A DNA stretch of 64,000 nt, from assembly GCF_016861975.1 (NCBI RefSeq), contig NZ_BOMB01000004.1, forward strand, positions 1 through 64,000, given 5' to 3'. The number at the start of each line of letters is the position of its first letter. Position 1 is the stretch's first letter. The position numbers and the translations under genes are program-made. Below are positions 1 through 64,000 of this stretch, piece after piece. The notes beneath the pieces are model-generated. The model worked only from the letters and a program-made list of their open reading frames with translations, ran no database searches and was not told where the DNA came from. This DNA is from Actinocatenispora rupis (lineage in GTDB: Bacteria > Actinomycetota > Actinomycetes > Mycobacteriales > Micromonosporaceae).

Positions 1-937
1 TGGGGCGTACCAGGCGATTCCGGCCGCGCGACGGCCAGTGGGGCCGCAGCGCCCGCACGTGTCGGAGGTGCGGCGTGCGGCGCAGGGCCGGGGCGCGCCG
101 GGTGGCCAGGGCCGCGACGAGGACGGCGAGGAGAGCGGCGAGCACCGGTGGGCCGCCGTACAGGTGGTCGAGGACGCTGGCGGTGGCACCGACCGTCACC
201 GGCGGGATCCACGACACCTCCGCCGTCTGGCCCGCCGACACCACGACCAGCGGGGCGCACGCGACCACGACCACCGACCCGGTGACCAGCCAACGGCCGG
301 CGGGCCGGGCCCGGCGTACCGCGACGACGGCGTGCGCCAGCAGCACCAGCGCGGCGAACAGGTGCAGGTACACCGCCGCCACCGCGACGATTGCGTACCC
401 GGCGAGCCGGCGCGGCACCGGCCGGTCCAGCGCCCGGACGTACAGCAGGGTGGCGCCGGCCGTGGCCGCCGTGGCGAGCGCGTACGGACGGGCATCCTGC
501 GCGTAGAACGCGAACGTCGGGTGCACGGCGAGCAGGACACCGGCGACCGCCGCGGCCGGTGCCCCCACGTACCGGGCGGCGAAGGCGACGGTGCAGCCGA
601 CCGCCACGACCGCGGCGACCAGGCTGGGCAGGCGTACCCACGCCTCGGTGGGCGGAAGCCGCAGCAGGCGCCCGAACGCCAGCCAACCGTGCAGGCCCAG
701 GTAGTACGCGCCGAGCGGGGCGTCGGTGTGTCGCAGCAGCGCGGCCAGGTCCGGCAACCGGTGCCGCGCCGCCGACACGCTCACCGCCTCGTCCCACGAC
801 AGCGGCTGCCGGCCGAGCCCGATGCCCGCCACGATCGTCGCGGCCAGCACCGCCAGCGCCACCGCCCGCTTGGTACCGAACCCCGCGCGCCGCGCCAGCG
901 GGACACCCGCGTACGCGCCGGTGACAGTCGACGCCAT
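1..937 (-). CDS. Multi-spanning membrane glycosyltransferase, GT39-like (C-terminus beyond window)
   Basis: Reads from an ATG at 937 leftwards off the window, giving about 312 residues without a stop. After one N-terminal membrane segment (about residues 25-42) comes the periplasmic loop PLSWDEAVSVSAARHRL with an acidic D-E pair, then a DAPLGAYYLGLHGWLAFG segment. Both are typical of Dol-P-mannose-type (ArnT/PMT, GT39) glycosyltransferases, whose loop aspartate is catalytic. A second hallmark, FAFYAQDARPYAL, follows, and further hydrophobic helices continue to the edge. Known family role: transfer of sugar from a polyprenyl-phosphate donor on the outer face of the membrane. The substrate cannot be inferred. 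Nothing else is seen between this start and the GNAT gene at 1091. Confidence 0.8.
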   Translation of the reverse strand, partial: MASTVTGAYAGVPLARRAGFGTKRAVALAVLAATIVAGIGLGRQPLSWDEAVSVSAARHRLPDLAALLRHTDAPLGAYYLGLHGWLAFGRLLRLPPTEAWVRLPSLVAAVVAVGCTVAFAARYVGAPAAAVAGVLLAVHPTFAFYAQDARPYALATAATAGATLLYVRALDRPVPRRLAGYAIVAVAAVYLHLFAALVLLAHAVVAVRRARPAGRWLVTGSVVVVACAPLVVVSAGQTAEVSWIPPVTVGATASVLDHLYGGPPVLAALLAVLVAALATRRAPALRRTPHLRHVRALRPHWPSRGRNRLVRP

Positions 938-1090
938 CACGCTCCCGGACTCCGAACCGGCCCCAAGGAACGAACCCTAGGCGGCGATCCGGGCGACGCG
1001 ACCGGCGTTCACCGACCCCTCACCGTCCGCTGGCCGACCCCTGGCCCGGCAGACGTCGCACGACTCCCACCGCCGGGCTCTTCCAGACGA

Positions 1091-1645
1091 TCAGGGCTCG
1101 ACCGGCCACTCGGCGGCGAGCATCCCGTACACGAGGGTGTCGCTCCACTCGCCCTTGCTCCAGTAGTCCTCGCGAAGGTGCGCCTCGCGCCGCATGCCGA
1201 CCCGCTCACACAGCCGCGCCGACGCGGTGTTGCGCGCGTCGAGCTGCGCGTACACCCGGCGCATCCGGTACGTCCCGAACGCGACGCCGAGCAGCGCCCG
1301 CACCGCCTCCGTCGCGTACCCGCGGCCGGCGACGGACGGGTGGAACGCCCAGCCGACCTCGCCGCGCTCCAGCGTCTCGTCCGCCGGCCACACCACCACG
1401 TCGCCGACCAGCCGCCCGTCGTGCTCGACGACCAGCGCGAGCGACGAGTCCGGCCCCACGATCCCGGTACGCTCCAGTCGCTTCCGCAGGTGTTCCTCGG
1501 CGTCGGCGCGCGTCCACGGCCCCCACGGGAGGTACCGGCAGACGTCCGGGTCGGCGTAGTAGTCGTAGAGCGGTTCGAGGTCGTCGGGGCGGTGGGCGCG
1601 CAGGCGCAGCCGTTCGGTGTCGATCGGGAGGCGAAGGTCGGTCAC
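1091..1645 (-). CDS. GNAT family N-acetyltransferase (RimJ/RimL-like)
   Basis: 184 residues, one GNAT domain over the whole length. The start ITDTERLRLRAHRPDDLEPL-type strand, the central GEVGWAFHPSVAGRGYATEA segment (acetyl-CoA pyrophosphate loop, R/Q-x-x-G-x-G/A form) and the late RNTASARLCERVGMRREA helix are the signature of RimJ/RimL-like acetyltransferases, which acetylate ribosomal-protein N-termini or small amines. It is a stand-alone gene, convergent with nothing and followed by the glycosyltransferase on the same strand. The family assignment is secure; the acceptor is unknown. Confidence 0.9.
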   Translation of the reverse strand: MTDLRLPIDTERLRLRAHRPDDLEPLYDYYADPDVCRYLPWGPWTRADAEEHLRKRLERTGIVGPDSSLALVVEHDGRLVGDVVVWPADETLERGEVGWAFHPSVAGRGYATEAVRALLGVAFGTYRMRRVYAQLDARNTASARLCERVGMRREAHLREDYWSKGEWSDTLVYGMLAAEWPVEP

Positions 1646-1711
1646 GACCCGACCCTAACCGCACCCCCCACCGGTATCCCGGCCGGTGGGCCGTGCGGCT
1701 CGCGCGTGGTT

Positions 1712-2482
1712 TCAGGCTGAGCAGGGGGTGGGGGCGGGGACGTGGCCGGCGAGGAACGCGGCCGGCGGTACGCCCATCAGGTCGCGGAAGTCGGCGGTGA
1801 GGTGCGCCTGGTCGGTGTACCCGGCTTCGCTGGCGAGCCTGGCCCACCGGCCGTCGCGGGCGCGGGCGAGGACGCCGCGGACCCGGGCGATCCGGGCGTA
1901 CCGCTTCGGGGCGAGGCCGACGGCGTCGGTGAACAGCGCGCGCAGGTGGCGTTCGCTGAGGTGGAGCCGGCCGGCGGTGGCGTGCACTCCGGTCGGCCGC
2001 GACCCGGTCAGGCTGGCCGCGGCGCCGGACACCAGGTCGGCGCGGGCGAGGTCGGCGTGGCTGAGCGCGGAGAGCCGCGCGGCGCCGGCGGCGGCGAGGC
2101 GCCGGAGGATCCGTTCGTCCTCCGGTACGGGTGTGTCGGTGAACGCGGCGCCCGCGGCGTCCCACAGCTCCGCCAGCGGTACGCACCGGTCGGCCAGCTC
2201 GCGCGCCGGTACGCCGAGCATGAGGTGGGCGCGGCCGGGCCGGAGACGGATCCGCAGCCACGACACCCACGCCTTGCCGGCCGAGTACGTGGCGCGGGTG
2301 CGTGGGCCGAGGACGACGGCGCCGGTGACACCGGGCGCGCGCCGGTACACGAGGGTGGTGGCGCCGTCGGGTGGATGCACCATCACCTCGGCCGGGTCGG
2401 CGGCCGAGCCGACGGCGATGTCCGAGACCCAGGGGCGCAGGCCGGCCGGCACCGGCAGCCCCCGTTCGCCACGCGTACGCAC
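1712..2482 (-). CDS. AraC-family transcriptional regulator
   Basis: The open frame runs to 2575, but a start there would leave only 9 nt to the divergent gene at 2585. A GTG at 2482 (VRTRGERGLPVP...) gives about 256 residues and leaves a usable promoter gap; GTG 2500 is an alternative. The N-terminal 150 residues resemble the AraC-type ligand-binding region (WLRIRLRPGRAHLMLGVPARELADR). The C-terminal third carries two helix-turn-helix units: LHLSERHLRALFTDAVGLAPKRYARIARV and WARLASEAGYTDQAHLTADFRDLMGVPPAAF. The latter is the conserved AraC recognition pattern. It is divergent from an NmrA-like gene, which it probably regulates (inference). Confidence 0.85.
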   Translation of the reverse strand: MRTRGERGLPVPAGLRPWVSDIAVGSAADPAEVMVHPPDGATTLVYRRAPGVTGAVVLGPRTRATYSAGKAWVSWLRIRLRPGRAHLMLGVPARELADRCVPLAELWDAAGAAFTDTPVPEDERILRRLAAAGAARLSALSHADLARADLVSGAAASLTGSRPTGVHATAGRLHLSERHLRALFTDAVGLAPKRYARIARVRGVLARARDGRWARLASEAGYTDQAHLTADFRDLMGVPPAAFLAGHVPAPTPCSA

Positions 2483-2584
2483 GGCGGCAACGCTAACCAC
2501 CCACCCGCCGTACGGCCAGGGGAGCCGCGGCGTACCGCCGAAAGTTCCAAGCCGGCGGGGCGGGTGCGGCGGCATCGTCGGGGC

Positions 2585-3430
2585 ATGATCCTCATCAGCG
2601 GTGCCACCGGCACCATCGGACGCGCACTACTCCACCAGCTCAGCGCCCAGGGCGTGCCGGTACGGGCGATGACGCGTGATCCGGCGCGGGTGCGCGACCT
2701 GCCCGGCGTCGAGGCGGTACGTGGCGACTTCACCGATCCGGCGTCGCTGTCCCGGGCGGTCGCCGGGGTCGACGCGGTCTTCCTGCTCACGGCGCCGAGC
2801 GCGCCGGTTGCCGAGCACGACGCGGCGATGGTCGCCGCGGCGCGGGCCGCCGGGGTGCGGCGGGTGGTGAAGCTGTCCGCGATCCGGGTACCGGAGCTGG
2901 ACGAGTGGAGCTTCCACCTGGCCGGTGAGCGGGTGCTCCGGGACAGCGGCCTGGACTGGACGGTGCTGCGCCCCGCGTCGTTCGCGTCGAACACGCTGAG
3001 CTGGGCGCCCGCGATCCGGGCCGGCGCACCGGTACCGAACCCGAGCGGTGCCGGGCGGCAGGGTGTGGTGGATCCACGGGACGTGGCCGCGGTCGCCGCC
3101 CGGGTACTCACCGCCGGCGGCCACCACGGCGCGGTGTACACGCTGACCGGGCCGGCCGCGATCAGCGTCCCGGACCAGGCCCGACACCTCTCCGCGGTAC
3201 TCGGCACGCCGGTGCCGGTGCGCGACCTGCCGGCCGCGGAGTACCGGGAGGTGTTGGTGGGGGCGGGGATGGACGCGGGGTTCGTGGAGGTCGCGGTGCG
3301 CGGCACCTCCGTCGTACGGGAGGGCGGCGGGGCCACGGTCACCGACGACGTGGCGCGGATCCTCGGCCGCCCGGCGACCCCGTACGAGAACTGGGCCGGT
3401 GCGCACCGGGCCGCGTTCCTGGCCGGGTGA
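2585..3430 (+). CDS. NmrA-like NAD(P)-binding protein (atypical SDR), first copy
   Basis: 281 residues. The N-terminus MILISGATGTIGRALL is the G-x-x-G-x-x-G Rossmann motif of atypical short-chain dehydrogenases. It is followed by a D-F strand end (VRGDFTDPASL), a VFLLTAP strand and VVKLSAI in place of the catalytic serine strand. The usual Y-x-x-x-K pair is absent, as in NmrA/HSCARG and quinone-reductase-2-like proteins. These are NAD(P)H sensors or NAD(P)H:quinone oxidoreductases. It is about the same length as, and clearly paralogous to, the gene at 6146-6973, sharing RDSGL-W-TVLRPxxF-SNTLxW. It is divergent from an AraC regulator. Confidence 0.88.
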   Translation: MILISGATGTIGRALLHQLSAQGVPVRAMTRDPARVRDLPGVEAVRGDFTDPASLSRAVAGVDAVFLLTAPSAPVAEHDAAMVAAARAAGVRRVVKLSAIRVPELDEWSFHLAGERVLRDSGLDWTVLRPASFASNTLSWAPAIRAGAPVPNPSGAGRQGVVDPRDVAAVAARVLTAGGHHGAVYTLTGPAAISVPDQARHLSAVLGTPVPVRDLPAAEYREVLVGAGMDAGFVEVAVRGTSVVREGGGATVTDDVARILGRPATPYENWAGAHRAAFLAG

Positions 3431-3436
3431 CGCGGG

Positions 3437-3466
3437 TGACGGCGGGTCCGGGGCGGCCCGCCGTCA
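3437..3466. terminator. Bidirectional hairpin terminator between convergent genes
   Basis: Perfect 10-bp inverted repeat, TGACGGCGGG at 3437-3446 and CCCGCCGTCA at 3457-3466, with a 10-nt loop. It lies between the stop of the NmrA-like gene (3430) and the stop of the ABC permease, whose stop codon is inside the right arm. There is no T-tract, as is common for actinomycete terminators. Confidence 0.65.
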
Positions 3467-4279
3467 GTGCCCGCTGGACGCGTAGCGGTTCAGCTGGGAG
3501 CGCCAGAACCGGTACGCCGCAACGAAGAGCGCCACCCCCACCGCCGGTGCCGCCCAGGCCAGCCACACCGGGATCCACAGCTCGCCGGTACGGCCGAGCA
3601 GTACGGTGGCGGGGACGTAGCTGGCGAACGCGAGCGGCAGCACGACGGTCAGCGCCCACCGCGCGGCGGGTCCGAAGATCTTCGTCGGGTAGTTGCCGAA
3701 GGTGTTGAACACGTCGTCGAGGGTGAACTTCAGCGACCCCGTGGACAGCATCCGGAACGCCAGCCCGGCGATCGCGGTCTGGCCGGACAGTTCGACGAGC
3801 GCGCCGCCGACGAGCGCCAGGCCCAGCAGCAGCACGCGCGGCAGCGTCCAGTGCAGGTGCGTGGTGGCGAGCGCGACGCCGAGGATGGCGAGCCCGCCGA
3901 GCAGGTCCGAGATGGTGGTCACCGGCAGCCGGCGGGTGACGAGCTGGACGAACGGGGCGACCGGCCGCGTCAGGTACCGGTCGAACTCGGCCTCGCGGAC
4001 CGCGGTGTCGATCACCATCAGGTTCGAGCACGGCAGGGTCCACAGGCCGTGCGAGGTGAGCCGCATCCCGTACAGCAGCATGAGTTCCGGCAGCGACCAG
4101 CCGCCGATCTGCTGGAACCGGGCCAGGATCGTACCGATGACGGCGAGGCCGGCGCCCTGCAACGCGAGCCCGCCGAGGATGCCGAACGCGAAGTTCGCCC
4201 GGTACTGCAGCTCGGTGCGCAGGCCCGCGCGGGCGAGCGCGGCCCAGACCCGTACGGTGCGGCGGATCCGCTCAACCAC
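3464..4279 (-). CDS. ABC-2 type (DUF990-like) permease, second of pair
   Basis: 271 residues with about six hydrophobic segments. The N-terminus VRVWAALARAGLRTELQYRANF is the short amphipathic helix plus first helix typical of the DUF990/ABC-2 family of exporter permeases. The REAEFDRYLTRPVAPFVQLV motif before helix 3 is diagnostic of this family. Its start overlaps the preceding permease by 8 nt, and the ATPase lies upstream, giving the order ATPase-permease-permease. Family role: heterodimeric membrane channel of an exporter, substrate unknown. Last gene of the operon; it ends in a perfect hairpin. Confidence 0.9.
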   Translation of the reverse strand: MVERIRRTVRVWAALARAGLRTELQYRANFAFGILGGLALQGAGLAVIGTILARFQQIGGWSLPELMLLYGMRLTSHGLWTLPCSNLMVIDTAVREAEFDRYLTRPVAPFVQLVTRRLPVTTISDLLGGLAILGVALATTHLHWTLPRVLLLGLALVGGALVELSGQTAIAGLAFRMLSTGSLKFTLDDVFNTFGNYPTKIFGPAARWALTVVLPLAFASYVPATVLLGRTGELWIPVWLAWAAPAVGVALFVAAYRFWRSQLNRYASSGH

Positions 4280-5060
4280 CCTGTACCACCACCCGGTGCA
4301 GCGCGCGGCTCCACACCAGCCGGGCCAGCAGCGCCAGCACCAGGACCCAGCCGCACTGCACGCCGGTCGCGAGTACGGCGGCGCCGGCGTCGAGCCGCCC
4401 CAGGTAGATCGCCGTCGGCGTGTACGTGACCGCCTGGAACGGCAGCACCTGGGCGACCGTACGCAGCGCGCCGGGCATGAACCACAACGGAATCAGCGCG
4501 CCGGACAGGAACTGCGCGACCATCCGGTAGATGATGAAGATGCCGCCGATCTCCATCGTCCAGAACGTCATGAGCCCGAACACCACCGACAGCACCGTGG
4601 TCACCGCGTACCCGAGGGCGAGGCTGACGAGGTAGCCGACGGCGGCGAGCGGTGACGCGGGCGGCGCCATCCCGGACAGCAGCACCGCGAACGGCAGCGC
4701 GGCGAGCGCGAACGGTGCGGTGGCGGCGGTCCGGCCCACCTGCGCGGCGACCACCTGCGACACGAACCCGACCGGCCGCACCAGGTCGATGCCGACCCGA
4801 CCCTCGCGTACCCGGTCCGGGATGAGCGTGAACACCCACGGGTTGAACAGCCAGCCCTGCACGCTCGCCAGCGTCACGTACGCCAGCATGGTCGCCAGCG
4901 GCACGCCGTCCACGCTGTCCCGTTCGCCGTACACGGTGCGCCACACCACCGCGAGCAGGAACACCTGCAGCAGCAGGCCGATCAGCCCGTTCAGGTAGTC
5001 GATCCGGTACGCGAGCACCACGCGCGCCTGCATCCGGGCGAGTGCCAGGTACCGGCGCAT
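4272..5060 (-). CDS. ABC-2 type (DUF990-like) permease, first of pair
   Basis: 262 residues. The start MRRYLALARMQARVVLAYR at 5060 is fixed by a 1-nt TGATG overlap with the ATPase stop; the open frame extends further upstream but inside the ATPase gene. About six membrane helices are seen, and the REGRVGIDLVRPVGFVSQVV motif matches EFDRYLTRPVAPFVQLV of its partner, so the two are paralogous halves. Together with the neighbours it forms a complete three-gene ABC exporter with translational coupling. Substrate not inferable. Confidence 0.9.
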   Translation of the reverse strand: MRRYLALARMQARVVLAYRIDYLNGLIGLLLQVFLLAVVWRTVYGERDSVDGVPLATMLAYVTLASVQGWLFNPWVFTLIPDRVREGRVGIDLVRPVGFVSQVVAAQVGRTAATAPFALAALPFAVLLSGMAPPASPLAAVGYLVSLALGYAVTTVLSVVFGLMTFWTMEIGGIFIIYRMVAQFLSGALIPLWFMPGALRTVAQVLPFQAVTYTPTAIYLGRLDAGAAVLATGVQCGWVLVLALLARLVWSRALHRVVVQGG

Positions 5061-6040
5061 CAGGCGGTCCGGTCGGCGTAGATGCCCGCCACCACGCGCT
5101 CCAGGTCGGGCTCCACAATGGACAGATCGGTGACCCGGTGGCGCGCCAGGACCCGGCCGATCAGGTCCGCGCTGGACACCCGCGCCGGATCGAACCGCAA
5201 CGTCACCCGCCCGTCGGTGGCGGCGACCGGCTCGGCGTCGGCGATCTCCACCGGCCCCGGCTCCGCCAGGTGTACGACCAGCTCGCGGTGCGGGGCGTGC
5301 CGCGCCTTCAGCGTCGCCACGTCCCCGTCGTACAGGACGCGGCCGTGGTCGATGAGGATGATGCGGCGGCACAACGCTTCCACGTCGTCCAGGTCGTGCG
5401 TGGTCAGGACGACCGTGGTACCGGCCGCCCGGTTCAGGTCGGCCACGAACGCGCGGATCCGGTCCCGCGCCACGACGTCCAACCCGATCGTCGGCTCGTC
5501 CAGGTACAGCACGTCCGGACGGTGCAGCATCGCCGCCGCCAGGTCACCGCGCATCCGCTGACCGAGCGACAGCTGCCGTACCGGGGTGGTCAGGAACTCG
5601 TCCAGGCCGAGCAGGTCGGTGAAGCGGGCCAGGTGCGCGCGGAGGTCCGCCGGACGCACGTCGTACAGGGTGGCGGCGAGGTGCAGCGAGTCGATCAGCG
5701 GCAGGTCCCACCACAACCCGCTGCGCTGCCCGAACACCACGCCGATGTGCCGGGCGTTGCGCTCCCGGTCCCGCCACGGCACCACCCCGGACACCTCGAC
5801 CGCCCCCGAGGTCGGTACGAGGATGCCGGTCAGCATCTTGATGGTGGTGGACTTCCCCGCGCCGTTCGGCCCGAGGTAGCCCACGAGCTCGCCGGCGTCG
5901 ATGTCGAACCCGACGCCGTCCACCGCCCGCGTCACCGTGTACTGCCGGGTCAGCAGCGTGCGCACCGCGCCGAACCGGCCCGGCACCCGCTTCGGCCGGC
6001 GGAACTCCTTGACGAGACTGTCCGCACGAATGATCGGCAC
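5060..6040 (-). CDS. ABC transporter ATP-binding protein
   Basis: 326 residues from a GTG at 6040 (VPIIRADSLVKEFRRPKR). It has Walker A GPNGAGKSTTIKML, a Q-loop FGQRSGLWWDLP, signature LSLGQRMRGDLAAAML (S-x-G-Q form), Walker B VLYLDEPTIGLDVVARD and switch histidine LTTHDLDD. The Q-loop FGQRSxLWWDLP with the LSLGQR signature is typical of ATPases paired with DUF990 permeases. A C-terminal extension of about 80 residues (PVEIADAEP...) is a regulatory domain seen in drug and lipid exporters of the DrrA/NatA group. First gene of the operon 6040-3464. Confidence 0.93.
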   Translation of the reverse strand: MPIIRADSLVKEFRRPKRVPGRFGAVRTLLTRQYTVTRAVDGVGFDIDAGELVGYLGPNGAGKSTTIKMLTGILVPTSGAVEVSGVVPWRDRERNARHIGVVFGQRSGLWWDLPLIDSLHLAATLYDVRPADLRAHLARFTDLLGLDEFLTTPVRQLSLGQRMRGDLAAAMLHRPDVLYLDEPTIGLDVVARDRIRAFVADLNRAAGTTVVLTTHDLDDVEALCRRIILIDHGRVLYDGDVATLKARHAPHRELVVHLAEPGPVEIADAEPVAATDGRVTLRFDPARVSSADLIGRVLARHRVTDLSIVEPDLERVVAGIYADRTA

Positions 6041-6145
6041 AGTCGACGACCCTGGCAGTACACCGCAAGGCCCGTCAACGCTGATTCCCGCCGGAGTCGA
6101 TGCGCCACTGTGGACACTGGTGGCGGCCCACCGAGGAGGTACGTG

Positions 6146-6973
6146 ATGATCCTGGTCACCGGGGCGACCGGCAACGTCGGCGCCGAACTCGTCCGCGCGC
6201 TCGCCGCGTCCGGCACGCCCGTGCGCGGCCTGACCCGCGGCACCGGACCCGCCGCCACCCCGCCCGTCGAGTACGTGTCGGGCGACCTCGGCGACCCGGC
6301 GTCGCTGCGGCCCGCGCTGGCCGGCGTCCGCGGCCTCTTCCTGCTGCCCGGGTATCCGGCCATGCCGGAGATCCTGGCCGAGGCGGCCCGCGCCGGCGTC
6401 GAGCACGTCGTCCTGCTGTCCGGTTCGTCGGCCGCGTCCGGCGACACCCGCAACGCGATCACCCGGTACATGGTCGAGTCCGAGCGGGCGGTACGCGACA
6501 GCGGACTCGCCTGGACCGTACTGCGGCCCAGCGGCTTCATGTCGAACACGCTGGAATGGGTGCCGCAACTGGCGTCCGGTGACGTGGTCCGGGCACCGTT
6601 CGCCGGCGTGCCGATCGCCACCATCGACCCGTACGACATCGCCGCGGTGGCCGCGGGCGCGCTGAGCGGCGACGGGCACCGCGGCCAGGTGTACCGGCTG
6701 ACCGGGCCGGAGGCGCTGCGGCCCGCCGACCGGCTGCGCACCCTCGGCACCGTGCTCGGCCGCGACCTGCGGCTCGACGCGCAGTCCGACGAGGACGCCC
6801 GCGCCGAGATGCTCGCAACCGTACCGGCGGACTACGTCGACGCGTTCTTCGACTTCTACGTCACCGGATCGCTCGACGACTCGACCGTCCTGCCCACCGT
6901 ACGGGAGCTGACCGGTCGCCCGGCCCGGACGTTCGCGCAGTGGGCCGAGGCGCACGCCGCGGCCTTCCGCTGA
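6146..6973 (+). CDS. NmrA-like NAD(P)-binding protein, second copy
   Basis: 275 residues. ATG at 6146 follows a strong GAGGAGG site at 6133-6139; an in-frame GTG at 6143 is an alternative. Rossmann motif MILVTGATGNVGAELV, VSGDLGDPASL, VVLLSGSSA and RDSGLAWTVLRPSGFMSNTLEW; no Y-x-x-x-K. The C-terminal region GRPARTFAQWAEAHAAAFR parallels GRPATPYENWAGAHRAAFL of the copy at 2585-3430, so they arose by duplication. It sits between the divergent ABC exporter and a downstream ArsR-type regulator 44 nt away. Confidence 0.88.
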   Translation: MILVTGATGNVGAELVRALAASGTPVRGLTRGTGPAATPPVEYVSGDLGDPASLRPALAGVRGLFLLPGYPAMPEILAEAARAGVEHVVLLSGSSAASGDTRNAITRYMVESERAVRDSGLAWTVLRPSGFMSNTLEWVPQLASGDVVRAPFAGVPIATIDPYDIAAVAAGALSGDGHRGQVYRLTGPEALRPADRLRTLGTVLGRDLRLDAQSDEDARAEMLATVPADYVDAFFDFYVTGSLDDSTVLPTVRELTGRPARTFAQWAEAHAAAFR

Positions 6974-7017
6974 CGTACCCGTGCCGGAGCCGGCAGCCTG
7001 GCGCGCATCATGGTGGG

Positions 7018-7596
7018 GTGAGCGCTGACGACACGAACATCACCGAGCCGCAGGCGATCCGGGCCATGGCCCACCCCGTCCGGCTGGCGATCATGGAGTA
7101 CCTGGGGGCGCAGACCTCGGCGACCGCCACCGAGTGCGCCGCCGTCGTCGGCCTCTCCCCCAGCGCCACCAGCTACCATCTGCGCGAACTCGCCCGGTAC
7201 GGGCTCGTCGTCGAAGCGCCCGGCGCCGACCGGCGCGAACGGCGGTGGCGCTCCGCACCCCGGATCAGCGTCGGCCAGGGCAGCGCCGACGACCCCGCCG
7301 TACGCGACGCCACCCAGCTCCTCAGCCGCCTCATGGTCGGCCGCTCCGACGCCCGCGCCCAGACGTTCCTCGACTCCGCCGGCACCGAGGACCCCGACTG
7401 GTGGGACGCCGCGCTCGTCAGCGAATCCCGGCTCTGGATGACCGCCGACGAACTGCGTACCCTCGCCGCGGCGCTCCTCGACCTGCTCGAACCGTACCGG
7501 CGCGGCGCGCGTACGCCACCGGACGGCTCCCGCCAGGTACAGGTGTCCCTGCGCGCGTTCCCGCTCCCCGACGAACCGCCCACCGACAAGTCCTGA
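7018..7596 (+). CDS. ArsR-type winged-helix transcriptional regulator
   Basis: 192 residues from GTG 7018; a nearby ATG at 7010 is out of frame and closes after three codons. Residues about 12-75 form a winged helix: ITEPQAIRAMAHPVRLAIM, then SATATECAAVVGLSPSATSYHLRELARYGLV, the pattern of ArsR/DUF5937-type repressors with an S-x-T-x-Y-H-L recognition helix. No metal-binding cysteines are present (no C-x-C-x-x-C), so it is not a classical metal sensor. The C-terminal half is helical with WWDAALVSESRLWMTADELRTL, a pattern seen in ArsR-like regulators with a C-terminal effector region. It probably regulates the preceding NmrA-like gene (inference). Confidence 0.85.
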   Translation: MSADDTNITEPQAIRAMAHPVRLAIMEYLGAQTSATATECAAVVGLSPSATSYHLRELARYGLVVEAPGADRRERRWRSAPRISVGQGSADDPAVRDATQLLSRLMVGRSDARAQTFLDSAGTEDPDWWDAALVSESRLWMTADELRTLAAALLDLLEPYRRGARTPPDGSRQVQVSLRAFPLPDEPPTDKS

Positions 7597-7613
7597 ACCC
7601 GCGCAGTACTGCC

Positions 7614-7638
7614 GGAAACGGCTCAACGAAGCCGATCC
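7614..7638. repeat. 25-nt interrupted palindrome (element copy)
   Basis: Left arm GGAAACGGCT, loop CAACG, right arm AAGCCGATCC. Located 18 nt after the stop of the ArsR-type gene. Its left arm is the one amplified in the tandem array that follows at about 7755-7995. Confidence 0.6.
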
Positions 7639-7754
7639 GGCAGCCGCGCACCCTCCGCCGGGCACGTCACGGACCCCAGCGGACCGCCGAGGAACGCCGC
7701 AGGACCAGCGGGCCGCCGATGCGCGAGCGACCCGCCCCGGCCCACCGTTCCGCC

Positions 7755-7995
7755 CGAGCACCCCTCCCCGCGGAAACGGCTCAACAGAGCCCGGTCACCC
7801 CCGCCCCCCTGTGGCCCGAGCACTCCTCCCCCGCGGAAACGGCTCAACAGAAACCAGTCGCCCCGCCCGCGCTGTGGCCCGGGCGCTCCTCCCCGCGGAA
7901 GCGGCCCAGCAGAGCCCAGTCGCCCCGCCCGCCGTGTGGCCCGAGCGCTCCTCCCGCAGTATCGGCCGAGCGGAGCCCGGTCGCCCCTGGTGCGG
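7755..7995. repeat. Tandem array of about 60-63 bp units
   Basis: Four imperfect units begin near 7771, 7834, 7896 and 7956 (periods about 63, 62 and 60). Each has a hairpin-forming block GGAAACGGCT-CAACA-GAGCC and a C-rich spacer CTGTGGCCCGAGC-CTCCTCCC. The period is not a multiple of three and drifts, and no reading frame is conserved across units, so I read it as non-coding. The 653 nt between 7597 and 8250 contain only this array, the flanking palindromes at 7614 and 8095, and the MFS promoter region. Confidence 0.75.
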
Positions 7996-8094
7996 CGTGC
8001 TCGCGGAGCCGGGCCGATCGGCGTGTACCGCGTGATCCGCGGCCGGGCAGTCGCCCGCTGCCCCACATGCCGCGGTCGAGAGGCGAGCAGCCCG

Positions 8095-8119
8095 GGATCG
8101 GCTCAGCAGAGCGCGATCC
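8095..8119. repeat. 25-nt interrupted palindrome (element copy)
   Basis: Left arm GGATCGGCTC, loop AGCAG, right arm AGCGCGATCC, with GGATCG/CGATCC outer ends. Same 10-5-10 layout as the other copies in the window. Confidence 0.55.
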
Positions 8120-8250
8120 GGCCGTACCCGCCAGGGCTCGGACCGACAACCGACTTCGCGATGGGACACGGGCAGAGGGCGGGACGGACATTCCGCCGAT
8201 TGCACGCAGGGGGCTTGCGCGTTCCAGATGTGAAGGATTATTTTCGAAAT

Positions 8251-9591
8251 ATGTCCTTCGCATATGCCCGCCGCGACGTGTGGATCGTCGCCGCCTGCAC
8301 CGGCATCTCGTACGCCGGCGACTTCCTCGCCGAGACGGCGCTGACGCTGACGCTCCAGGAACGCGGCGCCTCCGGTACCGAGATCGCGGCGCTGCTGCTG
8401 GCGCTGATGGTGCCGATGGTCGTGCTGGCGCCGGTCGCGGGCCGCATCGCCGACCGGTACTCCAGCCGGGTGCTGCTGCCGCTGATCGGTTCGGCGCAGG
8501 CCGTGGTGTGCGTGGCGCTGGCGTACGTGACGGGGCCGGCGGCGGCGATCGGGCTGATGGCTCTGCTGGCGACCGGGCTCGCGGTGACCGGACCGACGCT
8601 GTCCGCGCTCGTACCGCAGATGGTCGATCGGGAACGGCTCCCCCGCGCCCAGGCGACGATCCAGACCGTCCGCGGCGTCGGCATCCTGCTCGGCCCGGCG
8701 CTCGCCGGACTCCTCGTCGGACGGTACGGCCAGGCGGTGCCGCTGCTCGTCGACGCCGCGAGCTTCCTCGCCGTCGTCGCCGCCGGCCTGTTCCTGCGTA
8801 CGGTGCGGCGCGGCGGGTCGCTGCGCGACGCCGGCACCGGCCGGGTACGCGGCGGCTTCGATCTGGTCCGCTCCGACCCGCTGCTGGTCGCCGCGCTGGT
8901 CCTGATCAGTGCCGGCATCGCGGCGGTGAGCTGCGACAACGTCGGCATGGTCTTCCTGGTACGCGACACCCTGCACGGCAGCGCCACCGCGTACGGGCTG
9001 CTCGGCGCGCTGTGGTCGGTGGCGGCGATCGTCGGCGGCTGGCTGCTCGGCCGGCGTACCCCCGGCGACCGCGGCCTGGTCACCCTCCTCGTCGCCGTCG
9101 TCGCCGTGTTCGGCCTGACGATGCTCGGCCTGGCCGCGGCGCGCTCGGTCGGCTGGCTCGTCCCCACGTACGTGATCGGCGGCCTCGCCAACGGCGGCCT
9201 CAACCTCGTCATCGGCGTACTCCTAGGCCGCCGCGTACCGGCGGGTGCCCGGGGCCGGGTCGGCGCGATCTTCGGCGGCGTCGTCAACGCCGGCACCATC
9301 ATCGGGTACGCCGGCGGCGGCCTGCTGCTGTCCGTCGTCGGCCCCCGTACTCTCTTCGCCGGCAGCGGTCTGGTCGCGCTGGGCGTCGTCGCGGCGCTCT
9401 GCGTCCCGGTACTCCGGATGGCCCGCCGCGCCACCACCGCCGACCCGGTCGCCGCCGCGACGATCACCGCCGCGCACCCGCACACCGCGGCCACCGGCGC
9501 CGCTGCGCACGCCGCCGACCCGGCCGGCGCGGACCGGGCGGGCATCGGGTCGGGTGTGGACGGACCGGGGGTCGCGCCGGCCGCGTCGTGA
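8251..9591 (+). CDS. Major facilitator superfamily (MFS) exporter
   Basis: 446 residues from ATG 8251; GTG at 8230 (VKDYFRN) is a reasonable alternative, since the 21 bases between are unusually AT-rich. There are twelve predicted membrane helices. After helix 2 comes the loop GRIADRYSSRVLLPL, the MFS motif A (G-x-x-x-D-R-x-x-R). The middle loop RRGGSLRDAGTGRVRGGFDLVRSDPLL joins the two halves. The tail of about 45 residues is Ala/His-rich and cytoplasmic. It resembles DHA3/enterobactin-exporter-like MFS proteins. Substrate unknown; no regulator adjacent. Confidence 0.9.
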   Translation: MSFAYARRDVWIVAACTGISYAGDFLAETALTLTLQERGASGTEIAALLLALMVPMVVLAPVAGRIADRYSSRVLLPLIGSAQAVVCVALAYVTGPAAAIGLMALLATGLAVTGPTLSALVPQMVDRERLPRAQATIQTVRGVGILLGPALAGLLVGRYGQAVPLLVDAASFLAVVAAGLFLRTVRRGGSLRDAGTGRVRGGFDLVRSDPLLVAALVLISAGIAAVSCDNVGMVFLVRDTLHGSATAYGLLGALWSVAAIVGGWLLGRRTPGDRGLVTLLVAVVAVFGLTMLGLAAARSVGWLVPTYVIGGLANGGLNLVIGVLLGRRVPAGARGRVGAIFGGVVNAGTIIGYAGGGLLLSVVGPRTLFAGSGLVALGVVAALCVPVLRMARRATTADPVAAATITAAHPHTAATGAAAHAADPAGADRAGIGSGVDGPGVAPAAS

Positions 9592-9693
9592 ACCGGCGCG
9601 ACACCGCCCGATGAGTTCCGCGCACCGGGCTCGTCGTACCTGGGACGGGACCTCGACGAACGGGACCTCGACGTACGGAAGGACACCGGCACC

Positions 9694-10098
9694 GTGAGCA
9701 CTGACACCGAGGAGATCCGCGGCCTGATCGAACGGTGGGCCGACGCGGTACACCGGGGCGACCTCGCCGCCGTCGTCGCCGGGCACGCCGCCGACGTGGT
9801 GATGTTCGACGTGCCGCCGCCGTACGAGGGGGTGCGCGGGCTGGCGGCCTACCGCGACACCTGGCCGCCGTTCTTCGCCTGGCAGGCGTCCGGCGCCACC
9901 TTCGACATCACCGAACTGGAGATCACCGCCGGCGAGGACGTCGCCTTCGCGTACGCGCTGCTGCGGTGCGGCACGGCCGACGAGTTCGCCGCGAACCCGG
10001 ACCTCCGGCTGCGGCTGACCCTCGGCCTCCGCCGCGAGAACGGCCGCTGGCTGATCACCCACGAGCACCACTCCTTCCCCCACCCGACCGACGCCTGA
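9694..10098 (+). CDS. SnoaL-like/NTF2-like (DUF4440-type) protein
   Basis: 134 residues from GTG 9694, preceded by GGAAGGA at 9677-9683. The opening EEIRGLIERWADAVHRGDLAAVVAGHAADVVMFDVPPPYEGVRGLAAY is the classic NTF2-like fold start (helix, D-x-V-x-F-D strand). The ending GLRRENGRWLITHEHHSFPHP gives the curved sheet. Such proteins act as small cyclases/isomerases, hydrolases or ligand-binding domains. No catalytic assignment is possible. 102 nt after the MFS gene, same strand. Confidence 0.85.
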   Translation: MSTDTEEIRGLIERWADAVHRGDLAAVVAGHAADVVMFDVPPPYEGVRGLAAYRDTWPPFFAWQASGATFDITELEITAGEDVAFAYALLRCGTADEFAANPDLRLRLTLGLRRENGRWLITHEHHSFPHPTDA

Positions 10099-10130
10099 CC
10101 CCGGCACGGGATCGACGACCGGAAACCCGT

Positions 10131-10155
10131 GGATCCGTTACTGAGCAAGGGATCC
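10131..10155. repeat. 25-nt interrupted palindrome, best-preserved copy
   Basis: Left arm GGATCCGTTA, loop CTGAG, right arm CAAGGGATCC, located 33 nt after the stop of the NTF2-like gene. In the rest of the 394-nt gap 10099-10492 I see only the inverted repeat at 10383-10411 and the ribosome binding site of the next gene. Confidence 0.7.
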
Positions 10156-10382
10156 GTCACGGCATCGGCGGCGTGTGGAGGCCGGCGCCCCGGCACCCGA
10201 ACGAGCGCGGGTCGAGTTACGGTGCCCGGTGGTGTGCCGTCGCGCCACCCTGCGGTCACCCGGACGCGGCGGCGACTCGCCGGCGACGCCGGTTCTGCGG
10301 TACCGTCCCGCACTGCCACCCCGTCCCGGCACGCCACCCATCCGGAGCCGTACGCCGGGAAGGACCGGCGGCATGGCGGAAC

Positions 10383-10411
10383 CGTCCCGCAAGCGTGCCG
10401 ACAGCGGGACG
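10383..10411. promoter_or_regulatory. Inverted repeat in leader of the LPXTG protein gene
   Basis: CGTCCCGC (10383-10390) and GCGGGACG (10404-10411) form an 8-bp perfect inverted repeat with a 13-nt loop, 80 nt before the GTG start at 10493. A second ACCGTCCCGCA block lies near 10300. It could be an attenuator or an operator; the sequence alone cannot decide. Confidence 0.35.
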
Positions 10412-10492
10412 AAAGCGCGGCGTGGTCCCCTTCCCGGACCCGGCGTACGACCGTGCGCCGTGGATTCCGCTGCACGAACGGAAGGACCCACT

Positions 10493-11845
10493 GTGTACCC
10501 AGCCGGTACGCCCCGACGCCCGGTGAGGTGGGCGGTCCGGGCCGCCGCCGCGGTCTTCGCGGTCGGCGCCGCCACGGCCGCCGCGCTGCCGGCCCACGCC
10601 GACCCGGCGGCGCTGCGGGTGGAGAACCCGCGCTCGTCCGGGCAGGTCGTCGACCCGGCCGACACGCCGTACCAGTACGCGCCGGCGGTGTTGGCCGAGA
10701 ACGGCCGGTACCGCATGTGGTGGTGTTCGCAGAGCCCCGCGGGCACCGCACCCGGCGACGACATCCTGTACGCCGAGGCGGACAGCCCGAACGGCCCGTT
10801 CCACGCGCCGGGCAGCGACAAGCCGTACCAGATCGTGTTCCAGAACGACGGGGGCGGCGGCTGGGACGGCCAGCACGTGTGCGACCCGTCCGTGGTGAAG
10901 GTCGGCGGCCGCTACCTGATGTACTTCTCGGGCGCGCCGGCCGACCACGGCCAGCAGCAGGGTTCGGAGACGAGCATCGGGGTCGCGGAGAGCGCCGACG
11001 GGATCAGCTGGCACGCGCTGTCCGGGTCGGCGATCGTGACGTCGGCGCACCAGCGGGACAACCACAACAACTACGGCGCCGGCCAGCCGAGCGTGACGTA
11101 CCGGGACGGCAAGATCTACCTGCTGTTCACGGACACCACGGCGGCGGGCGCGTTGCCGGCCAACGGCGCCGGCCAGTTCGCGTACCGGTCGGCGGATCCG
11201 ACGTTCGCCTCCGGTGTCGAGGTGGCGACGAAGGACGGGTGGCAGCCGCGGTCGGCGGCCAACGACCGGCAGTTCTCGGTGGCGAACGCGTTCAGCGCCG
11301 ACTGGCAGTACTCGGACGCGCTGTCGGCGCTGATCGTGGCGCACAACAACGATCCGGGCCGTACGACGCTGGACTTCCTGTCGGCCGACAACCCGGCCAC
11401 CGCGGCGTACGCGCCGGCGACGGTGCCGTCGGAGTGGTCGGAGGGCCCCGGCCTGGTGTCGACCGCGGACAAGCACGCGATCACCGGCGCCGCCTGCAAC
11501 CGGGTGCCGGTGGACGTCGTGCAGTCGACCGGGAAGAACAACGGCGCGCCGGCGACGCTCCGCCGGTTCGGCGCGGACGTCGTGTCCGACCGTACGTGTG
11601 ACAGCCCGAGCCCGACGCCGTCCGCGTCCGCGCCGGCCAGTACGTCGCCGAGCGCGTCGCCGAGCCACGCGCCGAGCAGCCCGGCGGCGCCCCGTAGCAG
11701 CAGTCCCGCGGCCGGTGGTGCCGGCGGCGGTGGCCTCCCCGTGACCGGCAGCCCGGTCGCGTACGTGTCGGCCGTCGGTGCGCTCCTGCTCGCCGCCGGT
11801 GCCGTCCTGTTCGTGATCGCCCGCCGGCGCCGCCGCGCCGCCTGA
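10493..11845 (+). CDS. Secreted LPXTG-anchored beta-propeller (glycosidase-like) protein
   Basis: 450 residues from GTG 10493, after GGAAGGA at 10480-10486. A Sec signal peptide (RRPVRWAVRAAAAVFAVGAATAAALPAHA) is followed by a ~360-residue region with repeats of the type YAPAVLAENGRYRMWWC, CDPSVVKVGGRYLMYFSG and GQPSVTYRDGKIYLLFTD. Each carries the D-P-x-V and Y-x-M/L-Y/F-x-S blades of GH43/GH62-type five-bladed propellers. A Ser/Pro/Ala linker then leads to LPVTG, a hydrophobic helix and an RRRRRAA tail: a sortase signal at about residues 415-450. It is predicted to be wall-attached and to bind or cleave polysaccharide. Catalytic acids are not identified with confidence. Confidence 0.85.
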   Translation: MYPAGTPRRPVRWAVRAAAAVFAVGAATAAALPAHADPAALRVENPRSSGQVVDPADTPYQYAPAVLAENGRYRMWWCSQSPAGTAPGDDILYAEADSPNGPFHAPGSDKPYQIVFQNDGGGGWDGQHVCDPSVVKVGGRYLMYFSGAPADHGQQQGSETSIGVAESADGISWHALSGSAIVTSAHQRDNHNNYGAGQPSVTYRDGKIYLLFTDTTAAGALPANGAGQFAYRSADPTFASGVEVATKDGWQPRSAANDRQFSVANAFSADWQYSDALSALIVAHNNDPGRTTLDFLSADNPATAAYAPATVPSEWSEGPGLVSTADKHAITGAACNRVPVDVVQSTGKNNGAPATLRRFGADVVSDRTCDSPSPTPSASAPASTSPSASPSHAPSSPAAPRSSSPAAGGAGGGGLPVTGSPVAYVSAVGALLLAAGAVLFVIARRRRRAA

Positions 11846-11858
11846 CCCGCACCACCCC

Positions 11859-11897
11859 GCCGCGTGGCCGGTACCCGTCGGGTGCCGGCCACGCGGC
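11859..11897. terminator. Bidirectional hairpin terminator
   Basis: Perfect 13-bp inverted repeat (arms 11859-11871 and 11885-11897, GCCGCGTGGCCGG type) with a 13-nt loop. It lies between the convergent LPXTG gene (stop 11845) and UvrA-like gene (stop 11907). Confidence 0.7.
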
Positions 11898-11906
11898 CGT
11901 CCGCGC

Positions 11907-14204
11907 TCAGCCGGTCGCGGCGCGCAGGTACCGGCCGGTGACGGAGCCGGGGTGGGCGGCGAGGCCGGCCGGCGGCCCGGCGTACACGACGGTGCCGCCG
12001 TCGGATCCGGCGCCGGGGCCGAGGTCGACGACGTGGTCGGCGTGCGCGACGACACGCAGGTCGTGCTCGACGAGTACGAGGGTGGCGCCGGCGTCGACTA
12101 GTTCGTCGCAGAGTACGAGGAGGCGGTCGACGTCGGTGGCGTGCAGCCCGGCGGTCGGCTCGTCGAGGACGAGCCGCAGGTCGTCGCCCGGTCCGGTGTC
12201 GGCGAGGTGGCGGGCGAGGAGCAGCCGCTGGCGTTCGCCGCCGGAGAGGGTGTCGAGGCCGCGCCCGATCGCCAGGTACCCGAGGCCGACCCTGTCCAGC
12301 CAGCGCAGCCGGCGTACCAGGTCGGGATGGTCGGCGAGCAGCTCGGCGGCGACCGCCGGGGTACTCGCGAGCAGGTCGGCGATGCTGCGGCCGTGCAGGG
12401 TGGCGCCGAGCGCGGTCGGGTTGAAGCGGGTGCCGCCGCAGGCGTCGCAGCCGGTACGGACGTCGTCGAGGAACGCGAGGTCGGTGACGATCACGCCGGT
12501 GCCGCGGCAGACGGGGCAGGCGCCGCGGCCGTTGGCGCTGAACCAGGACGGGTGCAGGCCGGTGGCCCGGGCGTACGCGGCGCGCGCGGGTTCGGCGACG
12601 CCGAGCGCGGTGGCCGGCGTGGACCGTACGCCGCCGCGCAGCGGTGCCTGGTCGACGACGACGAACCCGGGGTGCTGGCGCGGCAGTTCGCCGGCCATCA
12701 GGGTCGACTTGCCGGAGCCGGCGACCCCGGTGACCGCGGTGAGCACCCCGAGGGGTACGTCGACGGTCACGTCCCGCAGGTTGTGGCTGCCGGCGTGCTC
12801 GACCGTCACGTACCCGCGGGCGGGTCGGGGGTGGCGGCCGAGCCGCAGCGGGGCGCGCAGCATCCGCCCGGTCGCGGTGTCCGTCGCGGCCAGATCCCTT
12901 GGTACGCCGGCGAACTGGACGTGCCCGCCGCCGCTGCCGCCGGTCGGGCCGAGGTCGATCACGTGGTCGGCGGCGGTGACGACCGCGGGGTGGTGCTCGA
13001 CGACGAGGACCGTGTTGTGCGCGTCCCGCAGGCGCGCCAGCAGGTCCAGCAGCCGGCGTACGTCGTGTGGGTGCAGGCCGGTGGCGGGCTCGTCGAAGAC
13101 GTAGCAGACGTCGCTGAGCGCGCTGCCCAGCTGCCGTACGATCTTGACCCGCTGCGCCTCGCCGCCGGACAGCGTCGCCGATTCCCGCGCCAGGCTCAGG
13201 TATCCGAGGCCCACGGAGACGAGCGCGTCGAGGCGTTCGGTCACGGCGCGGACCAGCGGCGCCACCTCCGGCTGCCGTACGGCGGCGACCACGTCGCGCA
13301 GCTCGACCAGCGGCAGCGCCGACCAGTCGGCGATCGAGCGGCCGTCGACGAGGCTGGCGCGGGCCGCCGCGTTGAGCCGGGTACCGGCACAGTCCGGGCA
13401 GGTACCGCGGGTCACGACGGCGGCGAGCCCGCGCCGCTCGTCGTCGGTCAGCCGGGACGGCGTGCGCCGCAGGTACGTGTCGCGCAGCCGCGGCACGATC
13501 CCGTCGAACCTCCCGTGCCCCGGGTACTCCGGGTCGGGGTCGGTGAGCCGCAGCCCCTGCGCGTACAGGAGCGTCTCGACGGTGGCGGCCGGCAGCTCCG
13601 CCAGCGGTACGCCGGGGTCGGCGAGACCGGAGTGCACCAGCCGCTTCCACCGGTACGTACCGGGGGCGAAGGTGGGGAAGCGGACCGCGCCGTCCCGCAG
13701 GCTCCGCGTACGGTCGAGGAGCCGGTCCAGGTCGATGTCGTCGACCACGCCCAGCCCCTCGCACCGCTTGCACATCCCCGCCGGATCGTTGAACGAGTAC
13801 GCCGGGGTGAAGCCGGCGGACGGCGTACCGGCGCGGGAGAACAGCAGGCGCAGCAGCGGCGCGAGGTCGCTCGCGGTACCGACGGTGGAGCGGGCGTTGC
13901 CGGTGAACCGCCGCTGGTCGACGATCGTGGTGAAGACCAGCCCGTCGATCCGGTCCACGTCGGCCGGCGGGTGCTGCGGCAGCCGGTTCCGTACGAACGT
14001 CGGGTAGGTCGCGGTGACCAGGCGTTCGGCCTCGGCGGCGATCGTGTCGAACGCCAGCGACGACTTCCCCGACCCGGAGACGCCCGTGAACACGGTCAAC
14101 CGGTGCTTCGGGACGCGCACCGACACGTCCCGCAGGTTGTGGGTCCGGGCGCCCTCCACCGTGATCCACCGGTCGCGCCCGGCCGTTCGTTCCTCGTCCG
14201 TCAT
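11907..14204 (-). CDS. UvrA-like double ABC ATPase (UvrA2/DrrC class)
   Basis: 765 residues, against about 950 for true UvrA. There are two ABC modules: Walker A GVSGSGKSS (about 41-49) and GVAGSGKST; signatures LSGGEAQRVK and LSGGERQRL; Walker B VCYVFDEPATGLHP and LVLDEPTAGLHA. C-x-x-C pairs CKRCEGLG, CPDCAGTRLN, CPVCRGTGV and CDACGGTRFN keep the zinc modules. The shorter length suggests that the UvrB-binding region is reduced, as in class II/III UvrA paralogues linked to resistance to DNA-intercalating antibiotics. Nucleotide-excision repair proper is therefore unlikely. Divergent from a WYL regulator 60 nt away. Confidence 0.9.
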   Translation of the reverse strand: MTDEERTAGRDRWITVEGARTHNLRDVSVRVPKHRLTVFTGVSGSGKSSLAFDTIAAEAERLVTATYPTFVRNRLPQHPPADVDRIDGLVFTTIVDQRRFTGNARSTVGTASDLAPLLRLLFSRAGTPSAGFTPAYSFNDPAGMCKRCEGLGVVDDIDLDRLLDRTRSLRDGAVRFPTFAPGTYRWKRLVHSGLADPGVPLAELPAATVETLLYAQGLRLTDPDPEYPGHGRFDGIVPRLRDTYLRRTPSRLTDDERRGLAAVVTRGTCPDCAGTRLNAAARASLVDGRSIADWSALPLVELRDVVAAVRQPEVAPLVRAVTERLDALVSVGLGYLSLARESATLSGGEAQRVKIVRQLGSALSDVCYVFDEPATGLHPHDVRRLLDLLARLRDAHNTVLVVEHHPAVVTAADHVIDLGPTGGSGGGHVQFAGVPRDLAATDTATGRMLRAPLRLGRHPRPARGYVTVEHAGSHNLRDVTVDVPLGVLTAVTGVAGSGKSTLMAGELPRQHPGFVVVDQAPLRGGVRSTPATALGVAEPARAAYARATGLHPSWFSANGRGACPVCRGTGVIVTDLAFLDDVRTGCDACGGTRFNPTALGATLHGRSIADLLASTPAVAAELLADHPDLVRRLRWLDRVGLGYLAIGRGLDTLSGGERQRLLLARHLADTGPGDDLRLVLDEPTAGLHATDVDRLLVLCDELVDAGATLVLVEHDLRVVAHADHVVDLGPGAGSDGGTVVYAGPPAGLAAHPGSVTGRYLRAATG

Positions 14205-14236
14205 GCCCGCGACGCTACGATCGGATGTGGCCGGAA

Positions 14237-14249
14237 AGTTGCCACAACT
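14237..14249. promoter_or_regulatory. Palindrome in uvrA-like/WYL intergenic region
   Basis: AGTTG-CCA-CAACT at 14237-14249, a perfect 5-bp inverted repeat, in the only 60 nt separating the divergent UvrA-like (start 14204) and WYL (start 14265) genes. Candidate operator for the WYL regulator. Confidence 0.45.
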
Positions 14250-14264
14250 CGAAACGGAGGCGCC

Positions 14265-15257
14265 GTGACCGCGCCACGGGAACGGATGCTGCGCCTGCTG
14301 TCGCTGCTCCAGTCCGGCCGGCGCTGGCCCGCCGCCGAGCTGGCCACCGCGATGGGCGTACCCGCACGCACGTTGCGGCGCGACCTCGACCAGCTCCGCA
14401 CCCTGGGGTACCCGGTGCGCAGCGCGCGCGGGCCGGGCGGCCACTACCGGCTGGCGGCCGGCGCCGCGCTGCCACCGCTCATGCTCGCCGACGACGAGGC
14501 GATCGCGACCGTACTGGGGTTGAGCCTCGCCGCGGCCGGCGGTACCGGGATCGACCTCGCCGCCGAGTCCGCCGACCGGGCCGCCGCCAAGCTGCGCCGC
14601 ATCCTGCCCGCGGGCCTGCGCCGCCGCACCGACGAGGTACTCGCCGCCGTCGAGTTCGGCCGCAGCGAGCAGCCCGCCGCCGCCCCCGACGTACTCGGCG
14701 TGGTGGCGTCGGCGGTCGCGGCGCGCCGGTGCCTGTCCTTCGCGTACCGGGGGAAGGCGGGGACGTCGCGGCGGACGGTGGAGCCGGTCCGCCTCGTCCG
14801 GGTACGCCAGCGCTGGTACCTGTACGCGTGGGACCGGGACCGGCGCGACTGGCGCAGCTTCCGGCTGGACCGCCTCGACGGGCCGGAGCGGACGGGCACG
14901 GCGTTCCAGCCGCGCCCGCTGCCCACCGACGACCTCGCCGGGCACCTCCGGGACCGGTTCGTGGGCTCGCGGACGGTCCGCGTCGTGCTGACCCTGGACA
15001 CCGACGTGCGGGACGCGGCCGCGCGGCTGCACCGGGTCGACGGCACCCTGGAGGCCGTCGACGACCACACCTGCCGGTACGTCGCGTACGTCGACTCGTA
15101 CGAGTGGCTGACGGTGGTGTTGACGTTGACCGACGTGGCGTTCCGGGTGGTGGAGCCGGACGCGTTCCGCGCGCACCTGGCGCGTACGGCCCGGCGGTTG
15201 CTCGACGCCACGGACCGCGACCACGCGGCGGTACCGGCGGATAGGCTCGGGCGGTGA
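14265..15257 (+). CDS. WYL-domain transcriptional regulator (YafY-like)
   Basis: 330 residues from GTG 14265, preceded by GGAGG. The N-terminal HTH_11 is [44 protein letters not shown]. The WYL domain centres on [11 protein letters not shown]...[20 protein letters not shown]; the signature here is WYLYAWD. A C-terminal WCX-type extension begins at about residue 240 ([13 protein letters not shown]). WYL domains bind nucleic-acid or nucleotide ligands and often report DNA damage. That fits the divergent UvrA-like ATPase. Its stop overlaps the GTG start of the next gene by 4 nt, so those two are co-translated. Confidence 0.9.
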
Positions 15258-15889
15258 CCGGTCGGATGCCTCTGGCGGCGGTACCCCGGCTCGCCGGTGC
15301 GGTGGTCGGCGGTGCGCTCGTCGGGGTGCTCGTCGGCCTGCTCGTCGACGTACCGCTGGGGGTGCTGTCGGCGGTGGCGGTCGCGCAGACCCTGTTCGTG
15401 GTGTCCGGCTGGGCGGTGCTGTGGCCGCTGGACGCCGACGCCACCCGGCAGAACGTCGGCCGGGAGGACTTCCGCCCTGCGCTGGAGGAGATCGCCGTCC
15501 TCAGCGTCGCGCTGTGCGGGCTCGCCGGGATCGCGGTGCTGCTGTTCTTCGGCGGGTACCGCGACGGTCGGTCGGCCGCCGCGCTCGCGCTGGCCGGCGT
15601 GTTCATGGCCTGGGCCGCCCTGCACCTCATGTACGCCACGCGGTACGCGTACCTGTACTACCTGGGTGCGGCGGGCGGCATCAACTTCAACAGCGACGAG
15701 GCGCCCGCCTTCCGCGACTTCCTGTACTTCAGCTACAACCTCGGCATGACCTACCAGGTCTCCGACACGTCCGTGTCGAGCAGCTGGATCCGCGCCGTCG
15801 CGCTGCGGCACTGCCTGCTGTCGTACGTGTTCGGCACGAGCATCCTCGCCACGGCCATCAACCTCGTCGTCGGCATCGTCAACCACTGA
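15254..15889 (+). CDS. DUF1345 family membrane protein
   Basis: 211 residues from GTG 15254, overlapping the WYL stop (GTGA). There are five predicted membrane helices. The motifs [19 protein letters not shown] and [24 protein letters not shown] are highly characteristic of DUF1345, an inner-membrane family of unknown function with a conserved F-x-Y-x-S-x-x-x-G-x-T-x-x-x-S-D block. It is operonic with the WYL regulator. Confidence 0.88.
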
Positions 15890-15897
15890 CCTGCCGG

Positions 15898-15934
15898 TAG
15901 ACACTGTCTGCTCGACCGTGATAGACACTGTCTA
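15898..15934. promoter_or_regulatory. Two tandem 13-bp operators
   Basis: TAGACACTGTCTG (15898-15910) and TAGACACTGTCTA (15922-15934), the second a perfect TAGACA-C-TGTCTA palindrome. They are 24 bp apart centre to centre, just before the hydrolase gene at 15984. The form fits a TetR-type dimer site. No regulator gene adjoins it apart from the WYL protein upstream. Confidence 0.6.
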
Positions 15935-15983
15935 CCGCCACGGCCGTGCCCGGAAACCGTTCGGGCGACAGGGAAGGAACGGC

Positions 15984-16640
15984 GTGCACGACCTCGTCTG
16001 CCTGCACGGTGCGACCAGCGGTCCGGCCACCTGGGAGCCGCTGCGCGCCGGCCTGACCGCCCTCGGGTACCGGCCGCACTGCCCGACGCTGCTCGGCCAC
16101 CACGACGCCGGGCGCCGCGACACGTACCCGCTGGAGGCGTTCCGCGATCAGGTGTTCGGCGAGCTGGACCGGCTGGGCCCGGCGCCGGTCACCCTCGTCG
16201 GCCACTCGCTCGGCGCCGTCGTCGCCACCCTGGTCGCCGCCGCACGGCCCGAACGCGTCGCACGCCTCGTCCTGGAGGAACTCCCGGTACTCCGGCGCGA
16301 CGCCGGCGACGGTCCCCCGGTCCGCAGCCGCCGCACCGGACTCGCGCTCCGGGCGTACGCGAGGGTGCGGCCGGGTCGGGTCGATCCGCGGCTGGCGCGC
16401 GACGTGCTCGCCGCGTTGCGCGCGCCCAGCCCGGACTGGTGGCGCGGCCTCGCCCGGATCACCGCACCGACGCTGCTGATCACCGGCGGCGACGCCAGCC
16501 ACCTCGACCAGTCCCGGTACGCACTCGTCGAGCGGGCCGTCGGTGACGCGTCCGTCGTCACGGTCGACGTCGGGCACCGGGTGCACAGCCGGGCCCCGGA
16601 ACGCTGGCTGGCCGCGGTCACCGCGTTCCTCCCGCACTGA
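15984..16640 (+). CDS. Alpha/beta hydrolase
   Basis: 218 residues from GTG 15984, which follows GGAAGGAAC; the longer frame from 15918 would run through the operator palindrome. The start VHDLVCLHGATSGPATWEPL gives the oxyanion H-G motif. VTLVGHSLGAVVATLVA holds the nucleophile serine in G-H-S-L-G. PTLLITGGDASHLD supplies the acid region and VDVGHRVHSRAPERW the catalytic histidine. This is a complete triad, of serine esterase or related type. Substrate unknown. The tandem operators directly upstream suggest tight control. Confidence 0.88.
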   Translation: MHDLVCLHGATSGPATWEPLRAGLTALGYRPHCPTLLGHHDAGRRDTYPLEAFRDQVFGELDRLGPAPVTLVGHSLGAVVATLVAAARPERVARLVLEELPVLRRDAGDGPPVRSRRTGLALRAYARVRPGRVDPRLARDVLAALRAPSPDWWRGLARITAPTLLITGGDASHLDQSRYALVERAVGDASVVTVDVGHRVHSRAPERWLAAVTAFLPH

Positions 16641-16845
16641 CCCGCCCGGTCAGGCGGCACGGTGGCCGATCAGCACGTCGAACACCGGACTGGCGGCGGT
16701 CGGGGCGATCTGGCGGCGTGCCGCGCCGTCCGGTCCGTCGTCATCTGGAGGAACGACCACTTATCGGTGTCTTGTCACGACTCATCTCGCTCTCCGTCGT
16801 TGGTCCCGTGACGTTGTGGGGTTTTCGGCACCATGGAGGAACGAC

Positions 16846-17187
16846 GTGGTCAGCGGCACCATGCACCGGCGGGCGGTACCCGAACCGGACCATGCCGGGC
16901 TCGGCGACGACCCGCGCTTCGTCCAGTTGCGCTCCCGGTTCCGGCGCTTCGTGTTCCCGGTCGCGGCGGCGTTCCTCGGCTGGTACCTGCTGTACGTGGT
17001 GCTCTCCGCGTTCGCCCGGGACCTGCTCGGCATCCGCGTGTACGGCAGCGTCAACGTGGCGCTGGTGTTCGGGCTGCTGCAGTTCGTGACCACGTTCGTC
17101 GTGGCGCTCCGGTACGCGCGCTTCGCCCGGACCCGGCTCGACCCGCTCGCCGCCGAGCTCGCGGACACCGCGGCCGGTGACCGGTGA
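16846..17187 (+). CDS. DUF485 family membrane protein (YjcH-like)
   Basis: 113 residues from GTG 16846, with GGAGGA at 16835-16840. Two membrane helices: FVFPVAAAFLGWYLLYVVLSAF and VNVALVFGLLQFVTTFVVALRYARFA. The R-F-x-F-P and Y-V-x-L-S-x-F-A motifs are diagnostic of DUF485. In bacteria DUF485 genes almost always precede an ActP-like acetate/cation symporter, as here, where the downstream gene overlaps by 4 nt. Likely a small accessory subunit of the symporter. Confidence 0.9.
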   Translation: MVSGTMHRRAVPEPDHAGLGDDPRFVQLRSRFRRFVFPVAAAFLGWYLLYVVLSAFARDLLGIRVYGSVNVALVFGLLQFVTTFVVALRYARFARTRLDPLAAELADTAAGDR

Positions 17188-18863
17188 GCGGCACGTTCAC
17201 GACGGGGCGGGCGCTGACGTTCGGACTGTTCGTCGCGCTCGTCCTGGTCACCCTCGTCATCACGGTCTGGGCGCGGCGCAACTCCGGCGGCGGCGCGGAG
17301 GACTTCTACACCGGCGGTCGCGCGTTCTCCGGACTGCAGAACGGGCTGGCGCTCGCCGGCGACTACATGTCCGCCGCGTCGTTCCTCGGCATCGCCGGCA
17401 TCATCGCGCTCGCCGGCTACGACGGCTTCCTGTACTCGATCGGCTTTCTCGTCGCGTGGCTCGTCGCGCTGGTGCTCGTCGGGCTGATGCGCAACGTCGG
17501 CCGGTTCACCATGGCCGACGTACTGTCGTTCCGGATGCGGGCCCGCCCGGTGCGTACGGCGGCGGCCGTCTCGACACTCACCGTCTCGGTGTTCTACCTG
17601 CTCGCGCAGATGGTCGGGGCGGGCGCGCTGGTATCGCTGCTGCTCGGCATCAGGCCCGGCGAGACGTTCCTCGGCATGTCGGCGGGCGAGGCGAAGGTCG
17701 CGACCATCATCGTCGTCGGCGTCCTCATGGTCGTGTACGTGACGTTCGGCGGCATGAAGGGCACCACCTGGGTACAGATCACCAAGGCCGTACTGCTGAT
17801 GGCCGGCACCGCGCTGATGACCGTACTGGTCATGGCGCACTTCGGGTTCGACCTCAGCCGGCTGCTCGGCAGCGCCGCGAAGGCCAGCGGGCACGGCGCG
17901 GCGTTCCTCGAACCCGGCCTCAAGTACGGGACGGAGGTGCCCGGCCACCCCGGTGCGACGCTCGCGCACAAGCTCGACCTGATCAGCCTCGGCCTGGCGC
18001 TGGTCCTCGGCACCGCCGGGCTGCCGCACATCCTGACCCGCTTCTACACCGTGCCGAACGCGCGTACCGCCCGCGCCTCGGTGAACTGGGCGATCGGCCT
18101 GGTCGGCGTGTTCTACCTGATGACGCTGGCGCTCGGGTTCGGCGCGGCGGCGCTCGTCGGGCACGCCGCGATCACCGCGCAGGACCCGGCCGGCAACACC
18201 GCCGCACCGCAGCTGGCGCACGTACTCGGGCACGAGGTCGCCGGCAGGTACGGTGCCGGGATCCTGCTCGCGGTGATCGCCGCGGTCGCGTTCGCCACGA
18301 TCCTGGCCGTGGTGGCGGGGCTGGTGATGGCGTCCGCGACGTCGCTCGCGCACGACTACTTCGGGCAGGTTCTCATGCTCGGCCGCCCGCGCGAGTCGCA
18401 GGAGGTCGGCGTGGCGCGGTTCGCCGCCGCCCTGATCGGTACGCTCGCGATCGTCCTGGCCATCTTCGCGCAGAACCTGAACGTCGCGTTCCTGGTGGCG
18501 CTGGCGTTCGCGATCGCGGCCTCGGCGAACCTGCCGTCGATCGTGTTCTCCCTGTTCTGGCGGCGGTTCACGACCGCGGGCGCGGTCGCCGGCATGTACG
18601 GCGGGCTCGGCAGTTCGCTGCTGCTGGTGGCCTTCTCGCCCGTGGTGTCCGGCAAGGTCAATCCGGTCACGGGCGCCAGCGAGTCGCTGTTCCCGGCCGG
18701 CGTCGACTTCCACTGGTTCCCGATGGAGAACCCGGGCATCGTGTCGATCCCGGTCGGGTTCGCCTGCGCGGTCCTCGGCACGCTGCTCAGCCGCCGGCCC
18801 GCCGACCCCGCCCGGCACACCGAGCTGGAGGTACGCGCGCTCACCGGCATCGGCGCGCCCTGA
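17184..18863 (+). CDS. Solute:sodium symporter family (ActP-like monocarboxylate/cation symporter)
   Basis: 559 residues and about thirteen membrane helices. AEDFYTGGRAFSGLQNGLALAGDYMSAASFLGIAG is the SSS family signature around helices 1-2, with the D-Y-M-S-A-A-S-F of acetate permeases. YVTFGGMKGTTWVQITKAVLLM is the conserved G-G-M-x-x-x-x-W-x-Q helix. LVLGTAGLPHILTRFYTVPNARTARASV is the ActP hallmark (G-L-P-H-I-L-x-R-F-Y-T-V). It is predicted to import acetate or related short carboxylates with Na+ or H+. GTGA overlap with the DUF485 partner gives coupled expression. Confidence 0.92.
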   Translation: MSGTFTTGRALTFGLFVALVLVTLVITVWARRNSGGGAEDFYTGGRAFSGLQNGLALAGDYMSAASFLGIAGIIALAGYDGFLYSIGFLVAWLVALVLVGLMRNVGRFTMADVLSFRMRARPVRTAAAVSTLTVSVFYLLAQMVGAGALVSLLLGIRPGETFLGMSAGEAKVATIIVVGVLMVVYVTFGGMKGTTWVQITKAVLLMAGTALMTVLVMAHFGFDLSRLLGSAAKASGHGAAFLEPGLKYGTEVPGHPGATLAHKLDLISLGLALVLGTAGLPHILTRFYTVPNARTARASVNWAIGLVGVFYLMTLALGFGAAALVGHAAITAQDPAGNTAAPQLAHVLGHEVAGRYGAGILLAVIAAVAFATILAVVAGLVMASATSLAHDYFGQVLMLGRPRESQEVGVARFAAALIGTLAIVLAIFAQNLNVAFLVALAFAIAASANLPSIVFSLFWRRFTTAGAVAGMYGGLGSSLLLVAFSPVVSGKVNPVTGASESLFPAGVDFHWFPMENPGIVSIPVGFACAVLGTLLSRRPADPARHTELEVRALTGIGAP

Positions 18864-18884
18864 CGGTTCTGGTTCACTGTCGGC

Positions 18885-19538
18885 ATGTCCACCGCCACCG
18901 CGACGACCCGCACGCCCGCCCCCGCCGTACGCCGCGGTCCGGTCGTGGCCGTCGTCGCCGTGGCCGCCGGCGTCGTACTCGGCGCGCTCGACCTCGCCGG
19001 CCAGCTCGCCCTCCCGTACCCGTGGGCGAACCTGGCGAACTCGGCCGCGCTGTGGGCGGTCGCCGCGTTCGGCCTCGCCCGGTGGGTACGCGCCGGCGCC
19101 GTACGCTGCATGGTCGCCGGCACCGTCCTGCTCGTCGTCGCCGTCCCCGTCTACTACCTCGCCGCCGCGCTGGTACTGCACGACGAGGTCGGCAACGCGG
19201 TGTCCGCGGTCGGCCTCGCCTGGACCGCCTCCGGGGTGCTCGCCGGCTGCGTGTTCGGCCTCGCCGGGCACCTCCGCGCCGTACGTCCCCCCTTCCTGGC
19301 CGCGCTCGGCGTCGCCCTCCCCAGCGCCGTACTGCTCGCCGAGGCCGCGCAGCGCGCGCTGCGCCCGCACCGTGGCTGGGACGACGACGCGTGGACGGCC
19401 GTGATCCAGGTGGCGCTGGCCGTCGTACTCGTGGCCGCCGCGGGACGCGGCCTGCGCGGCCGGGCGCTCGCCGCCGCGCTGGCCGTACCGCTCGCCGCGT
19501 TCGGCTGGGTCGCGTTCCGCGTCGCCGGCTTCGCCTGA
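18885..19538 (+). CDS. Integral membrane protein of unknown function
   Basis: 217 residues from ATG 18885. Six to seven hydrophobic helices begin with VVAVVAVAAGVVLGALDLAGQLAL. A conserved-looking ALPYPWANLANSAALWAVAAFGLARW segment follows the first helix; this pattern is familiar from DUF6518-type actinomycete proteins, with moderate confidence. No catalytic motifs. It lies 21 nt after the symporter stop and may be the last gene of that operon, although TTCACTGT just upstream could also serve as a promoter. Confidence 0.75.
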   Translation: MSTATATTRTPAPAVRRGPVVAVVAVAAGVVLGALDLAGQLALPYPWANLANSAALWAVAAFGLARWVRAGAVRCMVAGTVLLVVAVPVYYLAAALVLHDEVGNAVSAVGLAWTASGVLAGCVFGLAGHLRAVRPPFLAALGVALPSAVLLAEAAQRALRPHRGWDDDAWTAVIQVALAVVLVAAAGRGLRGRALAAALAVPLAAFGWVAFRVAGFA

Positions 19539-19602
19539 CCGCTCCGGATCGCCCGTCCAGCAACGCTTTCCCGGCCTGCACCGGACATCGTCAGCCTCCA
19601 AC

Positions 19603-19974
19603 TCACGGGGTCGTCGGGGTGAAGGTCAGGACGCCGACAGCCCCGTCGACCCAGTCGACCCGCACGCCGAGGTTGTTGAGCTGACCGCGGGATCCGTTGC
19701 CGGACAACGTGTTCTCCACTTCCGTACCGGGTGCGGTACCCCGGACGGTGACGGTCGAGTGGGCGACGGTGACGTGCACCCGGTCGATCCCGTACGCGGG
19801 GGTCTCGACACCGAAGCCGGCGCTGCCGTCGACACGGATCTGGCACGACCCGTACCGGCAGGCGGTGGCGTCGGTGCCGTCGGTGGCGCGGGGCGGGTCG
19901 GTGGCGCCGCAGCCTGCGAGGACCGCGACGCAGCCCAGGAGTACCGCGGTCCGCCACCGCGTTCGATCCGTCAT
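19603..19974 (-). CDS. Small secreted lipoprotein
   Basis: 123 residues from ATG 19974; the frame extends to 20046 but that would displace the signal peptide. Signal sequence MTDRTRWRTAVLLGCVAVLAGC with the lipobox L-A-G-C at 19-22, so Cys22 is the predicted lipidated residue. The mature part has a Cys pair (ACRYGSCQIRV) and a beta-rich sequence with VHVTVAHSTVTVRGTAPG. The C-x-x-G-x-C and the strand pattern suggest a small sandwich domain, perhaps disulphide-linked. I do not recognise a named family. Divergent from the PadR gene. Confidence 0.75.
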   Translation of the reverse strand: MTDRTRWRTAVLLGCVAVLAGCGATDPPRATDGTDATACRYGSCQIRVDGSAGFGVETPAYGIDRVHVTVAHSTVTVRGTAPGTEVENTLSGNGSRGQLNNLGVRVDWVDGAVGVLTFTPTTP

Positions 19975-20039
19975 CTCCGTACCGCCTTCCGTCGTGACAC
20001 CGGTGTACCGGACGGCGGCGGGAGCGGTCCCGCGCGTAC

Positions 20040-20067
20040 TGGACACTATTCAGATCATCGGTATAGT
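20040..20067 (+). promoter_or_regulatory. Promoter of padR-type gene (leaderless)
   Basis: TGGACA at 20040-20045, a 16-bp spacer, then TATAGT at 20062-20067. The ATG of the PadR gene is at 20074, 7 nt beyond the -10 box, so transcription and translation probably start together. Confidence 0.6.
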
Positions 20068-20073
20068 CACCGC

Positions 20074-20400
20074 ATGGCGATGCAGGAGCCGACCTTCCTC
20101 GTACTGACCGCGCTCGCGGGTCCGCCGCTGCACGGGTACGCGATCATGCGTGCCGCGGCGGAGCTGCCCGGCGGCATGCCGCTGCGCGCCGGCACGCTGT
20201 ACGCGGCGCTCGACCGGCTGACCGCCGAGGGCCTGGTCGAGGTGGCCGGCGAGGAGCAGCTGGGCGGCGGGCGGGTGCGCCGGTCGTACCGGCTGACGGG
20301 GTCGGGCGCGACCGCGCTGCGGGCCGAGACCGCGCGGCGGCGCGACCTGCTCGCCGTGGCCACCGACCGGCTCGCCGCCCTGCGCCCGCGCCCCGCCTGA
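20074..20400 (+). CDS. PadR-family transcriptional regulator
   Basis: 108 residues from ATG 20074; ATG at 20080 is also possible. PTFLVLTALAGPPLHGYAIM is the canonical PadR helix 1-2, LRAGTLYAALDRLTAEGLVEV the recognition helix and wing, and RRSYRLTGSGATALRAE the C-terminal helix. PadR proteins are small dimeric repressors, usually of drug-efflux or membrane-stress genes. The gene 27 nt downstream encodes a membrane protein; the same PadR plus membrane-protein pair recurs at 55-56 kb. Confidence 0.92.
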   Translation: MAMQEPTFLVLTALAGPPLHGYAIMRAAAELPGGMPLRAGTLYAALDRLTAEGLVEVAGEEQLGGGRVRRSYRLTGSGATALRAETARRRDLLAVATDRLAALRPRPA

Positions 20401-20427
20401 CCGGCGACCGACCCCGAAGGGACCGAC

Positions 20428-21420
20428 GTGACCGACGAGGCGACCGTCCGCCGCTACCGGCGGCTGCTGCACGCGTACCCGGGCTGGCACCGCCACCGGT
20501 ACGGCCCGGACCTGCTGACCACGCTGCTCGACGCCGCCGAGGCCGACCCGGGCGCCGACAGCCGGCGGGCCCGGGCCGCGATCGTCGCCGACGGGCTGCG
20601 TACCCGGGTGCGGGTGCGCGGCGCCGGCTGGCTCCTCGCCGCACTCGCCGCGCTCGCCGGTGCGGGCGCGCTCGCCGGGCTGGCGGGCTTCGCCAGCTGG
20701 TACGCGACGGTCGGGCCGGCGCCGACGCGGGCGCGTGCGGTCGCGGTCGCCGGGCCGCTGCTGCCGGCCGGGAAACCCAGTGTCGACACCGTTTCCGACG
20801 GCGCGTACGAGTCCGGCGGCGACCCCCTCGACACCGCGTTGATGGCGGTGCTCGGCGATCCCGACCCGGCGCGGGGCGGCGTCGTACTCGAATGGTTCGA
20901 GGTGCCGCACCGTGCCGCCCCGCTCGCCGACGCCGGGCGGTACCTGTCGGGGCACGGTTGGCGGGTCCGGCACGACGCCGAGACGCTGGTCGCCGACCGC
21001 GCCAGGCTCCGGATCGAGCTGACCGTACTGGCCGGCGACGCCCGCCACCCGGACGACGTGACCGTGCACGTGCTGCCGATCCCGCCGACCACCGCGTACG
21101 TGCTGGCCACGGTGGGTGCGGCGGTTGGGCTGGTGGCCGGCTGGCTCGTCGCCGCCGCCGTACTGGCGCGGGCCCGGCACCGCGCGACCGCCGACCTCGC
21201 CGCGCTCGTACTCCTGGTGGTGGCGGTCCTGGGCACGCTGCCCGCCGCCGGCCTCGACCTCCTCGCCGTGGGCAGCGCCGGCTCGCTGCTGCCGGAGCCG
21301 CCGTGGTCTGGTTACCACTTCGCACTCGCCCGGCCGCTCGGCGCGTGCGGGGCCCTGGCGCTGGGGGCCGTCCTGCTGCTGACGGTCCGGCGCCGGCCGC
21401 GCACCCGCGTCACCGCCTGA
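20428..21420 (+). CDS. Membrane protein paired with PadR
   Basis: 330 residues from GTG 20428, with GAAGGGACC ahead. The opening VRRYRRLLHAYPGWHRHRYGPDLLTTLLDAAE resembles the conserved N-terminus of many actinomycete proteins encoded next to PadR regulators (L-L-x-x-Y-P-x-x-x-R-x-x-Y-G-x-E/D-L). One helix lies at about 68-90, then an extracytoplasmic domain, then three to four C-terminal helices. Function unknown; the gene arrangement suggests it is controlled by the PadR. It overlaps the convergent TetR gene by 11 nt. Confidence 0.8.
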   Translation: MTDEATVRRYRRLLHAYPGWHRHRYGPDLLTTLLDAAEADPGADSRRARAAIVADGLRTRVRVRGAGWLLAALAALAGAGALAGLAGFASWYATVGPAPTRARAVAVAGPLLPAGKPSVDTVSDGAYESGGDPLDTALMAVLGDPDPARGGVVLEWFEVPHRAAPLADAGRYLSGHGWRVRHDAETLVADRARLRIELTVLAGDARHPDDVTVHVLPIPPTTAYVLATVGAAVGLVAGWLVAAAVLARARHRATADLAALVLLVVAVLGTLPAAGLDLLAVGSAGSLLPEPPWSGYHFALARPLGACGALALGAVLLLTVRRRPRTRVTA

Positions 21421-22036
21421 CGGCGATCCCGGCGAGCAGCAGTTCGGCCAGGGTGTCGGCGTACCGGTCCGGGTCGACGTCGGGGTGCTCGTCGAGGTAG
21501 GCGAGCATCGCGTCGATCGCCCCCTGGTACGTCACGGCCACCACCCGTACGTCGAAGTCCCGGAGGGTGCCCTCCTCCTGGCCGCGCCGCAGCAGCGCCT
21601 CCTCCGCCCGGTACGTCTCCTCGTAGTCGGCGAGGGTGAGCCGCGGCGCCTCGTCCGGGCCGCGCAGGTTGAGCGAGATCCGGTTCAGCGCCCGGAACTC
21701 CGTGGCGTGCGTCTGCCCCAGCCGCGCCGCCTGCCGCAACGCGGCCCGGAGTACGTCGGGGACGGGTCGGGTCAGGTCGAGTCCGGCGGCGAGGGAGTCG
21801 CGCAGCGCGGCGAGAGTACCGCGGGCGACGGTGGCCATCAGGTCGTCCTTGGACCCGAAGTAGTGCGACACGAGGCCCTTGGAAACGCCTGCGGCGTCGG
21901 CGATCCGGGCCAGCGACGCGTACTCGTAGCCGTGGTGGGCGACGACCTCCAGGGTGGCGCGGACGATCTGGGCGCGGCGCCGCTCCTCGCCGAGGCGTTC
22001 GCGGCGGCGGGTCGGGGCGGGGTCGGACGGGCTCAT
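21410..22036 (-). CDS. TetR-family transcriptional regulator
   Basis: 208 residues from ATG 22036. The DNA-binding domain is RRAQIVRATLEVVAHHGYEYASLARIADAAGVSKGLVSHYFGSKDDLM, a textbook TetR HTH. The ligand domain resembles the BetI-like C-terminal group (YEETYRAEEALLRRGQEEGTLRDFDVR). It lies 32 nt downstream of a membrane-protein gene on the same strand, so the two are probably one operon. The 16-bp palindrome in that operon's promoter (22478-22493) is its likely operator. Confidence 0.92.
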   Translation of the reverse strand: MSPSDPAPTRRRERLGEERRRAQIVRATLEVVAHHGYEYASLARIADAAGVSKGLVSHYFGSKDDLMATVARGTLAALRDSLAAGLDLTRPVPDVLRAALRQAARLGQTHATEFRALNRISLNLRGPDEAPRLTLADYEETYRAEEALLRRGQEEGTLRDFDVRVVAVTYQGAIDAMLAYLDEHPDVDPDRYADTLAELLLAGIAVRR

Positions 22037-22068
22037 GCGCCCACTCTGACCGCTGCGGCCGCCCGGGG

Positions 22069-22464
22069 TCACGCGACCCGCCGGCGCGCCGCCCGGACGA
22101 CGCAGCCGAGCAGGACCAGCATGACCGCGGCGACCACGACCATCTGACCGCGCATCCAGCCGGGGAACGCGGGCAGGCACGCCTCCACCACGTTCACCGC
22201 GGCGACGACGGTGGCGATGACCCCGATCGCGCGGACCGCCCGCACGCTGCCGCGCCGGGCCGCGCGCAGCCGCAACGGGAGCAGTACCGCGAAGGCGGCG
22301 ACGACGAGGGCGTGGCCCCACGCCTCCCGGGTCGCGAGGTGCGGTGCGGCGGCCGTGAGGACGACCAGCACCACGACGGTCGCGACCACGATCCCCACGT
22401 ACGTCCAGATCGCGGCGCGCACGGCCCGGAGGTCGGTGGGCGCCGCCTCGATGTCGTTGACCAT
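22069..22464 (-). CDS. Small membrane protein co-transcribed with TetR
   Basis: 131 residues from ATG 22464. Four hydrophobic helices: AIWTYVGIVVATVVVLVVLTAAA, WGHALVVAAFAVLLPLRL, AIGVIATVVAAVNVVEACLP and GQMVVVAAVMLVLLGCVV. No family that I recognise. The promoter starts only a few bases upstream (-10 TACTAT ending 7 nt before the ATG), consistent with a leaderless mRNA. It is the probable target of the TetR protein encoded next. Confidence 0.75.
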   Translation of the reverse strand: MVNDIEAAPTDLRAVRAAIWTYVGIVVATVVVLVVLTAAAPHLATREAWGHALVVAAFAVLLPLRLRAARRGSVRAVRAIGVIATVVAAVNVVEACLPAFPGWMRGQMVVVAAVMLVLLGCVVRAARRRVA

Positions 22465-22471
22465 GCGGCCA

Positions 22472-22500
22472 ATAGTATTGACCAATTGGCCAACAAGCAA
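22472..22500 (-). promoter_or_regulatory. Promoter with palindromic operator in spacer
   Basis: On the minus strand: -35 TTGCTT (22500-22495), exact 17-bp spacer, -10 TACTAT (22477-22472). The spacer contains the 16-bp palindrome TTGGCCAATTGGTCAA (22493-22478; two mismatched positions). A repressor bound there would block RNA polymerase directly. Confidence 0.7.
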
Positions 22501-22557
22501 CCGGGACGGACGACACGACACCGGGCAGGAACATCGGGGCGGGCCGATACCACGCCT

Positions 22558-22582
22558 GGATGGCCGGCGCGGCAACGGACAG
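22558..22582. repeat. 25-nt interrupted palindrome (degenerate copy)
   Basis: Left arm GGATGGCCGG, loop CGCGG, right arm CAACGGACAG. One of two copies in the gap between the membrane-protein promoter and the DedA stop. Confidence 0.5.
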
Positions 22583-22622
22583 CGGTCGACAAGGGGGACC
22601 GGACGGGTCGGATCCGCGCGGT

Positions 22623-22647
22623 GGATCCCTTGTCCGGCAACGGAAAG
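22623..22647. repeat. 25-nt interrupted palindrome (element copy)
   Basis: Left arm GGATCCCTTG, loop TCCGG, right arm CAACGGAAAG. It ends 3 nt from the stop codon of the DedA gene (minus strand), so it would be in the 3' end of that transcript. Confidence 0.65.
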
Positions 22648-22650
22648 CGG

Positions 22651-23280
22651 TCAGGACGGGGAACCGGCCGGGTGGCGGCGACGGTGGGCGCGCCGTACCC
22701 GCCAGCCGACCAGACCGGTCACCGCGAGCGCGGCGGCGACCACCACGTACAGCTCGTACCGGGTGGCGAGCCGCTCGACGGCGGCGAGGTGCGCGCCGAG
22801 CAGGTACCCGAGGGTGGCCCAGACGCCGACCCAGGCGGCGGCGCCGATCGCGTTGCACACCAGGAAACGCCACCAGCGCATGCCGGCCGCACCGGCGAGC
22901 AGGCCGTTGGCCTGGCGCAGTCCCTCGACGAACCGCGCCACGATCACGACCGTGCCACCGTGCCGGCCCATGAACCGTTCGGCCCGGTCCAGCCGGCGCG
23001 GGGTGAGCAGCACGTACCGGCCGTACCGGGCGAGGAGGCGGCGACCGCCGAAGTGGCCGATGGCGTACCCGATGTTGTCGCCGAGGACGGCCGCGACGAG
23101 CGCGAGGCCGGCGACGGCGAGGATGTGCAGGTGGCCGTCGTGCGCGGCGACCGAGGCGAGGATGAGCACGGTCTCGCCGGGCGAGGGCACCCCGAAGTCC
23201 TCCACGAGGACCAGTACGGACACCGCAAGGTAGCCGTACTGGTCGAGCAGAGCGGCCAGGTCGGCGAGAGCCGTGGTCAC
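22651..23280 (-). CDS. DedA family membrane protein
   Basis: 209 residues from GTG 23280, overlapping the PAP2 stop by 4 nt. Family motifs: LVEDFGVPSPGETVLILASV (E-D-x-x-x-P-x-P-G-E), LGDNIGYAIGHFGGRRLL (G-D-x-x-x-Y-x-I-G) and VIVARFVEGLRQANGLLAGAAGMRWWRFL (the R-F-x-x-x-x-R amphipathic re-entrant helix). DedA proteins are proton-coupled lipid-carrier flippases, including undecaprenyl-phosphate translocases. Pairing with a PAP2 phosphatase in one operon points to recycling of the undecaprenyl carrier (inference). Confidence 0.92.
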   Translation of the reverse strand: MTTALADLAALLDQYGYLAVSVLVLVEDFGVPSPGETVLILASVAAHDGHLHILAVAGLALVAAVLGDNIGYAIGHFGGRRLLARYGRYVLLTPRRLDRAERFMGRHGGTVVIVARFVEGLRQANGLLAGAAGMRWWRFLVCNAIGAAAWVGVWATLGYLLGAHLAAVERLATRYELYVVVAAALAVTGLVGWRVRRAHRRRHPAGSPS

Positions 23281-23948
23281 CGGTGGCGGCCTCCAGCGGG
23301 CAGTTCGGGCGACGCGGCCGAGGCGTCGCCACCCACCCGACTGTACGACCCGGCGACCGTCGCGCCGGCGAGTACGGGCCGCAGCGGCGTCCGGGCGAGG
23401 GCGGCGAGCAGCCGGGCGACGAGCGTACGCAGGCCGGAGAGTACGAGCAGGAACGCGACGGCCGCGCCGATCAGGAGACCGCCGGTGACGTCGAGCGGGT
23501 AGTGCACCCCGACGTACACCCGGGCGAACGCGAGCAGGACGGCCAGTACGACGGCCAGTGCGCCCCAGCGGCGCGACACGACCAGCAGCCCGGCGGCGAA
23601 CGCCCCCGCGATCACCGCGTGGTCGGACGGGAACGACGGATCGGTCGAATGGTTCAGCAGCAACAGGACGTGCGGCATCGCCACGAACGGCCGGGGCCGG
23701 TCGACCAGCGGCCCGACGATCTGGTTGAGCGCCAGGCCGACCAGGGTCGCCACGCCGGTGAGTACGACGGCGGCCAGCGACTGGAAGCCGTCGGCGCGGC
23801 GCCGGGCCAGCAGCCCGCACACCACCCAGACCGCGGCGAGCGCGACGAGCCCGCCCCACAGCGCGTACGCGGCCATGAAACCGTGCGCCCAGCCGGTCGC
23901 GGCAGCCAGGTGGTCGATGTCCCAGAAGAGGCTGCGATCTGCGCCCAT
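23277..23948 (-). CDS. PAP2 superfamily phosphatase (undecaprenyl-PP phosphatase-like)
   Basis: 223 residues from ATG 23948 (MGADRSLFWDIDHLAA); the open frame reaches 24041 but that segment holds operator repeats. The three PAP2 catalytic blocks are complete. They are a K/R-x6-R-P-like LVDRPRPF, PSFPSDHA (S-x-S-D-H-like, general acid His) and RVYVGVHYPLDVTGG (R-x5-H-x3-D, nucleophile His). Five to six membrane helices. Predicted to dephosphorylate a lipid pyrophosphate on the outer face of the membrane, feeding the lipid phosphate to the DedA partner. Confidence 0.92.
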   Translation of the reverse strand: MGADRSLFWDIDHLAAATGWAHGFMAAYALWGGLVALAAVWVVCGLLARRRADGFQSLAAVVLTGVATLVGLALNQIVGPLVDRPRPFVAMPHVLLLLNHSTDPSFPSDHAVIAGAFAAGLLVVSRRWGALAVVLAVLLAFARVYVGVHYPLDVTGGLLIGAAVAFLLVLSGLRTLVARLLAALARTPLRPVLAGATVAGSYSRVGGDASAASPELPAGGRHR

Positions 23949-24018
23949 GCCGTGCCTTCCGATGTCGGTGTCCCGCAGCGGCCGCCACGACGCGCCAGTA
24001 CGCACGACCGAGTGGCTA

Positions 24019-24064
24019 CTACAGTTGAGTGTCGTAGACATTATTACTACAGTCGCTGTCGTAG
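24019..24064. promoter_or_regulatory. Two dyad repeats upstream of the PAP2-dedA operon
   Basis: CTACAGTTGAGTGTCGTAG (24019-24037) and CTACAGTCGCTGTCGTAG (24047-24064), both framed by CTAC...GTAG, about 27 bp apart. The region is AT-richer than its surroundings. The form is reminiscent of BlaI/MecI/CopY-type operators (T-A-C-A...T-G-T-A); that resemblance is loose. They lie 71-116 nt before the PAP2 start. Confidence 0.5.
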
Positions 24065-24806
24065 ATGCGCGGGGCGGGGACGAACGGGGCGCCGGACCGG
24101 ACCGGTCGGACGACCACGTCCGGGCGACGACCCGTCCCGTACGACACGGCGGGCCAGGGCACGGCCGTGGACGGCAGGCGTACCCGCGCGCGGCACACGT
24201 CGCGATCGTCTACGCCAGCGTCGGCGCCGGACCCGACCGCAACGCCGAACTCGCCCGGCGGATCGACGCCACCTGCCACAGCACCGACCGCCTCACGTGG
24301 TCAGCACGGCGGGGGTCACGCCGGCGGTGCCGGCCGCGTTCCCTCCCCCGCGTTCTGTCCGCCCGCGTTCGTGCCGCCCGCGTTCCTGCCGCCCGCGTTC
24401 CTGCCGCCCGCCGGCGCCGACGAGATCGCCGCGCGCCGCCGGTTCCGTTCGCAACCCGCACCTCCGTGCAGAACCCGCGCGGCCGCTCCACGCACGATCG
24501 CCCGACCCATCGCCACCCGCTGCGTTCGCCAGCAACGAATCCGCTCGCGCTCGTGGCCGCCACTCGCTCGGCCCGGGTCGACCGGACCGTACGGTCGCCG
24601 CCGCGCCCACCGTCCGTCCGGCCGCGCCCGCCCACACGTGGCCCCGGGCGCGCGGTTCGCCTGTCCGGTAACGGATCCGGCCATGGCGCCGTAGGGTCGA
24701 CACGTGACGGCGGCCGCACCCCGCGCGGGACGCCCCGGGTGCGTCGATGAGTTCCGGCGGCGCGGACCGTCTGTACCGGTGACGATCCGATCCTGGAGGA
24801 CATCCC
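24065..24806. other. 742-nt region without a convincing gene; 15-bp tandem repeats
   Basis: Open frames here are shadow-like. The only short coding-like stretch is VAIVYASVGAGPDRNAEL at about 24200-24255, and it ends in low-complexity sequence. Four 15-bp repeats of the form CCGCGTTCNTGCCGC occupy 24348-24407, and a 25-nt palindrome lies at 24654-24678. It may be a decayed gene, but there is too little to name it. The ribosome binding site of the next gene (GGAGGA, 24795-24800) is at the end. Confidence 0.4.
24654..24678. repeat. 25-nt interrupted palindrome (element copy)
   Basis: Left arm GGTTCGCCTG, loop TCCGG, right arm TAACGGATCC. Located in the gene-free stretch upstream of the hydrolase at 24807. 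Confidence 0.6.
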
Positions 24807-25673
24807 ATGGCCGCTCCGACGACCCGCACCCTCGACGCGCCCGGCGCCGTCCTGACCTACGACGTACGCCCGAACGAGGGGAGCACCGAACCGCCGCTGC
24901 TGCTGGTCGCGTCCCCGATGGCCGCGTCCGCGTTCGTCGGCCTCGCCGCACAGTTCACCGACCGCACCGTCGTCACGTACGATCCGCGCGGCGCCGACCG
25001 CAGCCCGCGTACCGACGGGGCCGACCGGTCCACCCCGGAGGAGCACGCCGACGACCTGCGCCGCGTCATCGACGCCGTCGGCGGCGGGCCGGTCGACATC
25101 TTCGCCAGCAGCGGCGGCGCGGTCAACGCCCTCGTCCTCGTCGCGCAGCACGGCGACCGGGTACGCACCCTCGTCGCGCACGAGCCGCCCGCCTCGTCCG
25201 CACTGCCCGACCGAGCCCAGGTACTCGCCGCCTGCACCGACATCCGCGAGACGTACCTGAAGTCCGGGTTCGGGCCCGGCATGGCGAAGTTCATCATGCT
25301 GGTCAGCCACCAGGGCCCGCTCACCGACGAGTACGCCGCGCGGCCCGCGCCCGACCCGGCCGCGTTCGGCCTGCCCACCGACGACGACAGCGTCCGCGAC
25401 AACCCGCTGCTCGGGCAGAACATGATCACGTGCAACGAGTACGAGCACGACTTCGCGGCGCTGAGGTCCGCACCCACCCGCATCGTCGTCGGCGTCGGCG
25501 CCACCTCCGGCGAGACTTTGCCCGCCCGCGCCGGCCGCGCCATCGCCGACCGCCTCGGCACCGAACCGACCACGTTCCCCGGCGACCACGGCGGGTTCGT
25601 CGCGGGCGGCGAGTACGGCGGCACCGGCGACCCCGTCGCCTTCGGCGCCGCCCTCCGTGCCACCCTCGGCTGA
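24807..25673 (+). CDS. Alpha/beta hydrolase
   Basis: 288 residues from ATG 24807, after GGAGGA. The strand PLLLVASPMAASAFVGLAAQF replaces the usual H-G oxyanion motif with S-P. VVTYDPRGADRSPR is the D-P-R-G-x-x-x-S motif of class I hydrolases. VDIFASSGGAVNAL holds the nucleophile, here A-S-S-G-G rather than G-x-S-x-G, and FPGDHGGF the catalytic His. The nucleophile and His are present. Family members include esterases and putative epoxide hydrolases. No operon partner. Confidence 0.88.
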   Translation: MAAPTTRTLDAPGAVLTYDVRPNEGSTEPPLLLVASPMAASAFVGLAAQFTDRTVVTYDPRGADRSPRTDGADRSTPEEHADDLRRVIDAVGGGPVDIFASSGGAVNALVLVAQHGDRVRTLVAHEPPASSALPDRAQVLAACTDIRETYLKSGFGPGMAKFIMLVSHQGPLTDEYAARPAPDPAAFGLPTDDDSVRDNPLLGQNMITCNEYEHDFAALRSAPTRIVVGVGATSGETLPARAGRAIADRLGTEPTTFPGDHGGFVAGGEYGGTGDPVAFGAALRATLG

Positions 25674-25684
25674 CTCCCCCGCCG

Positions 25685-25709
25685 GGATCCCTTGCCCACC
25701 AACCAATCC
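25685..25709. repeat. 25-nt interrupted palindrome (element copy)
   Basis: Left arm GGATCCCTTG, loop CCCAC, right arm CAACCAATCC, starting 12 nt after the stop of the hydrolase gene. Confidence 0.65.
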
Positions 25710-26047
25710 CGCTCCGGTTCCCGCCGGCCCGGCTCACCGCGGTCTGTTGTCCTCCCGCCGATCCGGTACGCGCCGGCGCCGCTCGGCGTACCGCGCGACC
25801 GGCGACGAGCCGCGGGTGACGGGGTGCTGGCGCGAAGGTCCACTATGGAGAGTCGGTCGGGCGGGCCGGATCCGCCCGCGTCACGGACTTGCGAAACTCC
25901 ACGACTTCCCTTGCGTGGTAAGCATTTGCGAACGTCCCGACTCGCCGCGCGGGATGTCGTGGACACCGAGCGGCCGGCGACGTTCGGTGTCCCCATCCGG
26001 TCGGGACGCGAAGCCGTTCTGTGTTGTGGCGTCGGCCGCATGCCGTA

Positions 26048-26360
26048 CGCGACGCCGGCCCTCGAACACAGGTCGGCGTTCACAGTTGTTGCCGCGGAAC
26101 ATCTGGCGCCTCCGAGGTACGGCGGCGACCAGCGTCGTGGCCACACACCGGGCGCGACGCCGACCCTCGAACACAAGTCGGCGCTCGCGGTTGTAGCCGC
26201 AGAACAGCTGACCCTCCGAGGTACAGCGGCGTTCGGCGTCGTGGCCCCAAGCCGAGCGCGACGCCGACGCTCGAACGCCGGTCGCCGCTCGCGGTTGTGG
26301 CCGCAGAATGGCTGGCTCCTCCGAGTACAGCGGCCGTTCGGCGTCGTGGCCGGGATGCGG
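26048..26360. repeat. Three tandem ~105-bp non-coding repeat units
   Basis: Units begin at 26048, 26153 and 26257, each with CGCGACGCCG near the start, CTCGAAC, then GTTGTNGCCGCNGAA, CTCCGAGGTAC and a GTTCGGCGTCGTGGCC-like end. Periods are 105 and 104 bp, so the units fall in different reading frames and do not encode a repeat protein. Within a unit CGACGCCGA can pair with TCGGCGTCG about 70 nt later, and GCGG-TTGTAG-CCGC forms a small hairpin. The third copy fades after about 26340. The rest of the 946-nt gap 25674-26619 shows only the palindrome at 25685 and no supported gene. Confidence 0.75.
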
Positions 26361-26619
26361 CGGCCGCGTGTGCGGTGGCGTTCGGTGCCGTGGCGCGGCG
26401 GGATGCTCGGTATGGCCGGTGTCCGGGGACGGGAGCGGCGTGGGCCGGACCCGGTCGTACGAGGGGATCCGGGGTCGGTGCGTTCCGGTGCACCCGGGAC
26501 GGTGAGCGGGGGTGGGTTCGCGCCCGGGTGGGCGTCGGCCGGGCGTACGGTCGCAGCGTAGGGCGGGTGCCGTGGACGCGGCGGCACGGCGGTACGGCGA
26601 CGACGCACGAGGGGGCGCC

Positions 26620-26916
26620 ATGACCACGACCCACACCGAACACACCGGGCACGGCCACACGCACGGCGACGGCTGCGGGCACGTGGCCGTACCGCACGGG
26701 GATCACGTGGACTACGTGCACGACGGGCACCTGCACCGCGAGCACGGCGGGCACACCGACGAGTGCGAGCCGACAGGGCACGTCGAGCACACCGGGCACA
26801 CGCACACCCACGGCGACGGGTGCGGCCACGTCGCGGTGCCGCACGGCGACCACGTCGACTACGTGCACGACGGGCACCGGCACGCGCTGCACGAGGGCCA
26901 CGTCGACGACCACTGA
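26620..26916 (+). CDS. Histidine-rich metal-binding protein
   Basis: 98 residues from ATG 26620 with GAGGGGGC upstream; roughly a quarter of residues are His. It is an internal duplication. HTHGDGCGHVAVPHGDHVDYVHDGH occurs twice, at about residues 13-37 and 62-86, separated by an Asp/Glu/His linker with one further Cys (DECEPTG). The block binds divalent metals by its composition (Zn2+, Ni2+, Co2+ or Cu2+). Similar short proteins occur in actinomycetes, often beside zinc-uptake or Fur/Zur genes, but none is nearby here. Role inferred: metal storage or buffering. Confidence 0.85.
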   Translation: MTTTHTEHTGHGHTHGDGCGHVAVPHGDHVDYVHDGHLHREHGGHTDECEPTGHVEHTGHTHTHGDGCGHVAVPHGDHVDYVHDGHRHALHEGHVDDH

Positions 26917-26958
26917 CCCGATCTCCCCCGATCCGTCCGACCGGTGGAGGATGACCGG

Positions 26959-27468
26959 ATGATCGGTGACCGGTGGGGCGTCCGGGACGACGAGGTACGG
27001 CGGCGTTATCCGTGCGACGACTTCGTTCCCGCACCCGTACTCCAGGCGTGGCGCGGTGTCGACGTCGCGGCCTCCGCCGCCGCGGTCTGGCCCTGGGTCG
27101 GACAGGTGCGCATCGCGCCGTACTCGTACGACTGGATCGACAACCTGGGCCGGCGCTCACCGCAGAACCTGGTCGGCCTGCCCGAACCGCGCGTCGGCGA
27201 ACCGTTCACCACCGCCGGTGGGCGCCAGCGCGGCCGGATCGTCGCGGTCGAGCCCGGACGCGAACTCACCGGCACCATCATGGGCGCCTTCCTGTCGTAC
27301 GTGCTCGTGCCCGACGGGCCCGACCGAACCCGCCTGCTGCTCAAGGTTTCCTTGCGTACCAACCGGTTGGTGGCGCCGGCGGCGTCCGTCGGCGACCTCG
27401 TCATGGCCCGCCGCCAACTGCTGAACCTCAAGCGCCTCGCCGAGGGCGGCGGATCCCCCACCCCCTGA
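26959..27468 (+). CDS. SRPBCC/polyketide-cyclase-like protein
   Basis: 169 residues from ATG 26959; GGTGGAGG at 26943-26950 is its ribosome binding site, and the GTG at 26944 lies within that site. The sequence APVLQAWRGVDVAASAAAVWPWVGQVRIAPYSYDWIDN, with strands VEPGRELTGTIMGAFLSYVLVPDGPDRTRLLLKVSL and a long C-terminal helix, fits the START/SRPBCC fold (hydrophobic ligand cavity). W-x-W-V-x-Q-x-R-x-x-x-Y-S-Y-D is a recurrent motif in this group. 42 nt after the His-rich gene, possibly co-transcribed. Confidence 0.8.
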   Translation: MIGDRWGVRDDEVRRRYPCDDFVPAPVLQAWRGVDVAASAAAVWPWVGQVRIAPYSYDWIDNLGRRSPQNLVGLPEPRVGEPFTTAGGRQRGRIVAVEPGRELTGTIMGAFLSYVLVPDGPDRTRLLLKVSLRTNRLVAPAASVGDLVMARRQLLNLKRLAEGGGSPTP

Positions 27469-27596
27469 CCGCATCCCGTCGTACGCCCACCGCACGGCCG
27501 CTCTCCCGCGCGAAACGGTGCTTCCACCGCGCACGGCGCGAACCGACCGCATGATGCCGCAGCTCTCCAACTCGTCACGGTTCCGCGCAATCGGCG

Positions 27597-27621
27597 GGAA
27601 GCCTTGCACACCAACCGGAAG
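27597..27621. repeat. 25-nt interrupted palindrome (element copy)
   Basis: Left arm GGAAGCCTTG, loop CACAC, right arm CAACCGGAAG. In the 765-nt gap between the SRPBCC gene and the hydrolase at 28234. Confidence 0.6.
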
Positions 27622-27805
27622 CGGTACGCTCGGGCCGCGGTGACGGTATGCGATCAGGACCGGGTGGGTGATGTCCGGCGAGCCCGGCATGTCAGTACGG
27701 TGCGCCACCGGTGTCCACCGATCGTGGCGTACACCGGGTTAACGATGGGGGAACTGACCCGGGCCCCGTTGGTTCCCGGCACGGATCGCGGTCACGATGG
27801 CGGCA

Positions 27806-27978
27806 CGGACGCGACGCCAGGTGCTGGGGGGTTGCCTGGCGTCGCGTCCGGGTGCGGTCGGGTGCCGGGGTCACCTCGCCGTCCGACACGGGTGCGGCGC
27901 CAGGCGCTGGGGGGTTGCCTGGTCCCGTGCCCCACTCGGCCGCCCGGCCGGGCTCCACGTGGGCCCGGCCGGGCGGCC
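27806..27978. repeat. Cluster of three hairpins, two sharing a 23-nt core
   Basis: Hairpin 1: 16-bp perfect arms 27806-27821 / 27835-27850. Hairpin 2: inner stem CCAGG/CCTGG at 27900-27922, outer CACGGG/CCCGTG at 27887-27929. Hairpin 3: 16-bp perfect arms 27938-27953 / 27963-27978. Hairpins 1 and 2 share CCAGG-(T/C)GCTGGGGGGTTG-CCTGG with one difference, while their outer stems differ in sequence but stay paired. Beyond the palindrome at 27597, the remaining gap (27469-28233) shows no supported gene. Confidence 0.65.
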
Positions 27979-28233
27979 CCGTGCCGGACGACCGCACCCA
28001 CCCCGAGCCCCGGAACCCGCGCCGAGCACACCGGCACCGCACCGCGCGGCCGACTCAGTACGACGGGACGACGGCGTGGCACGGCAACGAGTGCGGCGCG
28101 GGCGATCGCTGGCGAGTACCGGGCGGCGGTGGGTCATCGGGCTGGGGATGACCTCGGAGGTCATCGACCGGGTGCGGGGTCGGCGGGCAGGGTTGCCGGT
28201 GTCGGACGAGGAACGGACAACCGGGAGATCGAG

Positions 28234-29049
28234 ATGCCGTACGTGACCGCCAGCGACGGAACCCGCCTGGCGTACGAGGACTACGGGACGGGGGCGCCGG
28301 TGGTGTTCGTGGCCGGCTGGGCGCTGGGCGCGGACATGTGGGAGTTCCAGGTACCGCGGTTCCTGGAGGAGGGGTACCGGTGCGTGTTGCGGGACCGGCG
28401 CGGCCACGCCCGTTCGGACCGCCCGTCGACCGGGTACGACATGGACACGCTCGCGGACGATCTGGCCGTACTGCTGGACGCGCTGGACCTGCGGGACGTG
28501 ACGCTGGTGGCGCACTCGTTCGGTGGTGTGGAGGTGGCGCACTACCTGGGCCGGCACGGGTCGGCGCGGATCGCGCGGGTGGTGCTGGTGGCGGCGTGCC
28601 TGCCGTCGATGCGGCGCAGCGCGGCCAACCCGGAGGGTGTACCGGCGGAGCTGTGCGCGGCGTCGATCGCGTCGCTGCGGGCGGACCGGTACAGGTGGTT
28701 GGCGGACCGGAGCCAGGCGTACTTCGCCACGCACCTCGGCAACGACGTGTCGCCGGCGTTGGTGGACGCGACGGTGCGGCAGTGCCTGGACGTGGCTCCG
28801 TACGCGGCGCTGCGGGTGCAGGAGGTCAACCTGACCACGGCGCACGAGGACGTCCTGCCGACGATCGACGTGCCGGTACTGGTGGTGCACGGGGACGCGG
28901 ACGCGTCGGCGCCGGTGCACATCACGGGGCGGCGTACGGCGAAGGCGATCCCGGGGGCGGTCTACCACGAGTACGCGGCGGCGGGGCACGGGTTGTACGT
29001 CACGCACGCGGAGCGGCTCAACGGCGACATCCTCGACTTCATGTCCTGA
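28234..29049 (+). CDS. Alpha/beta hydrolase, non-haem chloroperoxidase/arylesterase type
   Basis: 271 residues from ATG 28234 (MPYVTASDGTRLAYEDYGTG). VVFVAGWALGADMWEFQVP gives the oxyanion region, DRRGHARSDRP the D-x-R-G-x-x-x-S-x-x-P motif and VTLVAHSFGGVEVAHYL the nucleophile Ser (H-S-x-G-G). VLVVHGDADASAPVH supplies the acid and YAAAGHGLYVTHAERLN the catalytic His. The H-S-x-G-G and G-D-x-D-x-x-x-P forms match bacterial non-haem haloperoxidases, which are in fact esterases/perhydrolases. It is convergent with the 2H gene, the stops being 3 nt apart. Confidence 0.9.
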   Translation: MPYVTASDGTRLAYEDYGTGAPVVFVAGWALGADMWEFQVPRFLEEGYRCVLRDRRGHARSDRPSTGYDMDTLADDLAVLLDALDLRDVTLVAHSFGGVEVAHYLGRHGSARIARVVLVAACLPSMRRSAANPEGVPAELCAASIASLRADRYRWLADRSQAYFATHLGNDVSPALVDATVRQCLDVAPYAALRVQEVNLTTAHEDVLPTIDVPVLVVHGDADASAPVHITGRRTAKAIPGAVYHEYAAAGHGLYVTHAERLNGDILDFMS

Positions 29050-29052
29050 CCG

Positions 29053-29556
29053 TCAGCGGGCGCCGAGCGGTACGTCGAGGCGGGGGCGCCAGCCCTGGTC
29101 GGTGAGTTCGACGACGAGCAGGGCGGTGGCGGCGGCCCGCACCGGCAGCAGCGGCCGTACGCCGGCGGTGACGCGGTCGAGTTCGGTGGCGGTGCCGCCC
29201 ATCGCGAGGGTGAGGTGGGCGGCGGGTCGCGGACCGAACCGCCCACCGTACGGCGGGGTCCGCGGCCACCGGTCGGCCGCCGCGTCCACGACCGGTTGCA
29301 GCGCCGGTACGGGCACGGCGGCGAACCCGGGCGCGGTCACCGTCTCCGTCAGGTCCAGCCCGACCGGCCCGTACCCGGCGGCGAGTTCGCGCACCGCGTC
29401 CGCCGCCTCCGCCACCGGTACGAACGGGTAGAGCACGGTGACGTGTGCGCCGACGCCGGGACGTACCCGGTCGGGGGCGATGCGGCGGGCGGCGTCGAGC
29501 AGCGGGTCGGCCGCCGGCAGCATGACCACCAGCGCGGTACGGCCGGTGTCGCCCAT
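29053..29556 (-). CDS. 2H phosphoesterase superfamily protein (2'-5' RNA ligase-like)
   Basis: 167 residues from ATG 29556 (MGDTGRTALVVMLPAADPLL). Two H-x-T motifs define the 2H superfamily: HVTVLYPF at about 39-46 and HLTLAMGG at about 114-121. They are about 75 residues apart, the normal spacing, with the duplicated fold on each side. Members hydrolyse 2',3'-cyclic nucleotides or join 2'-5' RNA ends. The specific substrate is unknown. It lies 65 nt after the kup stop on the same strand. Confidence 0.88.
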   Translation of the reverse strand: MGDTGRTALVVMLPAADPLLDAARRIAPDRVRPGVGAHVTVLYPFVPVAEAADAVRELAAGYGPVGLDLTETVTAPGFAAVPVPALQPVVDAAADRWPRTPPYGGRFGPRPAAHLTLAMGGTATELDRVTAGVRPLLPVRAAATALLVVELTDQGWRPRLDVPLGAR

Positions 29557-29621
29557 GCTCTCCCCCGATCGGTTGCCTGGCCGCACGATAGCCGCCCGAG
29601 GGTCGGTCGCCTCGACCGGCG

Positions 29622-31583
29622 TCACAGCTCGACCTGCGAGCCGAGGATGACCGTCCGTTCCCGCGGCAGCTTGAAGTGCTCCGCCGCGTCCGCGGTGAGG
29701 TGCGAGGTGGCGATGAACAGCCGCTTGCGCCACGGCGCCATCGTCGGCGCCGGGCCGCGCCGGATCTCCATCTTCGACAGGAAGTACGTGGCCCGGTCGA
29801 GTTCGAGCCAGCCCTCCGTACGGGCCGGGTCGAGGGTGGCGAGCACCGCCGGCACGTCCGGCGCCTCCATGTACCCGAAGCGGGCGGTGACCTGGATGAT
29901 GCCGTCGTCGTCGTACCCGAGGTCGGCGACGGCGATGCGCTCGGCGGCGGGCACCCGCGGCGTCGGTTCGGTGGTGAGCGACAGGATCACCACGTGCTCG
30001 TGCAACACGTGGTTGTACTCGACGTTCGCGCGCATCGCGAGCGGCGTGGCGCGGGCGCCGCGGTTGAGGAACACGGCGGTACCGGGCACCCGGACGGTCG
30101 GCAGCCGATGGCGGCGTACCTGCTCGACGAAGGTGCGCAGGGAGCCCTCGCGGCGCTGCCGTTCGGCGGTGACGACCGCGCGGCCCCGCTGCCACGTCAC
30201 CATCACCGTGAACGCGCTGACCGCGATGAGCAGCGGCAGCCAGGCGCCGTGGGTCAGCTTCGTCAGGTTCGCCGCCAGGAACAGCAGGTCCACCACGAGC
30301 AGTACGGACGCGCCGGCGGCGATCAGCCACACCGGCGTACGCCAGCGTTTGCGGGCGATGTAGAAGAACAGCAGCGTGGTGATCGTGATCGTGCCGGTCA
30401 CCGCCACCCCGTACGCGAAGGCCAGCGCCGCCGAGCTGCGGAACGCGAACACCAGCGTGAGGACGGAGACCAGCAGCAGCCAGTTCACCCACGGCACGTA
30501 GATCTGGCCGAACCGCTGCGCGGACGTGTGCGCGACCCGCAGCCGCGGCAGGTACCCGAGGCGCGCGGCCTGCGCGGCCACCGAGTACGCGCCGGTGATG
30601 ACGGCCTGCGCGGCGATGACGGTGGCCGCGGTCGCCAGGAGTACCAGGGGAAGGCGGCCCCAGCCGGGCGCGAGCAGGAAGAACGGGCTGTGCACGTTGT
30701 GCGGGTCGGCGAGGATCAGCGCGCCCTGGCCCATGTAGCTGGCCAGGCACGCCGGGAACACCAGGAACAGCCAGGACCGGGTGATCGCGGGCCGGCCGAA
30801 GTGCCCCATGTCCGCGTACAGCGCCTCGGCGCCGGTCACCGCCAGTACCACCGCGGCCAGCGAGAAGAACGCCACCCCGAAGTGCCCCACCAGGAACCCC
30901 ACCGCGTACGTCGGGGACAGCGCGCGGAGGATCTCCGGCCGGCGCGTGATCCCCACCAGCCCGAGCGTCCCGATGGCCACGAACCAGGCGATCATCACCG
31001 GCCCGAACACCCGGCCCACCGCACCCGTGCCGCGCCGCTGTACCAGGAACAGCACCAGGATGATCACCGCCGTGACCGGCACGACCAGCTCGCCCAGCGA
31101 CGGCTCGACGACCTTCAACCCCTCCACGGCGGAGAGTACGGAGATCGCCGGGGTGATCATGCTGTCGCCGACGAACAGCGACGCGCCGAAGATGCCGAGC
31201 CCGGCGAGCAGCATCGCGGCCCGGCGACCCGGCCCGGCTCCCCACCGGCGTACGAGGGTGATCAGGGCCATGATGCCGCCCTCGCCGTCGTTGTCCGCGC
31301 GCATCGCCAGCAGCACGTACGTCACGGTGACGATCACCGTCACCGACCAGAACACCAGCGACACCACCCCGTACACGTCGCCGGTGGTGAGCGGGACCGG
31401 ATGCGGGTCCGTCGGGTCGAACACCGTCTGGAGCGTGTAGATCGGGCTCGTACCGATGTCGCCGAACACCACGCCCAGCGCGCCCACCGCCAGCGCCAGC
31501 CGCGCGGTGCCCGTCGGCTTCGGTACCGGACGTGCCCGACCGGGCGGTCCGTCCGGTGCCGCGGAGCCCTGCTGGTCGGACAC
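29622..31583 (-). CDS. kup: KUP/HAK/KT family potassium transporter
   Basis: 653 residues from GTG 31583, preceded by GGAAGGGGG; the frame continues upstream but without a better start. Twelve helices. ALGVVFGDIGTSPIYTLQTVF is the highly conserved N-terminal Kup signature. DNDGEGGIMALITLVRR, FVGDSMITPAISVLSAVEG, TGAEALYADMGHFGRPAI and YMGQGALIL follow in the expected order. The long cytoplasmic C-terminus, including ERTVILGSQVEL-like ends, is normal. Known role: proton-coupled K+ uptake at low potassium or acidic pH. Probably monocistronic. Confidence 0.95.
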   Translation of the reverse strand: MSDQQGSAAPDGPPGRARPVPKPTGTARLALAVGALGVVFGDIGTSPIYTLQTVFDPTDPHPVPLTTGDVYGVVSLVFWSVTVIVTVTYVLLAMRADNDGEGGIMALITLVRRWGAGPGRRAAMLLAGLGIFGASLFVGDSMITPAISVLSAVEGLKVVEPSLGELVVPVTAVIILVLFLVQRRGTGAVGRVFGPVMIAWFVAIGTLGLVGITRRPEILRALSPTYAVGFLVGHFGVAFFSLAAVVLAVTGAEALYADMGHFGRPAITRSWLFLVFPACLASYMGQGALILADPHNVHSPFFLLAPGWGRLPLVLLATAATVIAAQAVITGAYSVAAQAARLGYLPRLRVAHTSAQRFGQIYVPWVNWLLLVSVLTLVFAFRSSAALAFAYGVAVTGTITITTLLFFYIARKRWRTPVWLIAAGASVLLVVDLLFLAANLTKLTHGAWLPLLIAVSAFTVMVTWQRGRAVVTAERQRREGSLRTFVEQVRRHRLPTVRVPGTAVFLNRGARATPLAMRANVEYNHVLHEHVVILSLTTEPTPRVPAAERIAVADLGYDDDGIIQVTARFGYMEAPDVPAVLATLDPARTEGWLELDRATYFLSKMEIRRGPAPTMAPWRKRLFIATSHLTADAAEHFKLPRERTVILGSQVEL

Positions 31584-31819
31584 GACAGCCCCCTTCCGCG
31601 GGGTCTCCGGCCCGGTCCGGTACCGCCGGCCCCCGGCGAACGCCACTGCCCACAGGATCGCGGACGCCGGCCCCGCCCGCCGCCGATCGGCGAGATCATC
31701 GCCGTACGGCCCGGGTACCGCGCTGCCGCGGAAACGCGGGCGGTGGAGCGGTGAGTTCGGCGCGCCCGCGTCGTCCAATCCAGTACCAGAGGATCCGGCA
31801 CACCCGAGGAGCACGCGCC

Positions 31820-32428
31820 ATGCGCACGATCACCGCAGGACTGTTCATCTCCGTCGACGGCGTCGTCGAGGACCCGCAGGACTGGCACTTCCCGTACTTC
31901 AACGACGAGATGGCCCGCGCGGTCGACAGCCAGATCGGCTCGGCGGACACGCTGCTGCTCGGCCGTACCACGTTCGACGGTTTCGCCGCGGCGTGGCCGG
32001 ACCGGGAACTTGCCGGCGGCCCGGACGCCGGCATGGCCAAGAGCCTCGGCGACGCCCGCAAGATCGTCGTCACCACCCGGGACCTCGACACCACCTGGCG
32101 CAACTCCGAGCGGCTCGTCGGCGACCTCGTCCCGGCCGTCACCGCGCTCAAGGACTCGGCGGGCGGCACCATCGCCATGAGCGGCTCCGTCTCCGTGGTA
32201 CGCCAGCTCCTCACCGCCGGCCTGCTCGATGAGCTCCACCTGCTCGTCCACCCGGTCGTCCGGTACAAGGGGCTGCGGTTGTTCGAGCACGGCGACGCGC
32301 CGCTGCCGCTGACGTTGCGGTCGTCGACCGCGTTCGAGACCGGCGTCGTGCACCTCGTGTACGGCCCGGACACCGCGCCGCCGGCCGGCACGTACGAGGA
32401 CGCGAAGCAGTTCCTCGGCGACGAGTGA
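31820..32428 (+). CDS. RibD C-terminal/dihydrofolate-reductase-like protein
   Basis: 202 residues from ATG 31820. MRTITAGLFISVDGVVEDPQDW is the N-terminal strand of the RibD_C/DHFR-like family (S-x-D-G). DTLLLGRTTFDGFAAAWPD is the L-L-G-R-x-T-x-x-x-F-x-x-x-W motif, GGTIAMSGSVSVVRQLL the NADPH-binding G-S and LDELHLLVHPVVRYKGLRLF the terminal L-D-E-x-x-L-x-x-x-P-V motif. These proteins are NADPH-dependent reductases whose substrates are mostly unknown. A second family member is at 45345. Confidence 0.9.
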   Translation: MRTITAGLFISVDGVVEDPQDWHFPYFNDEMARAVDSQIGSADTLLLGRTTFDGFAAAWPDRELAGGPDAGMAKSLGDARKIVVTTRDLDTTWRNSERLVGDLVPAVTALKDSAGGTIAMSGSVSVVRQLLTAGLLDELHLLVHPVVRYKGLRLFEHGDAPLPLTLRSSTAFETGVVHLVYGPDTAPPAGTYEDAKQFLGDE

Positions 32429-32485
32429 CCGCGACGTGGGGGTGTCAACGGGTGTCGGACCGGACACGCTCTAGTGTCGTCGGCC

Positions 32486-33115
32486 GTGACCGACACCGCC
32501 CCGCGCGCCGCCGCGACCGCAGACGCCTACGACGCCATCGCCACCCTGTACGCCGAGCTGCCGCGTGACCAGCTGCCGCTGGAGCGGGCGCTGTTCGACG
32601 CGTACGCCGAGCACGTACGGGCCGGTGCGGCCGGGCCGGTGGCGGAGCTGGGCTGCGGTCCGGGCCCGATCACCCGGCAGCTGACGGACCTGGGCCTCGA
32701 CGCGTACGGCGTGGACCTGTCGCCGGTGATGGTCGACCTCGCCCGCGCCGCGTACCCGGAGCTGCGGTTCGAGGTGGGGTCGATGGACGCGCTGGACCTG
32801 CCGGACGGCGCGCTGCGCGGCATCGTCTCCTGGTACTCGATCATCCACGCCACCCCGCAGGAGCTGCCGTCGTACCTGGCGGAGTTCGCGCGGGTGCTGG
32901 CGACCGGCGGGCACCTGCTGCTGGGGTTCTTCGAGGCGGAGGGCGGGCCGGTCGCCGCGTTCGACCACAAGGTGACGACGGCTTACCGGTGGCCGGTGGA
33001 CGAGCTGGCCGCGCTCGCCGCCGACGCCGGTTTCGTCGAGCTCGGCCGGATGCTGCGCGAGCCGGGCGAGGGCGAACGATTCCGCCGCGGCCACCTGCTG
33101 ATGCGCCGCGCCTGA
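32486..33115 (+). CDS. Class I SAM-dependent methyltransferase
   Basis: 209 residues from GTG 32486; GTG 32474 is possible but overlaps the -10 box TCTAGT (32470-32475), so I favour a leaderless start. Motif I is VAELGCGPGPITRQL (E-L-G-C-G-P-G), motif II LDAYGVDLSPVMVDLAR and motif IV ALRGIVSWYSIIHATPQEL. ARVLATGGHLLLGFFEAEGG is the product-release strand. It belongs to the Methyltransf_11/25 group with a small-molecule substrate not defined by sequence. Confidence 0.9.
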   Translation: MTDTAPRAAATADAYDAIATLYAELPRDQLPLERALFDAYAEHVRAGAAGPVAELGCGPGPITRQLTDLGLDAYGVDLSPVMVDLARAAYPELRFEVGSMDALDLPDGALRGIVSWYSIIHATPQELPSYLAEFARVLATGGHLLLGFFEAEGGPVAAFDHKVTTAYRWPVDELAALAADAGFVELGRMLREPGEGERFRRGHLLMRRA

Positions 33116-33216
33116 CGGGACTGGTTCTCGTACCCCGTTACCGGCGCGGCGGCGTGCCGGGCGCCGCCGGCGGGACGGGTCGCGGCCCGCTTGCCGCAGG
33201 CGGATACGTTCCTGTG

Positions 33217-35253
33217 GTGACGGCATGGGCGATGGCGATCGACTTCGGAACCTCCAACACGGTGGCGGTGCTGCGCCGCGACGACGGCCCGGCCGACCCG
33301 CTGCTGTTCGACGGCACGCCGCTGCTGCCGTCGGCGGTGTTCGCCCAGGCCGACGGGAGCCTGCTGACCGGCCGGGACGCGCTGCACTCCCGCCGGGTCG
33401 CGCCGGAACGGTTCGAGCCGAACCCGAAGCTGCGCGTCGACGACGGCACCGTACTGCTCGGCGCTGAGGTGCCGGTCGGTGCGCTGTTCACCGCGGTCCT
33501 CCGCCGGGTGGCGGACGAGGCACGCCGGGTCGCCGACGGTCCGGTACGGCACGTGGTGCTGACCCATCCGGCCGGCTGGGGCCCGCGCCGCCGCGCCGTA
33601 CTGACCGGGGCCGCCGAGCAGGCCGGGCTCGGTTCACCCACGCTGCTGCCCGAACCGGTCGCCGCCGCGCGCCGCCTCACCGGTCCCACCGACACCCCCA
33701 CCGTCGTGTACGACTTCGGCGGCGGCACGTTCGACGCGTCCGTCGTCGCCGGCACCCGGGTCCTCGCCGCCGACGGGCTCCCCGACACCGGCGGGCTGGA
33801 CGTCGACGCCGCGCTCATCGCGTACCTGGAGGCGACGTACCGGCAGCGGGATCCGGCGGCGTGGGACCGGCTCCGCGACGGGACCACGGCGGCGGACCGG
33901 CGCGCCTGGTGGCAGTTCACCGAGGACGTCCGCGTCGCCAAGGAGATGCTGTCCCGCACCGCGCAGACCTTCGTGCACGTCCCGCTGATCGGGGTGGACG
34001 CGCCGATCGGCCGGGAACAGGTGGAGGCGATCGCCGCACCGCTCGTCGCCCGTACGGTCGCGGCGACGCGGGCGGTGCTCACCGCCGCCGGCCTCGCCGT
34101 ACCGCCGCCGGGGCCGCTGCTGCTGGTCGGCGGCGCGAGCCGGATGCCGTTGGTGGCACGGATGATCCACCGGCGGCTGCGGACGGCGCCGACCGCGGTC
34201 GAGCAGCCGGAACTCGTCGTCGCGCAGGGCGCCCTGCTCGCCGCCGTCGACACGCCCCCGGCGCCGTCCCCCGTGGACGTGCCGGCCACGGTCGGCGCCG
34301 GCGCTCCCCCGGCGGTCGACTCGCCGGTCCCGCTGCCCGACGTGGCAGCGCCGGCCGCCGATCCGCCACTCGCCCCCGGCCCCACCCCGCCGGTCGACGC
34401 GCCCACCGACCACAGCGGATCCCTTGGTACGCCAGCGATCCCGGCCGGTACGGCGACCTTCGGAGCGGACCCGCCGGCCGGTGGCACGCCGGAGATCGGC
34501 CCGGGCTCCGGTGGCCAGCCCGGCGTCGGGCCCGGCTTCGGGGGTGCCGCGCCGGGGACGGGCCCCGGGTTCGGCAACAGTCCAACCGGCGCCGGGCCGG
34601 GCTTCGGGGGTGCCGCGCCGCACACGGGTCCGGGCTCCGGGGACGGCGCTGGCCCGACGCCGGCCGGGGACCGGGCGACAGCGCGGGGACTGCGGACGGC
34701 GTGGATCCTGCTGGCCGTCTCGCCGGTCGCCAGCACCGTACTGTGGGTGCTGATCGGCGCCGGCGTGGGGCCGGGCACGGTACCGGTCCCCGTCGCCGTC
34801 ACGGTCGCCGCCGTACTCGCCCTGGCGGTCGCGGTGACGGTCGCGGTGGCCACCCGCTGGGCCGCCCGGTACGCCACGCTCCTCGCGGGGGTCGGCGTGT
34901 GGGCGCTGGCGTGGCTGACCGGGTTGGCGCCGGGGATGCCGGTCATCGCCCCGATCGGCGCGGGGATCGGCACCGTCCTGGTGGCCGGCGCGGCGACGCT
35001 GCTCGGCCGGTACCTGCCCGCGCGGCTCGCCGCGGGGGCCCCGTACCGGCCGGCGCTGGTGACCGCGGGCACGGCGCTGCTGACCGTGCTCGGCACGGTC
35101 GCCGTCACCGCCGCGGGACTGCTCCTCGCCTCGCTGCCGAACGAGATCCCCGGGATGACGCTCGGCGCCGCCATCTTCGTACCGACCGCCGCCGGGACCG
35201 CCGGCGCCCTCGCCATCCTGTACCGCGGCGCCCGCCCCACCACCCGCGCCTGA
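33217..35253 (+). CDS. Hsp70-like ATPase fused to membrane domain
   Basis: 678 residues from GTG 33217. The N-terminal ~360 residues form an actin/Hsp70 ATPase. Phosphate-1 loop AIDFGTSNTVAVL, THPAGWGPRRRAVL, phosphate-2 VVYDFGGGTFDASVV and adenosine motif LLLVGGASRMPLVARMI are all intact. The substrate-binding domain is replaced by a Pro/Gly linker (about 365-495, including repeats PGFGGAAP-GTG and PGFGNSPTGAG) and then five to six membrane helices. It cannot be a normal DnaK chaperone. Such membrane Hsp70-likes are common in actinomycetes but little studied. Its linker contains a copy of the 25-nt palindrome. TACGTT at 33206-33211 is a possible -10 for a leaderless mRNA. Confidence 0.88.
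   Translation: MTAWAMAIDFGTSNTVAVLRRDDGPADPLLFDGTPLLPSAVFAQADGSLLTGRDALHSRRVAPERFEPNPKLRVDDGTVLLGAEVPVGALFTAVLRRVADEARRVADGPVRHVVLTHPAGWGPRRRAVLTGAAEQAGLGSPTLLPEPVAAARRLTGPTDTPTVVYDFGGGTFDASVVAGTRVLAADGLPDTGGLDVDAALIAYLEATYRQRDPAAWDRLRDGTTAADRRAWWQFTEDVRVAKEMLSRTAQTFVHVPLIGVDAPIGREQVEAIAAPLVARTVAATRAVLTAAGLAVPPPGPLLLVGGASRMPLVARMIHRRLRTAPTAVEQPELVVAQGALLAAVDTPPAPSPVDVPATVGAGAPPAVDSPVPLPDVAAPAADPPLAPGPTPPVDAPTDHSGSLGTPAIPAGTATFGADPPAGGTPEIGPGSGGQPGVGPGFGGAAPGTGPGFGNSPTGAGPGFGGAAPHTGPGSGDGAGPTPAGDRATARGLRTAWILLAVSPVASTVLWVLIGAGVGPGTVPVPVAVTVAAVLALAVAVTVAVATRWAARYATLLAGVGVWALAWLTGLAPGMPVIAPIGAGIGTVLVAGAATLLGRYLPARLAAGAPYRPALVTAGTALLTVLGTVAVTAAGLLLASLPNEIPGMTLGAAIFVPTAAGTAGALAILYRGARPTTRA
34417..34441. 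repeat. 25-nt interrupted palindrome inside coding linker
   Basis: Left arm GGATCCCTTG, loop GTACG, right arm CCAGCGATCC, in frame within the low-complexity linker of the Hsp70-like protein (encoding SGSLGTPAIPA). Confidence 0.55.
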
Positions 35254-35275
35254 CCCAGGACGGCGGTACGTGCGC

Positions 35276-35305
35276 CCGGCCGTACGGCGCGGACCGTACG
35301 GCCGG
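35276..35305. terminator. Bidirectional hairpin terminator
   Basis: Perfect 12-bp inverted repeat CCGGCCGTACGG (35276-35287) / CCGTACGGCCGG (35294-35305), 6-nt loop, between convergent genes ending at 35253 and 35319. Confidence 0.7.
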
Positions 35306-35318
35306 AGCCGGTGGTACG

Positions 35319-36356
35319 TCAGGCGACCGGTACGCGGGTGCCGGTGGCGGCGGACTCGACGGCGGCGTGGCACATGGCGAGGCTGCGAAGGTTGTCGTGG
35401 CACTCCCCCTGCGGTGTCGCCCCGGTACGCAGGGCCGCGACGAACTCGCGGAGCGCCGCGGCCAGCCCGTGGAACCGGCCCTCGGGCGTACCGCCCGGAT
35501 CCGGTGCGGTGGCGGTGATCCGGGCGCCGGGTGCGGGTTCGGCGCGCGGGGCGGTCTCGCCGTCCCAGGCCGCGGTGCCGTGCGCGCCGACGGTACGCCA
35601 GGATCCGGTCCAGGAGGTCTGGAAGCCGTCGGCGCACCAGCTGCCGTTGAGCACGAACCGCAGCCCGCCGGTCATCTCGAACACCGCGTTCGCCGCGGCG
35701 GCGCCGGGAAACCAGCTGAACCGCGGGTTGTACGACTCGCAGTACACGGAGACGGGGTCGGTGCCGGTGATGGCGCGGGCGCCGTCGAAGAGGTGGATGG
35801 CCATGTCGAGCAGCAGCGGCTGGTCGAGGGTGAACAGGAAGTGGTCGGGGCCGACGTGGTGGCCGAGGTAGAAGTCGCAGGAGACGCTGGCGAGTTCGCC
35901 GAGCCGGCCCACGGTGTCGCGGTAGGCGACCAGCGCGGGCAGGTACCGGCGGTTCTGGCTGACCATGAACAGCACACCGGCCCGGTCGGCGGCGGCCACC
36001 ATCTCGCGTGCCTGCGCCATGGTCGGCGCCATCGGCTTCTCGCTGAGCACCGGTACGCCGTGCTCCAGCGCGGTGACGGTCACCTCCCGGTGCGCCAGCG
36101 GTGCGGTCACGTTGACGACGAAGTCGGGCGCCTCGGCGTCGAGCATCGCGGCGAGCGACGGCCCGGTCGGCAGCCCGGTGACACCCAGCCGGGCGGCGCC
36201 GTCGACCGCGCGCCGCTCGTCGAGGTCCACCCAGCCGGCCAGTTCGGTGTCGGCGGAGGCGAGGAGTTCCTTGGCCCAGAACGGCCCCAGCCCGCCGGCG
36301 CCGACGAGTACGCCGCGCAGCGGAGCCGTTCCGGGTACGAGCGCCCACCCGCTCAT
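35319..36356 (-). CDS. Gfo/Idh/MocA family oxidoreductase
   Basis: 345 residues from ATG 36356, overlapping the ThuA stop by 4 nt. [36 protein letters not shown] is the Rossmann N-terminus. [20 protein letters not shown] holds the family's E-K-P catalytic motif (Lys) and [24 protein letters not shown] the active-site D-x-x-x-H. These enzymes oxidise or epimerise sugars and inositols using NAD(P). Coupling to ThuA and a LacI-type regulator supports a sugar-catabolic role. Confidence 0.92.
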
Positions 36357-37093
36357 CGCGCCGCCTCCCCGTCGTACCAGTGCAGCGGCGCGTGCCGGTT
36401 GCGCGGCGCCGCACCGGTACCGCCGGCCGGCGCCGCCCAGCGCACCGCGTTCGCGATGACGCGCTGCACGTCGGGATGGTGGTAGATCGGGTACTCCTGG
36501 TCGCCGGGGCTGAAGTAGAAGATGCGGCCGGCGCCGCGGGTGAAGCAGCAGCCGCTGCGGAACACCTCGCCGCCGGCGAACGAGCTGATGAACACGAGCT
36601 CGTCGGGTTGCGGGATGTCGAAGTGCTCGCCGTACATCTCGTGCGCGGGCAGCCGCAGCGGGTGCGGGACGCCGGCGGCGATCGGGTGCGCGGGGTCGAC
36701 CGTCCACAGCAGTTCGGTCTCGCCGTCGTTGCGCCACCGCAACGTGCACGAGGTACCCATCAGCGCGCGGAAGATCTTGGAGTAGTGCGCGGAGTGCAGC
36801 GCGACCAGGCCCATGCCGGCGAGTACGCGGTCGTGGACGCGGGCGACGACGGCGTCGTCCACCTCGTCGTGCGCGGCGTGGCCCCACCAGGTGAGGACGT
36901 CGGTGTCGGCGAGGACGTCGGCGGTCAGGCCGTGTTCGGGTTCCTGGAGGGTGGCCGTGCGGACGTGGTGGCCGGGGCCGAGCCGGTCGGCGAGCGCGGC
37001 GGCGACGGCGCCGTGCATGCCGTCGGGATAGCGCTCCCGTACCGGCCTGTCGCGGTGTTCGTGGACGTTCTCGCCCCACACGGTGACGCGCAT
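36353..37093 (-). CDS. ThuA-domain protein (trehalose utilisation type)
   Basis: 246 residues. It opens [34 protein letters not shown], then [59 protein letters not shown] and [16 protein letters not shown]. All of these match the ThuA class I-glutamine-amidotransferase-like fold. ThuA with a Gfo/Idh/MocA partner (ThuB) converts trehalose or related disaccharides to keto-derivatives in rhizobia. The W-G-H-A-x-H-D-E-V block is a family hallmark. First gene of a two-gene operon divergent from the lacI-type gene. Confidence 0.92.
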
Positions 37094-37153
37094 CTGATCA
37101 CCTCGTTGTCTCGGAGCAGCCGGGCTGACGACGGTGTTCGCGGGGCACGCTAT

Positions 37154-37165
37154 TTTATCGTTAAA
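37154..37165. promoter_or_regulatory. Candidate LacI-family operator
   Basis: TTTATCGTTAAA at 37154-37165: TTTA-n-CG-n-TAAA symmetry with the central CG typical of LacI-type operators. It stands out as the most AT-rich point of the intergenic region. It lies 60 nt upstream of the ThuA start and on the far side of the MITE from the lacI-type gene. Confidence 0.6.
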
Positions 37166-37192
37166 CCGGTGTCGAGCCCCCGGCCGCCGTTA

Positions 37193-37354
37193 GAGGTCCT
37201 GACGGAAAGGCGTCGGATGGCTGGCGAGGCTCAGGGCGGGGCTGCCAAGGCGGAGGTGCAGTCGCATACCGGTGTTGTATGCGACTGCACCGACAACGTC
37301 GGCAGCGTCGTCCTGAGCCCGCCAGGCGCCGACAGTCCTTTCTGTCAGGACCTC
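37193..37354. mobile_element. 162-bp MITE-like long inverted repeat with TTA target duplication
   Basis: The terminal inverted repeats GAGGTCCTGAC (37193-37203) and GTCAGGACCTC (37344-37354) match perfectly over 11 bp and imperfectly further in, e.g. GAAAGG versus CCTTTC. The centre folds on GTGCAGTCGCATAC and GTATGCGACTGCAC with a 7-nt loop. The element is flanked by TTA at 37190-37192 and 37355-37357, a 3-bp direct repeat as expected from target-site duplication. It has no coding capacity. TTA/TNA duplications are known for IS5 (IS427-group) elements; that parentage is inference. It ends 13 nt before the ATG of the lacI-type gene. Confidence 0.8.
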
Positions 37355-37367
37355 TTAGGCTCGCCAC

Positions 37368-38417
37368 ATGACGACGCGACGACCGACCCTGGCGACCGTG
37401 GCCGAGCGGGTCGGCGTCACCGCGATGACCGTCTCCAACGCGTACAACCGGCCCGGGAAGCTGTCCGCCGAGCTGCGCGAGCGGATCCTCGACGCGGCAC
37501 GCGATCTCGGCTACCCGGGGCCGCACCCGGTGGCCCGGTCGCTCCGCCAGGGAAGTACCGGCGCGGTGGGTGTCGTCCTCGGCGAGAGCCTGTCGTACGC
37601 GTTCGAGGACCCGGGCGCGGTCGCGTTCCTCGGCGGTGTCGCGGAGTCCTGCACCGCGGCCGGTCGCAACCTGCTGCTGCTCGCCACGCGCACCCCCGCC
37701 GCCGACGCCGTCGCCGTGGTACGCGACGCCGCGGTCGACGCGTTCATCCTGTGGTCGACCCCGCGCGGGCACCCGTTGCTGTCCGCGGTGGCCGACCGCG
37801 CGCTGCCGTACGTGGTGCACGGGAGTCCGCGGCTCGCCGGCGTGCCGTACGTGGGAATCGACAACCGGGCCGCCGCCCGCGCGCTCGCCGCGCACGTCCT
37901 CGCCGGCGGGTACAGGCGACTCGCGGTGATCAGCTTCCCGCTGGGGCTGCGGCGGCGCGACCGGCTGCTGACCGGCGTGCCGCCGCGCCGCCCGGCGTAC
38001 CAGGTGAGCGCCGACCGGCTCGCCGGCTACGCGGACGCCGCCACCGCCGCGGGCCTCGATCCCGCCCGCATCCCCGTGTACGAGGTGGCCCGCAACGACC
38101 GCGCGCACGGCCGGGACGCCGCCGCCGCGCTGCTCGCCACCCGGCCGCGGCCGACCGCGATCCTCGCCATGAGCGACGAACTCGCGCTCGGCGCGCTCGC
38201 CCACCTGGCCGACGCGGGCCGCGGCGTACCGGCGGATCTGGCCGTGGCCGGGTGGGACGGCACCGCGGGCAGCCGTACCGCCGGGTTGACGACCGTCGGC
38301 CAGTCGCTGCACGCGCAGGGCCGCGACTGCGCGCACCTGGTCCTCTCCCCCGGCGCGATGGTGCCCCCCGCCGACTGGACCCTCCTGGTACGCGGGTCGA
38401 CGGCGCCGCGGCGATGA
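37368..38417 (+). CDS. LacI-family transcriptional regulator
   Basis: 349 residues. PTLATVAERVGVTAMTVSNAYNRPGKLSAELRERILDAARDLGYPG is the LacI HTH plus hinge helix. The effector domain follows, with TGAVGVVLGESLSYAFEDPGAVAFLGGV and TAILAMSDELALGALAHLADAGRGVPADLAVAGWDGT, the conserved A-M-S-D-x-x-A and V-x-G-x-D motifs. It probably controls the divergent ThuA-Gfo operon. The MITE removes the native leader, so its own promoter may lie partly inside the element. Confidence 0.93.
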   Translation: MTTRRPTLATVAERVGVTAMTVSNAYNRPGKLSAELRERILDAARDLGYPGPHPVARSLRQGSTGAVGVVLGESLSYAFEDPGAVAFLGGVAESCTAAGRNLLLLATRTPAADAVAVVRDAAVDAFILWSTPRGHPLLSAVADRALPYVVHGSPRLAGVPYVGIDNRAAARALAAHVLAGGYRRLAVISFPLGLRRRDRLLTGVPPRRPAYQVSADRLAGYADAATAAGLDPARIPVYEVARNDRAHGRDAAAALLATRPRPTAILAMSDELALGALAHLADAGRGVPADLAVAGWDGTAGSRTAGLTTVGQSLHAQGRDCAHLVLSPGAMVPPADWTLLVRGSTAPRR

Positions 38418-38424
38418 TGGGGGG

Positions 38425-38712
38425 ATGGAGCGAGGGCTGGTGGAGGTCGCCGACGAACTGGCGCGGATCGTCCGGTCCGGGCCGCAGGACCTGACCTGGC
38501 AGCGGCAGTACGAGACGGTCGGGCAGCTCGTCGACGACCTGCGCGACCACGCGGACCGGTTGCGCTCCGGCGACGGCAGCCGGCTGCCCGAGCTGCGGTA
38601 CCTGCTGCTGCCGACCGGTCCGCTGAACGAGATCGCGATCAGCAGCGGCTGGGCCGGGCGGTACGTGACGCTCGCCAACCGCTTCGACGCGCTGTACCCC
38701 GGCCCGGGGTGA
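38425..38712 (+). CDS. Small conserved-looking protein of unknown function
   Basis: 95 residues from ATG 38425, preceded by GGGGGG, 7 nt after the LacI stop. Mostly helical: MERGLVEVADELARIVRSGPQDLTWQRQYETVGQLVDDLRDHADRLRS, then LPELRYLLLPTGPLNEIAISSGWAGRYVTLANRFDALY. No cysteines and no signal peptide. The sequence is balanced and non-repetitive, so I accept it as a gene. I do not recognise a family. Confidence 0.65.
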   Translation: MERGLVEVADELARIVRSGPQDLTWQRQYETVGQLVDDLRDHADRLRSGDGSRLPELRYLLLPTGPLNEIAISSGWAGRYVTLANRFDALYPGPG

Positions 38713-38909
38713 CCACGGCCGGTCCGGCGGTGGGCAACGGCCGGAGAGCCGCGGAAACGCCGACCGGGCAAGGGAACGGGGCCACTGCGGCACGCGCGCC
38801 GACCCCCGCGGTCGGTTGCCCGGGGAACGACCTCGCCGCGCTGGTCGACGACCTGACCGCCCATCCGTCCGCGCGATCCGCGGCCCGCCCGGTGCCCCCA
38901 TACCAGCCC

Positions 38910-38934
38910 CGAACCCTTGCAGGACAACGGGTCC
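38910..38934. repeat. 25-nt interrupted palindrome (element copy)
   Basis: Left arm CGAACCCTTG, loop CAGGA, right arm CAACGGGTCC, in the gap between the small protein (stop 38712) and the DapA-like gene (stop 38973). Two more degenerate look-alikes lie at about 38721-38744 and 38753-38778 in the same gap. Otherwise the 260 nt show nothing. Confidence 0.6.
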
Positions 38935-38972
38935 ACACCAGGCGCCGCGTGTACCAGGTCGGCGGGACGGTG

Positions 38973-39899
38973 TCAGGCGAACAGTTCGGGCAGCATCCGG
39001 TACGCGTCGGCGCGCGCCGGACCGACCGCCGATGCCGGCGCGGACGACGCCGGCCAGCGCAGCGTCAGGCCGATGTCCGCCCAGTCCCCCACCACCGCGA
39101 GGAACTTGTCCAGCGCCGGGTTCGACAGCCCGCGTGCCTGCAAGGGCGCCACGTGCCGGGCGAAGAACGCGGCGATGCGCCGTTCCACGTCGACCGCCGC
39201 GGCCGGATCGCTGTCCATCAGCCGGTACCAGGCGGCGGCGCCGCGCGGGGACAGCGCCGCGATGTTGGAGTAGCTGCCGTGCGCGCCGCGGGCCCGGCCG
39301 CTCGCCAGCAGATGCCCGGGAACGAACACCGACAGCCGGGGCGCGGCGCGCGCGACCGCGGCGTACCAGGTGTCGTCGCCGCCGGCGGTCTTGAGCCCGA
39401 CCAGCCCGGGTACCTCGGCGGCGGCGCGCCCGAGCAGCTCCGGCCGTACCGGGGTCTTGGCGTGCGGCGGGTTGTACAGCACGACCGGCACGTCGCCGGC
39501 GGCGTCCGCGGCGCCGGCGAGGAACCGGACGACCTCGTCGTCGTTGAGCGGCACCCAGTCGGGCAGGATCACCTGGATCGCGCCGGGACGCAGCGCGGCG
39601 GCCCGCCGCACCCGGCTCAGCATCACCGGTGTCGCCGGATGCGACGCCCCGATCTGGTACGGCACGCCCGCGTCCGCGCACCGCGCCGCGAACACCTCGT
39701 TGACCCGGTCGTACTCGGGCTCGTCGAGGGTGTGGAACTCACCCGCGGTGCCGTGCGCGTACAGGCCGTGCAGGTCGGTGGCGAGCAGCGTGTCGAGCTG
39801 GGCGGCGAGCCGGGCCTCGTCGATCGCGCCGCCGGCGCCGATCGGCAGCAGCAGCGTGCCCCACACCCCGGTGATGCGTGCGGCGGTCAGCGGTTCCAT
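38973..39899 (-). CDS. Dihydrodipicolinate synthase family lyase/aldolase
   Basis: 308 residues. GVWGTLLLPIGAGGAIDEARL opens the TIM barrel, LYAHGTAGEFHTLDEPEYDRV replaces the usual G-T-T-G-E loop, VVLYNPPHAKTPVRPELL carries the catalytic Tyr (Y-N-x-P), and VPGLVGLKTAGGDDTWYA the Schiff-base Lys (G-L-K). Members include DapA, N-acetylneuraminate lyase and keto-deoxy-sugar-acid aldolases. Because the LacI-ThuA-Gfo locus is adjacent, sugar-acid cleavage is more likely here than lysine synthesis (inference). Confidence 0.9.
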   Translation of the reverse strand: MEPLTAARITGVWGTLLLPIGAGGAIDEARLAAQLDTLLATDLHGLYAHGTAGEFHTLDEPEYDRVNEVFAARCADAGVPYQIGASHPATPVMLSRVRRAAALRPGAIQVILPDWVPLNDDEVVRFLAGAADAAGDVPVVLYNPPHAKTPVRPELLGRAAAEVPGLVGLKTAGGDDTWYAAVARAAPRLSVFVPGHLLASGRARGAHGSYSNIAALSPRGAAAWYRLMDSDPAAAVDVERRIAAFFARHVAPLQARGLSNPALDKFLAVVGDWADIGLTLRWPASSAPASAVGPARADAYRMLPELFA

Positions 39900-40057
39900 G
39901 GTGTCCGTCCTCCCGGTACCGGTGTCGCTCGCGCGAGGCTACCGCCCGCGGCGCGGGGTGGACGTGCTGGCCGGGCCGGCGGCGATCCCGGAGGATGACG
40001 TGCACCCTCCGCCGGACCCGACCGGTCCACTGTGGACAGATCGGGTTCGGTGGAGCG

Positions 40058-41347
40058 TCAGGCCGCGGCGCGGGTGAGGCGGGCGGCCGTACCGACGGCG
40101 ATGCCGGTGGTGACCGCGACGGTGCCGGCCGCGACGCCGAGCCAGATCCAGGGCCCGCCGGCCGGCAGCGGCGCCCCGGTCCGCACGATGCTGAACGGCA
40201 CGACCATGACGAGTACGGCGACGGTGCCGAGCAGGACGGCGACCAGCGCGGTCACCGCGGACTCGGCGCCGACCATCCGCAGGAGCTGGGCGCGGGTGGC
40301 GCCGATCCGGTGCAGCAGCACGAACTCCGCGTTCCGGTGCCGGGTCGCGGCGACCAGCGCGTTGCCCGCGGCGATCAGCGCGAACCCGGTGATCATCACG
40401 ACGACCAGGTAGTTCACCGGCGCGATGCGGGCGGCGTCGGTGTCGACCACGTGCCGGCCGTCCTCGGTGCGCTGCATGGCGAGCGTGCCCGCGGCGATGC
40501 CGACCAGCAGTACCAGCGGGCCGACCACCGCGGCGGTCGCGGCGGCCCGGACGGACATCGAGCGCACCCCGAGGCGTACCGCGCCGCCGGTGACCGCGGC
40601 GAGCGCCCGTACCGCGCCGGCGGCGGCGGGCGCCAGCAGTGCGAGCCCGATCGCCGCCGCCACCCCGCCGGGCCCGGCCGTACTCGACAGCAGCGGCCCG
40701 TTCGGCATGAACAGCGTCGTCACCCCCAACCCCACCCCCAGCCCGAGGAGTACGGCACCGGCGGCGGCGCGGGGGCGGCCGAGGTGCGCGCCGGCCGGGG
40801 CGTCGTCGGCACCGGCGAGCGCCCGTACCGGGGGGATCCGGGCCGCGCGGCGGCTGGCGAGTACGGCGGCGACGGCTGCGGCGACCAGGGCGGCACCGGT
40901 CCCGGCCGCGACGCTCCACCCGCCGGTACGGGCGGCGACGGGGCCGACCGCGCCGAACCCGACGAGCGCGGCGAGCACCCCGCGGCCGACCAGCAACCCG
41001 GGCAGTACGGCGGGGAGCGCGACGAGCAGCACCTCGGTGACGAGTGCCGCGCGTACCTGGGCCGGGGTGGCGGCGACCGTCCGCAGCAGCGCGGTCTCCC
41101 GGTCGCGCTGCCGGATCGACAGCGCCACCGTCGACACGATCCCGTACGTGACGATGGCGAGCGTCCAGCCGCCGAGGATCAGCGGCAGCAGGACGAGGGT
41201 GCGCCGGTCCGGGCCGTTGGTGTGCAGCCCGGTCTCCAGTACGGCGCCGAACGCGGTCAGCAGCGCGGTGCCGGCGAGCACCACCACCGCCGACGACAGG
41301 TACGACAGCGCGCGGGCACGTACGCTCCGGAACGCGAGGCGCAGCAT
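40058..41347 (-). CDS. FtsX-like ABC transporter permease (MacB type)
   Basis: 429 residues, start codon overlapping the ATPase stop by 1 nt (TGATG). Two FtsX modules: helices near the start (LSYLSSAVVVLAGTALLTAFGAV), an extracytoplasmic stretch, then SIRQRDRETALLRTVAATPAQVRAALVTEVLLV, the conserved R-x-x-E-x-x-x-L-R-x-x-G/A-A-T coupling region. The same region repeats as TRHRNAEFVLLHRIGATRAQLLRMVGAESAV in the second half. Such proteins with a LolD-like ATPase usually export peptides or antibiotics or sense them. Substrate unknown. Confidence 0.9.
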   Translation of the reverse strand: MLRLAFRSVRARALSYLSSAVVVLAGTALLTAFGAVLETGLHTNGPDRRTLVLLPLILGGWTLAIVTYGIVSTVALSIRQRDRETALLRTVAATPAQVRAALVTEVLLVALPAVLPGLLVGRGVLAALVGFGAVGPVAARTGGWSVAAGTGAALVAAAVAAVLASRRAARIPPVRALAGADDAPAGAHLGRPRAAAGAVLLGLGVGLGVTTLFMPNGPLLSSTAGPGGVAAAIGLALLAPAAAGAVRALAAVTGGAVRLGVRSMSVRAAATAAVVGPLVLLVGIAAGTLAMQRTEDGRHVVDTDAARIAPVNYLVVVMITGFALIAAGNALVAATRHRNAEFVLLHRIGATRAQLLRMVGAESAVTALVAVLLGTVAVLVMVVPFSIVRTGAPLPAGGPWIWLGVAAGTVAVTTGIAVGTAARLTRAAA

Positions 41348-42129
41348 CAGCGCCCACCGCCCAGCGTGGCCAGGCGCGCGGCGACGGTTCCGGCGTCCGG
41401 GCGTACGACGGTGTCGACGGGGCGGCCGTCGGCGAAGAACACGACGGCGTCCGCGCGGGCCGCGGCGACCGGGTCGTGCGTCACCATCACGATCGTCTGC
41501 CCGGTACGGAACACGGTGTCGCGCAACAGGTCCAGTACCTCGCGGGCGGCGCGGGTGTCGAGCGCGCCGGTCGGTTCGTCGGCGAAGACGACCGCCGGCC
41601 GGGTCAGGACGGCGCGGGCGATGGCGACGCGCTGCTGCTGGCCGCCGGACAGCTGGGCCGGGCGGTGGTCGAGCCGGTCACCGAGGCCGAGCCGGTCGAG
41701 CAGGCGTACCACGGCGGTCCGGTCGGGGCGGCGGCCGGCGAGCTCGAACGGCAGCACCACGTTCTGCACGACGGTCAGCGTCGGTACGAGGTTGAACGCC
41801 TGGAACACGAACCCCATCCGGTCGCGGCGGAACCGGGTCAGCGCCGTCTCGTCGAGCCCGGTCAGCTCCGTACCGTCGACGAGGACGGTGCCGGCGGTCG
41901 GCCGGTCGAGGCCGGCGGCGCAGTGCAGCAGGCTGCTCTTGCCGGAGCCGGACGGGCCCATCACGGCGGTGAAGCTGCCGCGCGGGAACGCGAGCGTGAC
42001 GGCGTCGAGGGCGGTCACGGTGGCGCCGGCCGTGCCGTACCGCCGGGTGACCTGGCGGAGTTCGACGGCCGGTCCGGACCGGTCGTGGATCGTGGTGGGA
42101 TGCGGCCCGGCGTGCGCTGTACGAGTCAT
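41347..42129 (-). CDS. ABC transporter ATP-binding protein (MacB/LolD type)
   Basis: 260 residues from ATG 42129 (MTRTAHAGPHPTT); upstream in-frame starts at 42147 and 42183 are less likely, since TACGGT seven bases before 42129 fits a leaderless transcript. Walker A GPSGSGKSSLL, FVFQAFNLVPTLTVVQNV (Q-loop), signature LSGGQQQRVAIARAV, Walker B VVFADEPTGALDTRAA, switch VTHDPVAAARAD. The A-G-L-D-x-P-T-x-G and F-x-F-Q-x-F-N-L motifs are typical of LolD/MacB ATPases. The start codon lies inside a 20-bp palindrome. Confidence 0.93.
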   Translation of the reverse strand: MTRTAHAGPHPTTIHDRSGPAVELRQVTRRYGTAGATVTALDAVTLAFPRGSFTAVMGPSGSGKSSLLHCAAGLDRPTAGTVLVDGTELTGLDETALTRFRRDRMGFVFQAFNLVPTLTVVQNVVLPFELAGRRPDRTAVVRLLDRLGLGDRLDHRPAQLSGGQQQRVAIARAVLTRPAVVFADEPTGALDTRAAREVLDLLRDTVFRTGQTIVMVTHDPVAAARADAVVFFADGRPVDTVVRPDAGTVAARLATLGGGR

Positions 42130-42137
42130 GTCGTACA
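42118..42137. promoter_or_regulatory. Palindromic operator over the ATPase start codon
   Basis: TGTACGA (42118-42124), 6-nt centre, TCGTACA (42131-42137): a perfect 7-bp inverted repeat. The ATG of the exporter ATPase (42129-42127) falls in the centre. Likely site for the divergently encoded TetR-type regulator. Confidence 0.65.
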
Positions 42138-42272
42138 CCGTATGCATGCGCCGTGTCGAAAACAGCGGAGCGTTCCCCCGCAAGAAGAGTAGGGGTACCC
42201 CCAGGGTCGGTCGCGGCGATCCCGGCTAGCCTTTCGTCACGGAACCGTTCCGCCGTGACGAAAGGAGGGCCG

Positions 42273-43088
42273 ATGCCGACCTGCGAGCAGTGCCACCGCC
42301 GGCTCGACACCGCCACCCGCGGCCGCCCCCGCCGGTACTGCTCGCGCGCGTGCCAGGCGCAGGCGTACCGGCGGCGGGTGGCGGAACGGCAGGTCGAGGC
42401 GGCGCCCGCGGACGAGCGCACGCTCAGCGTCGAGCGGATCGTCGCCGCCGCGGTCGCCCTCGCCGACGACGACGGCGTCGACAGCGTGTCCATGCGGCGC
42501 GTCGCGGCCCGGCTGGACGCCGGCGTCATGTCGCTCTACCGGTACGTGCCGGGCCGCGACGACCTGGTGGACCTGATGGTCGACACCCTGTTCGCCCGCG
42601 CGGCGCTGCCCGAGCCCGGACCCGACGGCTGGCGTGCCCGGCTCGAACTGTCCGCCCGGTACGAGTGGTCGATCTACGCCGAGCACCCGTGGGTGGCGTC
42701 GCTCGTCGCGTCCACCACGCGGCCGCCGATCGCCCCGCACCTCATGGCGTACACGGACTGGCGGATGCGGGCGGTGGCCGGCGAGACGGCCGACTTCCCC
42801 ACCCTGATCAGCGTGGCCATCCTGGTCAGTACGTTCCTCCAGGGCGCGGCGCTCACCCTCGCGCAGGAGAACCGCGCGACCCGCGACACCGGGCTCGACC
42901 GGCGGCAGTGGCTGGCCCGCCGCCGCCCCGCCATCGACGCCGCCGTACGCGCGCACCACCTGCCGATGATCGCGCGCTTCGGCGCCGACTCGTACGCGGC
43001 GTCCGAGCCGGAGGCGGTGTTCGAGTTCGGCCTGGCGCGGATGCTGGACGGGATCGCCGCGCTGCTCGGCGGGCCGGCGACCCGCTGA
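42273..43088 (+). CDS. TetR-family regulator with N-terminal zinc ribbon
   Basis: 271 residues from ATG 42273, with a full AAAGGAGG site at 42261-42268. Residues 1-33 form a C-x2-C ... C-x3-C unit (MPTCEQCHRRL...RYCSRACQAQAYRRR), a zinc-ribbon-like extension. Then ERIVAAAVALADDDGVDSVSMRRVAARLDAGVMSLYRYVPGRDDLVDLM is the TetR HTH, followed by a TetR_C_11/C-type ligand domain (WRARLELSARYEWSIYAEHPWV). Divergent from the MacB-type exporter, which it probably represses. Confidence 0.9.
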   Translation: MPTCEQCHRRLDTATRGRPRRYCSRACQAQAYRRRVAERQVEAAPADERTLSVERIVAAAVALADDDGVDSVSMRRVAARLDAGVMSLYRYVPGRDDLVDLMVDTLFARAALPEPGPDGWRARLELSARYEWSIYAEHPWVASLVASTTRPPIAPHLMAYTDWRMRAVAGETADFPTLISVAILVSTFLQGAALTLAQENRATRDTGLDRRQWLARRRPAIDAAVRAHHLPMIARFGADSYAASEPEAVFEFGLARMLDGIAALLGGPATR

Positions 43089-43097
43089 GCGCCGCGC

Positions 43098-44012
43098 TCA
43101 CCGGATGCCCAGGTCGTACTCGGTGCCGTCGGCGACCGCGTGCAGCTTGTCGGGGTTGGCGACGTTCATGATGCCGGTGACGTGGCCGTCGGCGTCGATG
43201 TCGAGGGTGATCGTGGCGATCACCCGGTCCGGCCCGCGGAACACCACCCCCGGCGTGCCGTTGATGTCGGTCCGTTCCGCGCGCATGTCCGCCGGCTCGA
43301 CCCCCTGGTACGGCGCGGTGCCGAGGGCGGCGAACCAGCTGGCGACCGTCCTCGCGCCGACGATCGGGCGCAGCGCCTGGCGTACCTTGCCGCCGCCGTC
43401 GGTCCACAGCGTCACGTCCGGCGACAGCAGTTCCATCAGCGAGTTGACGTCGCCGCCGGTGGCCGCGGCGAAGAACCGGTCGGTCACCTCGCGCTGCTTC
43501 CGCCGGTCGGTGGCGAAGCGCGGCCGGCGCGCCCGTACGTGCCCGCGCGCGCGGTGCGCGGCCTGCCGTACGGCGGCCTCGGAGCGCTCGACCGCGGCGG
43601 CGATCTCCGGGTACCCCACGTCGAACACCTCGCGCAGCACGAACACCGCGCGTTCCAGCGGGCTCAGCGTCTCCAGGACGACCAGCATCGCCATCGACAC
43701 CGACTCGGCGTCGGTGACCACGTCGGCGGTGTCCGGCGCGGTGAGTACCGGCTCGGGCAGCCACGGCCCCACGTACGTCTCGCGCCGGTGGCGGGCGGAG
43801 CGCAGCCGGGCGAGCGCGAGGTTCGACACGATCCGCGCCAGGTACGACTTGGGGTCGGCGACCCGCGAACGGTCCGCCGCCGACCAGTTGATCCACGCGT
43901 CCTGGACCACGTCCTCGGCGTCCGCCGCCGTCCCCAGCATCCGGTACGCCACGGCGAACAGCAGCCGCCGGTGCTCCTGGAACACCTGCTGGTCGGCCTC
44001 CGGCGCGGTCAC
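43098..44012 (-). CDS. sigJ: ECF41-group RNA polymerase sigma factor with SnoaL-like domain
   Basis: 304 residues from GTG 44012, overlapping the flavoprotein stop by 4 nt. Sigma region 2 is FQEHRRLLFAVAYRMLGTAADAEDVVQDAWINW and region 4 LSPLERAVFVLREVFDVGYPEIAAAVERSEAAVRQAAHRAR. The C-terminal SnoaL/NTF2 domain carries the WTDGGGKVRQALRPI and NVANPDKL blocks, both known hallmarks of ECF41 sigma factors, where this domain regulates activity in place of an anti-sigma factor. The symbol follows common usage for ECF41 proteins in actinomycetes. Confidence 0.93.
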   Translation of the reverse strand: MTAPEADQQVFQEHRRLLFAVAYRMLGTAADAEDVVQDAWINWSAADRSRVADPKSYLARIVSNLALARLRSARHRRETYVGPWLPEPVLTAPDTADVVTDAESVSMAMLVVLETLSPLERAVFVLREVFDVGYPEIAAAVERSEAAVRQAAHRARGHVRARRPRFATDRRKQREVTDRFFAAATGGDVNSLMELLSPDVTLWTDGGGKVRQALRPIVGARTVASWFAALGTAPYQGVEPADMRAERTDINGTPGVVFRGPDRVIATITLDIDADGHVTGIMNVANPDKLHAVADGTEYDLGIR

Positions 44013-45202
44013 CGCGCACCCCGCCGGGTGAAGCGCCCGCCGCGCGGCCAGATCGCGCCCGTCCCCGGCATCGCGCGCATCCGCCGGTACGTCGACCACG
44101 GCGACGCCGTCACCGCCTCCTTGTACCGCGCCGCGAGCCGGCCGGTGAGTACGAGGTGGCGGGGGGTGCCGTCGGGGTGGGTGAACTGCACGACGCCGTC
44201 GTGCCGGCCGACGCTGACCGGCGTGTGGTAGTAGCCGAAGCGGAAAGCCTTGGGGCGCCTGCCGTCCAGCGTCCGGACGACGGACAGCGCGGCGTGCACC
44301 CCGGTCGGCATCCCGCCCTGGCAGGTGCCGTGCATCGTCCCGTACGGCTGGCGGACGGCCGCGGCGTCGCCCACCGCGTACACGTCGTCGTGGGACACGG
44401 AACGCAGCGTCGCGTCGGTGACGATCCGGTCGTGCCCGTCGACGGCCAGGCCCGCGGCGGCGGCCAGCGGCGGCACCCGCGTCCCGCCGGCCCACAGCAC
44501 CACGTCCGCGTCGACGGTCGACCCGTCGGCCAGTTCGACCGCGTCCGGCAGCACCTTCGCCATCGTCACCCCGCTCCGTACCTCGACGCCGAGCCTGGTC
44601 AGCGCCGCCCGCAGGTACGCCGCCGCCCGCGGCCGCATCGTCGCACCCGGCGCGTCCCGCCCCAGCAACAGGACCCGCAGCCCCGGGTACTGCTCGGCGA
44701 TCTCGGCCGCCGACTCGACACCGGTCAGCCCGCTGCCGGCCACCACCACCGTGCCCGATCCCAGCCGCGCCAGCCGACCGGCCAGCGCGACCGCGTCGTC
44801 CACCCCGCTCAGCGTGTACGCGTGCTCGTCGGCGCCCGGCACCGCGCCGGTGTCCGCCACGCTGCCCAGCCCGTACACCAGGGTGTCGTACTCCAGGGTC
44901 CGGTGGTCGTCGATCCGTACCCGGTGGGTGTCCGCGTCGACCGCGGTCACCCAACCGCGGACGAACCGCACCCCGGTACCGCCCAGCAACTCCGGAATGT
45001 CCAGCTCCGCCACGTACTGCCGGGTCGCGGTCAGGTGCAGCCGCAGCCGCTCGGTGAACCGTCGCCGCGCGTTCACCAGCGTCACCTCGACGCCGGTACG
45101 CCGGCCGACGCGCGCGCCGAGCTGGACGGCCGCGGCCATACCGGCGTATCCGGCGCCGAGGATGACGATCCGGTGCACCGCCGGCGCGTGTCGTGTGGTC
45201 AT
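44009..45202 (-). CDS. FAD-dependent NAD(P)H oxidoreductase (ECF41 partner)
   Basis: 397 residues from ATG 45202, with GGGAGG ahead. HRIVILGAGYAGMAAAVQLGARVG is the FAD Rossmann motif (G-x-G-x-x-G). GTVVVAGSGLTGVESAAEIAEQYPGLRVLLL is the NAD(P) motif, and DDVYAVGDAAAV is the late FAD-ribityl G-D motif. It is an NDH-2/apoptosis-inducing-factor-like flavoprotein; no redox-active C-x-x-C is seen. It is the classic ECF41 companion (an oxidoreductase of the COE set) and is transcribed first, ahead of the sigma gene, from an ECF41-type promoter. Confidence 0.92.
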   Translation of the reverse strand: MTTRHAPAVHRIVILGAGYAGMAAAVQLGARVGRRTGVEVTLVNARRRFTERLRLHLTATRQYVAELDIPELLGGTGVRFVRGWVTAVDADTHRVRIDDHRTLEYDTLVYGLGSVADTGAVPGADEHAYTLSGVDDAVALAGRLARLGSGTVVVAGSGLTGVESAAEIAEQYPGLRVLLLGRDAPGATMRPRAAAYLRAALTRLGVEVRSGVTMAKVLPDAVELADGSTVDADVVLWAGGTRVPPLAAAAGLAVDGHDRIVTDATLRSVSHDDVYAVGDAAAVRQPYGTMHGTCQGGMPTGVHAALSVVRTLDGRRPKAFRFGYYHTPVSVGRHDGVVQFTHPDGTPRHLVLTGRLAARYKEAVTASPWSTYRRMRAMPGTGAIWPRGGRFTRRGAR

Positions 45203-45242
45203 GGTGTCGCCTCCCGAGTCGCTCAGGACCTGTCGACCACGG

Positions 45243-45270
45243 GATGCGCGGACCCCGCCGGGTTGTGACA
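45243..45270 (-). promoter_or_regulatory. ECF41-type promoter of the flavoprotein-sigJ operon
   Basis: On the minus strand TGTCACA (45270-45264), 17 nt, then CATC (45246-45243), about 40 nt before the flavoprotein start at 45202. The published ECF41 target consensus is a TGTCACA -35 and a CGTC -10, so only one base of the -10 differs. This implies autoregulation. Confidence 0.65.
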
Positions 45271-45344
45271 TCGGGCGATGAGTTCGGGTGCCGGGCGTCG
45301 TCTGAAGGGGCAGGAACCCGACGACCCACCGCAGGAGGCATCCC

Positions 45345-45914
45345 ATGACCGCGGTCCGCACCCACATGACCATGTCGCTGGACGGCTACATCGCCACCGC
45401 GGACGACGGCATCGACCGCCTCTTCGACTGGTACGAGCAGGGTGACGTGGCGGTGCCGGGCTCCGGCCACACGTTCACCGTCGACGCGGCGAGCGCCGAG
45501 TTCCTCAGCGAGGTACTCGCCAGCAGCGGTGCGCTGATCGCCGGGCGGCGGCTGTTCGACATCGCGCGGGGCTGGGGCGACAACCACCCGTCCGGCGCGC
45601 CCGTCGTCGTGGTCACCCACCGCCCGCCGGACGACCCGGAACGCTGGCCGCGCACCACGTTCGTCGACGGCGTCGCCGAGGCGGTCGAGCGGGCCAGGAC
45701 CATCGCCGGCGACCGGGACGTCGTCATCGCCAGCCCCACCATCATCCGGCAGGCCCTCGACCTCGGGCTCGTCGACGAGGTCTGCGTCAGCCTGGTACCG
45801 CTGCTGCTCGGCGGCGGCATCCCGTACTTCGCGCCCGGCCAGCACCACCTCCTCGGCGACCCGATCGTCGTACCCGGCCACCGCGCGACCCACCTGCGCT
45901 ACCCCGTGCGCTGA
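45345..45914 (+). CDS. Dihydrofolate reductase-like (RibD_C) protein, second copy
   Basis: 189 residues from ATG 45345, with GCAGGAGG. VRTHMTMSLDGYIATADDGIDRLFDWYEQGD is the family start (S-L-D-G-Y/F). SGALIAGRRLFDIARGWGDNHPSGAPVVVVTHRPPDD is the G-R-x-x-F-D/E-x-x-x-G-W-G motif, DVVIASPTIIRQALDLGLVDEVCVSLVPLLLGGGIPYF the NADPH-binding and C-terminal L-V-D-E-x-x-x-x-x-x-P-V-L-L-G-G-G block. It is longer in the first loop than the copy at 31820. It is divergent from the ECF41 operon and separated from it by about 140 nt. Confidence 0.9.
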   Translation: MTAVRTHMTMSLDGYIATADDGIDRLFDWYEQGDVAVPGSGHTFTVDAASAEFLSEVLASSGALIAGRRLFDIARGWGDNHPSGAPVVVVTHRPPDDPERWPRTTFVDGVAEAVERARTIAGDRDVVIASPTIIRQALDLGLVDEVCVSLVPLLLGGGIPYFAPGQHHLLGDPIVVPGHRATHLRYPVR

Positions 45915-45956
45915 AATCCGCTGGAACGCAGAGCCGGCGGCGGCCAGGATCCACGG

Positions 45957-46859
45957 GTGACCCTGCACGAGGACGAGGTACCCGCCGGCCCGGCGACCGT
46001 ACGGGCGCTGCTGGCCGCGCAGTGCCCGCAGTGGGCCGACCTGCCGCTCGCCGCGGCCGGCGCCGGCACCGACAACACCATGTACCGGCTCGGCACCGAC
46101 CTGCTCGTCCGGCTGCCGCGGACCGCCGGCACGGCGCGCTCGCTGCGTACCGAACAGGAGTGGCTGCCGCGGCTCGCTCCCCTGCTGCCGCACCGGATCC
46201 CCGCGCCGGTGCACCTCGGCACGCCCGCCGCCGGGTACCCGCTGCCGTGGTCGGTGCACCGCTGGCTGGACGGCGCCGAGGTCGGCCCCGACAGCGTCAC
46301 CGACTGGGCCGCGCTCGGCACCGACCTCGCGACGTTCGTCCGCGACCTGCACGCCACCGACCTGATGGGCGCCACCCGCGCCGGCGACCTCAGCTGGTAC
46401 CGCGGCGGCGACCTGCGGTCCTGCGACGACTGGATCACCGGCTGCCTGCGCGACTGCCGCGCCGTCGTCGGCGCCGACCTCGACCTCGACACCCTCACCC
46501 GGTACTGGCGCGCCGGGCTCGCGCAACCCGAGCCGGCCGGGCCGTACGGGTGGCTGCACGGTGACCTGAGACCCACCAACCTGCTGGCGCGCAACGGAAA
46601 GCTGTACGCCGTCATCGACTTCGGCTGCCTGTCCGTCGGCCTCCCCGACGCCGAGCACGCGCCCGTCTGGGACCTGCCCGCCGCGGCGCGCCACGCGTAC
46701 CGGGACGCGCTGGACGTCCCCGACCCGACCTGGATCCGCGCCCGCGCCTGGGCCGTCGCCGTCGCCGCCAGCGGCATCGCGTACTACCGGGGCACGTTCC
46801 CGGCGTTCGTCGCCGAGTGCCGCGCCCGCCTCGGCCGCATCCTCGGCGACCCGTTCTGA
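45957..46859 (+). CDS. Aminoglycoside phosphotransferase (APH) family kinase
   Basis: 300 residues from GTG 45957. N-lobe: GAGTDNTMYRLGTDLLVRLPRTAGTARSLRTEQEWL, with the ATP-binding strand and the R-L-P lysine-equivalent region. C-lobe: GWLHGDLRPTNLLARNGKLYAVIDFGCLSVGLPDAE, the H-G-D-L-x-P-x-N catalytic loop and the I-D-F-G metal site. Both are intact. The APH family phosphorylates aminoglycosides, macrolides, choline or other small molecules. Nothing specifies the substrate, so a resistance function should not be assumed. Confidence 0.88.
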   Translation: MTLHEDEVPAGPATVRALLAAQCPQWADLPLAAAGAGTDNTMYRLGTDLLVRLPRTAGTARSLRTEQEWLPRLAPLLPHRIPAPVHLGTPAAGYPLPWSVHRWLDGAEVGPDSVTDWAALGTDLATFVRDLHATDLMGATRAGDLSWYRGGDLRSCDDWITGCLRDCRAVVGADLDLDTLTRYWRAGLAQPEPAGPYGWLHGDLRPTNLLARNGKLYAVIDFGCLSVGLPDAEHAPVWDLPAAARHAYRDALDVPDPTWIRARAWAVAVAASGIAYYRGTFPAFVAECRARLGRILGDPF

Positions 46860-46881
46860 CGCATTGTCCCGCAACGGATCC
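46857..46881. repeat. 25-nt interrupted palindrome overlapping a stop codon
   Basis: Left arm TGACGCATTG (its TGA is the stop of the APH-family gene), loop TCCCG, right arm CAACGGATCC. Confidence 0.65.
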
Positions 46882-46982
46882 CGCGTTTCGCGCCGGACGG
46901 ACCCCGGCGTGGTGCGGCGGCGCGGCCGGTCGTCCGGGTACGGTCGGGTGGACAGCGGCGGCCGGACGGGAGCGGGTGCGGG

Positions 46983-47366
46983 ATGCGATCACGAATGGGG
47001 GGCATGTGGTGGGGCGCGGCCGTCGAGGCACCCGACCCCGCCGCGCTGGCCCGGTTCTACGCCGCGCTGCTCGACTGGCCGATCGGCCACGAGGAGCCGG
47101 GCACCGCGATCCTCGTACCGCCGGAGGGGTCGGTCTACCTGGTGTTCCAGCAGGCCACCGACTACCGTCCGCCGGTGTGGCCGCCCGCCGACGGCGAGCA
47201 GCGCCCGATGATGCACCTCGACTTCCAGGTCGGTGACCTCGACTCGGCGGTCGCCGACGCGCTCGCGCTGGGCGCCACCCTGGCCGACGACCAACCCCAG
47301 GACACCGTCCGCGTACTCTTCGATCCGGCCGGCCACCCCTTCTGCCTCTGCCGCGACGATGGCTGA
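46983..47366 (+). CDS. VOC family protein (glyoxalase/bleomycin-resistance-like)
   Basis: 127 residues from ATG 46983; ATG at 46995 or 47004 also possible. VEAPDPAALARFYAALLDWPIGHEEPG is the beta-alpha-beta start of VOC modules; YLVFQQATDYRPPVWP, MMHLDFQVGDLDSAVADALALGATLAD and VRVLFDPAGHPFCLC complete the repeat. The H-L-D-F and D-P-x-G-H-P-F-C-L motifs fit the small metal-site or ligand-binding members. It may act as an isomerase, dioxygenase or binding protein. Overlaps the next gene by 8 nt. Confidence 0.88.
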   Translation: MRSRMGGMWWGAAVEAPDPAALARFYAALLDWPIGHEEPGTAILVPPEGSVYLVFQQATDYRPPVWPPADGEQRPMMHLDFQVGDLDSAVADALALGATLADDQPQDTVRVLFDPAGHPFCLCRDDG

Positions 47367-47682
47367 TCGCGTGCCGCCCAACGGATCCGGGGTCCCCGAC
47401 TGGTGGTGCGCGGTGGACGCGCCGGCGCCGGGGTGCACCGACCCGCCGCACCCCGCGTACGGGGCGGAACTCGCGGCCGAGGTGCATCCCGGGCATCCGC
47501 TGCACGGGGTCGACGTCACGGTGGTGGCGCACGCGCTCGGCTCGGACGACATCCTGTGCCGGCACGTCGCCGAGCCCGACCGGTACGCGGTGGTGCACCT
47601 GACGTGGAGCGGCCGGCCCGAGGTCGGGTCGTGCCCGACGGTCGACTGCGACGGGACGTGGGCCGACATCCGGGAGTACTGA
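47359..47682 (+). CDS. Conserved-looking small protein of unknown function
   Basis: 107 residues from ATG 47359, overlapping the VOC stop by 8 nt, so co-translated. Sequence features: VPDWWCAVDAPAPGCTDPPHPAYGAELAAEVHPGHPLHGVDVTVVAHALGSDDILCRHV and DRYAVVHLTWSGRPEVGSCPTVDCDGTW, four to five cysteines, no signal. The second half looks like a beta-strand-rich module (YAVVHLTWSG). The W-C-x-V-x-A-P pattern is not one I can assign. Coding potential is strong. Confidence 0.75.
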   Translation: MADRVPPNGSGVPDWWCAVDAPAPGCTDPPHPAYGAELAAEVHPGHPLHGVDVTVVAHALGSDDILCRHVAEPDRYAVVHLTWSGRPEVGSCPTVDCDGTWADIREY

Positions 47683-47688
47683 GACGCG

Positions 47689-47793
47689 GTGGACGAGGCG
47701 CTGGACCAGGTACGCGCGGCGGAGTCGGCCGGGCTCCGCGCCCCCGTGACCGCCACCGGTACTCCGTCCCGCCCGGTCGTCGTCCGCCGCTGA
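47689..47793 (+). CDS. Possible 34-residue small protein
   Basis: GTG at 47689, 6 nt after the previous stop, reads VDEALDQVRAAESAGLRAPV then TATGTPSRPVVVRR and stops at 47793. It is helical then basic, in the same operon direction, and its third-position GC looks like neighbouring genes. There is no independent evidence and it is short, so this is tentative. Confidence 0.35.
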   Translation: MDEALDQVRAAESAGLRAPVTATGTPSRPVVVRR

Positions 47794-47892
47794 TCCCGCG
47801 CCGTCCGCCGCCGATCCGGGGTCGCGGTCGCCGATCCCGCACCGTCCGCCGCCGATCCGCGGCGTCGGCCGGACGGGAGGTCCACACGGGGA

Positions 47893-47943
47893 GGGGCGTC
47901 AGCTCGGGCGGGGCGTCAGCTCGAAAAGGGCGTCAGCTCGGGC
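47893..47943. repeat. Three 17-bp direct repeats
   Basis: GGGGCGTCAGCTCGGGC-type units at 47893-47909, 47910-47926 and 47927-47943, the second ending in GAAA. They lie just beyond the stop of the nitroreductase-like gene on the minus strand, so they would be in its 3' untranslated region. No other signal is seen in the gap 47794-47948 except CCGCCGATCC-rich repeats near 47805-47860. Confidence 0.6.
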
Positions 47944-47948
47944 GGGTG

Positions 47949-48422
47949 TCAGGCCGGTGTGCCCGTCCGCACGGGGCGGAACACCACGACGGCGACACCC
48001 CGGGCCAGGGCGCGCCGCAGGTCACCGGGTTCCGGCGTACCGTCGGCGGCGCGGCGGATGTGCGCGTACCGGCCGTGGACGGGGTTGTGCGCCAGGATGC
48101 GGCGGTAGAGCGGGACGCAGCGGTCGGGGTCGGTCACCTGGTCATGGTCGGCGGCGATGCGGCGCCGGGCGACGGTCACGGTGACGGGGCGGCCGGGTGG
48201 CAGGTTGCGGCGCCAGGTGCCCGCGGTGCCGACGAGCAACCGGTCGCCGTCCGGCGCGTACCCGACCGGGATGCGGTAGCGGCGGCCGCTGACCCGGCCC
48301 CGCACCTCGACCACGAGTACCCGGTGGCTGACGACGCGGTGCAGGACGGGTGTGGCGAGCACGGCGCGCATCAGCACGTTGAGGGCCGCCTGGCCCCGGC
48401 GCGCCCACGTACGGTCCACCAT
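47949..48422 (-). CDS. Ddn/F420-type nitroreductase family (quinone reductase) protein
   Basis: 157 residues from ATG 48422. RTWARRGQAALNVLMRAVLATPVLHRVVSHRVLVVEVRGRVSGRRYRIPVGYAPDGDRLLVG, with WRRNLPPGRPVTVTVARRRIAADHDQV, is the PF04075 deazaflavin-dependent nitroreductase pattern (G-R-x-S-G-R/x-P-V-x-Y and W-x-x-N-L/I-x-x-G). Known members use F420H2 to reduce quinones or nitro compounds. It is divergent from a TetR gene, with a palindrome between them. Confidence 0.88.
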   Translation of the reverse strand: MVDRTWARRGQAALNVLMRAVLATPVLHRVVSHRVLVVEVRGRVSGRRYRIPVGYAPDGDRLLVGTAGTWRRNLPPGRPVTVTVARRRIAADHDQVTDPDRCVPLYRRILAHNPVHGRYAHIRRAADGTPEPGDLRRALARGVAVVVFRPVRTGTPA

Positions 48423-48431
48423 GACGCACTC

Positions 48432-48449
48432 CAATCAAGTGATTGATTG
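48432..48449. promoter_or_regulatory. TetR-type operator between divergent genes
   Basis: CAATCA (48432-48437), 6 nt, TGATTG (48444-48449): perfect inverted repeat, in an AT-rich island upstream of the nitroreductase-like start (48422) and 35 nt before the TetR start (48484). Confidence 0.65.
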
Positions 48450-48483
48450 AGCCTACGCCCGACCACCGTGTACTGTCACCCCC

Positions 48484-49014
48484 GTGGAACGGCGGGACGA
48501 GATCGTACGCGCGGCGTACCGGTGCATCGGTCGGAACGGGTTGCCGGGGCTGCGGATGCGCGACGTGGCCGCCGAGGCCGGCGTCAACATCGCGACCGTG
48601 CACTACCACCTGACCGACAAGACGGCGCTGATCCGGGCGGTCGTCGAGCACGCGCACGACACGTTCCGCGAGGCGACCGCGCCGCCCGCGGACACCGCGC
48701 CCGACCGGCGCCTGCGGGTGCACCTGACCCGCGTGTTCGACGTGCTGCGGGCACGGCCCGAGCTGGGCCGCGTCCTCGCCGAGCTCGCCCTGCACGCCGA
48801 ACGCGACACGGCGGTCGCCGCCATCGTCGCCGCCGCCGAACGACGCTGGCTCACCGCGCTGCGCGCCATGCTGCCGCCCGGCCCGGACGCCACCGCCCGC
48901 TGCCGGCTGCTGCTGCTCACCATCAAGGGCGCCTGCCTGCCGACCGCACCCCGCGCCGCCCGCGACGCCCGCCGCGCGCTGCTGCGCACCGTCGACCTCT
49001 GGTACCCGGGGTGA
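48484..49014 (+). CDS. TetR-family transcriptional regulator
   Basis: 176 residues from GTG 48484. TACTGT at 48471-48476 is a good -10 only 8 nt before it, so the mRNA is probably leaderless. HTH: RRDEIVRAAYRCIGRNGLPGLRMRDVAAEAGVNIATVHYHLTDKTALIRAVV, with Y-H-L instead of the usual Y-Y-F/Y-H-F. A short helical ligand domain follows. It likely represses the divergent nitroreductase-like gene through the 48432 palindrome. Confidence 0.9.
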   Translation: MERRDEIVRAAYRCIGRNGLPGLRMRDVAAEAGVNIATVHYHLTDKTALIRAVVEHAHDTFREATAPPADTAPDRRLRVHLTRVFDVLRARPELGRVLAELALHAERDTAVAAIVAAAERRWLTALRAMLPPGPDATARCRLLLLTIKGACLPTAPRAARDARRALLRTVDLWYPG

Positions 49015-49027
49015 GCGGGGTGTTCCG

Positions 49028-49052
49028 GATCCCGTTGCACCGCAACGACTCT
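49028..49052. repeat. 25-nt interrupted palindrome (element copy)
   Basis: Left arm GATCCCGTTG, loop CACCG, right arm CAACGACTCT, starting 14 nt after the TetR stop at 49014. Confidence 0.6.
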
Positions 49053-49111
49053 GCGGGCGTACGGCGGAAACCGGTGTACGGCGGGGCCGAGCGGGCCCTA
49101 CCCTCGGCGGC

Positions 49112-49681
49112 ATGAGCGCGCTGCTGAACGTCATCGACGTGGAGGCCACGTGCTGGGAGGGCCAGCCGCCGCCCGGTGCGGTGTCCGAGATCATCGAGAT
49201 CGGGCTGACCGTCGTCGACGTGGCCGCGCGGCGCCGGGTGTCCCGGCACGGCATCCTCGTCCGCCCGGCGCGGTCCACCGTCAGCGACTTCTGCACCGAG
49301 CTGACCGGACTCACACAGTCCGAAGTGGACGGTGGCGTGTCGTTCGCCGATGCCTGCCGGATCCTGACCGGGGAGTACGCGGCGGGCACGCGGCCGTGGG
49401 CAAGCTGGGGCGAGTACGACCGGCGGCAGTTCGCGCGGCAGAGCCGGGCGGACGGCGTCGAGTACCCGTTCGGGCATCCGACGGAACGCCTGCACACCAA
49501 CGCGAAGGCGGTCTTCGCCACGGCGTACGGGCTGCGGCGCAGGGCGGGCATGGCCGGGGCGCTGGACCTCGCCGGGCTGCCGCTGGAGGGGCGCCACCAC
49601 CGCGGCGAGGACGACGCCTGGAACATCGCCGCGCTCGTCCTCGACCTGGTGGACCGCGGCGCCTGGCCCGCCACGACCTGA
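49112..49681 (+). CDS. DEDDh 3'-5' exonuclease (KapD/ERI1-like)
   Basis: 189 residues. NVIDVEATCWEGQPPPGAVSEIIEIGLTVVD is Exo I with D-x-E. TELTGLTQSEVDGGVSFADACRIL is a family-specific E-L-T-G-I/L-T-Q block. WASWGEYDRRQF is Exo II (W-G-x-Y-D/E), and LEGRHHRGEDDAWNIAAL is Exo III with the H-x4-D metal ligands. It is very close in plan to KapD and ERI1-type nucleases, which trim small RNAs or single-stranded nucleic acids. Monocistronic. Confidence 0.92.
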   Translation: MSALLNVIDVEATCWEGQPPPGAVSEIIEIGLTVVDVAARRRVSRHGILVRPARSTVSDFCTELTGLTQSEVDGGVSFADACRILTGEYAAGTRPWASWGEYDRRQFARQSRADGVEYPFGHPTERLHTNAKAVFATAYGLRRRAGMAGALDLAGLPLEGRHHRGEDDAWNIAALVLDLVDRGAWPATT

Positions 49682-49717
49682 GCCGCGCGCGTCCATACGA
49701 CCTGCGGCGGGCGCGCG

Positions 49718-49742
49718 GGATCGCCTGTGCGGCAACGGGTCA
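49718..49742. repeat. 25-nt interrupted palindrome overlapping a stop codon
   Basis: Left arm GGATCGCCTG, loop TGCGG, right arm CAACGGGTCA; the last three bases are the reverse complement of the TGA stop of the YCII gene. It lies 36 nt after the exonuclease stop. Confidence 0.65.
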
Positions 49743-50297
49743 GGTCGGCCGGCCGCCGAACTCCCAGCGGTGCACCTCGACGTCGGCGTACGGGCCTGGC
49801 GCGGGCGCGGCACCGGCCACCAGCGCGCGGGCCGCGGTCGTGTCGACGGCGCGGACCAGCGCGGCGGTACCGAGCCAGGTCGTACCGTCGTCCGACAGCA
49901 GCGGCCCGTACGCGACCAGGTCGTCCCGGTCGGCCGGCGCCGCGGGTTCCGTCGCATGCCAGGCGCCGAGCCCGAGCACCAGGTACCCGCCGGCACGTCC
50001 CGGCACGTCCCACATGGTGTGCCCGAGTTCGTTGCGCCAGCGGCGAAGCAGCACGTCCCGGTACGCCCCGGCCTGGTAGTTCGGCTCGTCGAACGCGAAG
50101 GCGCGCGCCGCCGCCGGATCGGGCAGGTCGAGGACGTGCACGCTGCCGGTCAGCGTCTCCCCGTCGTCGCCGAACGTGGGCCCACGCGCGATCATCCGGT
50201 CCGCGAACCGGTCCATGTACGCGAGGTGCCGCTCGTTCAGCTCCTGGCGCAGCGCCAGGGATCCCGGCCGGTCGCGGTGGTAGCAGAAGAACTCCAT
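49740..50297 (-). CDS. Duplicated YCII-related domain protein
   Basis: 185 residues from ATG 50297. Two YCII-type ferredoxin-like modules: MEFFCYHRDRPGSLALRQELNERHLAYMDRFADRMIARGPTFGDDGETLTGSVHVLDLPDPAAARAFAFDEPNYQAGAY, then a second from about residue 95 with PADRDDLVAYGPLLSDDGTTWLGTAALVRAVDTTAARALV and VEVHRWEFG. YCII proteins bind small substrates with a conserved His-Asp pair (here RHLAYMD). The tandem arrangement is normal in this subgroup. Function unknown. Confidence 0.85.
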   Translation of the reverse strand: MEFFCYHRDRPGSLALRQELNERHLAYMDRFADRMIARGPTFGDDGETLTGSVHVLDLPDPAAARAFAFDEPNYQAGAYRDVLLRRWRNELGHTMWDVPGRAGGYLVLGLGAWHATEPAAPADRDDLVAYGPLLSDDGTTWLGTAALVRAVDTTAARALVAGAAPAPGPYADVEVHRWEFGGRPT

Positions 50298-50353
50298 GCC
50301 CCGATCCTGGCACCTGCCCCGATCCACCGCCCACCGGGTACGGGAACGGTCAC

Positions 50354-50378
50354 GGTCGCCTTGCGGTGCAAGGGTCTC
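50354..50378. repeat. 25-nt interrupted palindrome overlapping a stop codon
   Basis: Left arm GGTCGCCTTG, loop CGGTG, right arm CAAGGGTCTC, overlapping the stop of the nitronate monooxygenase gene (stop bases 50377-50379 on the minus strand). Confidence 0.65.
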
Positions 50379-51360
50379 AGACGGGCCGGCCGAGGATGGC
50401 GGCCGCGTCGGCGGCGAGCGTACGGACGATCGTCGCGGCGGGCGCGATCTCGTGGACGAGCCCGGCGGCCTCGCCGGCGTACAGGGCCATCGCGTCGACG
50501 TCGCCGTCCATGCCGGGCATCGGCGGCTGGTCCTCGTACCGCAGGCAACGGCGGCCGTCCGGGGTGGTGGCGAGGACGTCGCCCTCCCCCGGCCGGTGCG
50601 GCGCCGCGGGAGCACCGGCCGCCTCCCACGACGCGAGGGTTTCGTTGCGCAGCACGCGATGCGGCGCATCCGGCCACCCCACCTCGAAGCACCCCGTGTA
50701 CGCGGTGTCGTCGACGGACGCGTCGAGTACGCGGTGCCGGTAGGCGTCGTGGGTGGCGGCCTCGGTGGCGGTGAGGAACCGGGTGCCGATCCAGGCACCC
50801 TGCGCGCCGAGGGCCAGGACGGCGGCGAGGCCCCGCCCGTCGGCGACCCCGCCCGCCGCGAGCACGGGCGTCGGCCCGACCGCGTCCACGACGGCCGGTA
50901 CGAGCGCCATCGTGGACGTGCGCCCGCGTACGTGCCCGCCGGCCTCGAAGCCCTGCGCGACGATCACGTCCACCCCGACCTCGGCCGCCCGTACCGCCTC
51001 CGCCACCGACCCGACCGTGTGTACGTGCCGGGCGCCGCCGCGGCGGATCGTGTCGTGCACGCCCGCCGGGTCACCCCAGAACGTCGACACCACCGGGACG
51101 CGTTCGCGCAGGCAGGCGTCGAGTACGTCGTGGATCGGGAAGTCCAGCACCAGGTTGGCGCCGAACGCCCGCCCGGTACGGGAACGCACGGCGCGGATCC
51201 GTTCGGTGGCACCGTCGGCGCCGCACCAGGTCAGGGCGAGGGTGCCGAGGCCGCCCGCGCCGGACACGGCGGCCACCAGGTCCGGCGTGACCGCCGAACC
51301 GATCGGCGCCTGGACGATCGGCACGCTGATGTCCAGCAGTGCGCGCAGCGGACGGTGCAC
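50377..51360 (-). CDS. Nitronate monooxygenase/2-nitropropane dioxygenase-like flavoprotein
   Basis: 327 residues from GTG 51360, after GGGGAGGG; the frame extends to 51432 but over a regulatory palindrome. ISVPIVQAPIGSAVTPDLVAAVSGAGGLGTL is the FMN-binding barrel start. VIVAQGFEAGGHVRGRTSTMALVPAVVDAV is the Q-G-x-E-A-G-G-H motif with the catalytic His. VLAAGGVADGRGLAAVLALGAQGAWIGTRFL is the phosphate-binding G-G-x-x-x-G. All are hallmarks of NMO family enzymes that oxidise alkyl nitronates. Divergent from an HxlR regulator. Confidence 0.92.
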   Translation of the reverse strand: MHRPLRALLDISVPIVQAPIGSAVTPDLVAAVSGAGGLGTLALTWCGADGATERIRAVRSRTGRAFGANLVLDFPIHDVLDACLRERVPVVSTFWGDPAGVHDTIRRGGARHVHTVGSVAEAVRAAEVGVDVIVAQGFEAGGHVRGRTSTMALVPAVVDAVGPTPVLAAGGVADGRGLAAVLALGAQGAWIGTRFLTATEAATHDAYRHRVLDASVDDTAYTGCFEVGWPDAPHRVLRNETLASWEAAGAPAAPHRPGEGDVLATTPDGRRCLRYEDQPPMPGMDGDVDAMALYAGEAAGLVHEIAPAATIVRTLAADAAAILGRPV

Positions 51361-51507
51361 GGGCCCTCCCCGGATCGCGAACGCTTCTGTTTTCGAAGCA
51401 CCTCCCGGGCAGTCTGCAACCAGATCGACCACCCCGCAATGAACTGGCTCACCCCGGTACGGCCTAGCATGGCGGCGACGGGTACGTGGACGAAGGGGGT
51501 GGGGGCG

Positions 51508-51849
51508 GTGCAGGACGGCCCGCGCCCCGGCCGACCGGTACGCGGATCGGAGACGGGGCGGCCGCTGATGGCCGCACTCGACCTGTTCGGACGACGCTGG
51601 GCGCTGCGCGTGGTGTGGGAGCTACGGGACGGCGACCTCGGGTTCCGGCAGCTCCAGGCGCGCTGCGACGACATGTCGTCGAGCGTGCTGCGGCAACGAC
51701 TCCGCGAACTCACCGCGGCCCGGCTGGTGCGCCAGCACGACGACGGCCGGTACGCGCTGACCGAGCTGGGCGCCGACGTCTACCGCTCGCTGCGCCCGCT
51801 GATCAGCTGGTCCCGGCGCTGGGCCGCCGAGCTGACCGACGACACCTGA
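51508..51849 (+). CDS. HxlR-family transcriptional regulator
   Basis: 113 residues from GTG 51508; GTG 51499 is also in frame, and the ATG at 51469 overlaps the likely -10 TAGCAT. Winged helix: GRPLMAALDLFGRRWALRVVWELRDGDLGFRQLQARCDDMSSSVLRQRLRELTAARLVRQHDDGRYALTELG, the HxlR pattern (K/R-W-x-L-x-V-L-x-x-L, L-x-x-R-L-x-x-L). No redox cysteine pair is evident apart from one Cys in RCDDM. The imperfect palindrome GCTTC-N7-GAAGC at 51383-51399 between the divergent genes is a candidate operator. Confidence 0.85.
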   Translation: MQDGPRPGRPVRGSETGRPLMAALDLFGRRWALRVVWELRDGDLGFRQLQARCDDMSSSVLRQRLRELTAARLVRQHDDGRYALTELGADVYRSLRPLISWSRRWAAELTDDT

Positions 51850-51868
51850 CGCGGAACGGGGTGCGGCG

Positions 51869-52651
51869 ATGGCCACGCTGCCGGTGGACGGTCTGCTCCG
51901 GCGCGCCCGCGACTGGGCCGAGCGCGACGACCGCGTCGCGGCCCTGATCGTGCACGGCTCGGTCGCGCAGGGCCGCGCCGACGCCTGGTCCGACCTCGAC
52001 CTCGTCGTCGTCGCCCGCCCCGGTGCGCGCGACGCGCTGTGGGCCGAGCACGCCGCGATCGCCGCGCGGATCCTCGACGGGGCACCGGCGTGGACGCAGC
52101 AGCCGACGTGGCAGCGGCCCTTCCGGTACCAGGCGTGGCGTGCCGACCTGGTCGAGCTGGACCTCACGCTGGACGAGGGCGACGCGGTCCCGTGGCGTTC
52201 GCTCGCGGTCGGGTTCGTCGCGCCGGTCGACCGTACCGGGGTCGCCGACCGCCTCCGCACCGCCCTCGCCGACCGGCCCCACGACGACGAACTCGACGTG
52301 CCGGCGATCCACGGCGGTACCTGGGTGTGGCTCAAGTGGCTCGCGGGACGGCTCCGGCACGGGCACTGCTGGTTCGTCCGGCACGGCCTCGACGACACCC
52401 TCAACACCCGGGTACTCCCCCTGCTCGGCGCCACGCCGTACGAGATGGAACGGGTGCTGGACGAGGCGGACCAGCGGCGGCTGCGCGCGGCGTACCCGGT
52501 GTCGACGGAGGCGACGGAGCTGGCGCGGGCCCTGCGCGCCACCGCCGAGCTGTACGACCTGGCGGTGGACCGCTGGGCCGAGCGCACCGGGGAGCAGCGT
52601 CCGGCCAGCCCGCTCGAACCCGCCATCCGCGCCCGGCTCGCCGACCTATGA
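51869..52651 (+). CDS. Nucleotidyltransferase (aminoglycoside adenylyltransferase-like)
   Basis: 260 residues from ATG 51869. VAALIVHGSVAQGRADAWSDLDLVVVARPGARD contains the nucleotidyltransferase G-S-x-x-x-G-x-x-x-x-x-S-D-x-D-L signature with both catalytic Asp. The rest is helical with WLKWLAGRLRHGHCWFVRHGLDDTLN, like AadK/Ant-type domains with a C-terminal helical bundle. It may modify a small molecule; whether that is an antibiotic cannot be told. 19 nt after the HxlR stop, probably co-transcribed. Confidence 0.85.
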   Translation: MATLPVDGLLRRARDWAERDDRVAALIVHGSVAQGRADAWSDLDLVVVARPGARDALWAEHAAIAARILDGAPAWTQQPTWQRPFRYQAWRADLVELDLTLDEGDAVPWRSLAVGFVAPVDRTGVADRLRTALADRPHDDELDVPAIHGGTWVWLKWLAGRLRHGHCWFVRHGLDDTLNTRVLPLLGATPYEMERVLDEADQRRLRAAYPVSTEATELARALRATAELYDLAVDRWAERTGEQRPASPLEPAIRARLADL

Positions 52652-52670
52652 CCCCTCCCGCGCGGTGGCC

Positions 52671-52696
52671 GGGAAGCGTGACGGGGCAAGGGAAAC
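52671..52696. repeat. Interrupted palindrome (26-nt variant)
   Basis: Left arm GGGAAGCGTG, 6-nt loop, right arm CAAGGGAAAC, in the 48-nt gap between convergent stops at 52651 and 52700. Confidence 0.5.
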
Positions 52697-52699
52697 AGG

Positions 52700-55027
52700 T
52701 CACCGTGCCGGGTGTACCTCGGGGAAGCGGTGCGGGTCGAGAGCGGGCGGCGGTCCGCCGCGCAGGACGTGCCGGGCGAAGGCGGTGACGTACGCGTCGG
52801 TGACGACCAGGCCGCGGTCGCCGTCGATCGGGCCGAGCTGGGCGAGCCCGTGCAGCGCGGACGGTACGTAGTAGGCGCCGTAGTCGGTGAAGTTGAAGTG
52901 TTCGGCACCGGCGATCTCGTACCGGAAGGCGGGGCCGGTACTCGCGGCGCGCAGGCTTCCGCTGGCGGCGGCGATCTCCCGGTGCACGGCGTCGGTGGGG
53001 TGGCAGGCGCCGGCGATGCAGTCGCCGGGAGTACCGAGGAGCAGCATCGGCGCGGCGAGCCCGGTGCGCACGACCGGGCCGTACGGGGTGCCGTCGAGGT
53101 CGGCGGCGCCGACGCAGCGCCGGTCCTCGTGGCATGCCTGGAGCGCGGCGGCCCCGCCGAACGAGTGCCCGACGTACGCGACGCGGCGGGCGTCGACGTG
53201 CCCGGCGAGCCGCCCGCCGACGCGTCGGATCCGGTCGGCCGCGAACCGCGCGTCGGCCGCCCACACCGCGAGAAGCCGCCCGTCGTTCAGCCGTTCCGGA
53301 TCGGCCGGGTTGCCGGCCGCGGTCGGCGCCACCGGGTGTCCATTGAGGACGGTCCGGTTCGCGCTGTACGTCGGCGTCACGCCCGCGACCACGATCCCGT
53401 GGCTGGCCAGATCCTCGGCCAGCGCGCTGAACTGCGGCGCGGCCAGCCCCAGCCCGGGTTCCAGCACCACCAGGGGAAAGCGGCCGGCGGCGACCGGCGC
53501 GCCCGCCACCGAGTGCGTACGCAGGACGTCCAGCCGGTTCGCGAGGAGGCCGAAGCTCAGCATCCCCGCCCAGTGCCCCGGCGCGTACGGCGCGGGCCGC
53601 CCACCGGCCGCCGCCGGGTACCAGACCCAGACGGACAGTTCGCGGTGCCGGCCGGGGTGCGGCGCGAGCGGGTCGACGCGACCGGTGTCCGTCCAGTCGA
53701 AAGCCACCCGCCCCACCCGGTACGGCCCGGTCGGTGCCGGCAGGCTCCGCGGCAGCACGTGTCGTACGCCGAGGTAGCCGACGGTGCCGACGACGGCGAG
53801 CACGATCGCCAGCGGTACCGAGAGGAGGGCCTTCGCCGGCCAACGACGGCGCCGCCGCACACCCAGCAGCAGCACGGTGAGCAGCCCGGCGAGTACCGCG
53901 ACCACCGCGACCAGCCGGCCGAGCCGCCCCCACGACGTGACCGGGTAGTCCAGCAGCGCACCCACCCCGGCCCGGAACGCCAGCGCCACCGGCACGCTCG
54001 CCACCATCGCGTACCCGGCGCAGGCCAGCGCGGACCGCCGGGCCGGCACCGGGCGGTCGTCGCGCCGCCGCAACACCCCCAGGTACGCGTTGATCGGCAC
54101 CACCGCGGCCAGCAGGCACGCCGCGCCGATCGCGGTCCGCGCCACCGCCGCCGCGACCGGCTGTGCGCCCAGCCCGTCGCCCCGCGCCTCCGCGACCGTC
54201 ATCCCCGCCGCCACCGCCAGGCTGCCGAGTACCGCGGTGGTGAGGCGGTGCCGGCGCAGTCCGTGCCGGCCGCCCACCACCACCCGCCGCACCCACGCCA
54301 GCGCACGCGCCAGCGCCCGCCCCGGCGTACCGCAGCGCGCGGTCACCCGCCCCACCCCGTCGAGTACGTCCTCGGCCCAGTCCGGCGCGGGGTTCCCGTG
54401 CTGCGGCAGGGATCCCGCCCGCTCCGCGACGGCGGCGCCACGACCGCGGGAGCCGGCAGGAACGGTCGCGACCGCGCGGCCGGGCACGGTACCGGATCCG
54501 TCCGGGTCGGCGTCGCGGTCCGGCGCGATGCCCTGGTTTCCTTGCTGCACCGAGGATCCCGTCCGGTCCCCGGCGGTGGCGCGGTGCAGGACGAGGGCGG
54601 TGGCCCCGGCGGTGGCGCGGTGCAGGACGAGGCCGGTGGCCCCGGCGGCGAGGGTGAGCACGGCGAGCGCCGCGACCAGCAGCCGGCCGGTACCGCCCCA
54701 CAGGTCGGCGTGCGTGCGCAGGGCGACGGCGATCCAGTCGGCGACGGCGGTCGCGGCGACGAGGGCGAGCACCGCCCGACCGCCGCGGAGCAGGTCCCGG
54801 GGCGCGGGCCGCCCGGCGACGAGCCGTACCGCCAGGGCGAGGCCGAGCGCGGGGACGAGCAGTTGGGTGAACGAGACGACCACGTCGTACGGGTCGTCCT
54901 GCCAGGGGCTGTGTGCCCGCAGCGCCCGGATCTGGGTGGTACCGAACGCGAACGCGGTGAACAGCACCGCGCAGCCGACCGCCCACCACGCCGCCCGGCG
55001 TACGACCGGGGGTTGTTGCTCGCCCAT
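52700..55027 (-). CDS. Membrane-anchored alpha/beta hydrolase (PAF-acetylhydrolase-like)
   Basis: 775 residues from ATG 55027, with GAGGAG. N-terminal half: two blocks of three to four helices (about 12-125 and 245-375), separated by a low-complexity segment (about 128-215). C-terminal half: hydrolase with LVVLEPGLGLAAPQFSALAEDLASHGIVV, the nucleophile elbow VAYVGHSFGGAAAL (G-H-S-F-G), LDGTPYG, and the catalytic His in IAGAEHFNFTDY, in the PAF-AH/dienelactone-hydrolase style. The linker includes a perfect 36-bp tandem duplication unit (LVLHRATAGAT) and two copies of the 25-nt palindrome. Strong promoter with PadR-type operator repeats directly upstream. Confidence 0.88.
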   Translation of the reverse strand: MGEQQPPVVRRAAWWAVGCAVLFTAFAFGTTQIRALRAHSPWQDDPYDVVVSFTQLLVPALGLALAVRLVAGRPAPRDLLRGGRAVLALVAATAVADWIAVALRTHADLWGGTGRLLVAALAVLTLAAGATGLVLHRATAGATALVLHRATAGDRTGSSVQQGNQGIAPDRDADPDGSGTVPGRAVATVPAGSRGRGAAVAERAGSLPQHGNPAPDWAEDVLDGVGRVTARCGTPGRALARALAWVRRVVVGGRHGLRRHRLTTAVLGSLAVAAGMTVAEARGDGLGAQPVAAAVARTAIGAACLLAAVVPINAYLGVLRRRDDRPVPARRSALACAGYAMVASVPVALAFRAGVGALLDYPVTSWGRLGRLVAVVAVLAGLLTVLLLGVRRRRRWPAKALLSVPLAIVLAVVGTVGYLGVRHVLPRSLPAPTGPYRVGRVAFDWTDTGRVDPLAPHPGRHRELSVWVWYPAAAGGRPAPYAPGHWAGMLSFGLLANRLDVLRTHSVAGAPVAAGRFPLVVLEPGLGLAAPQFSALAEDLASHGIVVAGVTPTYSANRTVLNGHPVAPTAAGNPADPERLNDGRLLAVWAADARFAADRIRRVGGRLAGHVDARRVAYVGHSFGGAAALQACHEDRRCVGAADLDGTPYGPVVRTGLAAPMLLLGTPGDCIAGACHPTDAVHREIAAASGSLRAASTGPAFRYEIAGAEHFNFTDYGAYYVPSALHGLAQLGPIDGDRGLVVTDAYVTAFARHVLRGGPPPALDPHRFPEVHPAR
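54391..54415. repeat. 25-nt interrupted palindrome inside coding linker
   Basis: Plus-strand reading: left arm GGTTCCCGTG, loop CTGCG, right arm GCAGGGATCC. Encodes GSLPQHGNP in the hydrolase linker. Confidence 0.55.
54535..54559. repeat. 25-nt interrupted palindrome inside coding linker
   Basis: Plus-strand reading: left arm GGTTTCCTTG, loop CTGCA, right arm CCGAGGATCC. Encodes GSSVQQGNQ in the hydrolase linker, 144 bp from the copy at 54391. Confidence 0.55.
54568..54639. repeat. 36-bp tandem duplication in coding sequence
   Basis: Two near-identical 36-bp units (54568-54603, 54604-54639) containing GGTGGCGCGGTGCAGGACGA. They add a 12-residue repeat (LVLHRATAGAT) to the hydrolase linker without shifting frame. 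Confidence 0.7.
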
Positions 55028-55047
55028 GCGTGTCTCCTCGTCCCACT

Positions 55048-55088
55048 AGTACGTGAGACGATAGTACGTGAGACGATAGTCAGGTCAA
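55048..55088 (-). promoter_or_regulatory. Promoter with two operator copies for the membrane hydrolase gene
   Basis: On the minus strand -35 TTGACC (55088-55083), 16-bp spacer, -10 TACTAT (55066-55061). Two perfect tandem copies of AGTACGTGAGACGAT (plus-strand reading; 55048-55062 and 55063-55077) overlap the -10 and the spacer. The -35 overlaps the stop of the upstream gene (55085). Confidence 0.7.
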
Positions 55089-55921
55089 GGGCGCCGCACC
55101 GCGGGGATCGTGCGGACGGTGCTCAGCAGGGCACCGACGGCGGCGAGTACGGCGACGGCGGCACCGGTCGACGCCACCGGACCCCGCCCACCGAGTACGA
55201 CGGCGGTCGCCTCCAGGACGGCGAGTGCGGCCAGCGCGAGCGTGACGCCGGCGGCGAGCACGGCGGGCAGGCGCATCGCGGCGACCGGCGGCCGGGCCCG
55301 GCGCAACGCGACCGGCGGACCCGCCGCACCGAACGCGCCCAGCGCGGCGAACCCCACCAACCAGGCGAGTACCAGCGCCACGAACGCGGCGGACGGGTGC
55401 GGCCACACCGACGGGTACGCGCGCCGCAACTGCCACACGCCGGCCGCGCCGAGCGCCTCCACGACCAGGAGTACGGCGGCGGGCAGCAGCGGGCGGAGCA
55501 GGTCGCGCCGGCCGGACCGCAGCGCCGGCAGCAGGACCCGCCACGCCAGCACGAGCGCGCTGCCCGCCGCGCACGCGCCGCCCAGTACGAGTACCGGCCA
55601 GACGCCGGTGACGAGCGTCCGCACCGCACCGTTCGCCCCCGGTACCGGCGGGTCGAGCAGCGCGCGGTCCACCACCGGTACGGCGAGGACGCCGAGGCAC
55701 CACGCCACCCACGTCGCCGCCAACCCGGCCTGTACCCGGCGGCGGGTCCGCTCGGCCGGCGCGCCGACGAACACCGGACGCAGCCACGCGCCCGCCGCGC
55801 CCGTCGCGAGGTCCCACCAGACCCGCGGCCCGGCCCCGGTGTCCTCCACCAGCGCGGCCAGCTCCGCGCCGTACCGGTCGCGGAACGACGGCGGGTAGCA
55901 GGCCAGCAGCAGCCGGATCAC
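55085..55921 (-). CDS. Membrane protein paired with PadR, second locus
   Basis: 278 residues from ATG 55921, 4-nt overlap with the PadR stop. The N-terminus MIRLLLACYPPSFRDRYGAELAALVEDTGAGP is the same L-L-x-x-Y-P-x-x-x-R-x-R-Y-G-x-E-L motif as in the protein at 20428. Six to seven helices follow, e.g. WVAWCLGVLAVPVVDRALL and VWPVLVLGGACAAGSALVLAW. Function unknown; the conserved pairing with PadR suggests regulator and target. Confidence 0.85.
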   Translation of the reverse strand: MIRLLLACYPPSFRDRYGAELAALVEDTGAGPRVWWDLATGAAGAWLRPVFVGAPAERTRRRVQAGLAATWVAWCLGVLAVPVVDRALLDPPVPGANGAVRTLVTGVWPVLVLGGACAAGSALVLAWRVLLPALRSGRRDLLRPLLPAAVLLVVEALGAAGVWQLRRAYPSVWPHPSAAFVALVLAWLVGFAALGAFGAAGPPVALRRARPPVAAMRLPAVLAAGVTLALAALAVLEATAVVLGGRGPVASTGAAVAVLAAVGALLSTVRTIPAVRRP

Positions 55922-56238
55922 GGGTGCGCCGCCGACAGCCGCGCCAGGCCCGTCCGGGCGAACCGCGACATGTCCGCCAGCCGCTCCGACAGCGCCGCCG
56001 CACCCTCCGCCGTCAACCGGTACGGCCGGCGCCGCTCGTCGCCCGGCAGCGCCTCCACCAGGCCGCGCTCCTCCAGCCGGGACAGCGCCCCGTACAGCGT
56101 GCCGGGGCCCATCGTGATCCCGGCCTGCTCGGCGACGTCCTGCACGATCGCGTACCCGTGCTTCGGGCCGCCGGCCAGGCTGCCGAGGATCAACAGCGGT
56201 GGATTGCCCCAGGTCAACTGGTCCGCGCGACGCACCAC
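55918..56238 (-). CDS. PadR-family transcriptional regulator, second locus
   Basis: 106 residues from GTG 56238. LTWGNPPLLILGSLAGGPKHGYAIVQDVAEQAGITMGPGTLYGALSRLEERGLVEALPGDERRRPYRLTAEGAAAL is a canonical PadR domain (P-L-x-x-L-x-x-L, H-G-Y-x-I, G-T-L-Y-x-x-L-x-R-L-E). It has a match to the AGTACGT operator just upstream of its start and two at the promoter of the membrane hydrolase gene, so it probably governs all three genes. Confidence 0.93.
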   Translation of the reverse strand: MVRRADQLTWGNPPLLILGSLAGGPKHGYAIVQDVAEQAGITMGPGTLYGALSRLEERGLVEALPGDERRRPYRLTAEGAAALSERLADMSRFARTGLARLSAAHP

Positions 56239-56253
56239 GGCGACACCCCCTCT

Positions 56254-56268
56254 AGTACGTCACACGAT
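56254..56268. promoter_or_regulatory. PadR autoregulatory operator copy
   Basis: AGTACGTCACACGAT at 56254-56268, 16 nt upstream of the PadR start. It differs from the two copies at 55048-55077 at only two positions (G to C at positions 8 and 10). Confidence 0.6.
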
Positions 56269-56285
56269 ACAGCCGGTGTCGGTGG

Positions 56286-56978
56286 TCAGGTGGTGGCGGT
56301 GAGCCGGACGCAGCACTCGCCGGCCTGCGGGGCGAGCCGGGCCGTCACCGACCGGGCGTCGAGCCCGTCGAGCAGCCCGTCGAGGAACGCGTGGTTGATG
56401 GCGCACACCGTGTCGGGCGCCCGCTCCGCCAGCGGATGGAACGGACAGTTCCGCAGCCGTACGCACCGGGGCGAGTCGCGCGCCGGCGCGAACCCGTGCG
56501 ACTCCAGCAGACCGGTGGCGATGGTGAGGGCACGCTCCGCACCCAGCCGGCCCGGTCGGGTACGCCGGCGGTGGTCGGCGCCGATCTCGTGCCCGCGTTC
56601 CCGCGCCGTACGCACGGCGGCGTCGCGCGCACCCTCGTCCGCGCCGGCCGCGAGTACGGCGTCGAGCAGGATCCCGGCGAGCAGGTCGTACTGCCGCGGC
56701 GGGAGGCTGACGCGGATGTCGCCGCCGGTCGGTTCGTACACCTTCGGGGCGCGGCCGACGCGACGCAGGCCGGTGGCGCGCTGGAAGGTGGCGTGCAGGA
56801 CACCGGCCGCGACGAGCTTGTCGAGGTGGAACGCGGCCAGTTTCCGGGAGATCCCGACGGCCGCGGCCGCCTCGTCCCGGGTGACCGGTCGACGCGCGTC
56901 GCGGATGAACTCGTACATGCCGCGCCGCAGCTCGTCGTCGAGCGCGGCGATGGCACGGATGGCTGGATCGGCCGCCAC
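56286..56978 (-). CDS. SufR-like winged-helix regulator with cysteine cluster
   Basis: 230 residues. Winged helix: ALDDELRRGMYEFIRDARRPVTRDEAAAAVGISRKLAAFHLDKLVAAGVL, with R-K-L-A-A-F-H-L-D-K-L typical of SufR/Rv1460-like regulators. The C-terminal half contains CVRLRNCPFHPLAERAPDTVCAINHAFLDGLLDGL and later ECCVRL. The C-x5-C-P-F-H ... V-C-x3-H pattern matches the iron-sulfur ligand region of SufR. Here it controls no suf operon, but is divergent from a DUF2231 gene. Probably an Fe-S or redox sensor (inference). Confidence 0.85.
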   Translation of the reverse strand: MAADPAIRAIAALDDELRRGMYEFIRDARRPVTRDEAAAAVGISRKLAAFHLDKLVAAGVLHATFQRATGLRRVGRAPKVYEPTGGDIRVSLPPRQYDLLAGILLDAVLAAGADEGARDAAVRTARERGHEIGADHRRRTRPGRLGAERALTIATGLLESHGFAPARDSPRCVRLRNCPFHPLAERAPDTVCAINHAFLDGLLDGLDARSVTARLAPQAGECCVRLTATT

Positions 56979-57087
56979 GCCTCGACGCTATCACCAACAA
57001 GTGTGGTCGTCGGGCGCCGATCCCCGGTCGGGCTTGACGCGGTGGCGCAATAAGACCAACAATCATTGGCGTATTAGGGGGTGCGTC

Positions 57088-57648
57088 ATGAGCAGTGACG
57101 CGGGGCAGGCGAAGCGACCGGTCAGCGCCGCACTCGCCGGACCGTACGGGCATCCGTACCATCCGATCCTGGTGGGCGTGCCGATCGGCGCGTGGATCGC
57201 CAGCCTGGTCTTCGACGTGGCGTCCCGGCTGGTCGGATCGCCCACGTTCCTGACCCGGGGCGCGGTCTGGCTGATCGCGGTCGGCGTGGTCGGCGCGCTC
57301 GTCGCCGCGATGGCCGGGCTGCTGGACCTGCTGGCCATTCCGACCGGCACGCCGGCGTTCCGGACCGGGCTGGTGCACATGACACTCAACCTGGCGGTCA
57401 CCGTCGCGTTCGTCGCCAACTTCTTCTGGCGGTACGCGAGCTACGGACACGCCGGTGCCGTCGGGGCCGGCCAGCTCGCGCTGACCGCCGTCAGCCTCGC
57501 CACCCTCGGCGTCTCCGGGTACCTCGGCGGCAAGCTCGCGTTCCGCTACGGGGTGCGCGTCGCCGACGAGGCCACGCAGGCGGAGGGGTTCCGGCACACC
57601 GCACCGCACCGCCGCGCCACGTCCGGCCGCGCGCATCCCGCGCACTGA
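57088..57648 (+). CDS. DUF2231 membrane protein
   Basis: 186 residues from ATG 57088. ALAGPYGHPYHPILVGVPIGAWIASLVFDVASRL is the DUF2231 hallmark (G-H-P-x-H-P-x-L-V-x-x-P-I-G). Four helices follow, with GLLDLLAIPTGTPAFRTGLVHMTLNLAVTVAFVANFFWRY holding a second conserved His. Such histidines suggest haem or metal binding, although function is not established. The next gene, encoding an NADH-dependent ferredoxin-reductase-like protein, is 119 nt downstream on the same strand; together with the Fe-S-type regulator this looks like a redox module. Confidence 0.9.
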   Translation: MSSDAGQAKRPVSAALAGPYGHPYHPILVGVPIGAWIASLVFDVASRLVGSPTFLTRGAVWLIAVGVVGALVAAMAGLLDLLAIPTGTPAFRTGLVHMTLNLAVTVAFVANFFWRYASYGHAGAVGAGQLALTAVSLATLGVSGYLGGKLAFRYGVRVADEATQAEGFRHTAPHRRATSGRAHPAH

Positions 57649-57767
57649 CACGCGCCCCGCACCGACCACAGTGGACGGTGCGGCGGGCGTGCCGCTGCCC
57701 GCGTACCCCGGCGGCGGCACCCGCCACGCGGTCATCCGCCCATCGAACCGAAGGAGCGTCCGTACCC

Positions 57768-58973
57768 ATGACGGCAGTACGCAGGGTCGTGATCGTCGGC
57801 GCCGGGCTGGCCGGGGCCAAGGCCGCCGAAACGTTGCGGGACAAGGGATTCGACGGGTCGGTGACGCTGGTCGGCGACGAGCCGCACCGCCCGTACGAGC
57901 GGCCGCCGCTGTCGAAGGACTACCTCGCCGGCAAGGTCGACCGGGACACCGTCTTCGTGCACGACACCTCCTGGTACGCGGAGCACGACGTGACGCTGCG
58001 CCTCGGCGTCGCGGCCACCGCGGTCGACCGCGCCGCGCACCGCGTCGAGCTGGCCGACGGGGACGCGCTCGACTACGACCGGCTGCTGCTCACCACCGGA
58101 TCCAGTCCGCGTACGCTGCCGGGCGCCGCGGGCGTGCACTACCTGAGGCGGGTCGAGGACACCGAGCGCATCCGGCGGATCCTCGACACCGGCGGGCATC
58201 TCGCCGTCGTCGGCGCCGGCTGGATCGGGCTGGAGGTGGCCGCCGCGGCCCGGCAGGCCGGGATGCGGGTCACCGTACTGGAGAGCCTGGACCTGCCGCT
58301 GCTCCGCGTACTCGGACCGGAGGTCGCGCGGGTCTTCGCCGACCTGCACACCGACCACGGCGTCGACCTGCGCCTCGGCGTCTCCCCCACCGACGTCGCC
58401 GCCGACGGGGTACGACTCGCCGACGGTACGCGGATCGACGCGGACGCGGTGGTCGTCGGCATCGGCGCGGTGCCGAACACCGGGCTGGCCGAGCGGGCCG
58501 GGCTCCGGGTCGACAACGGCGTGGTCACCGACGCCGCCCTGCGTACGAGCGACCCGGACGTCCTCGCCGCCGGCGACGTCGCCAACGCGTTCCATCCGTT
58601 GCTGCGACGGCACATCCGCGTCGAGCACTGGGCGAACGCGCTCAACCAGCCCGGTACGGCCGCGGCCACCATCCTCGGCGCCGACGCCGGCTACGACGAG
58701 CTGCCGTACTTCTACACCGACCAGTACGACCTGGGCATGGAGTACCTGGGTCACGTCGGGCCGGACGGGTACGACCGGGTGGTGGTGCGGGGTGACCTCG
58801 CCGGGCGCGAGTTCGTCGCGTTCTGGCTGCGCGACGGCCGGGTACTCGCCGGCATGAACGTCAACGTCTGGGACGTCACCGAGCCGGTCAAGGCGCTGAT
58901 CCGGTCCGGCCGGCCGATCGACGCCGGCGTACTCGCCGACACCGGCACCGACCTGGCCGCGCTGGTGTTCTGA
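57768..58973 (+). CDS. Ferredoxin reductase-type FAD/NAD(P)H oxidoreductase
   Basis: 401 residues from ATG 57768, with AAGGAG at 57751-57756. VVIVGAGLAGAKAAETLRDKGFDG (FAD, G-x-G-x-x-G at 11-16), HRPYERPPLSKDYLAG (family hallmark), LAVVGAGWIGLEVAAAARQAGMRVTVLE (NAD) and DVLAAGDVANAFHPLL (FAD O2' site). HWANALNQPGTAA-type and WFYTDQYD-like motifs (here YFYTDQYDLGMEYLG) confirm the BphA4/rubredoxin-reductase class. Known role: electrons from NAD(P)H to a ferredoxin or P450. No ferredoxin gene lies adjacent. Confidence 0.93.
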   Translation: MTAVRRVVIVGAGLAGAKAAETLRDKGFDGSVTLVGDEPHRPYERPPLSKDYLAGKVDRDTVFVHDTSWYAEHDVTLRLGVAATAVDRAAHRVELADGDALDYDRLLLTTGSSPRTLPGAAGVHYLRRVEDTERIRRILDTGGHLAVVGAGWIGLEVAAAARQAGMRVTVLESLDLPLLRVLGPEVARVFADLHTDHGVDLRLGVSPTDVAADGVRLADGTRIDADAVVVGIGAVPNTGLAERAGLRVDNGVVTDAALRTSDPDVLAAGDVANAFHPLLRRHIRVEHWANALNQPGTAAATILGADAGYDELPYFYTDQYDLGMEYLGHVGPDGYDRVVVRGDLAGREFVAFWLRDGRVLAGMNVNVWDVTEPVKALIRSGRPIDAGVLADTGTDLAALVF

Positions 58974-59018
58974 GGACCCGGCCCGGCCGGTACACCCCGC
59001 ACGCCGGGCCGGGACCGC

Positions 59019-59043
59019 AGGGCGCCTGCGCCGCAACGGTTTC
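59019..59043. repeat. 25-nt interrupted palindrome (element copy)
   Basis: Left arm AGGGCGCCTG, loop CGCCG, right arm CAACGGTTTC, 45 nt after the reductase stop. The remaining gap to 59268 holds a CCACAGTGGAC motif at 59203 and the next gene's promoter. Confidence 0.55.
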
Positions 59044-59267
59044 GTCGAACAGGTCGCGGCGCCGCACCGGAGCCACCGCTGTCACCGGTGCGGCACCGCG
59101 TTCCCCCGCGGCGCCGACGTACGGCTGCGGGGAACGCGGACTCTAGCAGACGCCGGCCCGTTCGCAAATTGGCTCTGTCAAATGGATCCCGACCGGCTCC
59201 GACCACAGTGGACTGTGGGTATTTGTGCCGCTGCCGGCGCCACCGGACGCTGTTAGCGTGCCCCGTC

Positions 59268-60197
59268 GTGACCCATTCGCCGTTCAGCGACCCGACCCAG
59301 GAGCGTCCGGGTCCAGACGCGACGCACCAGATGCCGACGACGTCCGGCCCGCCCGGCCCCCCGAACCCGGTGTACTACAGCCAACCGCCGCAGGCACCGC
59401 CCACCGGCCCCACCCCGCCGCCCTCCGGCCCGATGCCGCCGGGCGGCCCGATGTCGATGCCGCCACCGCCCGGAGGATCCGGTCGCCGGTCCGGTACGGC
59501 GGGCGCGCTCGCCGCGATGCTGGGACCACGGCTGATCCCGGCGATCCTCACCGTGGTGGTCATGGTCGGCTTCGCCGTCTTCTACTTCGTGATCTCCAGC
59601 TCGCACTCCAGCTCGTCGCACGCGGACGTGACCAACGCGCTGCCGCAGGACCACGGACCGTCGGGGCCGGCGATGCCGAGCCCGACCGCGCCGTACACGA
59701 CGCCCACGCCGGCCTCGTCGCCGGACGACCACGCCTCCGCCAAGCAGCAGGTGCTGTACGAGCTGGAGGCGCGGGTGATGCGCGAGGCGGGCGTGGAGGG
59801 CAGCGCGACCGGTTCGTGCGACCAGGACTTCGACGGGTCGAAGAACACCACGGTCACGTGCACCGTGACGTTCGAGAACCTGCACGTCCCGTTCACGGTC
59901 GACATCACCAACAGCATCGCGACGGCCACGATGATCAGCTACACCTTCAAGGCCGACCAGAAGAAGGCGCCGCTGACCGCGGAGGGCGTACGCACGGCGT
60001 TCCGGGCGTCCGCGTACGGCAGCACGATCACGCACCCCAAGCCCGGTACGGTGCACTGCGACGCGAAGCTGCCGAAGCTGGAACTGGTGGGCTACGCGAA
60101 GACCACGAGGTACAAGTGCTCGTTCCAGGACGGCGACACCGGCACCTGGAACGTGCAGGACGTGGTCATCACCGACGACGGTCCGACGTTCCGCTGA
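59268..60197 (+). CDS. Single-span membrane protein with DUF4333-like domain
   Basis: 309 residues from GTG 59268; TAGCGT at 59254-59259 is a -10 about 8 nt before it, so the mRNA is probably leaderless. Proline-rich cytoplasmic N-terminus (PPGPPNPVYYSQPPQAPPTG), one helix LIPAILTVVVMVGFAVFYFVI at about 88-108, a Ser/Pro stalk, then a beta-rich extracellular domain with cysteines in SCDQDFDGSKNTTVTCTVTF and VHCDAKLP...RYKCSF. The CxxDFD-type cysteine/strand layout recalls DUF4333 modules. Function unknown. Confidence 0.8.
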   Translation: MTHSPFSDPTQERPGPDATHQMPTTSGPPGPPNPVYYSQPPQAPPTGPTPPPSGPMPPGGPMSMPPPPGGSGRRSGTAGALAAMLGPRLIPAILTVVVMVGFAVFYFVISSSHSSSSHADVTNALPQDHGPSGPAMPSPTAPYTTPTPASSPDDHASAKQQVLYELEARVMREAGVEGSATGSCDQDFDGSKNTTVTCTVTFENLHVPFTVDITNSIATATMISYTFKADQKKAPLTAEGVRTAFRASAYGSTITHPKPGTVHCDAKLPKLELVGYAKTTRYKCSFQDGDTGTWNVQDVVITDDGPTFR

Positions 60198-60242
60198 CCG
60201 ACCGTCCGATGTGGACAGACAGGGGTACGCGGCGGGGCGGCG

Positions 60243-60749
60243 TCACGTCGCGTCCTTGCGGGCCTGCCGCCGCGCCCCCTTCGCCCGCGTCGACGCACGT
60301 TGCTTGCGCAGTACGGGTTGCGTCGGCCGCCGGTCCGTACGCTGCGGGCGGGCCCGGGACGGCCGCGGTGCCGGCGCCGTACGGGCGGGCCCGGAGTGCC
60401 GGACGCTGCGGGCCGCGGCGAGCCGCTCGGTCCGCAGTGCGGTGGCGCTGCGCCGGGCCGCGGCGGCCAGCGCCCGGCTGACCCGGGCCAGCGCGTCCTC
60501 GAACAGCTCCGCCTTGTCGGCGTTGCGCCGGTTCTTCGGCCGGGCGGTGCCGCGCGCCGCGTACTTCTCGACGCGTTCCGCCGCAGTCCTCCGGTACTGC
60601 GAGACGAACTTGTCCCGCGCCCGGCGGATCCGCTGGTGCAGCTCGATCAGCGCGTCCTCGTCGAGCCCGGCGATCCGGTCGCGCTCGGTCTCGCGCAGCA
60701 GCGCCGATTCGGCCTCGGTCAGCGAGTTGAGCAGTGCCTTCGCAGCCAT
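60243..60749 (-). CDS. Basic actinobacterial protein of unknown function
   Basis: 168 residues from ATG 60749 (MAAKALLNSLTEAESALLRE). Helical N-terminus RIAGLDEDALIELHQRIRRARDKFVSQYRRTAAERVEKYAARGTARPKNRRNADKAELFEDALARVSRALA, then a long Arg/Ala/Lys-rich tail ending KGARRQARKDAT. The R-R-A-R-x-K/D-x-V-x-x-Y-R-R and N-R-R-x-A-D-K-A-E-x-F-E-D-A-L-x-R-V-S-R blocks recur in actinomycete genomes as I remember them. It probably binds nucleic acid by charge; no more can be said. Confidence 0.8.
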   Translation of the reverse strand: MAAKALLNSLTEAESALLRETERDRIAGLDEDALIELHQRIRRARDKFVSQYRRTAAERVEKYAARGTARPKNRRNADKAELFEDALARVSRALAAAARRSATALRTERLAAARSVRHSGPARTAPAPRPSRARPQRTDRRPTQPVLRKQRASTRAKGARRQARKDAT

Positions 60750-60852
60750 CGCACACTCCGACGCAATCGGCGGCGACCCCGGCCGTACCGGTGGTCTCCT
60801 GGTCACGATAGGCGGAGCGGTGCCATGCCGTACGCCGATCGGCGAAGCCGGC

Positions 60853-61740
60853 TCAGTCGGGCTCGCCGGCGAACCAGTCCCACTCCGTCAGCATGGTCCG
60901 CATCAACCGCGCCGCCCGCGACAGCCGTACGTCGGCGCCCTGGTAGAGGGTGACGGTGCGGCGGCAGTCCGGGTCGTCGACGGCGACCAGTACGAGCGGC
61001 ATGCTCGCGTCGATCCGGCGCGCGAAGCCCGGCACCAGGCCGACCCCGAGCCCGGCCCCGACCAGGCTCGCGATCGTACTGGGTTCGTCGCCCTCGCAGA
61101 CGATCCGCGGCGTCCGGTTGTGCGCGGCGAACAGCCGGTCGAGGAGCTGGCGCTGCCAGTGCCGCCGGCTCGCGGACACGAACGACTCGTCCGCGAGTTC
61201 GTCGACGCGTACCGATTTGCGGTCGGCGAGGGGGTGGTCGAGCGGCACGCCGAGCCACACCTGCTCGTCGAACAGGTGCTCGGCGACCAGCCCGTCGGTC
61301 GGGATCGGTTGCGAGGACACGCACAGGTCGACCTCGCGGGCGCGGAGGTGGCGGGCCATGTCCGCGGCCGGCATCTGGTTCAGCCGCACGTCCACCGCCG
61401 GGTACTCCCGCTTGAACGCGGCGAGGACCCCGGTGAACGTCAGGAACGTCTCCGACGCCAGCCGTACGGTGCCGAAGCCGTCGCGGGTGACCTCGGCGAC
61501 CGCGCGGCGCCCGGCGTCCAGCTCGCCGAGGGCACGCTCGACGTACCCGGCGAAGAGTTTTCCGGTGTCGTTGAGCCGGAGCCGGCCGGCCCGGTCGAAC
61601 AGCGGCGCGCCCAGCTCCCGTTCCAGCCGCGCGATCGTACGACTCAGGGAGGGTTGGGCGACGTGCAGCTCGTCGGCGGCGCGGCTGAGGTGTTCGCGCC
61701 GGGCCACGGCGAGGAACTGGGTGAGCATCGTCAGGTCCAT
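60853..61740 (-). CDS. LysR-family transcriptional regulator
   Basis: 295 residues from ATG 61740, after GGGAGGG. LTMLTQFLAVARREHLSRAADELHVAQPSLSRTIARLERELGAPLFDRAG is the LysR HTH. The effector domain follows (GTVRLASETFLTFTGVLAAFKREYPAVDVRL ... ISSLVGAGLGVGLVPGFA-type motif). It is divergent from a membrane protein and multicopper oxidase operon, the normal layout for a LysR activator and its target; the 120-bp gap has the AT-rich run CATAACCTCATAGCAATAC at 61776-61794. Confidence 0.93.
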   Translation of the reverse strand: MDLTMLTQFLAVARREHLSRAADELHVAQPSLSRTIARLERELGAPLFDRAGRLRLNDTGKLFAGYVERALGELDAGRRAVAEVTRDGFGTVRLASETFLTFTGVLAAFKREYPAVDVRLNQMPAADMARHLRAREVDLCVSSQPIPTDGLVAEHLFDEQVWLGVPLDHPLADRKSVRVDELADESFVSASRRHWQRQLLDRLFAAHNRTPRIVCEGDEPSTIASLVGAGLGVGLVPGFARRIDASMPLVLVAVDDPDCRRTVTLYQGADVRLSRAARLMRTMLTEWDWFAGEPD

Positions 61741-61798
61741 GGGCCCTCCCGGCAGGTCGACATGACGCCAGGAGCATAACCTCATAGCAATACAGATC

Positions 61799-61826
61799 TT
61801 GGACAGGATGCCTCTCCGGTCATAAC
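61799..61826 (+). promoter_or_regulatory. Promoter of the membrane protein-multicopper oxidase operon
   Basis: TTGGAC (61799-61804), 16-bp spacer, CATAAC (61821-61826), 39 nt before the ATG at 61865. The AT-rich candidate LysR site lies immediately upstream. Confidence 0.5.
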
Positions 61827-61864
61827 GTCGGGGGTGATCACGCCACCGTCCGGGAGGTCGCAGC

Positions 61865-62338
61865 ATGTCCACCGCCGCCGAGCCCGCCGCCGCGGCCGGG
61901 CCCACCGCCGAGAGCCCCGGCCCGCCCGCCGGGCACCGGACCCGGCCGATCGGCTGGGTACTGCGGGCCGTCACCAGCGCGCACCTGGTGGCCCTCGCCG
62001 GCCAGCCCGTCTTCGCCGGCGTGTACCTGAGCGGCGACTACGACGCCCTGCGCTGGCACGCCACCGGCGCCGACCTCGTCACCTCCCTCGGGTACGTGCA
62101 GCTCGTGGTGGCGGTGGTCGCCTGGCTGCGGATGCGCCGGATCTGGCCGTTCGAGGCCACCCTGGCGCTGGTCGTCGCCGAGACCGTCCAGTACTTCGCG
62201 GGCACCGCCGGCGCGCTGTGGCTGCACCTGCCGCTCGGCGTCGCCACCGTCGCCGGTCTGGTACTGCTGTTCGTCGCGGTGTGGCGGCGCCCGCTGGACC
62301 GCCGCCCCGGCGTACGCGGGGAGGTCGGCGATGCGTGA
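61865..62338 (+). CDS. Membrane protein preceding multicopper oxidase
   Basis: 157 residues from ATG 61865, GGGAGG upstream. Ala/Pro-rich cytoplasmic N-terminus, then four helices: VLRAVTSAHLVALAGQPVFAGVYL, LVTSLGYVQLVVAVVAWLRM, FEATLALVVAETVQYFAG and LPLGVATVAGLVLLFVAVW. The A-H-L-V ... Q-P-V-x-A-G-x-Y-L-S-G-D/x-Y segment resembles small haem-A-synthase-like or DoxX-like integral proteins; that is a loose resemblance only. Overlaps the oxidase gene by 8 nt. Confidence 0.8.
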   Translation: MSTAAEPAAAAGPTAESPGPPAGHRTRPIGWVLRAVTSAHLVALAGQPVFAGVYLSGDYDALRWHATGADLVTSLGYVQLVVAVVAWLRMRRIWPFEATLALVVAETVQYFAGTAGALWLHLPLGVATVAGLVLLFVAVWRRPLDRRPGVRGEVGDA

Positions 62339-63938
62339 GGCCGACGGGCTGAGCCGGCGCCGGGTGCTGGGGATCGGCGGTGCGCTCGGGCTGCTCACCG
62401 CGACCGGGCTGACCGCGTCCGCCGCGCTGGCCCGGCATCCCGCGCAGACCGGCACCGAACTGCGCAGCGCGGTGCCGCTGCCCCCGGCGTACCGGGTGCC
62501 GTTGCCGGTGCCGGCGGTGCTGTCGCCGACGGACACCGCTGGCGGCGTCGACCGGTACGAGATCACGCAGCGGCCGGCGTCGGTGGAGATCCTGCCCGGC
62601 GTACGGACCCCGATGTGGACGTACGGCGGCGGGTTCCCGGGGCCGACCATCGAGGCGCGCCGCGGCCGTACGGTCCGGGTGACGCACCACAACGAGCTGC
62701 CCGTACCGACCGTCGTGCACCTGCACGGCGGGCACACGCCGGCCGAGTCCGACGGGTACCCGACGGATCTGGTGCTGCCGGACGGATGGCGGGAGCCGGC
62801 GGCGCACGACATGCCCGGCATGGACATGTCCGGCGGGCACGGCATGGACGATCCGCACGCGGTACGGACCCGCCGCACCCGGCACTACACGTACCCGACG
62901 GACCAGCGGGCGACGCTGCTCTGGTACCACGACCACCGGATGGACTTCACCGCGCCGGCGATCTGGCGCGGCCTGGCCGGGATGCACCTCGTCCGCGACG
63001 ACGCCGAGAACGCGCTCGGGCTGCCCAGCGGGCCGCGCGAACTGCCGCTGATGATCACCGACCGGGCGTTCGCCGCCGACGGCACGCTGGCGTACCCGGC
63101 GCTCGACCCGACGCTGCGCACCACGCCCGGCGTACGCGAGCCGTACCTGGCGGGGGTGCTCGGCGACGTGATCCTGGTCAACGGCGCGCCGTGGCCGGTG
63201 CACGAGGCCGACGCCGCCCGGTACCGGCTGCGCATCCTCAACGCCTCCAACGCCCGGCACTACGAACTGGCCGCCGTGGACGACGCCGGGCGACGGCTGG
63301 ACCTGGTGCAGGTCGGCGCGGACCAGGGGCTGCTCGCCGCGCCAATCCGGCACCGCAGCCTGCCGGTCGCCCCCGCCGAGCGGTACGACGTGGTCCTCGA
63401 CCTCGCGCACGTACCGGTCGGCGGGCGGGTCCGGATCGTGAACCTGCTCGGCACCGGGCGCACCCGGGACGTGCTCGCGTTCCGGATCGTACGCCGGGCC
63501 GCGGACCGCAGCCGGATCCCGCGCACCCTCGCCACCGACCTGCCGACCTGGCACCGCACCGACGCGGTACGGGTGCGCGACATGGCGTTCCGCGCCGGGC
63601 GGATGGACGGCGGGCACGGTTGGCTGATCGGCGGGCGGCCGTTCGACCCGGCCCGGCCGGACGTGACCACCCGGCTCGGCGACGTCGAGGTGTGGCGGCT
63701 CGTCGCCGACGTGCACCATCCCGTACACGTGCACCTCGTCGGCTTCCGCGTACTCTCCCGCGGCGGCCGGGCGCCGCTCGCGTACGACGGGGGGTTGAAG
63801 GACACCATCTCGTTGCGGCCGGGGGAATCCGCGGAGATCATCACCCGGTTCGACGGGTACCGCGGGCGTTTCCTCTTCCACTGCCACAACGCCGAGCACG
63901 AGGACATGGGCATGATGGCGAACCTCACCGTCACCTGA
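62331..63938 (+). CDS. Tat-exported multicopper oxidase
   Basis: 535 residues. Twin-arginine signal SRRRVLGIGGALGLLTATGLTASAALA. Four copper-binding blocks in order: VVHLHGGHTP, LLWYHDHRMDFT, HHPVHVHLVGFRVL and FLFHCHNAEHEDMGMMANL. These supply the type 2/3 histidines and the type 1 His-Cys-His-Met site, all present. A Met/His-rich insert DMPGMDMSGGHGMDDPH at about 164-180 may bind extra copper, as in CueO. The CotA/PhsA/CueO type oxidises phenols or Cu(I) outside the membrane. Stop codon inside a perfect hairpin. Confidence 0.95.
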   Translation: MREADGLSRRRVLGIGGALGLLTATGLTASAALARHPAQTGTELRSAVPLPPAYRVPLPVPAVLSPTDTAGGVDRYEITQRPASVEILPGVRTPMWTYGGGFPGPTIEARRGRTVRVTHHNELPVPTVVHLHGGHTPAESDGYPTDLVLPDGWREPAAHDMPGMDMSGGHGMDDPHAVRTRRTRHYTYPTDQRATLLWYHDHRMDFTAPAIWRGLAGMHLVRDDAENALGLPSGPRELPLMITDRAFAADGTLAYPALDPTLRTTPGVREPYLAGVLGDVILVNGAPWPVHEADAARYRLRILNASNARHYELAAVDDAGRRLDLVQVGADQGLLAAPIRHRSLPVAPAERYDVVLDLAHVPVGGRVRIVNLLGTGRTRDVLAFRIVRRAADRSRIPRTLATDLPTWHRTDAVRVRDMAFRAGRMDGGHGWLIGGRPFDPARPDVTTRLGDVEVWRLVADVHHPVHVHLVGFRVLSRGGRAPLAYDGGLKDTISLRPGESAEIITRFDGYRGRFLFHCHNAEHEDMGMMANLTVT

Positions 63939-63963
63939 ACGCTTGCCGGAAGACAAGCGTTCA
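63936..63963. terminator. Bidirectional hairpin terminator after the oxidase gene
   Basis: TGAACGCTTG (63936-63945) and CAAGCGTTCA (63954-63963), perfect 10-bp arms, 8-nt loop. It contains both the oxidase stop codon and the stop of the convergent partial gene. Confidence 0.7.
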
Positions 63964-64000
63964 GCGGAAGAGGGACAGCTCGGCGCCCCAGGCGTCCACC
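63961..64000 (-). CDS. 3' end of a gene entering from beyond the window
   Basis: The minus strand reads VDAWGAELSLFR and then TGA at 63963-63961. The frame is open to the window edge and the position of the stop inside the convergent hairpin supports a real gene. Too short to identify. Confidence 0.5.
   Translation of the reverse strand, partial: VDAWGAELSLFR

Follow-up and report, generated by a model that had tools for sequence, protein, structure and literature searches.

The genome of Actinocatenispora rupis carries a dispersed 25-bp dyad, GRWWCCSTTG-N5-CAASGGWWYC, whose copy number is estimated at a thousand or more, in the region of two thousand. The two arms vary independently of each other, and the dyad occurs both within genes, in excess of the number in synonymous shuffles, and preferentially just past stop codons. 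On balance, a putative DNA-binding protein, dimeric and of nucleoid type, appears to use these dyads as its sites, which in this genus would have been recruited to gene ends; an earlier note on this DNA had named a protein-binding site as one of several options, and it is this option that the analysis favors.

The dyad unit and its copies in the window

The scoring matrix derives from 864 kb of this genome (contigs C1 and C10 and the window, the latter being the whole 64-kb stretch of DNA analyzed here), while the held-out set comprises the starts of 39 other contigs and 20 kb of C4, with an 878-base slice of C37 that reads N; contigs C43 to C81 enter the whole-genome pattern counts only. Genes were called with our own codon-usage script, without a standard caller. 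The 744.5 kb outside the model-building set contain 213 sites versus 9 with a reversed matrix, a density of ~290 per Mb, and the dyad pattern has 218 matches at gap 5 in the whole genome versus 3 at gap 8, perfect palindromes being counted on both strands; the family of fixed length and layout proposed in the earlier note is genome-wide. The spacing is fixed: 114 TTG/CAA dyads are found at gap 5 in 864 kb compared to 3 to 27 at each of 15 other gaps (0 to 15), and within the window TTGN5CAA occurs 12 times versus 1.07 expected, a count reached by 0 of 100 shuffles. In an unbiased search for 4-mer dyads in a genome sample, CTTG at gap 5 ranks second and TTGC at gap 3 ranks fourth. Conservation outside the 25 bp is almost nil, with at most 0.16 bits per position.

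Inverted DNA-uptake sequences occur at gene ends and number about 2,000 copies, both genic and at gene ends, as does the dyad. If the dyad were an uptake sequence, propagated through biased DNA uptake followed by recombination, about two thousand copies located in and behind genes and spread by substitution would be in keeping, as PMC1939737 has it for uptake sequences; however, the unit here is a fixed-gap dyad rather than a directional single half, and no single directional word is enriched alone. A partner half (score of at least 0) lies at gap 5 beside GGATCCSTTG in 48 of 70 cases, versus 1, 3, 5 and 3 at gaps 2, 8, 11 and 14; the half-sites do not stand alone, a solo half-site is rejected, and the uptake-type reading is the least probable of those considered.

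Of the fifteen window positions listed in the earlier note, 11 are clear members with scores from 14.9 upwards and one, 59019, is borderline; 7614 (1.9), 8095 (1.2) and 22558 (7.6) are not members. The 10-5-10 layout is present at the listed positions, with 2 to 8 complementary arm positions per 10. Eight copies with a score of 16 or more, marked as new below, were missing from that list; up to three of them are possibly among three coding copies mentioned there without coordinates. By eye, 7614 and 8095 look like the repeat unit of another feature, a 62-bp tandem array (7752-7987). The copies are as follows, with no strand assigned:

10131..10155, dyad GGATCCGTTA-CTGAG-CAAGGGATCC, score 26.3, intergenic, centre 44 bp past stop
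19690..19714, dyad GGATCCGTTG-CCGGA-CAACGTGTTC, score 26.1, within predicted gene, new
22623..22647, dyad GGATCCCTTG-TCCGG-CAACGGAAAG, score 23.0, centre 16 bp past stop
24654..24678, dyad, score 17.5, between divergent genes, 141 bp upstream of start
25685..25709, dyad GGATCCCTTG-CCCAC-CAACCAATCC, score 24.0, centre 23 bp past stop
27345..27369, dyad, score 19.7, within predicted gene, new
27597..27621, weak dyad, score 15.2
34417..34441, dyad, score 18.7, within predicted gene, new
38910..38934, dyad CGAACCCTTG-CAGGA-CAACGGGTCC, score 22.8, convergent genes either side
41509..41533, dyad, score 20.5, within predicted gene, new
46857..46881, dyad, score 16.7, begins at TGA stop codon
47364..47388, dyad, score 16.4, begins at TGA stop codon, new
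49028..49052, dyad GATCCCGTTG-CACCG-CAACGACTCT, score 20.9, centre 25 bp past stop
49718..49742, dyad, score 15.7, overlaps stop of minus-strand gene
50354..50378, dyad, score 18.5, overlaps stop of minus-strand gene
50638..50662, dyad, score 19.4, within predicted gene, new
52672..52696, weak dyad, score 14.9, convergent genes either side; formerly listed as a 26-nt variant at 52671, scores highest as a 25-mer beginning at the next base
54391..54415, dyad, score 16.5, within predicted gene, new
57827..57851, dyad CGAAACGTTG-CGGGA-CAAGGGATTC, score 25.5, within predicted gene, new
59019..59043, borderline copy, score 12.8

Arm pairing and placement around genes

The arms of the dyad vary independently. 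At positions ±6 of 478 sites the pairs are GC (159), GG (115), CC (103) and CG (86); the arms match in 245/478 and are G-G or C-C in 218/478, as independence predicts, and the compensatory arm changes that the earlier note had proposed looking for are absent, overall and in 53 gene-end copies. Of 60 arm-swapped sets made from 60 gene-end copies, 54 have a fold no higher in energy than that of the native set, a T run (at least 4 T within the following 8 nt) is seen after 0 of the 60 copies, and the stable stem with U run that characterizes an intrinsic terminator is not found among them; the window has no match in Rfam. An RNA hairpin acting as a terminator or 3'-end stabilizer, among the options of the earlier note, would agree with the site peak just past stop codons and with the position of perfect palindromes; six were seen in this genome (G000), in the window and in a survey of 10 stretches picked for perfect or clustered sites. 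Four of them are centred 17 to 33 bp after a stop, one 62 bp after a stop and one 74 bp before a start, with none genic. Three of five fetched intergenic copies from genome G001 are perfect palindromes with differing arms, a small number and an outcome that hairpins would also give. Nevertheless, 323 of 478 copies lie within predicted genes, and the hairpin is rejected on the pair tables and arm swaps as a very improbable explanation.

Enrichment near stop codons, anticipated in the earlier note, is pronounced: at score 13 the density reaches 366 sites per 100 kb in the interval 10-20 bp after a stop, versus 23.9 in genes. A site is present in 29/209 convergent gene pairs compared to 44/817 tandem and 7/197 divergent pairs. 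Per base, intergenic DNA is richer than genes. The excess and positional bias on which the note had made the family depend are thus both present; the arm covariation named beside them is not.

Alternatively, the dyads might be the operators of an ordinary transcription factor whose weak sites are pervasive. Dyad geometry of this kind is typical of dimeric helix-turn-helix proteins, the density 10-400 bp before starts (36 to 66 per 100 kb) exceeds that in genes, and 1.6 Mb contain 28 sites of score 17 or more that are at most 250 bp upstream of a start and over 45 bp away from a stop. However, divergent gene pairs are the poorest intergenic class and no site is centred 0-10 bp before a start; the 28 upstream sites were searched for a regulon or autoregulation clue to the binder, and their downstream genes share no theme by eye. 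Operators of this type are considered improbable.

Genic copies and a putative chromosomal protein

Genic copies exceed expectation at equal coding content. In 778 genes, copies with a score of 16 or more number 100, versus 15 and 8 in synonymous shuffles and 4 and 6 in codon-order shuffles; at score 13 there are 181 versus 63 and 52 in shuffles, such that about a third are expected from shuffles. Genic copies align gap-free to congeners in 26 and 27 of 37 cases, the same rate as random windows, and therefore arose by substitution; intergenic copies are mostly unaligned or gapped. Compared to the congeners G002 and G003, substitutions occur at 81/625 positions in sites and 508/4,471 in flanks; the sites change no slower than the flanks, therefore conservation does not show selection. 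Within sites 66 substitutions are towards the motif and 15 away, a count biased by the choice of sites for high score in G000, and the synonymous share (46/81 in sites, 248/508 in flanks) differs weakly.

Mobile insertion as the source of the genic copies is ruled out by the ortholog alignments. REP/MITE-like mobile palindromes, a reading the earlier note had also raised, would suit the location behind genes and between convergent genes, which REPs share according to PMC3733652, and the 25-bp length, REP elements with RAYT transposases being palindromes of 20-40 bp; some copies form tandem arrays, and the intergenic copies may include insertions. Such elements are scarcely probable here, however, given the gap-free genic alignments, the near absence of conservation beyond 25 bp, arms that do not pair and covary as hairpins, and a distribution that is mostly genic rather than mainly extragenic. 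Matches to the Y1 transposase (PF01797) number 0 in this genome and in G003, with 1 each in G001 and G002, and at both ends of 286 sites the REP tags GTAG (5) and CGTC (28) are no more frequent than the control words GATG (10) and GTCG (49).

A HIP-like iterated sequence, in which the motif is spread by a drive tied to mutation, repair or methylation and individual sites have no cellular function, is unlikely, yet has several points in its favor. Cyanobacterial HIP1 and its alternates are, like the dyad, palindromic words of DNA over-represented across the genome, at an abundance specific to each lineage; the dyad has about two thousand copies, the genic ones by substitution, its abundance among lineages is patchy, and its sites are conserved no better than their flanks. 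The published analogue consists of uninterrupted words, 5-8 bp long, with a density of 1000-2000 per Mb (PMC4390886), whereas the dyad is degenerate, split by a fixed 5-bp spacer, less dense, long for a methyltransferase word at 25 bp, and sharply biased to gene ends. Another analogue is the actinobacterial nucleoid protein Gbn (GATCWT), for which PMC9239103 gives thousands of sites in one chromosome, as is envisaged here for the putative dyad protein; however, the word recognized by Gbn is short, GATC is optional in the dyad owing to the A/T degeneracy at ±9/10, and nothing here shows Gbn reading it.

As with sites of nucleoid or global proteins, the motif is kept without RNA pairing and has many copies in and between genes. 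The dyad would be a double-stranded DNA recognition site made of two independent 10-bp half-sites (GRWWCCSTTG), inverted at fixed 5-bp spacing, each dyad being bound by one dimer of a putative chromosome-scale protein of nucleoid-associated or global-regulator type. A dimer is suggested because the TTG/CAA and the unoriented A/T at ±9/10 resemble the groove geometry of winged-helix dimers, in which the former is read in the major groove and the latter in the minor groove. Weakly selected point substitutions may have built up sites wherever these are tolerated, with coding sequence acquiring them via codon choice and intergenic DNA more freely. The strongest sites in this genus lie immediately after stop codons or between convergent genes, and there the bound dimer would most plausibly be a transcription boundary or roadblock. 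A boundary role leaves the genic copies unexplained; the analysis turned up no binder, and the lack of a common theme, by eye, among genes downstream of sites also weighs against the reading.

It is a more speculative and rather doubtful proposal that a sequence-specific chromosomal protein marks gene ends as a protein-made transcription boundary, and that the pressure to keep its sites rewrote synonymous codons independently in several actinobacterial lineages. If true, protein-based punctuation would be added for high-GC actinobacterial genomes, in which U-tract terminators are thought to be scarce, and such genomes may hold chromosome-level signals at synonymous positions. A search for the binder is directly testable with the dyad, its spacer control and the two sets of genomes, dyad-rich (G000, G001, G049, G074, G075 and Crossiella) and dyad-poor (G002, G003 and most sampled genomes of groups g4 and g29).

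The dyad in other genomes

The dyad is patchy in other Micromonosporaceae and in Crossiella, and mostly genic where looked at; a gap-specific excess is seen in several Micromonosporaceae genomes, and same-order genomes have up to 12 pattern matches each, counted without a gap-8 control. Crossiella has 39 genic copies in 400 kb versus 7 shuffled. The congeners G002 and G003 (400 kb) are near the shuffled baseline at score 16, with 7 vs 5 and 3 vs 3, and have 4 vs 0.5 and 2 vs 0.5 at score 18; the force driving the sites is therefore unequal within the genus. Almost every site in Crossiella and in G075 is genic, therefore a gene-end role is not general; 20 loci were fetched per genome, out of 37 pattern matches in G001 and 25 in G075. 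A search for an alternate split dyad in 400 kb each of G002 and G003 gave nothing comparable except GTCCACNGTGGAC. Literature searches for the dyad as TTGNNNNNCAA and variants returned plant papers only, those for GTCCACNGTGGAC and variants unrelated papers only, and broader searches analogues or unrelated work.

Four G001 sites have an alignment to G000 that spans the site; two are kept and two are not. One kept site lies within a glycosyltransferase gene, for which every NCBIfam match shown fell below its cut-off; its peptide is presumably the one conserved at the protein level in PimA-type enzymes, and the kept site is therefore no proof of conservation at the DNA level. In the other, a single case, 19/20 arm letters agree and 4/5 spacer letters differ.

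Definition and abundance of the dyad

The layout of 10-nt arm, 5-nt spacer and 10-nt arm described in the earlier note is present at all 15 of its coordinates, and the two arms pair at 2 to 8 of their 10 positions. Chance predicts 1.07 copies of TTGN5CAA in the window, which has 12, and 3.28 copies of CTTGN5CAACGGATCC (at most 3 mismatches), of which there are 29; in each case 0/100 shuffles were as high. The excess extends to the genome as a whole (7.83 Mb, 81 contigs), where CTTGN5CAACGGATCC is found 39 times and its reversed control 0 times. In an 864-kb training sample, made up of the window and 400 kb from each of contigs C1 and C10, TTG and CAA are spaced by gap 5 in 114 cases and by each other gap from 0 to 15 in 3 to 27; together these 114 sites define a dyad of 25 bp with the profile GRWWCCSTTG-N5-CAASGGWWYC, outside which the displayed flank positions carry at most 0.16 bits each.

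Sites were scored with a symmetric, iterated matrix. At a score of at least 16 it returns 158 sites, whereas a Markov sequence yields 1 and the reversed matrix 0; at score 13 the corresponding counts are 265, 11 and 17. A held-out test (744.5 kb, 40 slices) gave 213 dyads at score 13 and 9 for the reversed matrix; this density of 28.6 per 100 kb corresponds to about 2,200 per genome, of which roughly a fifth is coding background, judged from shuffles. At score 18 the genome would hold about 1,000, extrapolated from 213 dyads in 1.61 Mb. GGATCCSTTG half-sites in 1.6 Mb have a partner (score at least 0) at gap 5 in 48/70 cases, and at gaps 2, 8, 11 and 14 in 1, 3, 5 and 3 of 70. When every 4- and 5-mer was searched without bias at gaps 0 to 18, CTTG gap 5 ranked second among 4-mers and TTGC gap 3, another reading of that dyad, fourth; ranks third to sixth among 5-mers are extensions of the CTTG gap-5 dyad.

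The window holds 16 dyads at score 16. Among the 15 copies first proposed, 11 stand with scores of at least 14.9 and 59019 reaches 12.8, while 7614 (1.9), 8095 (1.2) and 22558 (7.6) fall away. Tandem arrays were also observed in the window:
7752-7987: 62-bp unit in 3.8 copies, with no relation to the dyad; judged by eye, stray copies of this unit may stand at 7614 and 8095
26034-26351: 104-bp unit
26637-26909: 147-bp unit

Gene ends and coding copies

Placement was assessed over 1.61 Mb, for which our own codon-usage script predicted 1,441 genes. At score 13, dyad density per 100 kb is 23.9 in genes and 28.2, 68.1 and 114.7 in divergent, tandem and convergent intergenic regions, respectively. 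The proximity to stop codons seen in the window extends to this sample: dyad centres 10-20 bp past a stop reach 366 per 100 kb (36 stop-site pairs in 9.8 kb, where one site between convergent genes may count for two stops) against 23.9 in genes, followed by 173 at 20-30 bp, 46 at 30-40 bp and 75 to 123 further; at score 18 the values are 285 at 10-20 bp and 9.4 in genes. Upstream of starts no dyad is centred within 0-10 bp at score 13, and the density beyond that is 36 to 66. Among gene pairs with gaps up to 400 bp, 29/209 convergent, 44/817 tandem and 7/197 divergent pairs contain a site (reversed-matrix control: 0, 2, 0), and some dyads cover the stop codon of one convergent gene or of both partners. 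The distribution is uneven (variance/mean 2.55, 78 bins of 20 kb), with 105 dyads in the 400-kb sample of C10 and 37 in that of C1 at score 16. Clusters were observed in the source genome (G000); one lies behind a polA-looking gene, and two are arrays of about 55-bp and 19-bp period:
L281:1467-2112 (stretch of contig C31): intergenic tandem array of five 125-bp units, one dyad each
C1:269858-270314: dyad cluster
C1:34639-34827: dyad cluster
C10:172349-172430: dyad cluster

Coding copies were compared with two synonymous and two codon-order shuffles of 778 genes (761 kb). Genic dyads number 100 at score 16 versus 15 and 8 (synonymous) and 4 and 6 (codon-order); 71 at score 18 versus 3 and 2, and 0 and 0; and 181 at score 13 versus 63 and 52, and 20 and 16. 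By codon phase, the counts at score 14 are 96, 37 and 10. Against two congeners, G002 and G003 (polA-like protein at least 85% identical), the 37 genic sites of C1 at score 14 align gap-free in 26 and 27 cases, gapped in 3 and 3 and not at all in 8 and 7, proportions close to those of random genic windows. In 230,445 three-way gap-free windows, sites at score 14 number 25 in G000, 17 in G002 and 16 in G003; at 10 of the 25 both congeners score below 8, and at 11 both score at least 11, while the reverse case, sites private to a congener, is 1/17 and 1/16. Since genic dyads align gap-free about as often as random windows and some are private to one genome, they are gained or lost by substitution. 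Substitution between G000 and the congeners is not slower in sites (81/625 positions) than in flanks (508/4,471); conservation alone would not, on these alignments, be evidence of selection on genic dyads. Most intergenic sites of C1 fail to align or align with gaps; for site 331052 a homologous counterpart is clear in G002 and G003 alike.

DNA site or RNA hairpin

Compensatory changes in the arms, which the earlier note had proposed as a test, are absent in 478 sites (score at least 13) and in 53 gene-end copies (score at least 11). No position pair in the 478 sites clearly exceeds the column-frequency prediction (z -1.5 to 0.8), and the highest z, 1.4 at +-6, comes from the 185 genic sites in the initial 864-kb sample; pairs at +-6 are GC 159, GG 115, CC 103 and CG 86 in the 478 sites, and likewise CC 18, CG 13, GG 11 and GC 9 at gene ends. 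The native mean fold of 60 gene-end copies is -5.48 kcal/mol; with right arms exchanged among them it is -5.95, and 54/60 swaps fold as low as native or lower; the corresponding values are 55/60 for 319 genic and 21/60 for 99 other intergenic copies. T runs (at least 4 T in the next 8 nt) follow 0/60 gene-end copies, and the window has no match at Rfam gathering thresholds. The arms vary independently, as they would if read by the two halves of a putative dimer.

The data as a whole are consistent with a chromosome-scale site of a putative dimeric DNA-binding protein; such sites would be tolerated within genes via codon choice and, in this genus, favoured at gene ends. The binder, selection on its sites and a boundary role are what we infer. 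The nearest analogues are HIPs (PMC4390886), Gbn sites (PMC9239103), REPs (PMC3733652) and uptake sequences (PMC1939737), none of which matches in full. A literature search, with subscription papers and preprints largely outside it, brought up no description of the dyad among the papers listed.

Other genomes and a second dyad

STTGN5CAASGGWWCC was scanned on both strands of 150 genomes of the family Micromonosporaceae, with gap 8 in equal codon phase as control; 51/150 have no gap-5 match, as do 12/30 genomes of a named set. The matches in G040 and G105 coincide with those in the Actinorhabdospora and Virgisporangium records. Across 394 genomes sampled from the class, which include only two further family members, the top count besides G000 is 12.

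Matches at gap 5/gap 8 in individual genomes
G000: 218/3
G001: 37/3
G002: 21/3
G003: 13/1
G074: 37/4
G049: 32/5
G075: 25/2
G051: 21/4
G078: 21/3
G056: 17/1
G086: 16/4
G092: 16/0
G094: 13/1
G105: 12/1
G037: 11/2
G110: 11/1
Crossiella (named set): 70/5
Kibdelosporangium (named set): 27/8
Saccharothrix deserti (named set): 12/2
Virgisporangium (named set): 12/1

Genic dyads in 400 kb of Crossiella number 39 versus 7 in shuffles (score 16) and 100 versus 34 (score 13), with 1 and 6 intergenic, 3 of the 6 lying 8-30 bp behind a stop codon. The 400-kb samples of G002 and G003 are near the shuffled baseline at score 16 (7 versus 5, 3 versus 3), and TTG-N-CAA does not peak at gap 5 in them (13 and 12 at gap 5; 13 to 17 and 12 to 16 at other same-phase gaps); exact-pattern counts at gap 5 are still above gap 8 in both. 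From 20 loci fetched in each of two relatives, 15 are genic in G001, its 5/5 intergenic ones lying 11-22 bp past a stop, and 19 are genic and 1 intergenic in G075. CGTAC (with its complement) is the second commonest dyad spacer (31/478); GTAC occurs 930 times per 100 kb in G000, 536 and 507 in the two congeners and 188 in Crossiella.

The top rank in the unbiased search of the G000 sample is GTCCACNGTGGAC. It contains a second, sharper dyad, TCCACNGTGGA, mostly preceded by G and followed by C; one copy lies at window 40026, and the 1.6-Mb sample of G000 holds 109. It resembles two overlapping actinobacterial DnaA boxes, and a literature search on it found no relevant paper. TCCACNGTGGA ranks first among 5-mer dyads in each of the samples from G000, Crossiella, G002 and G003, its density being about 67 per Mb in the first two, 33 in G002 and 20 in G003.
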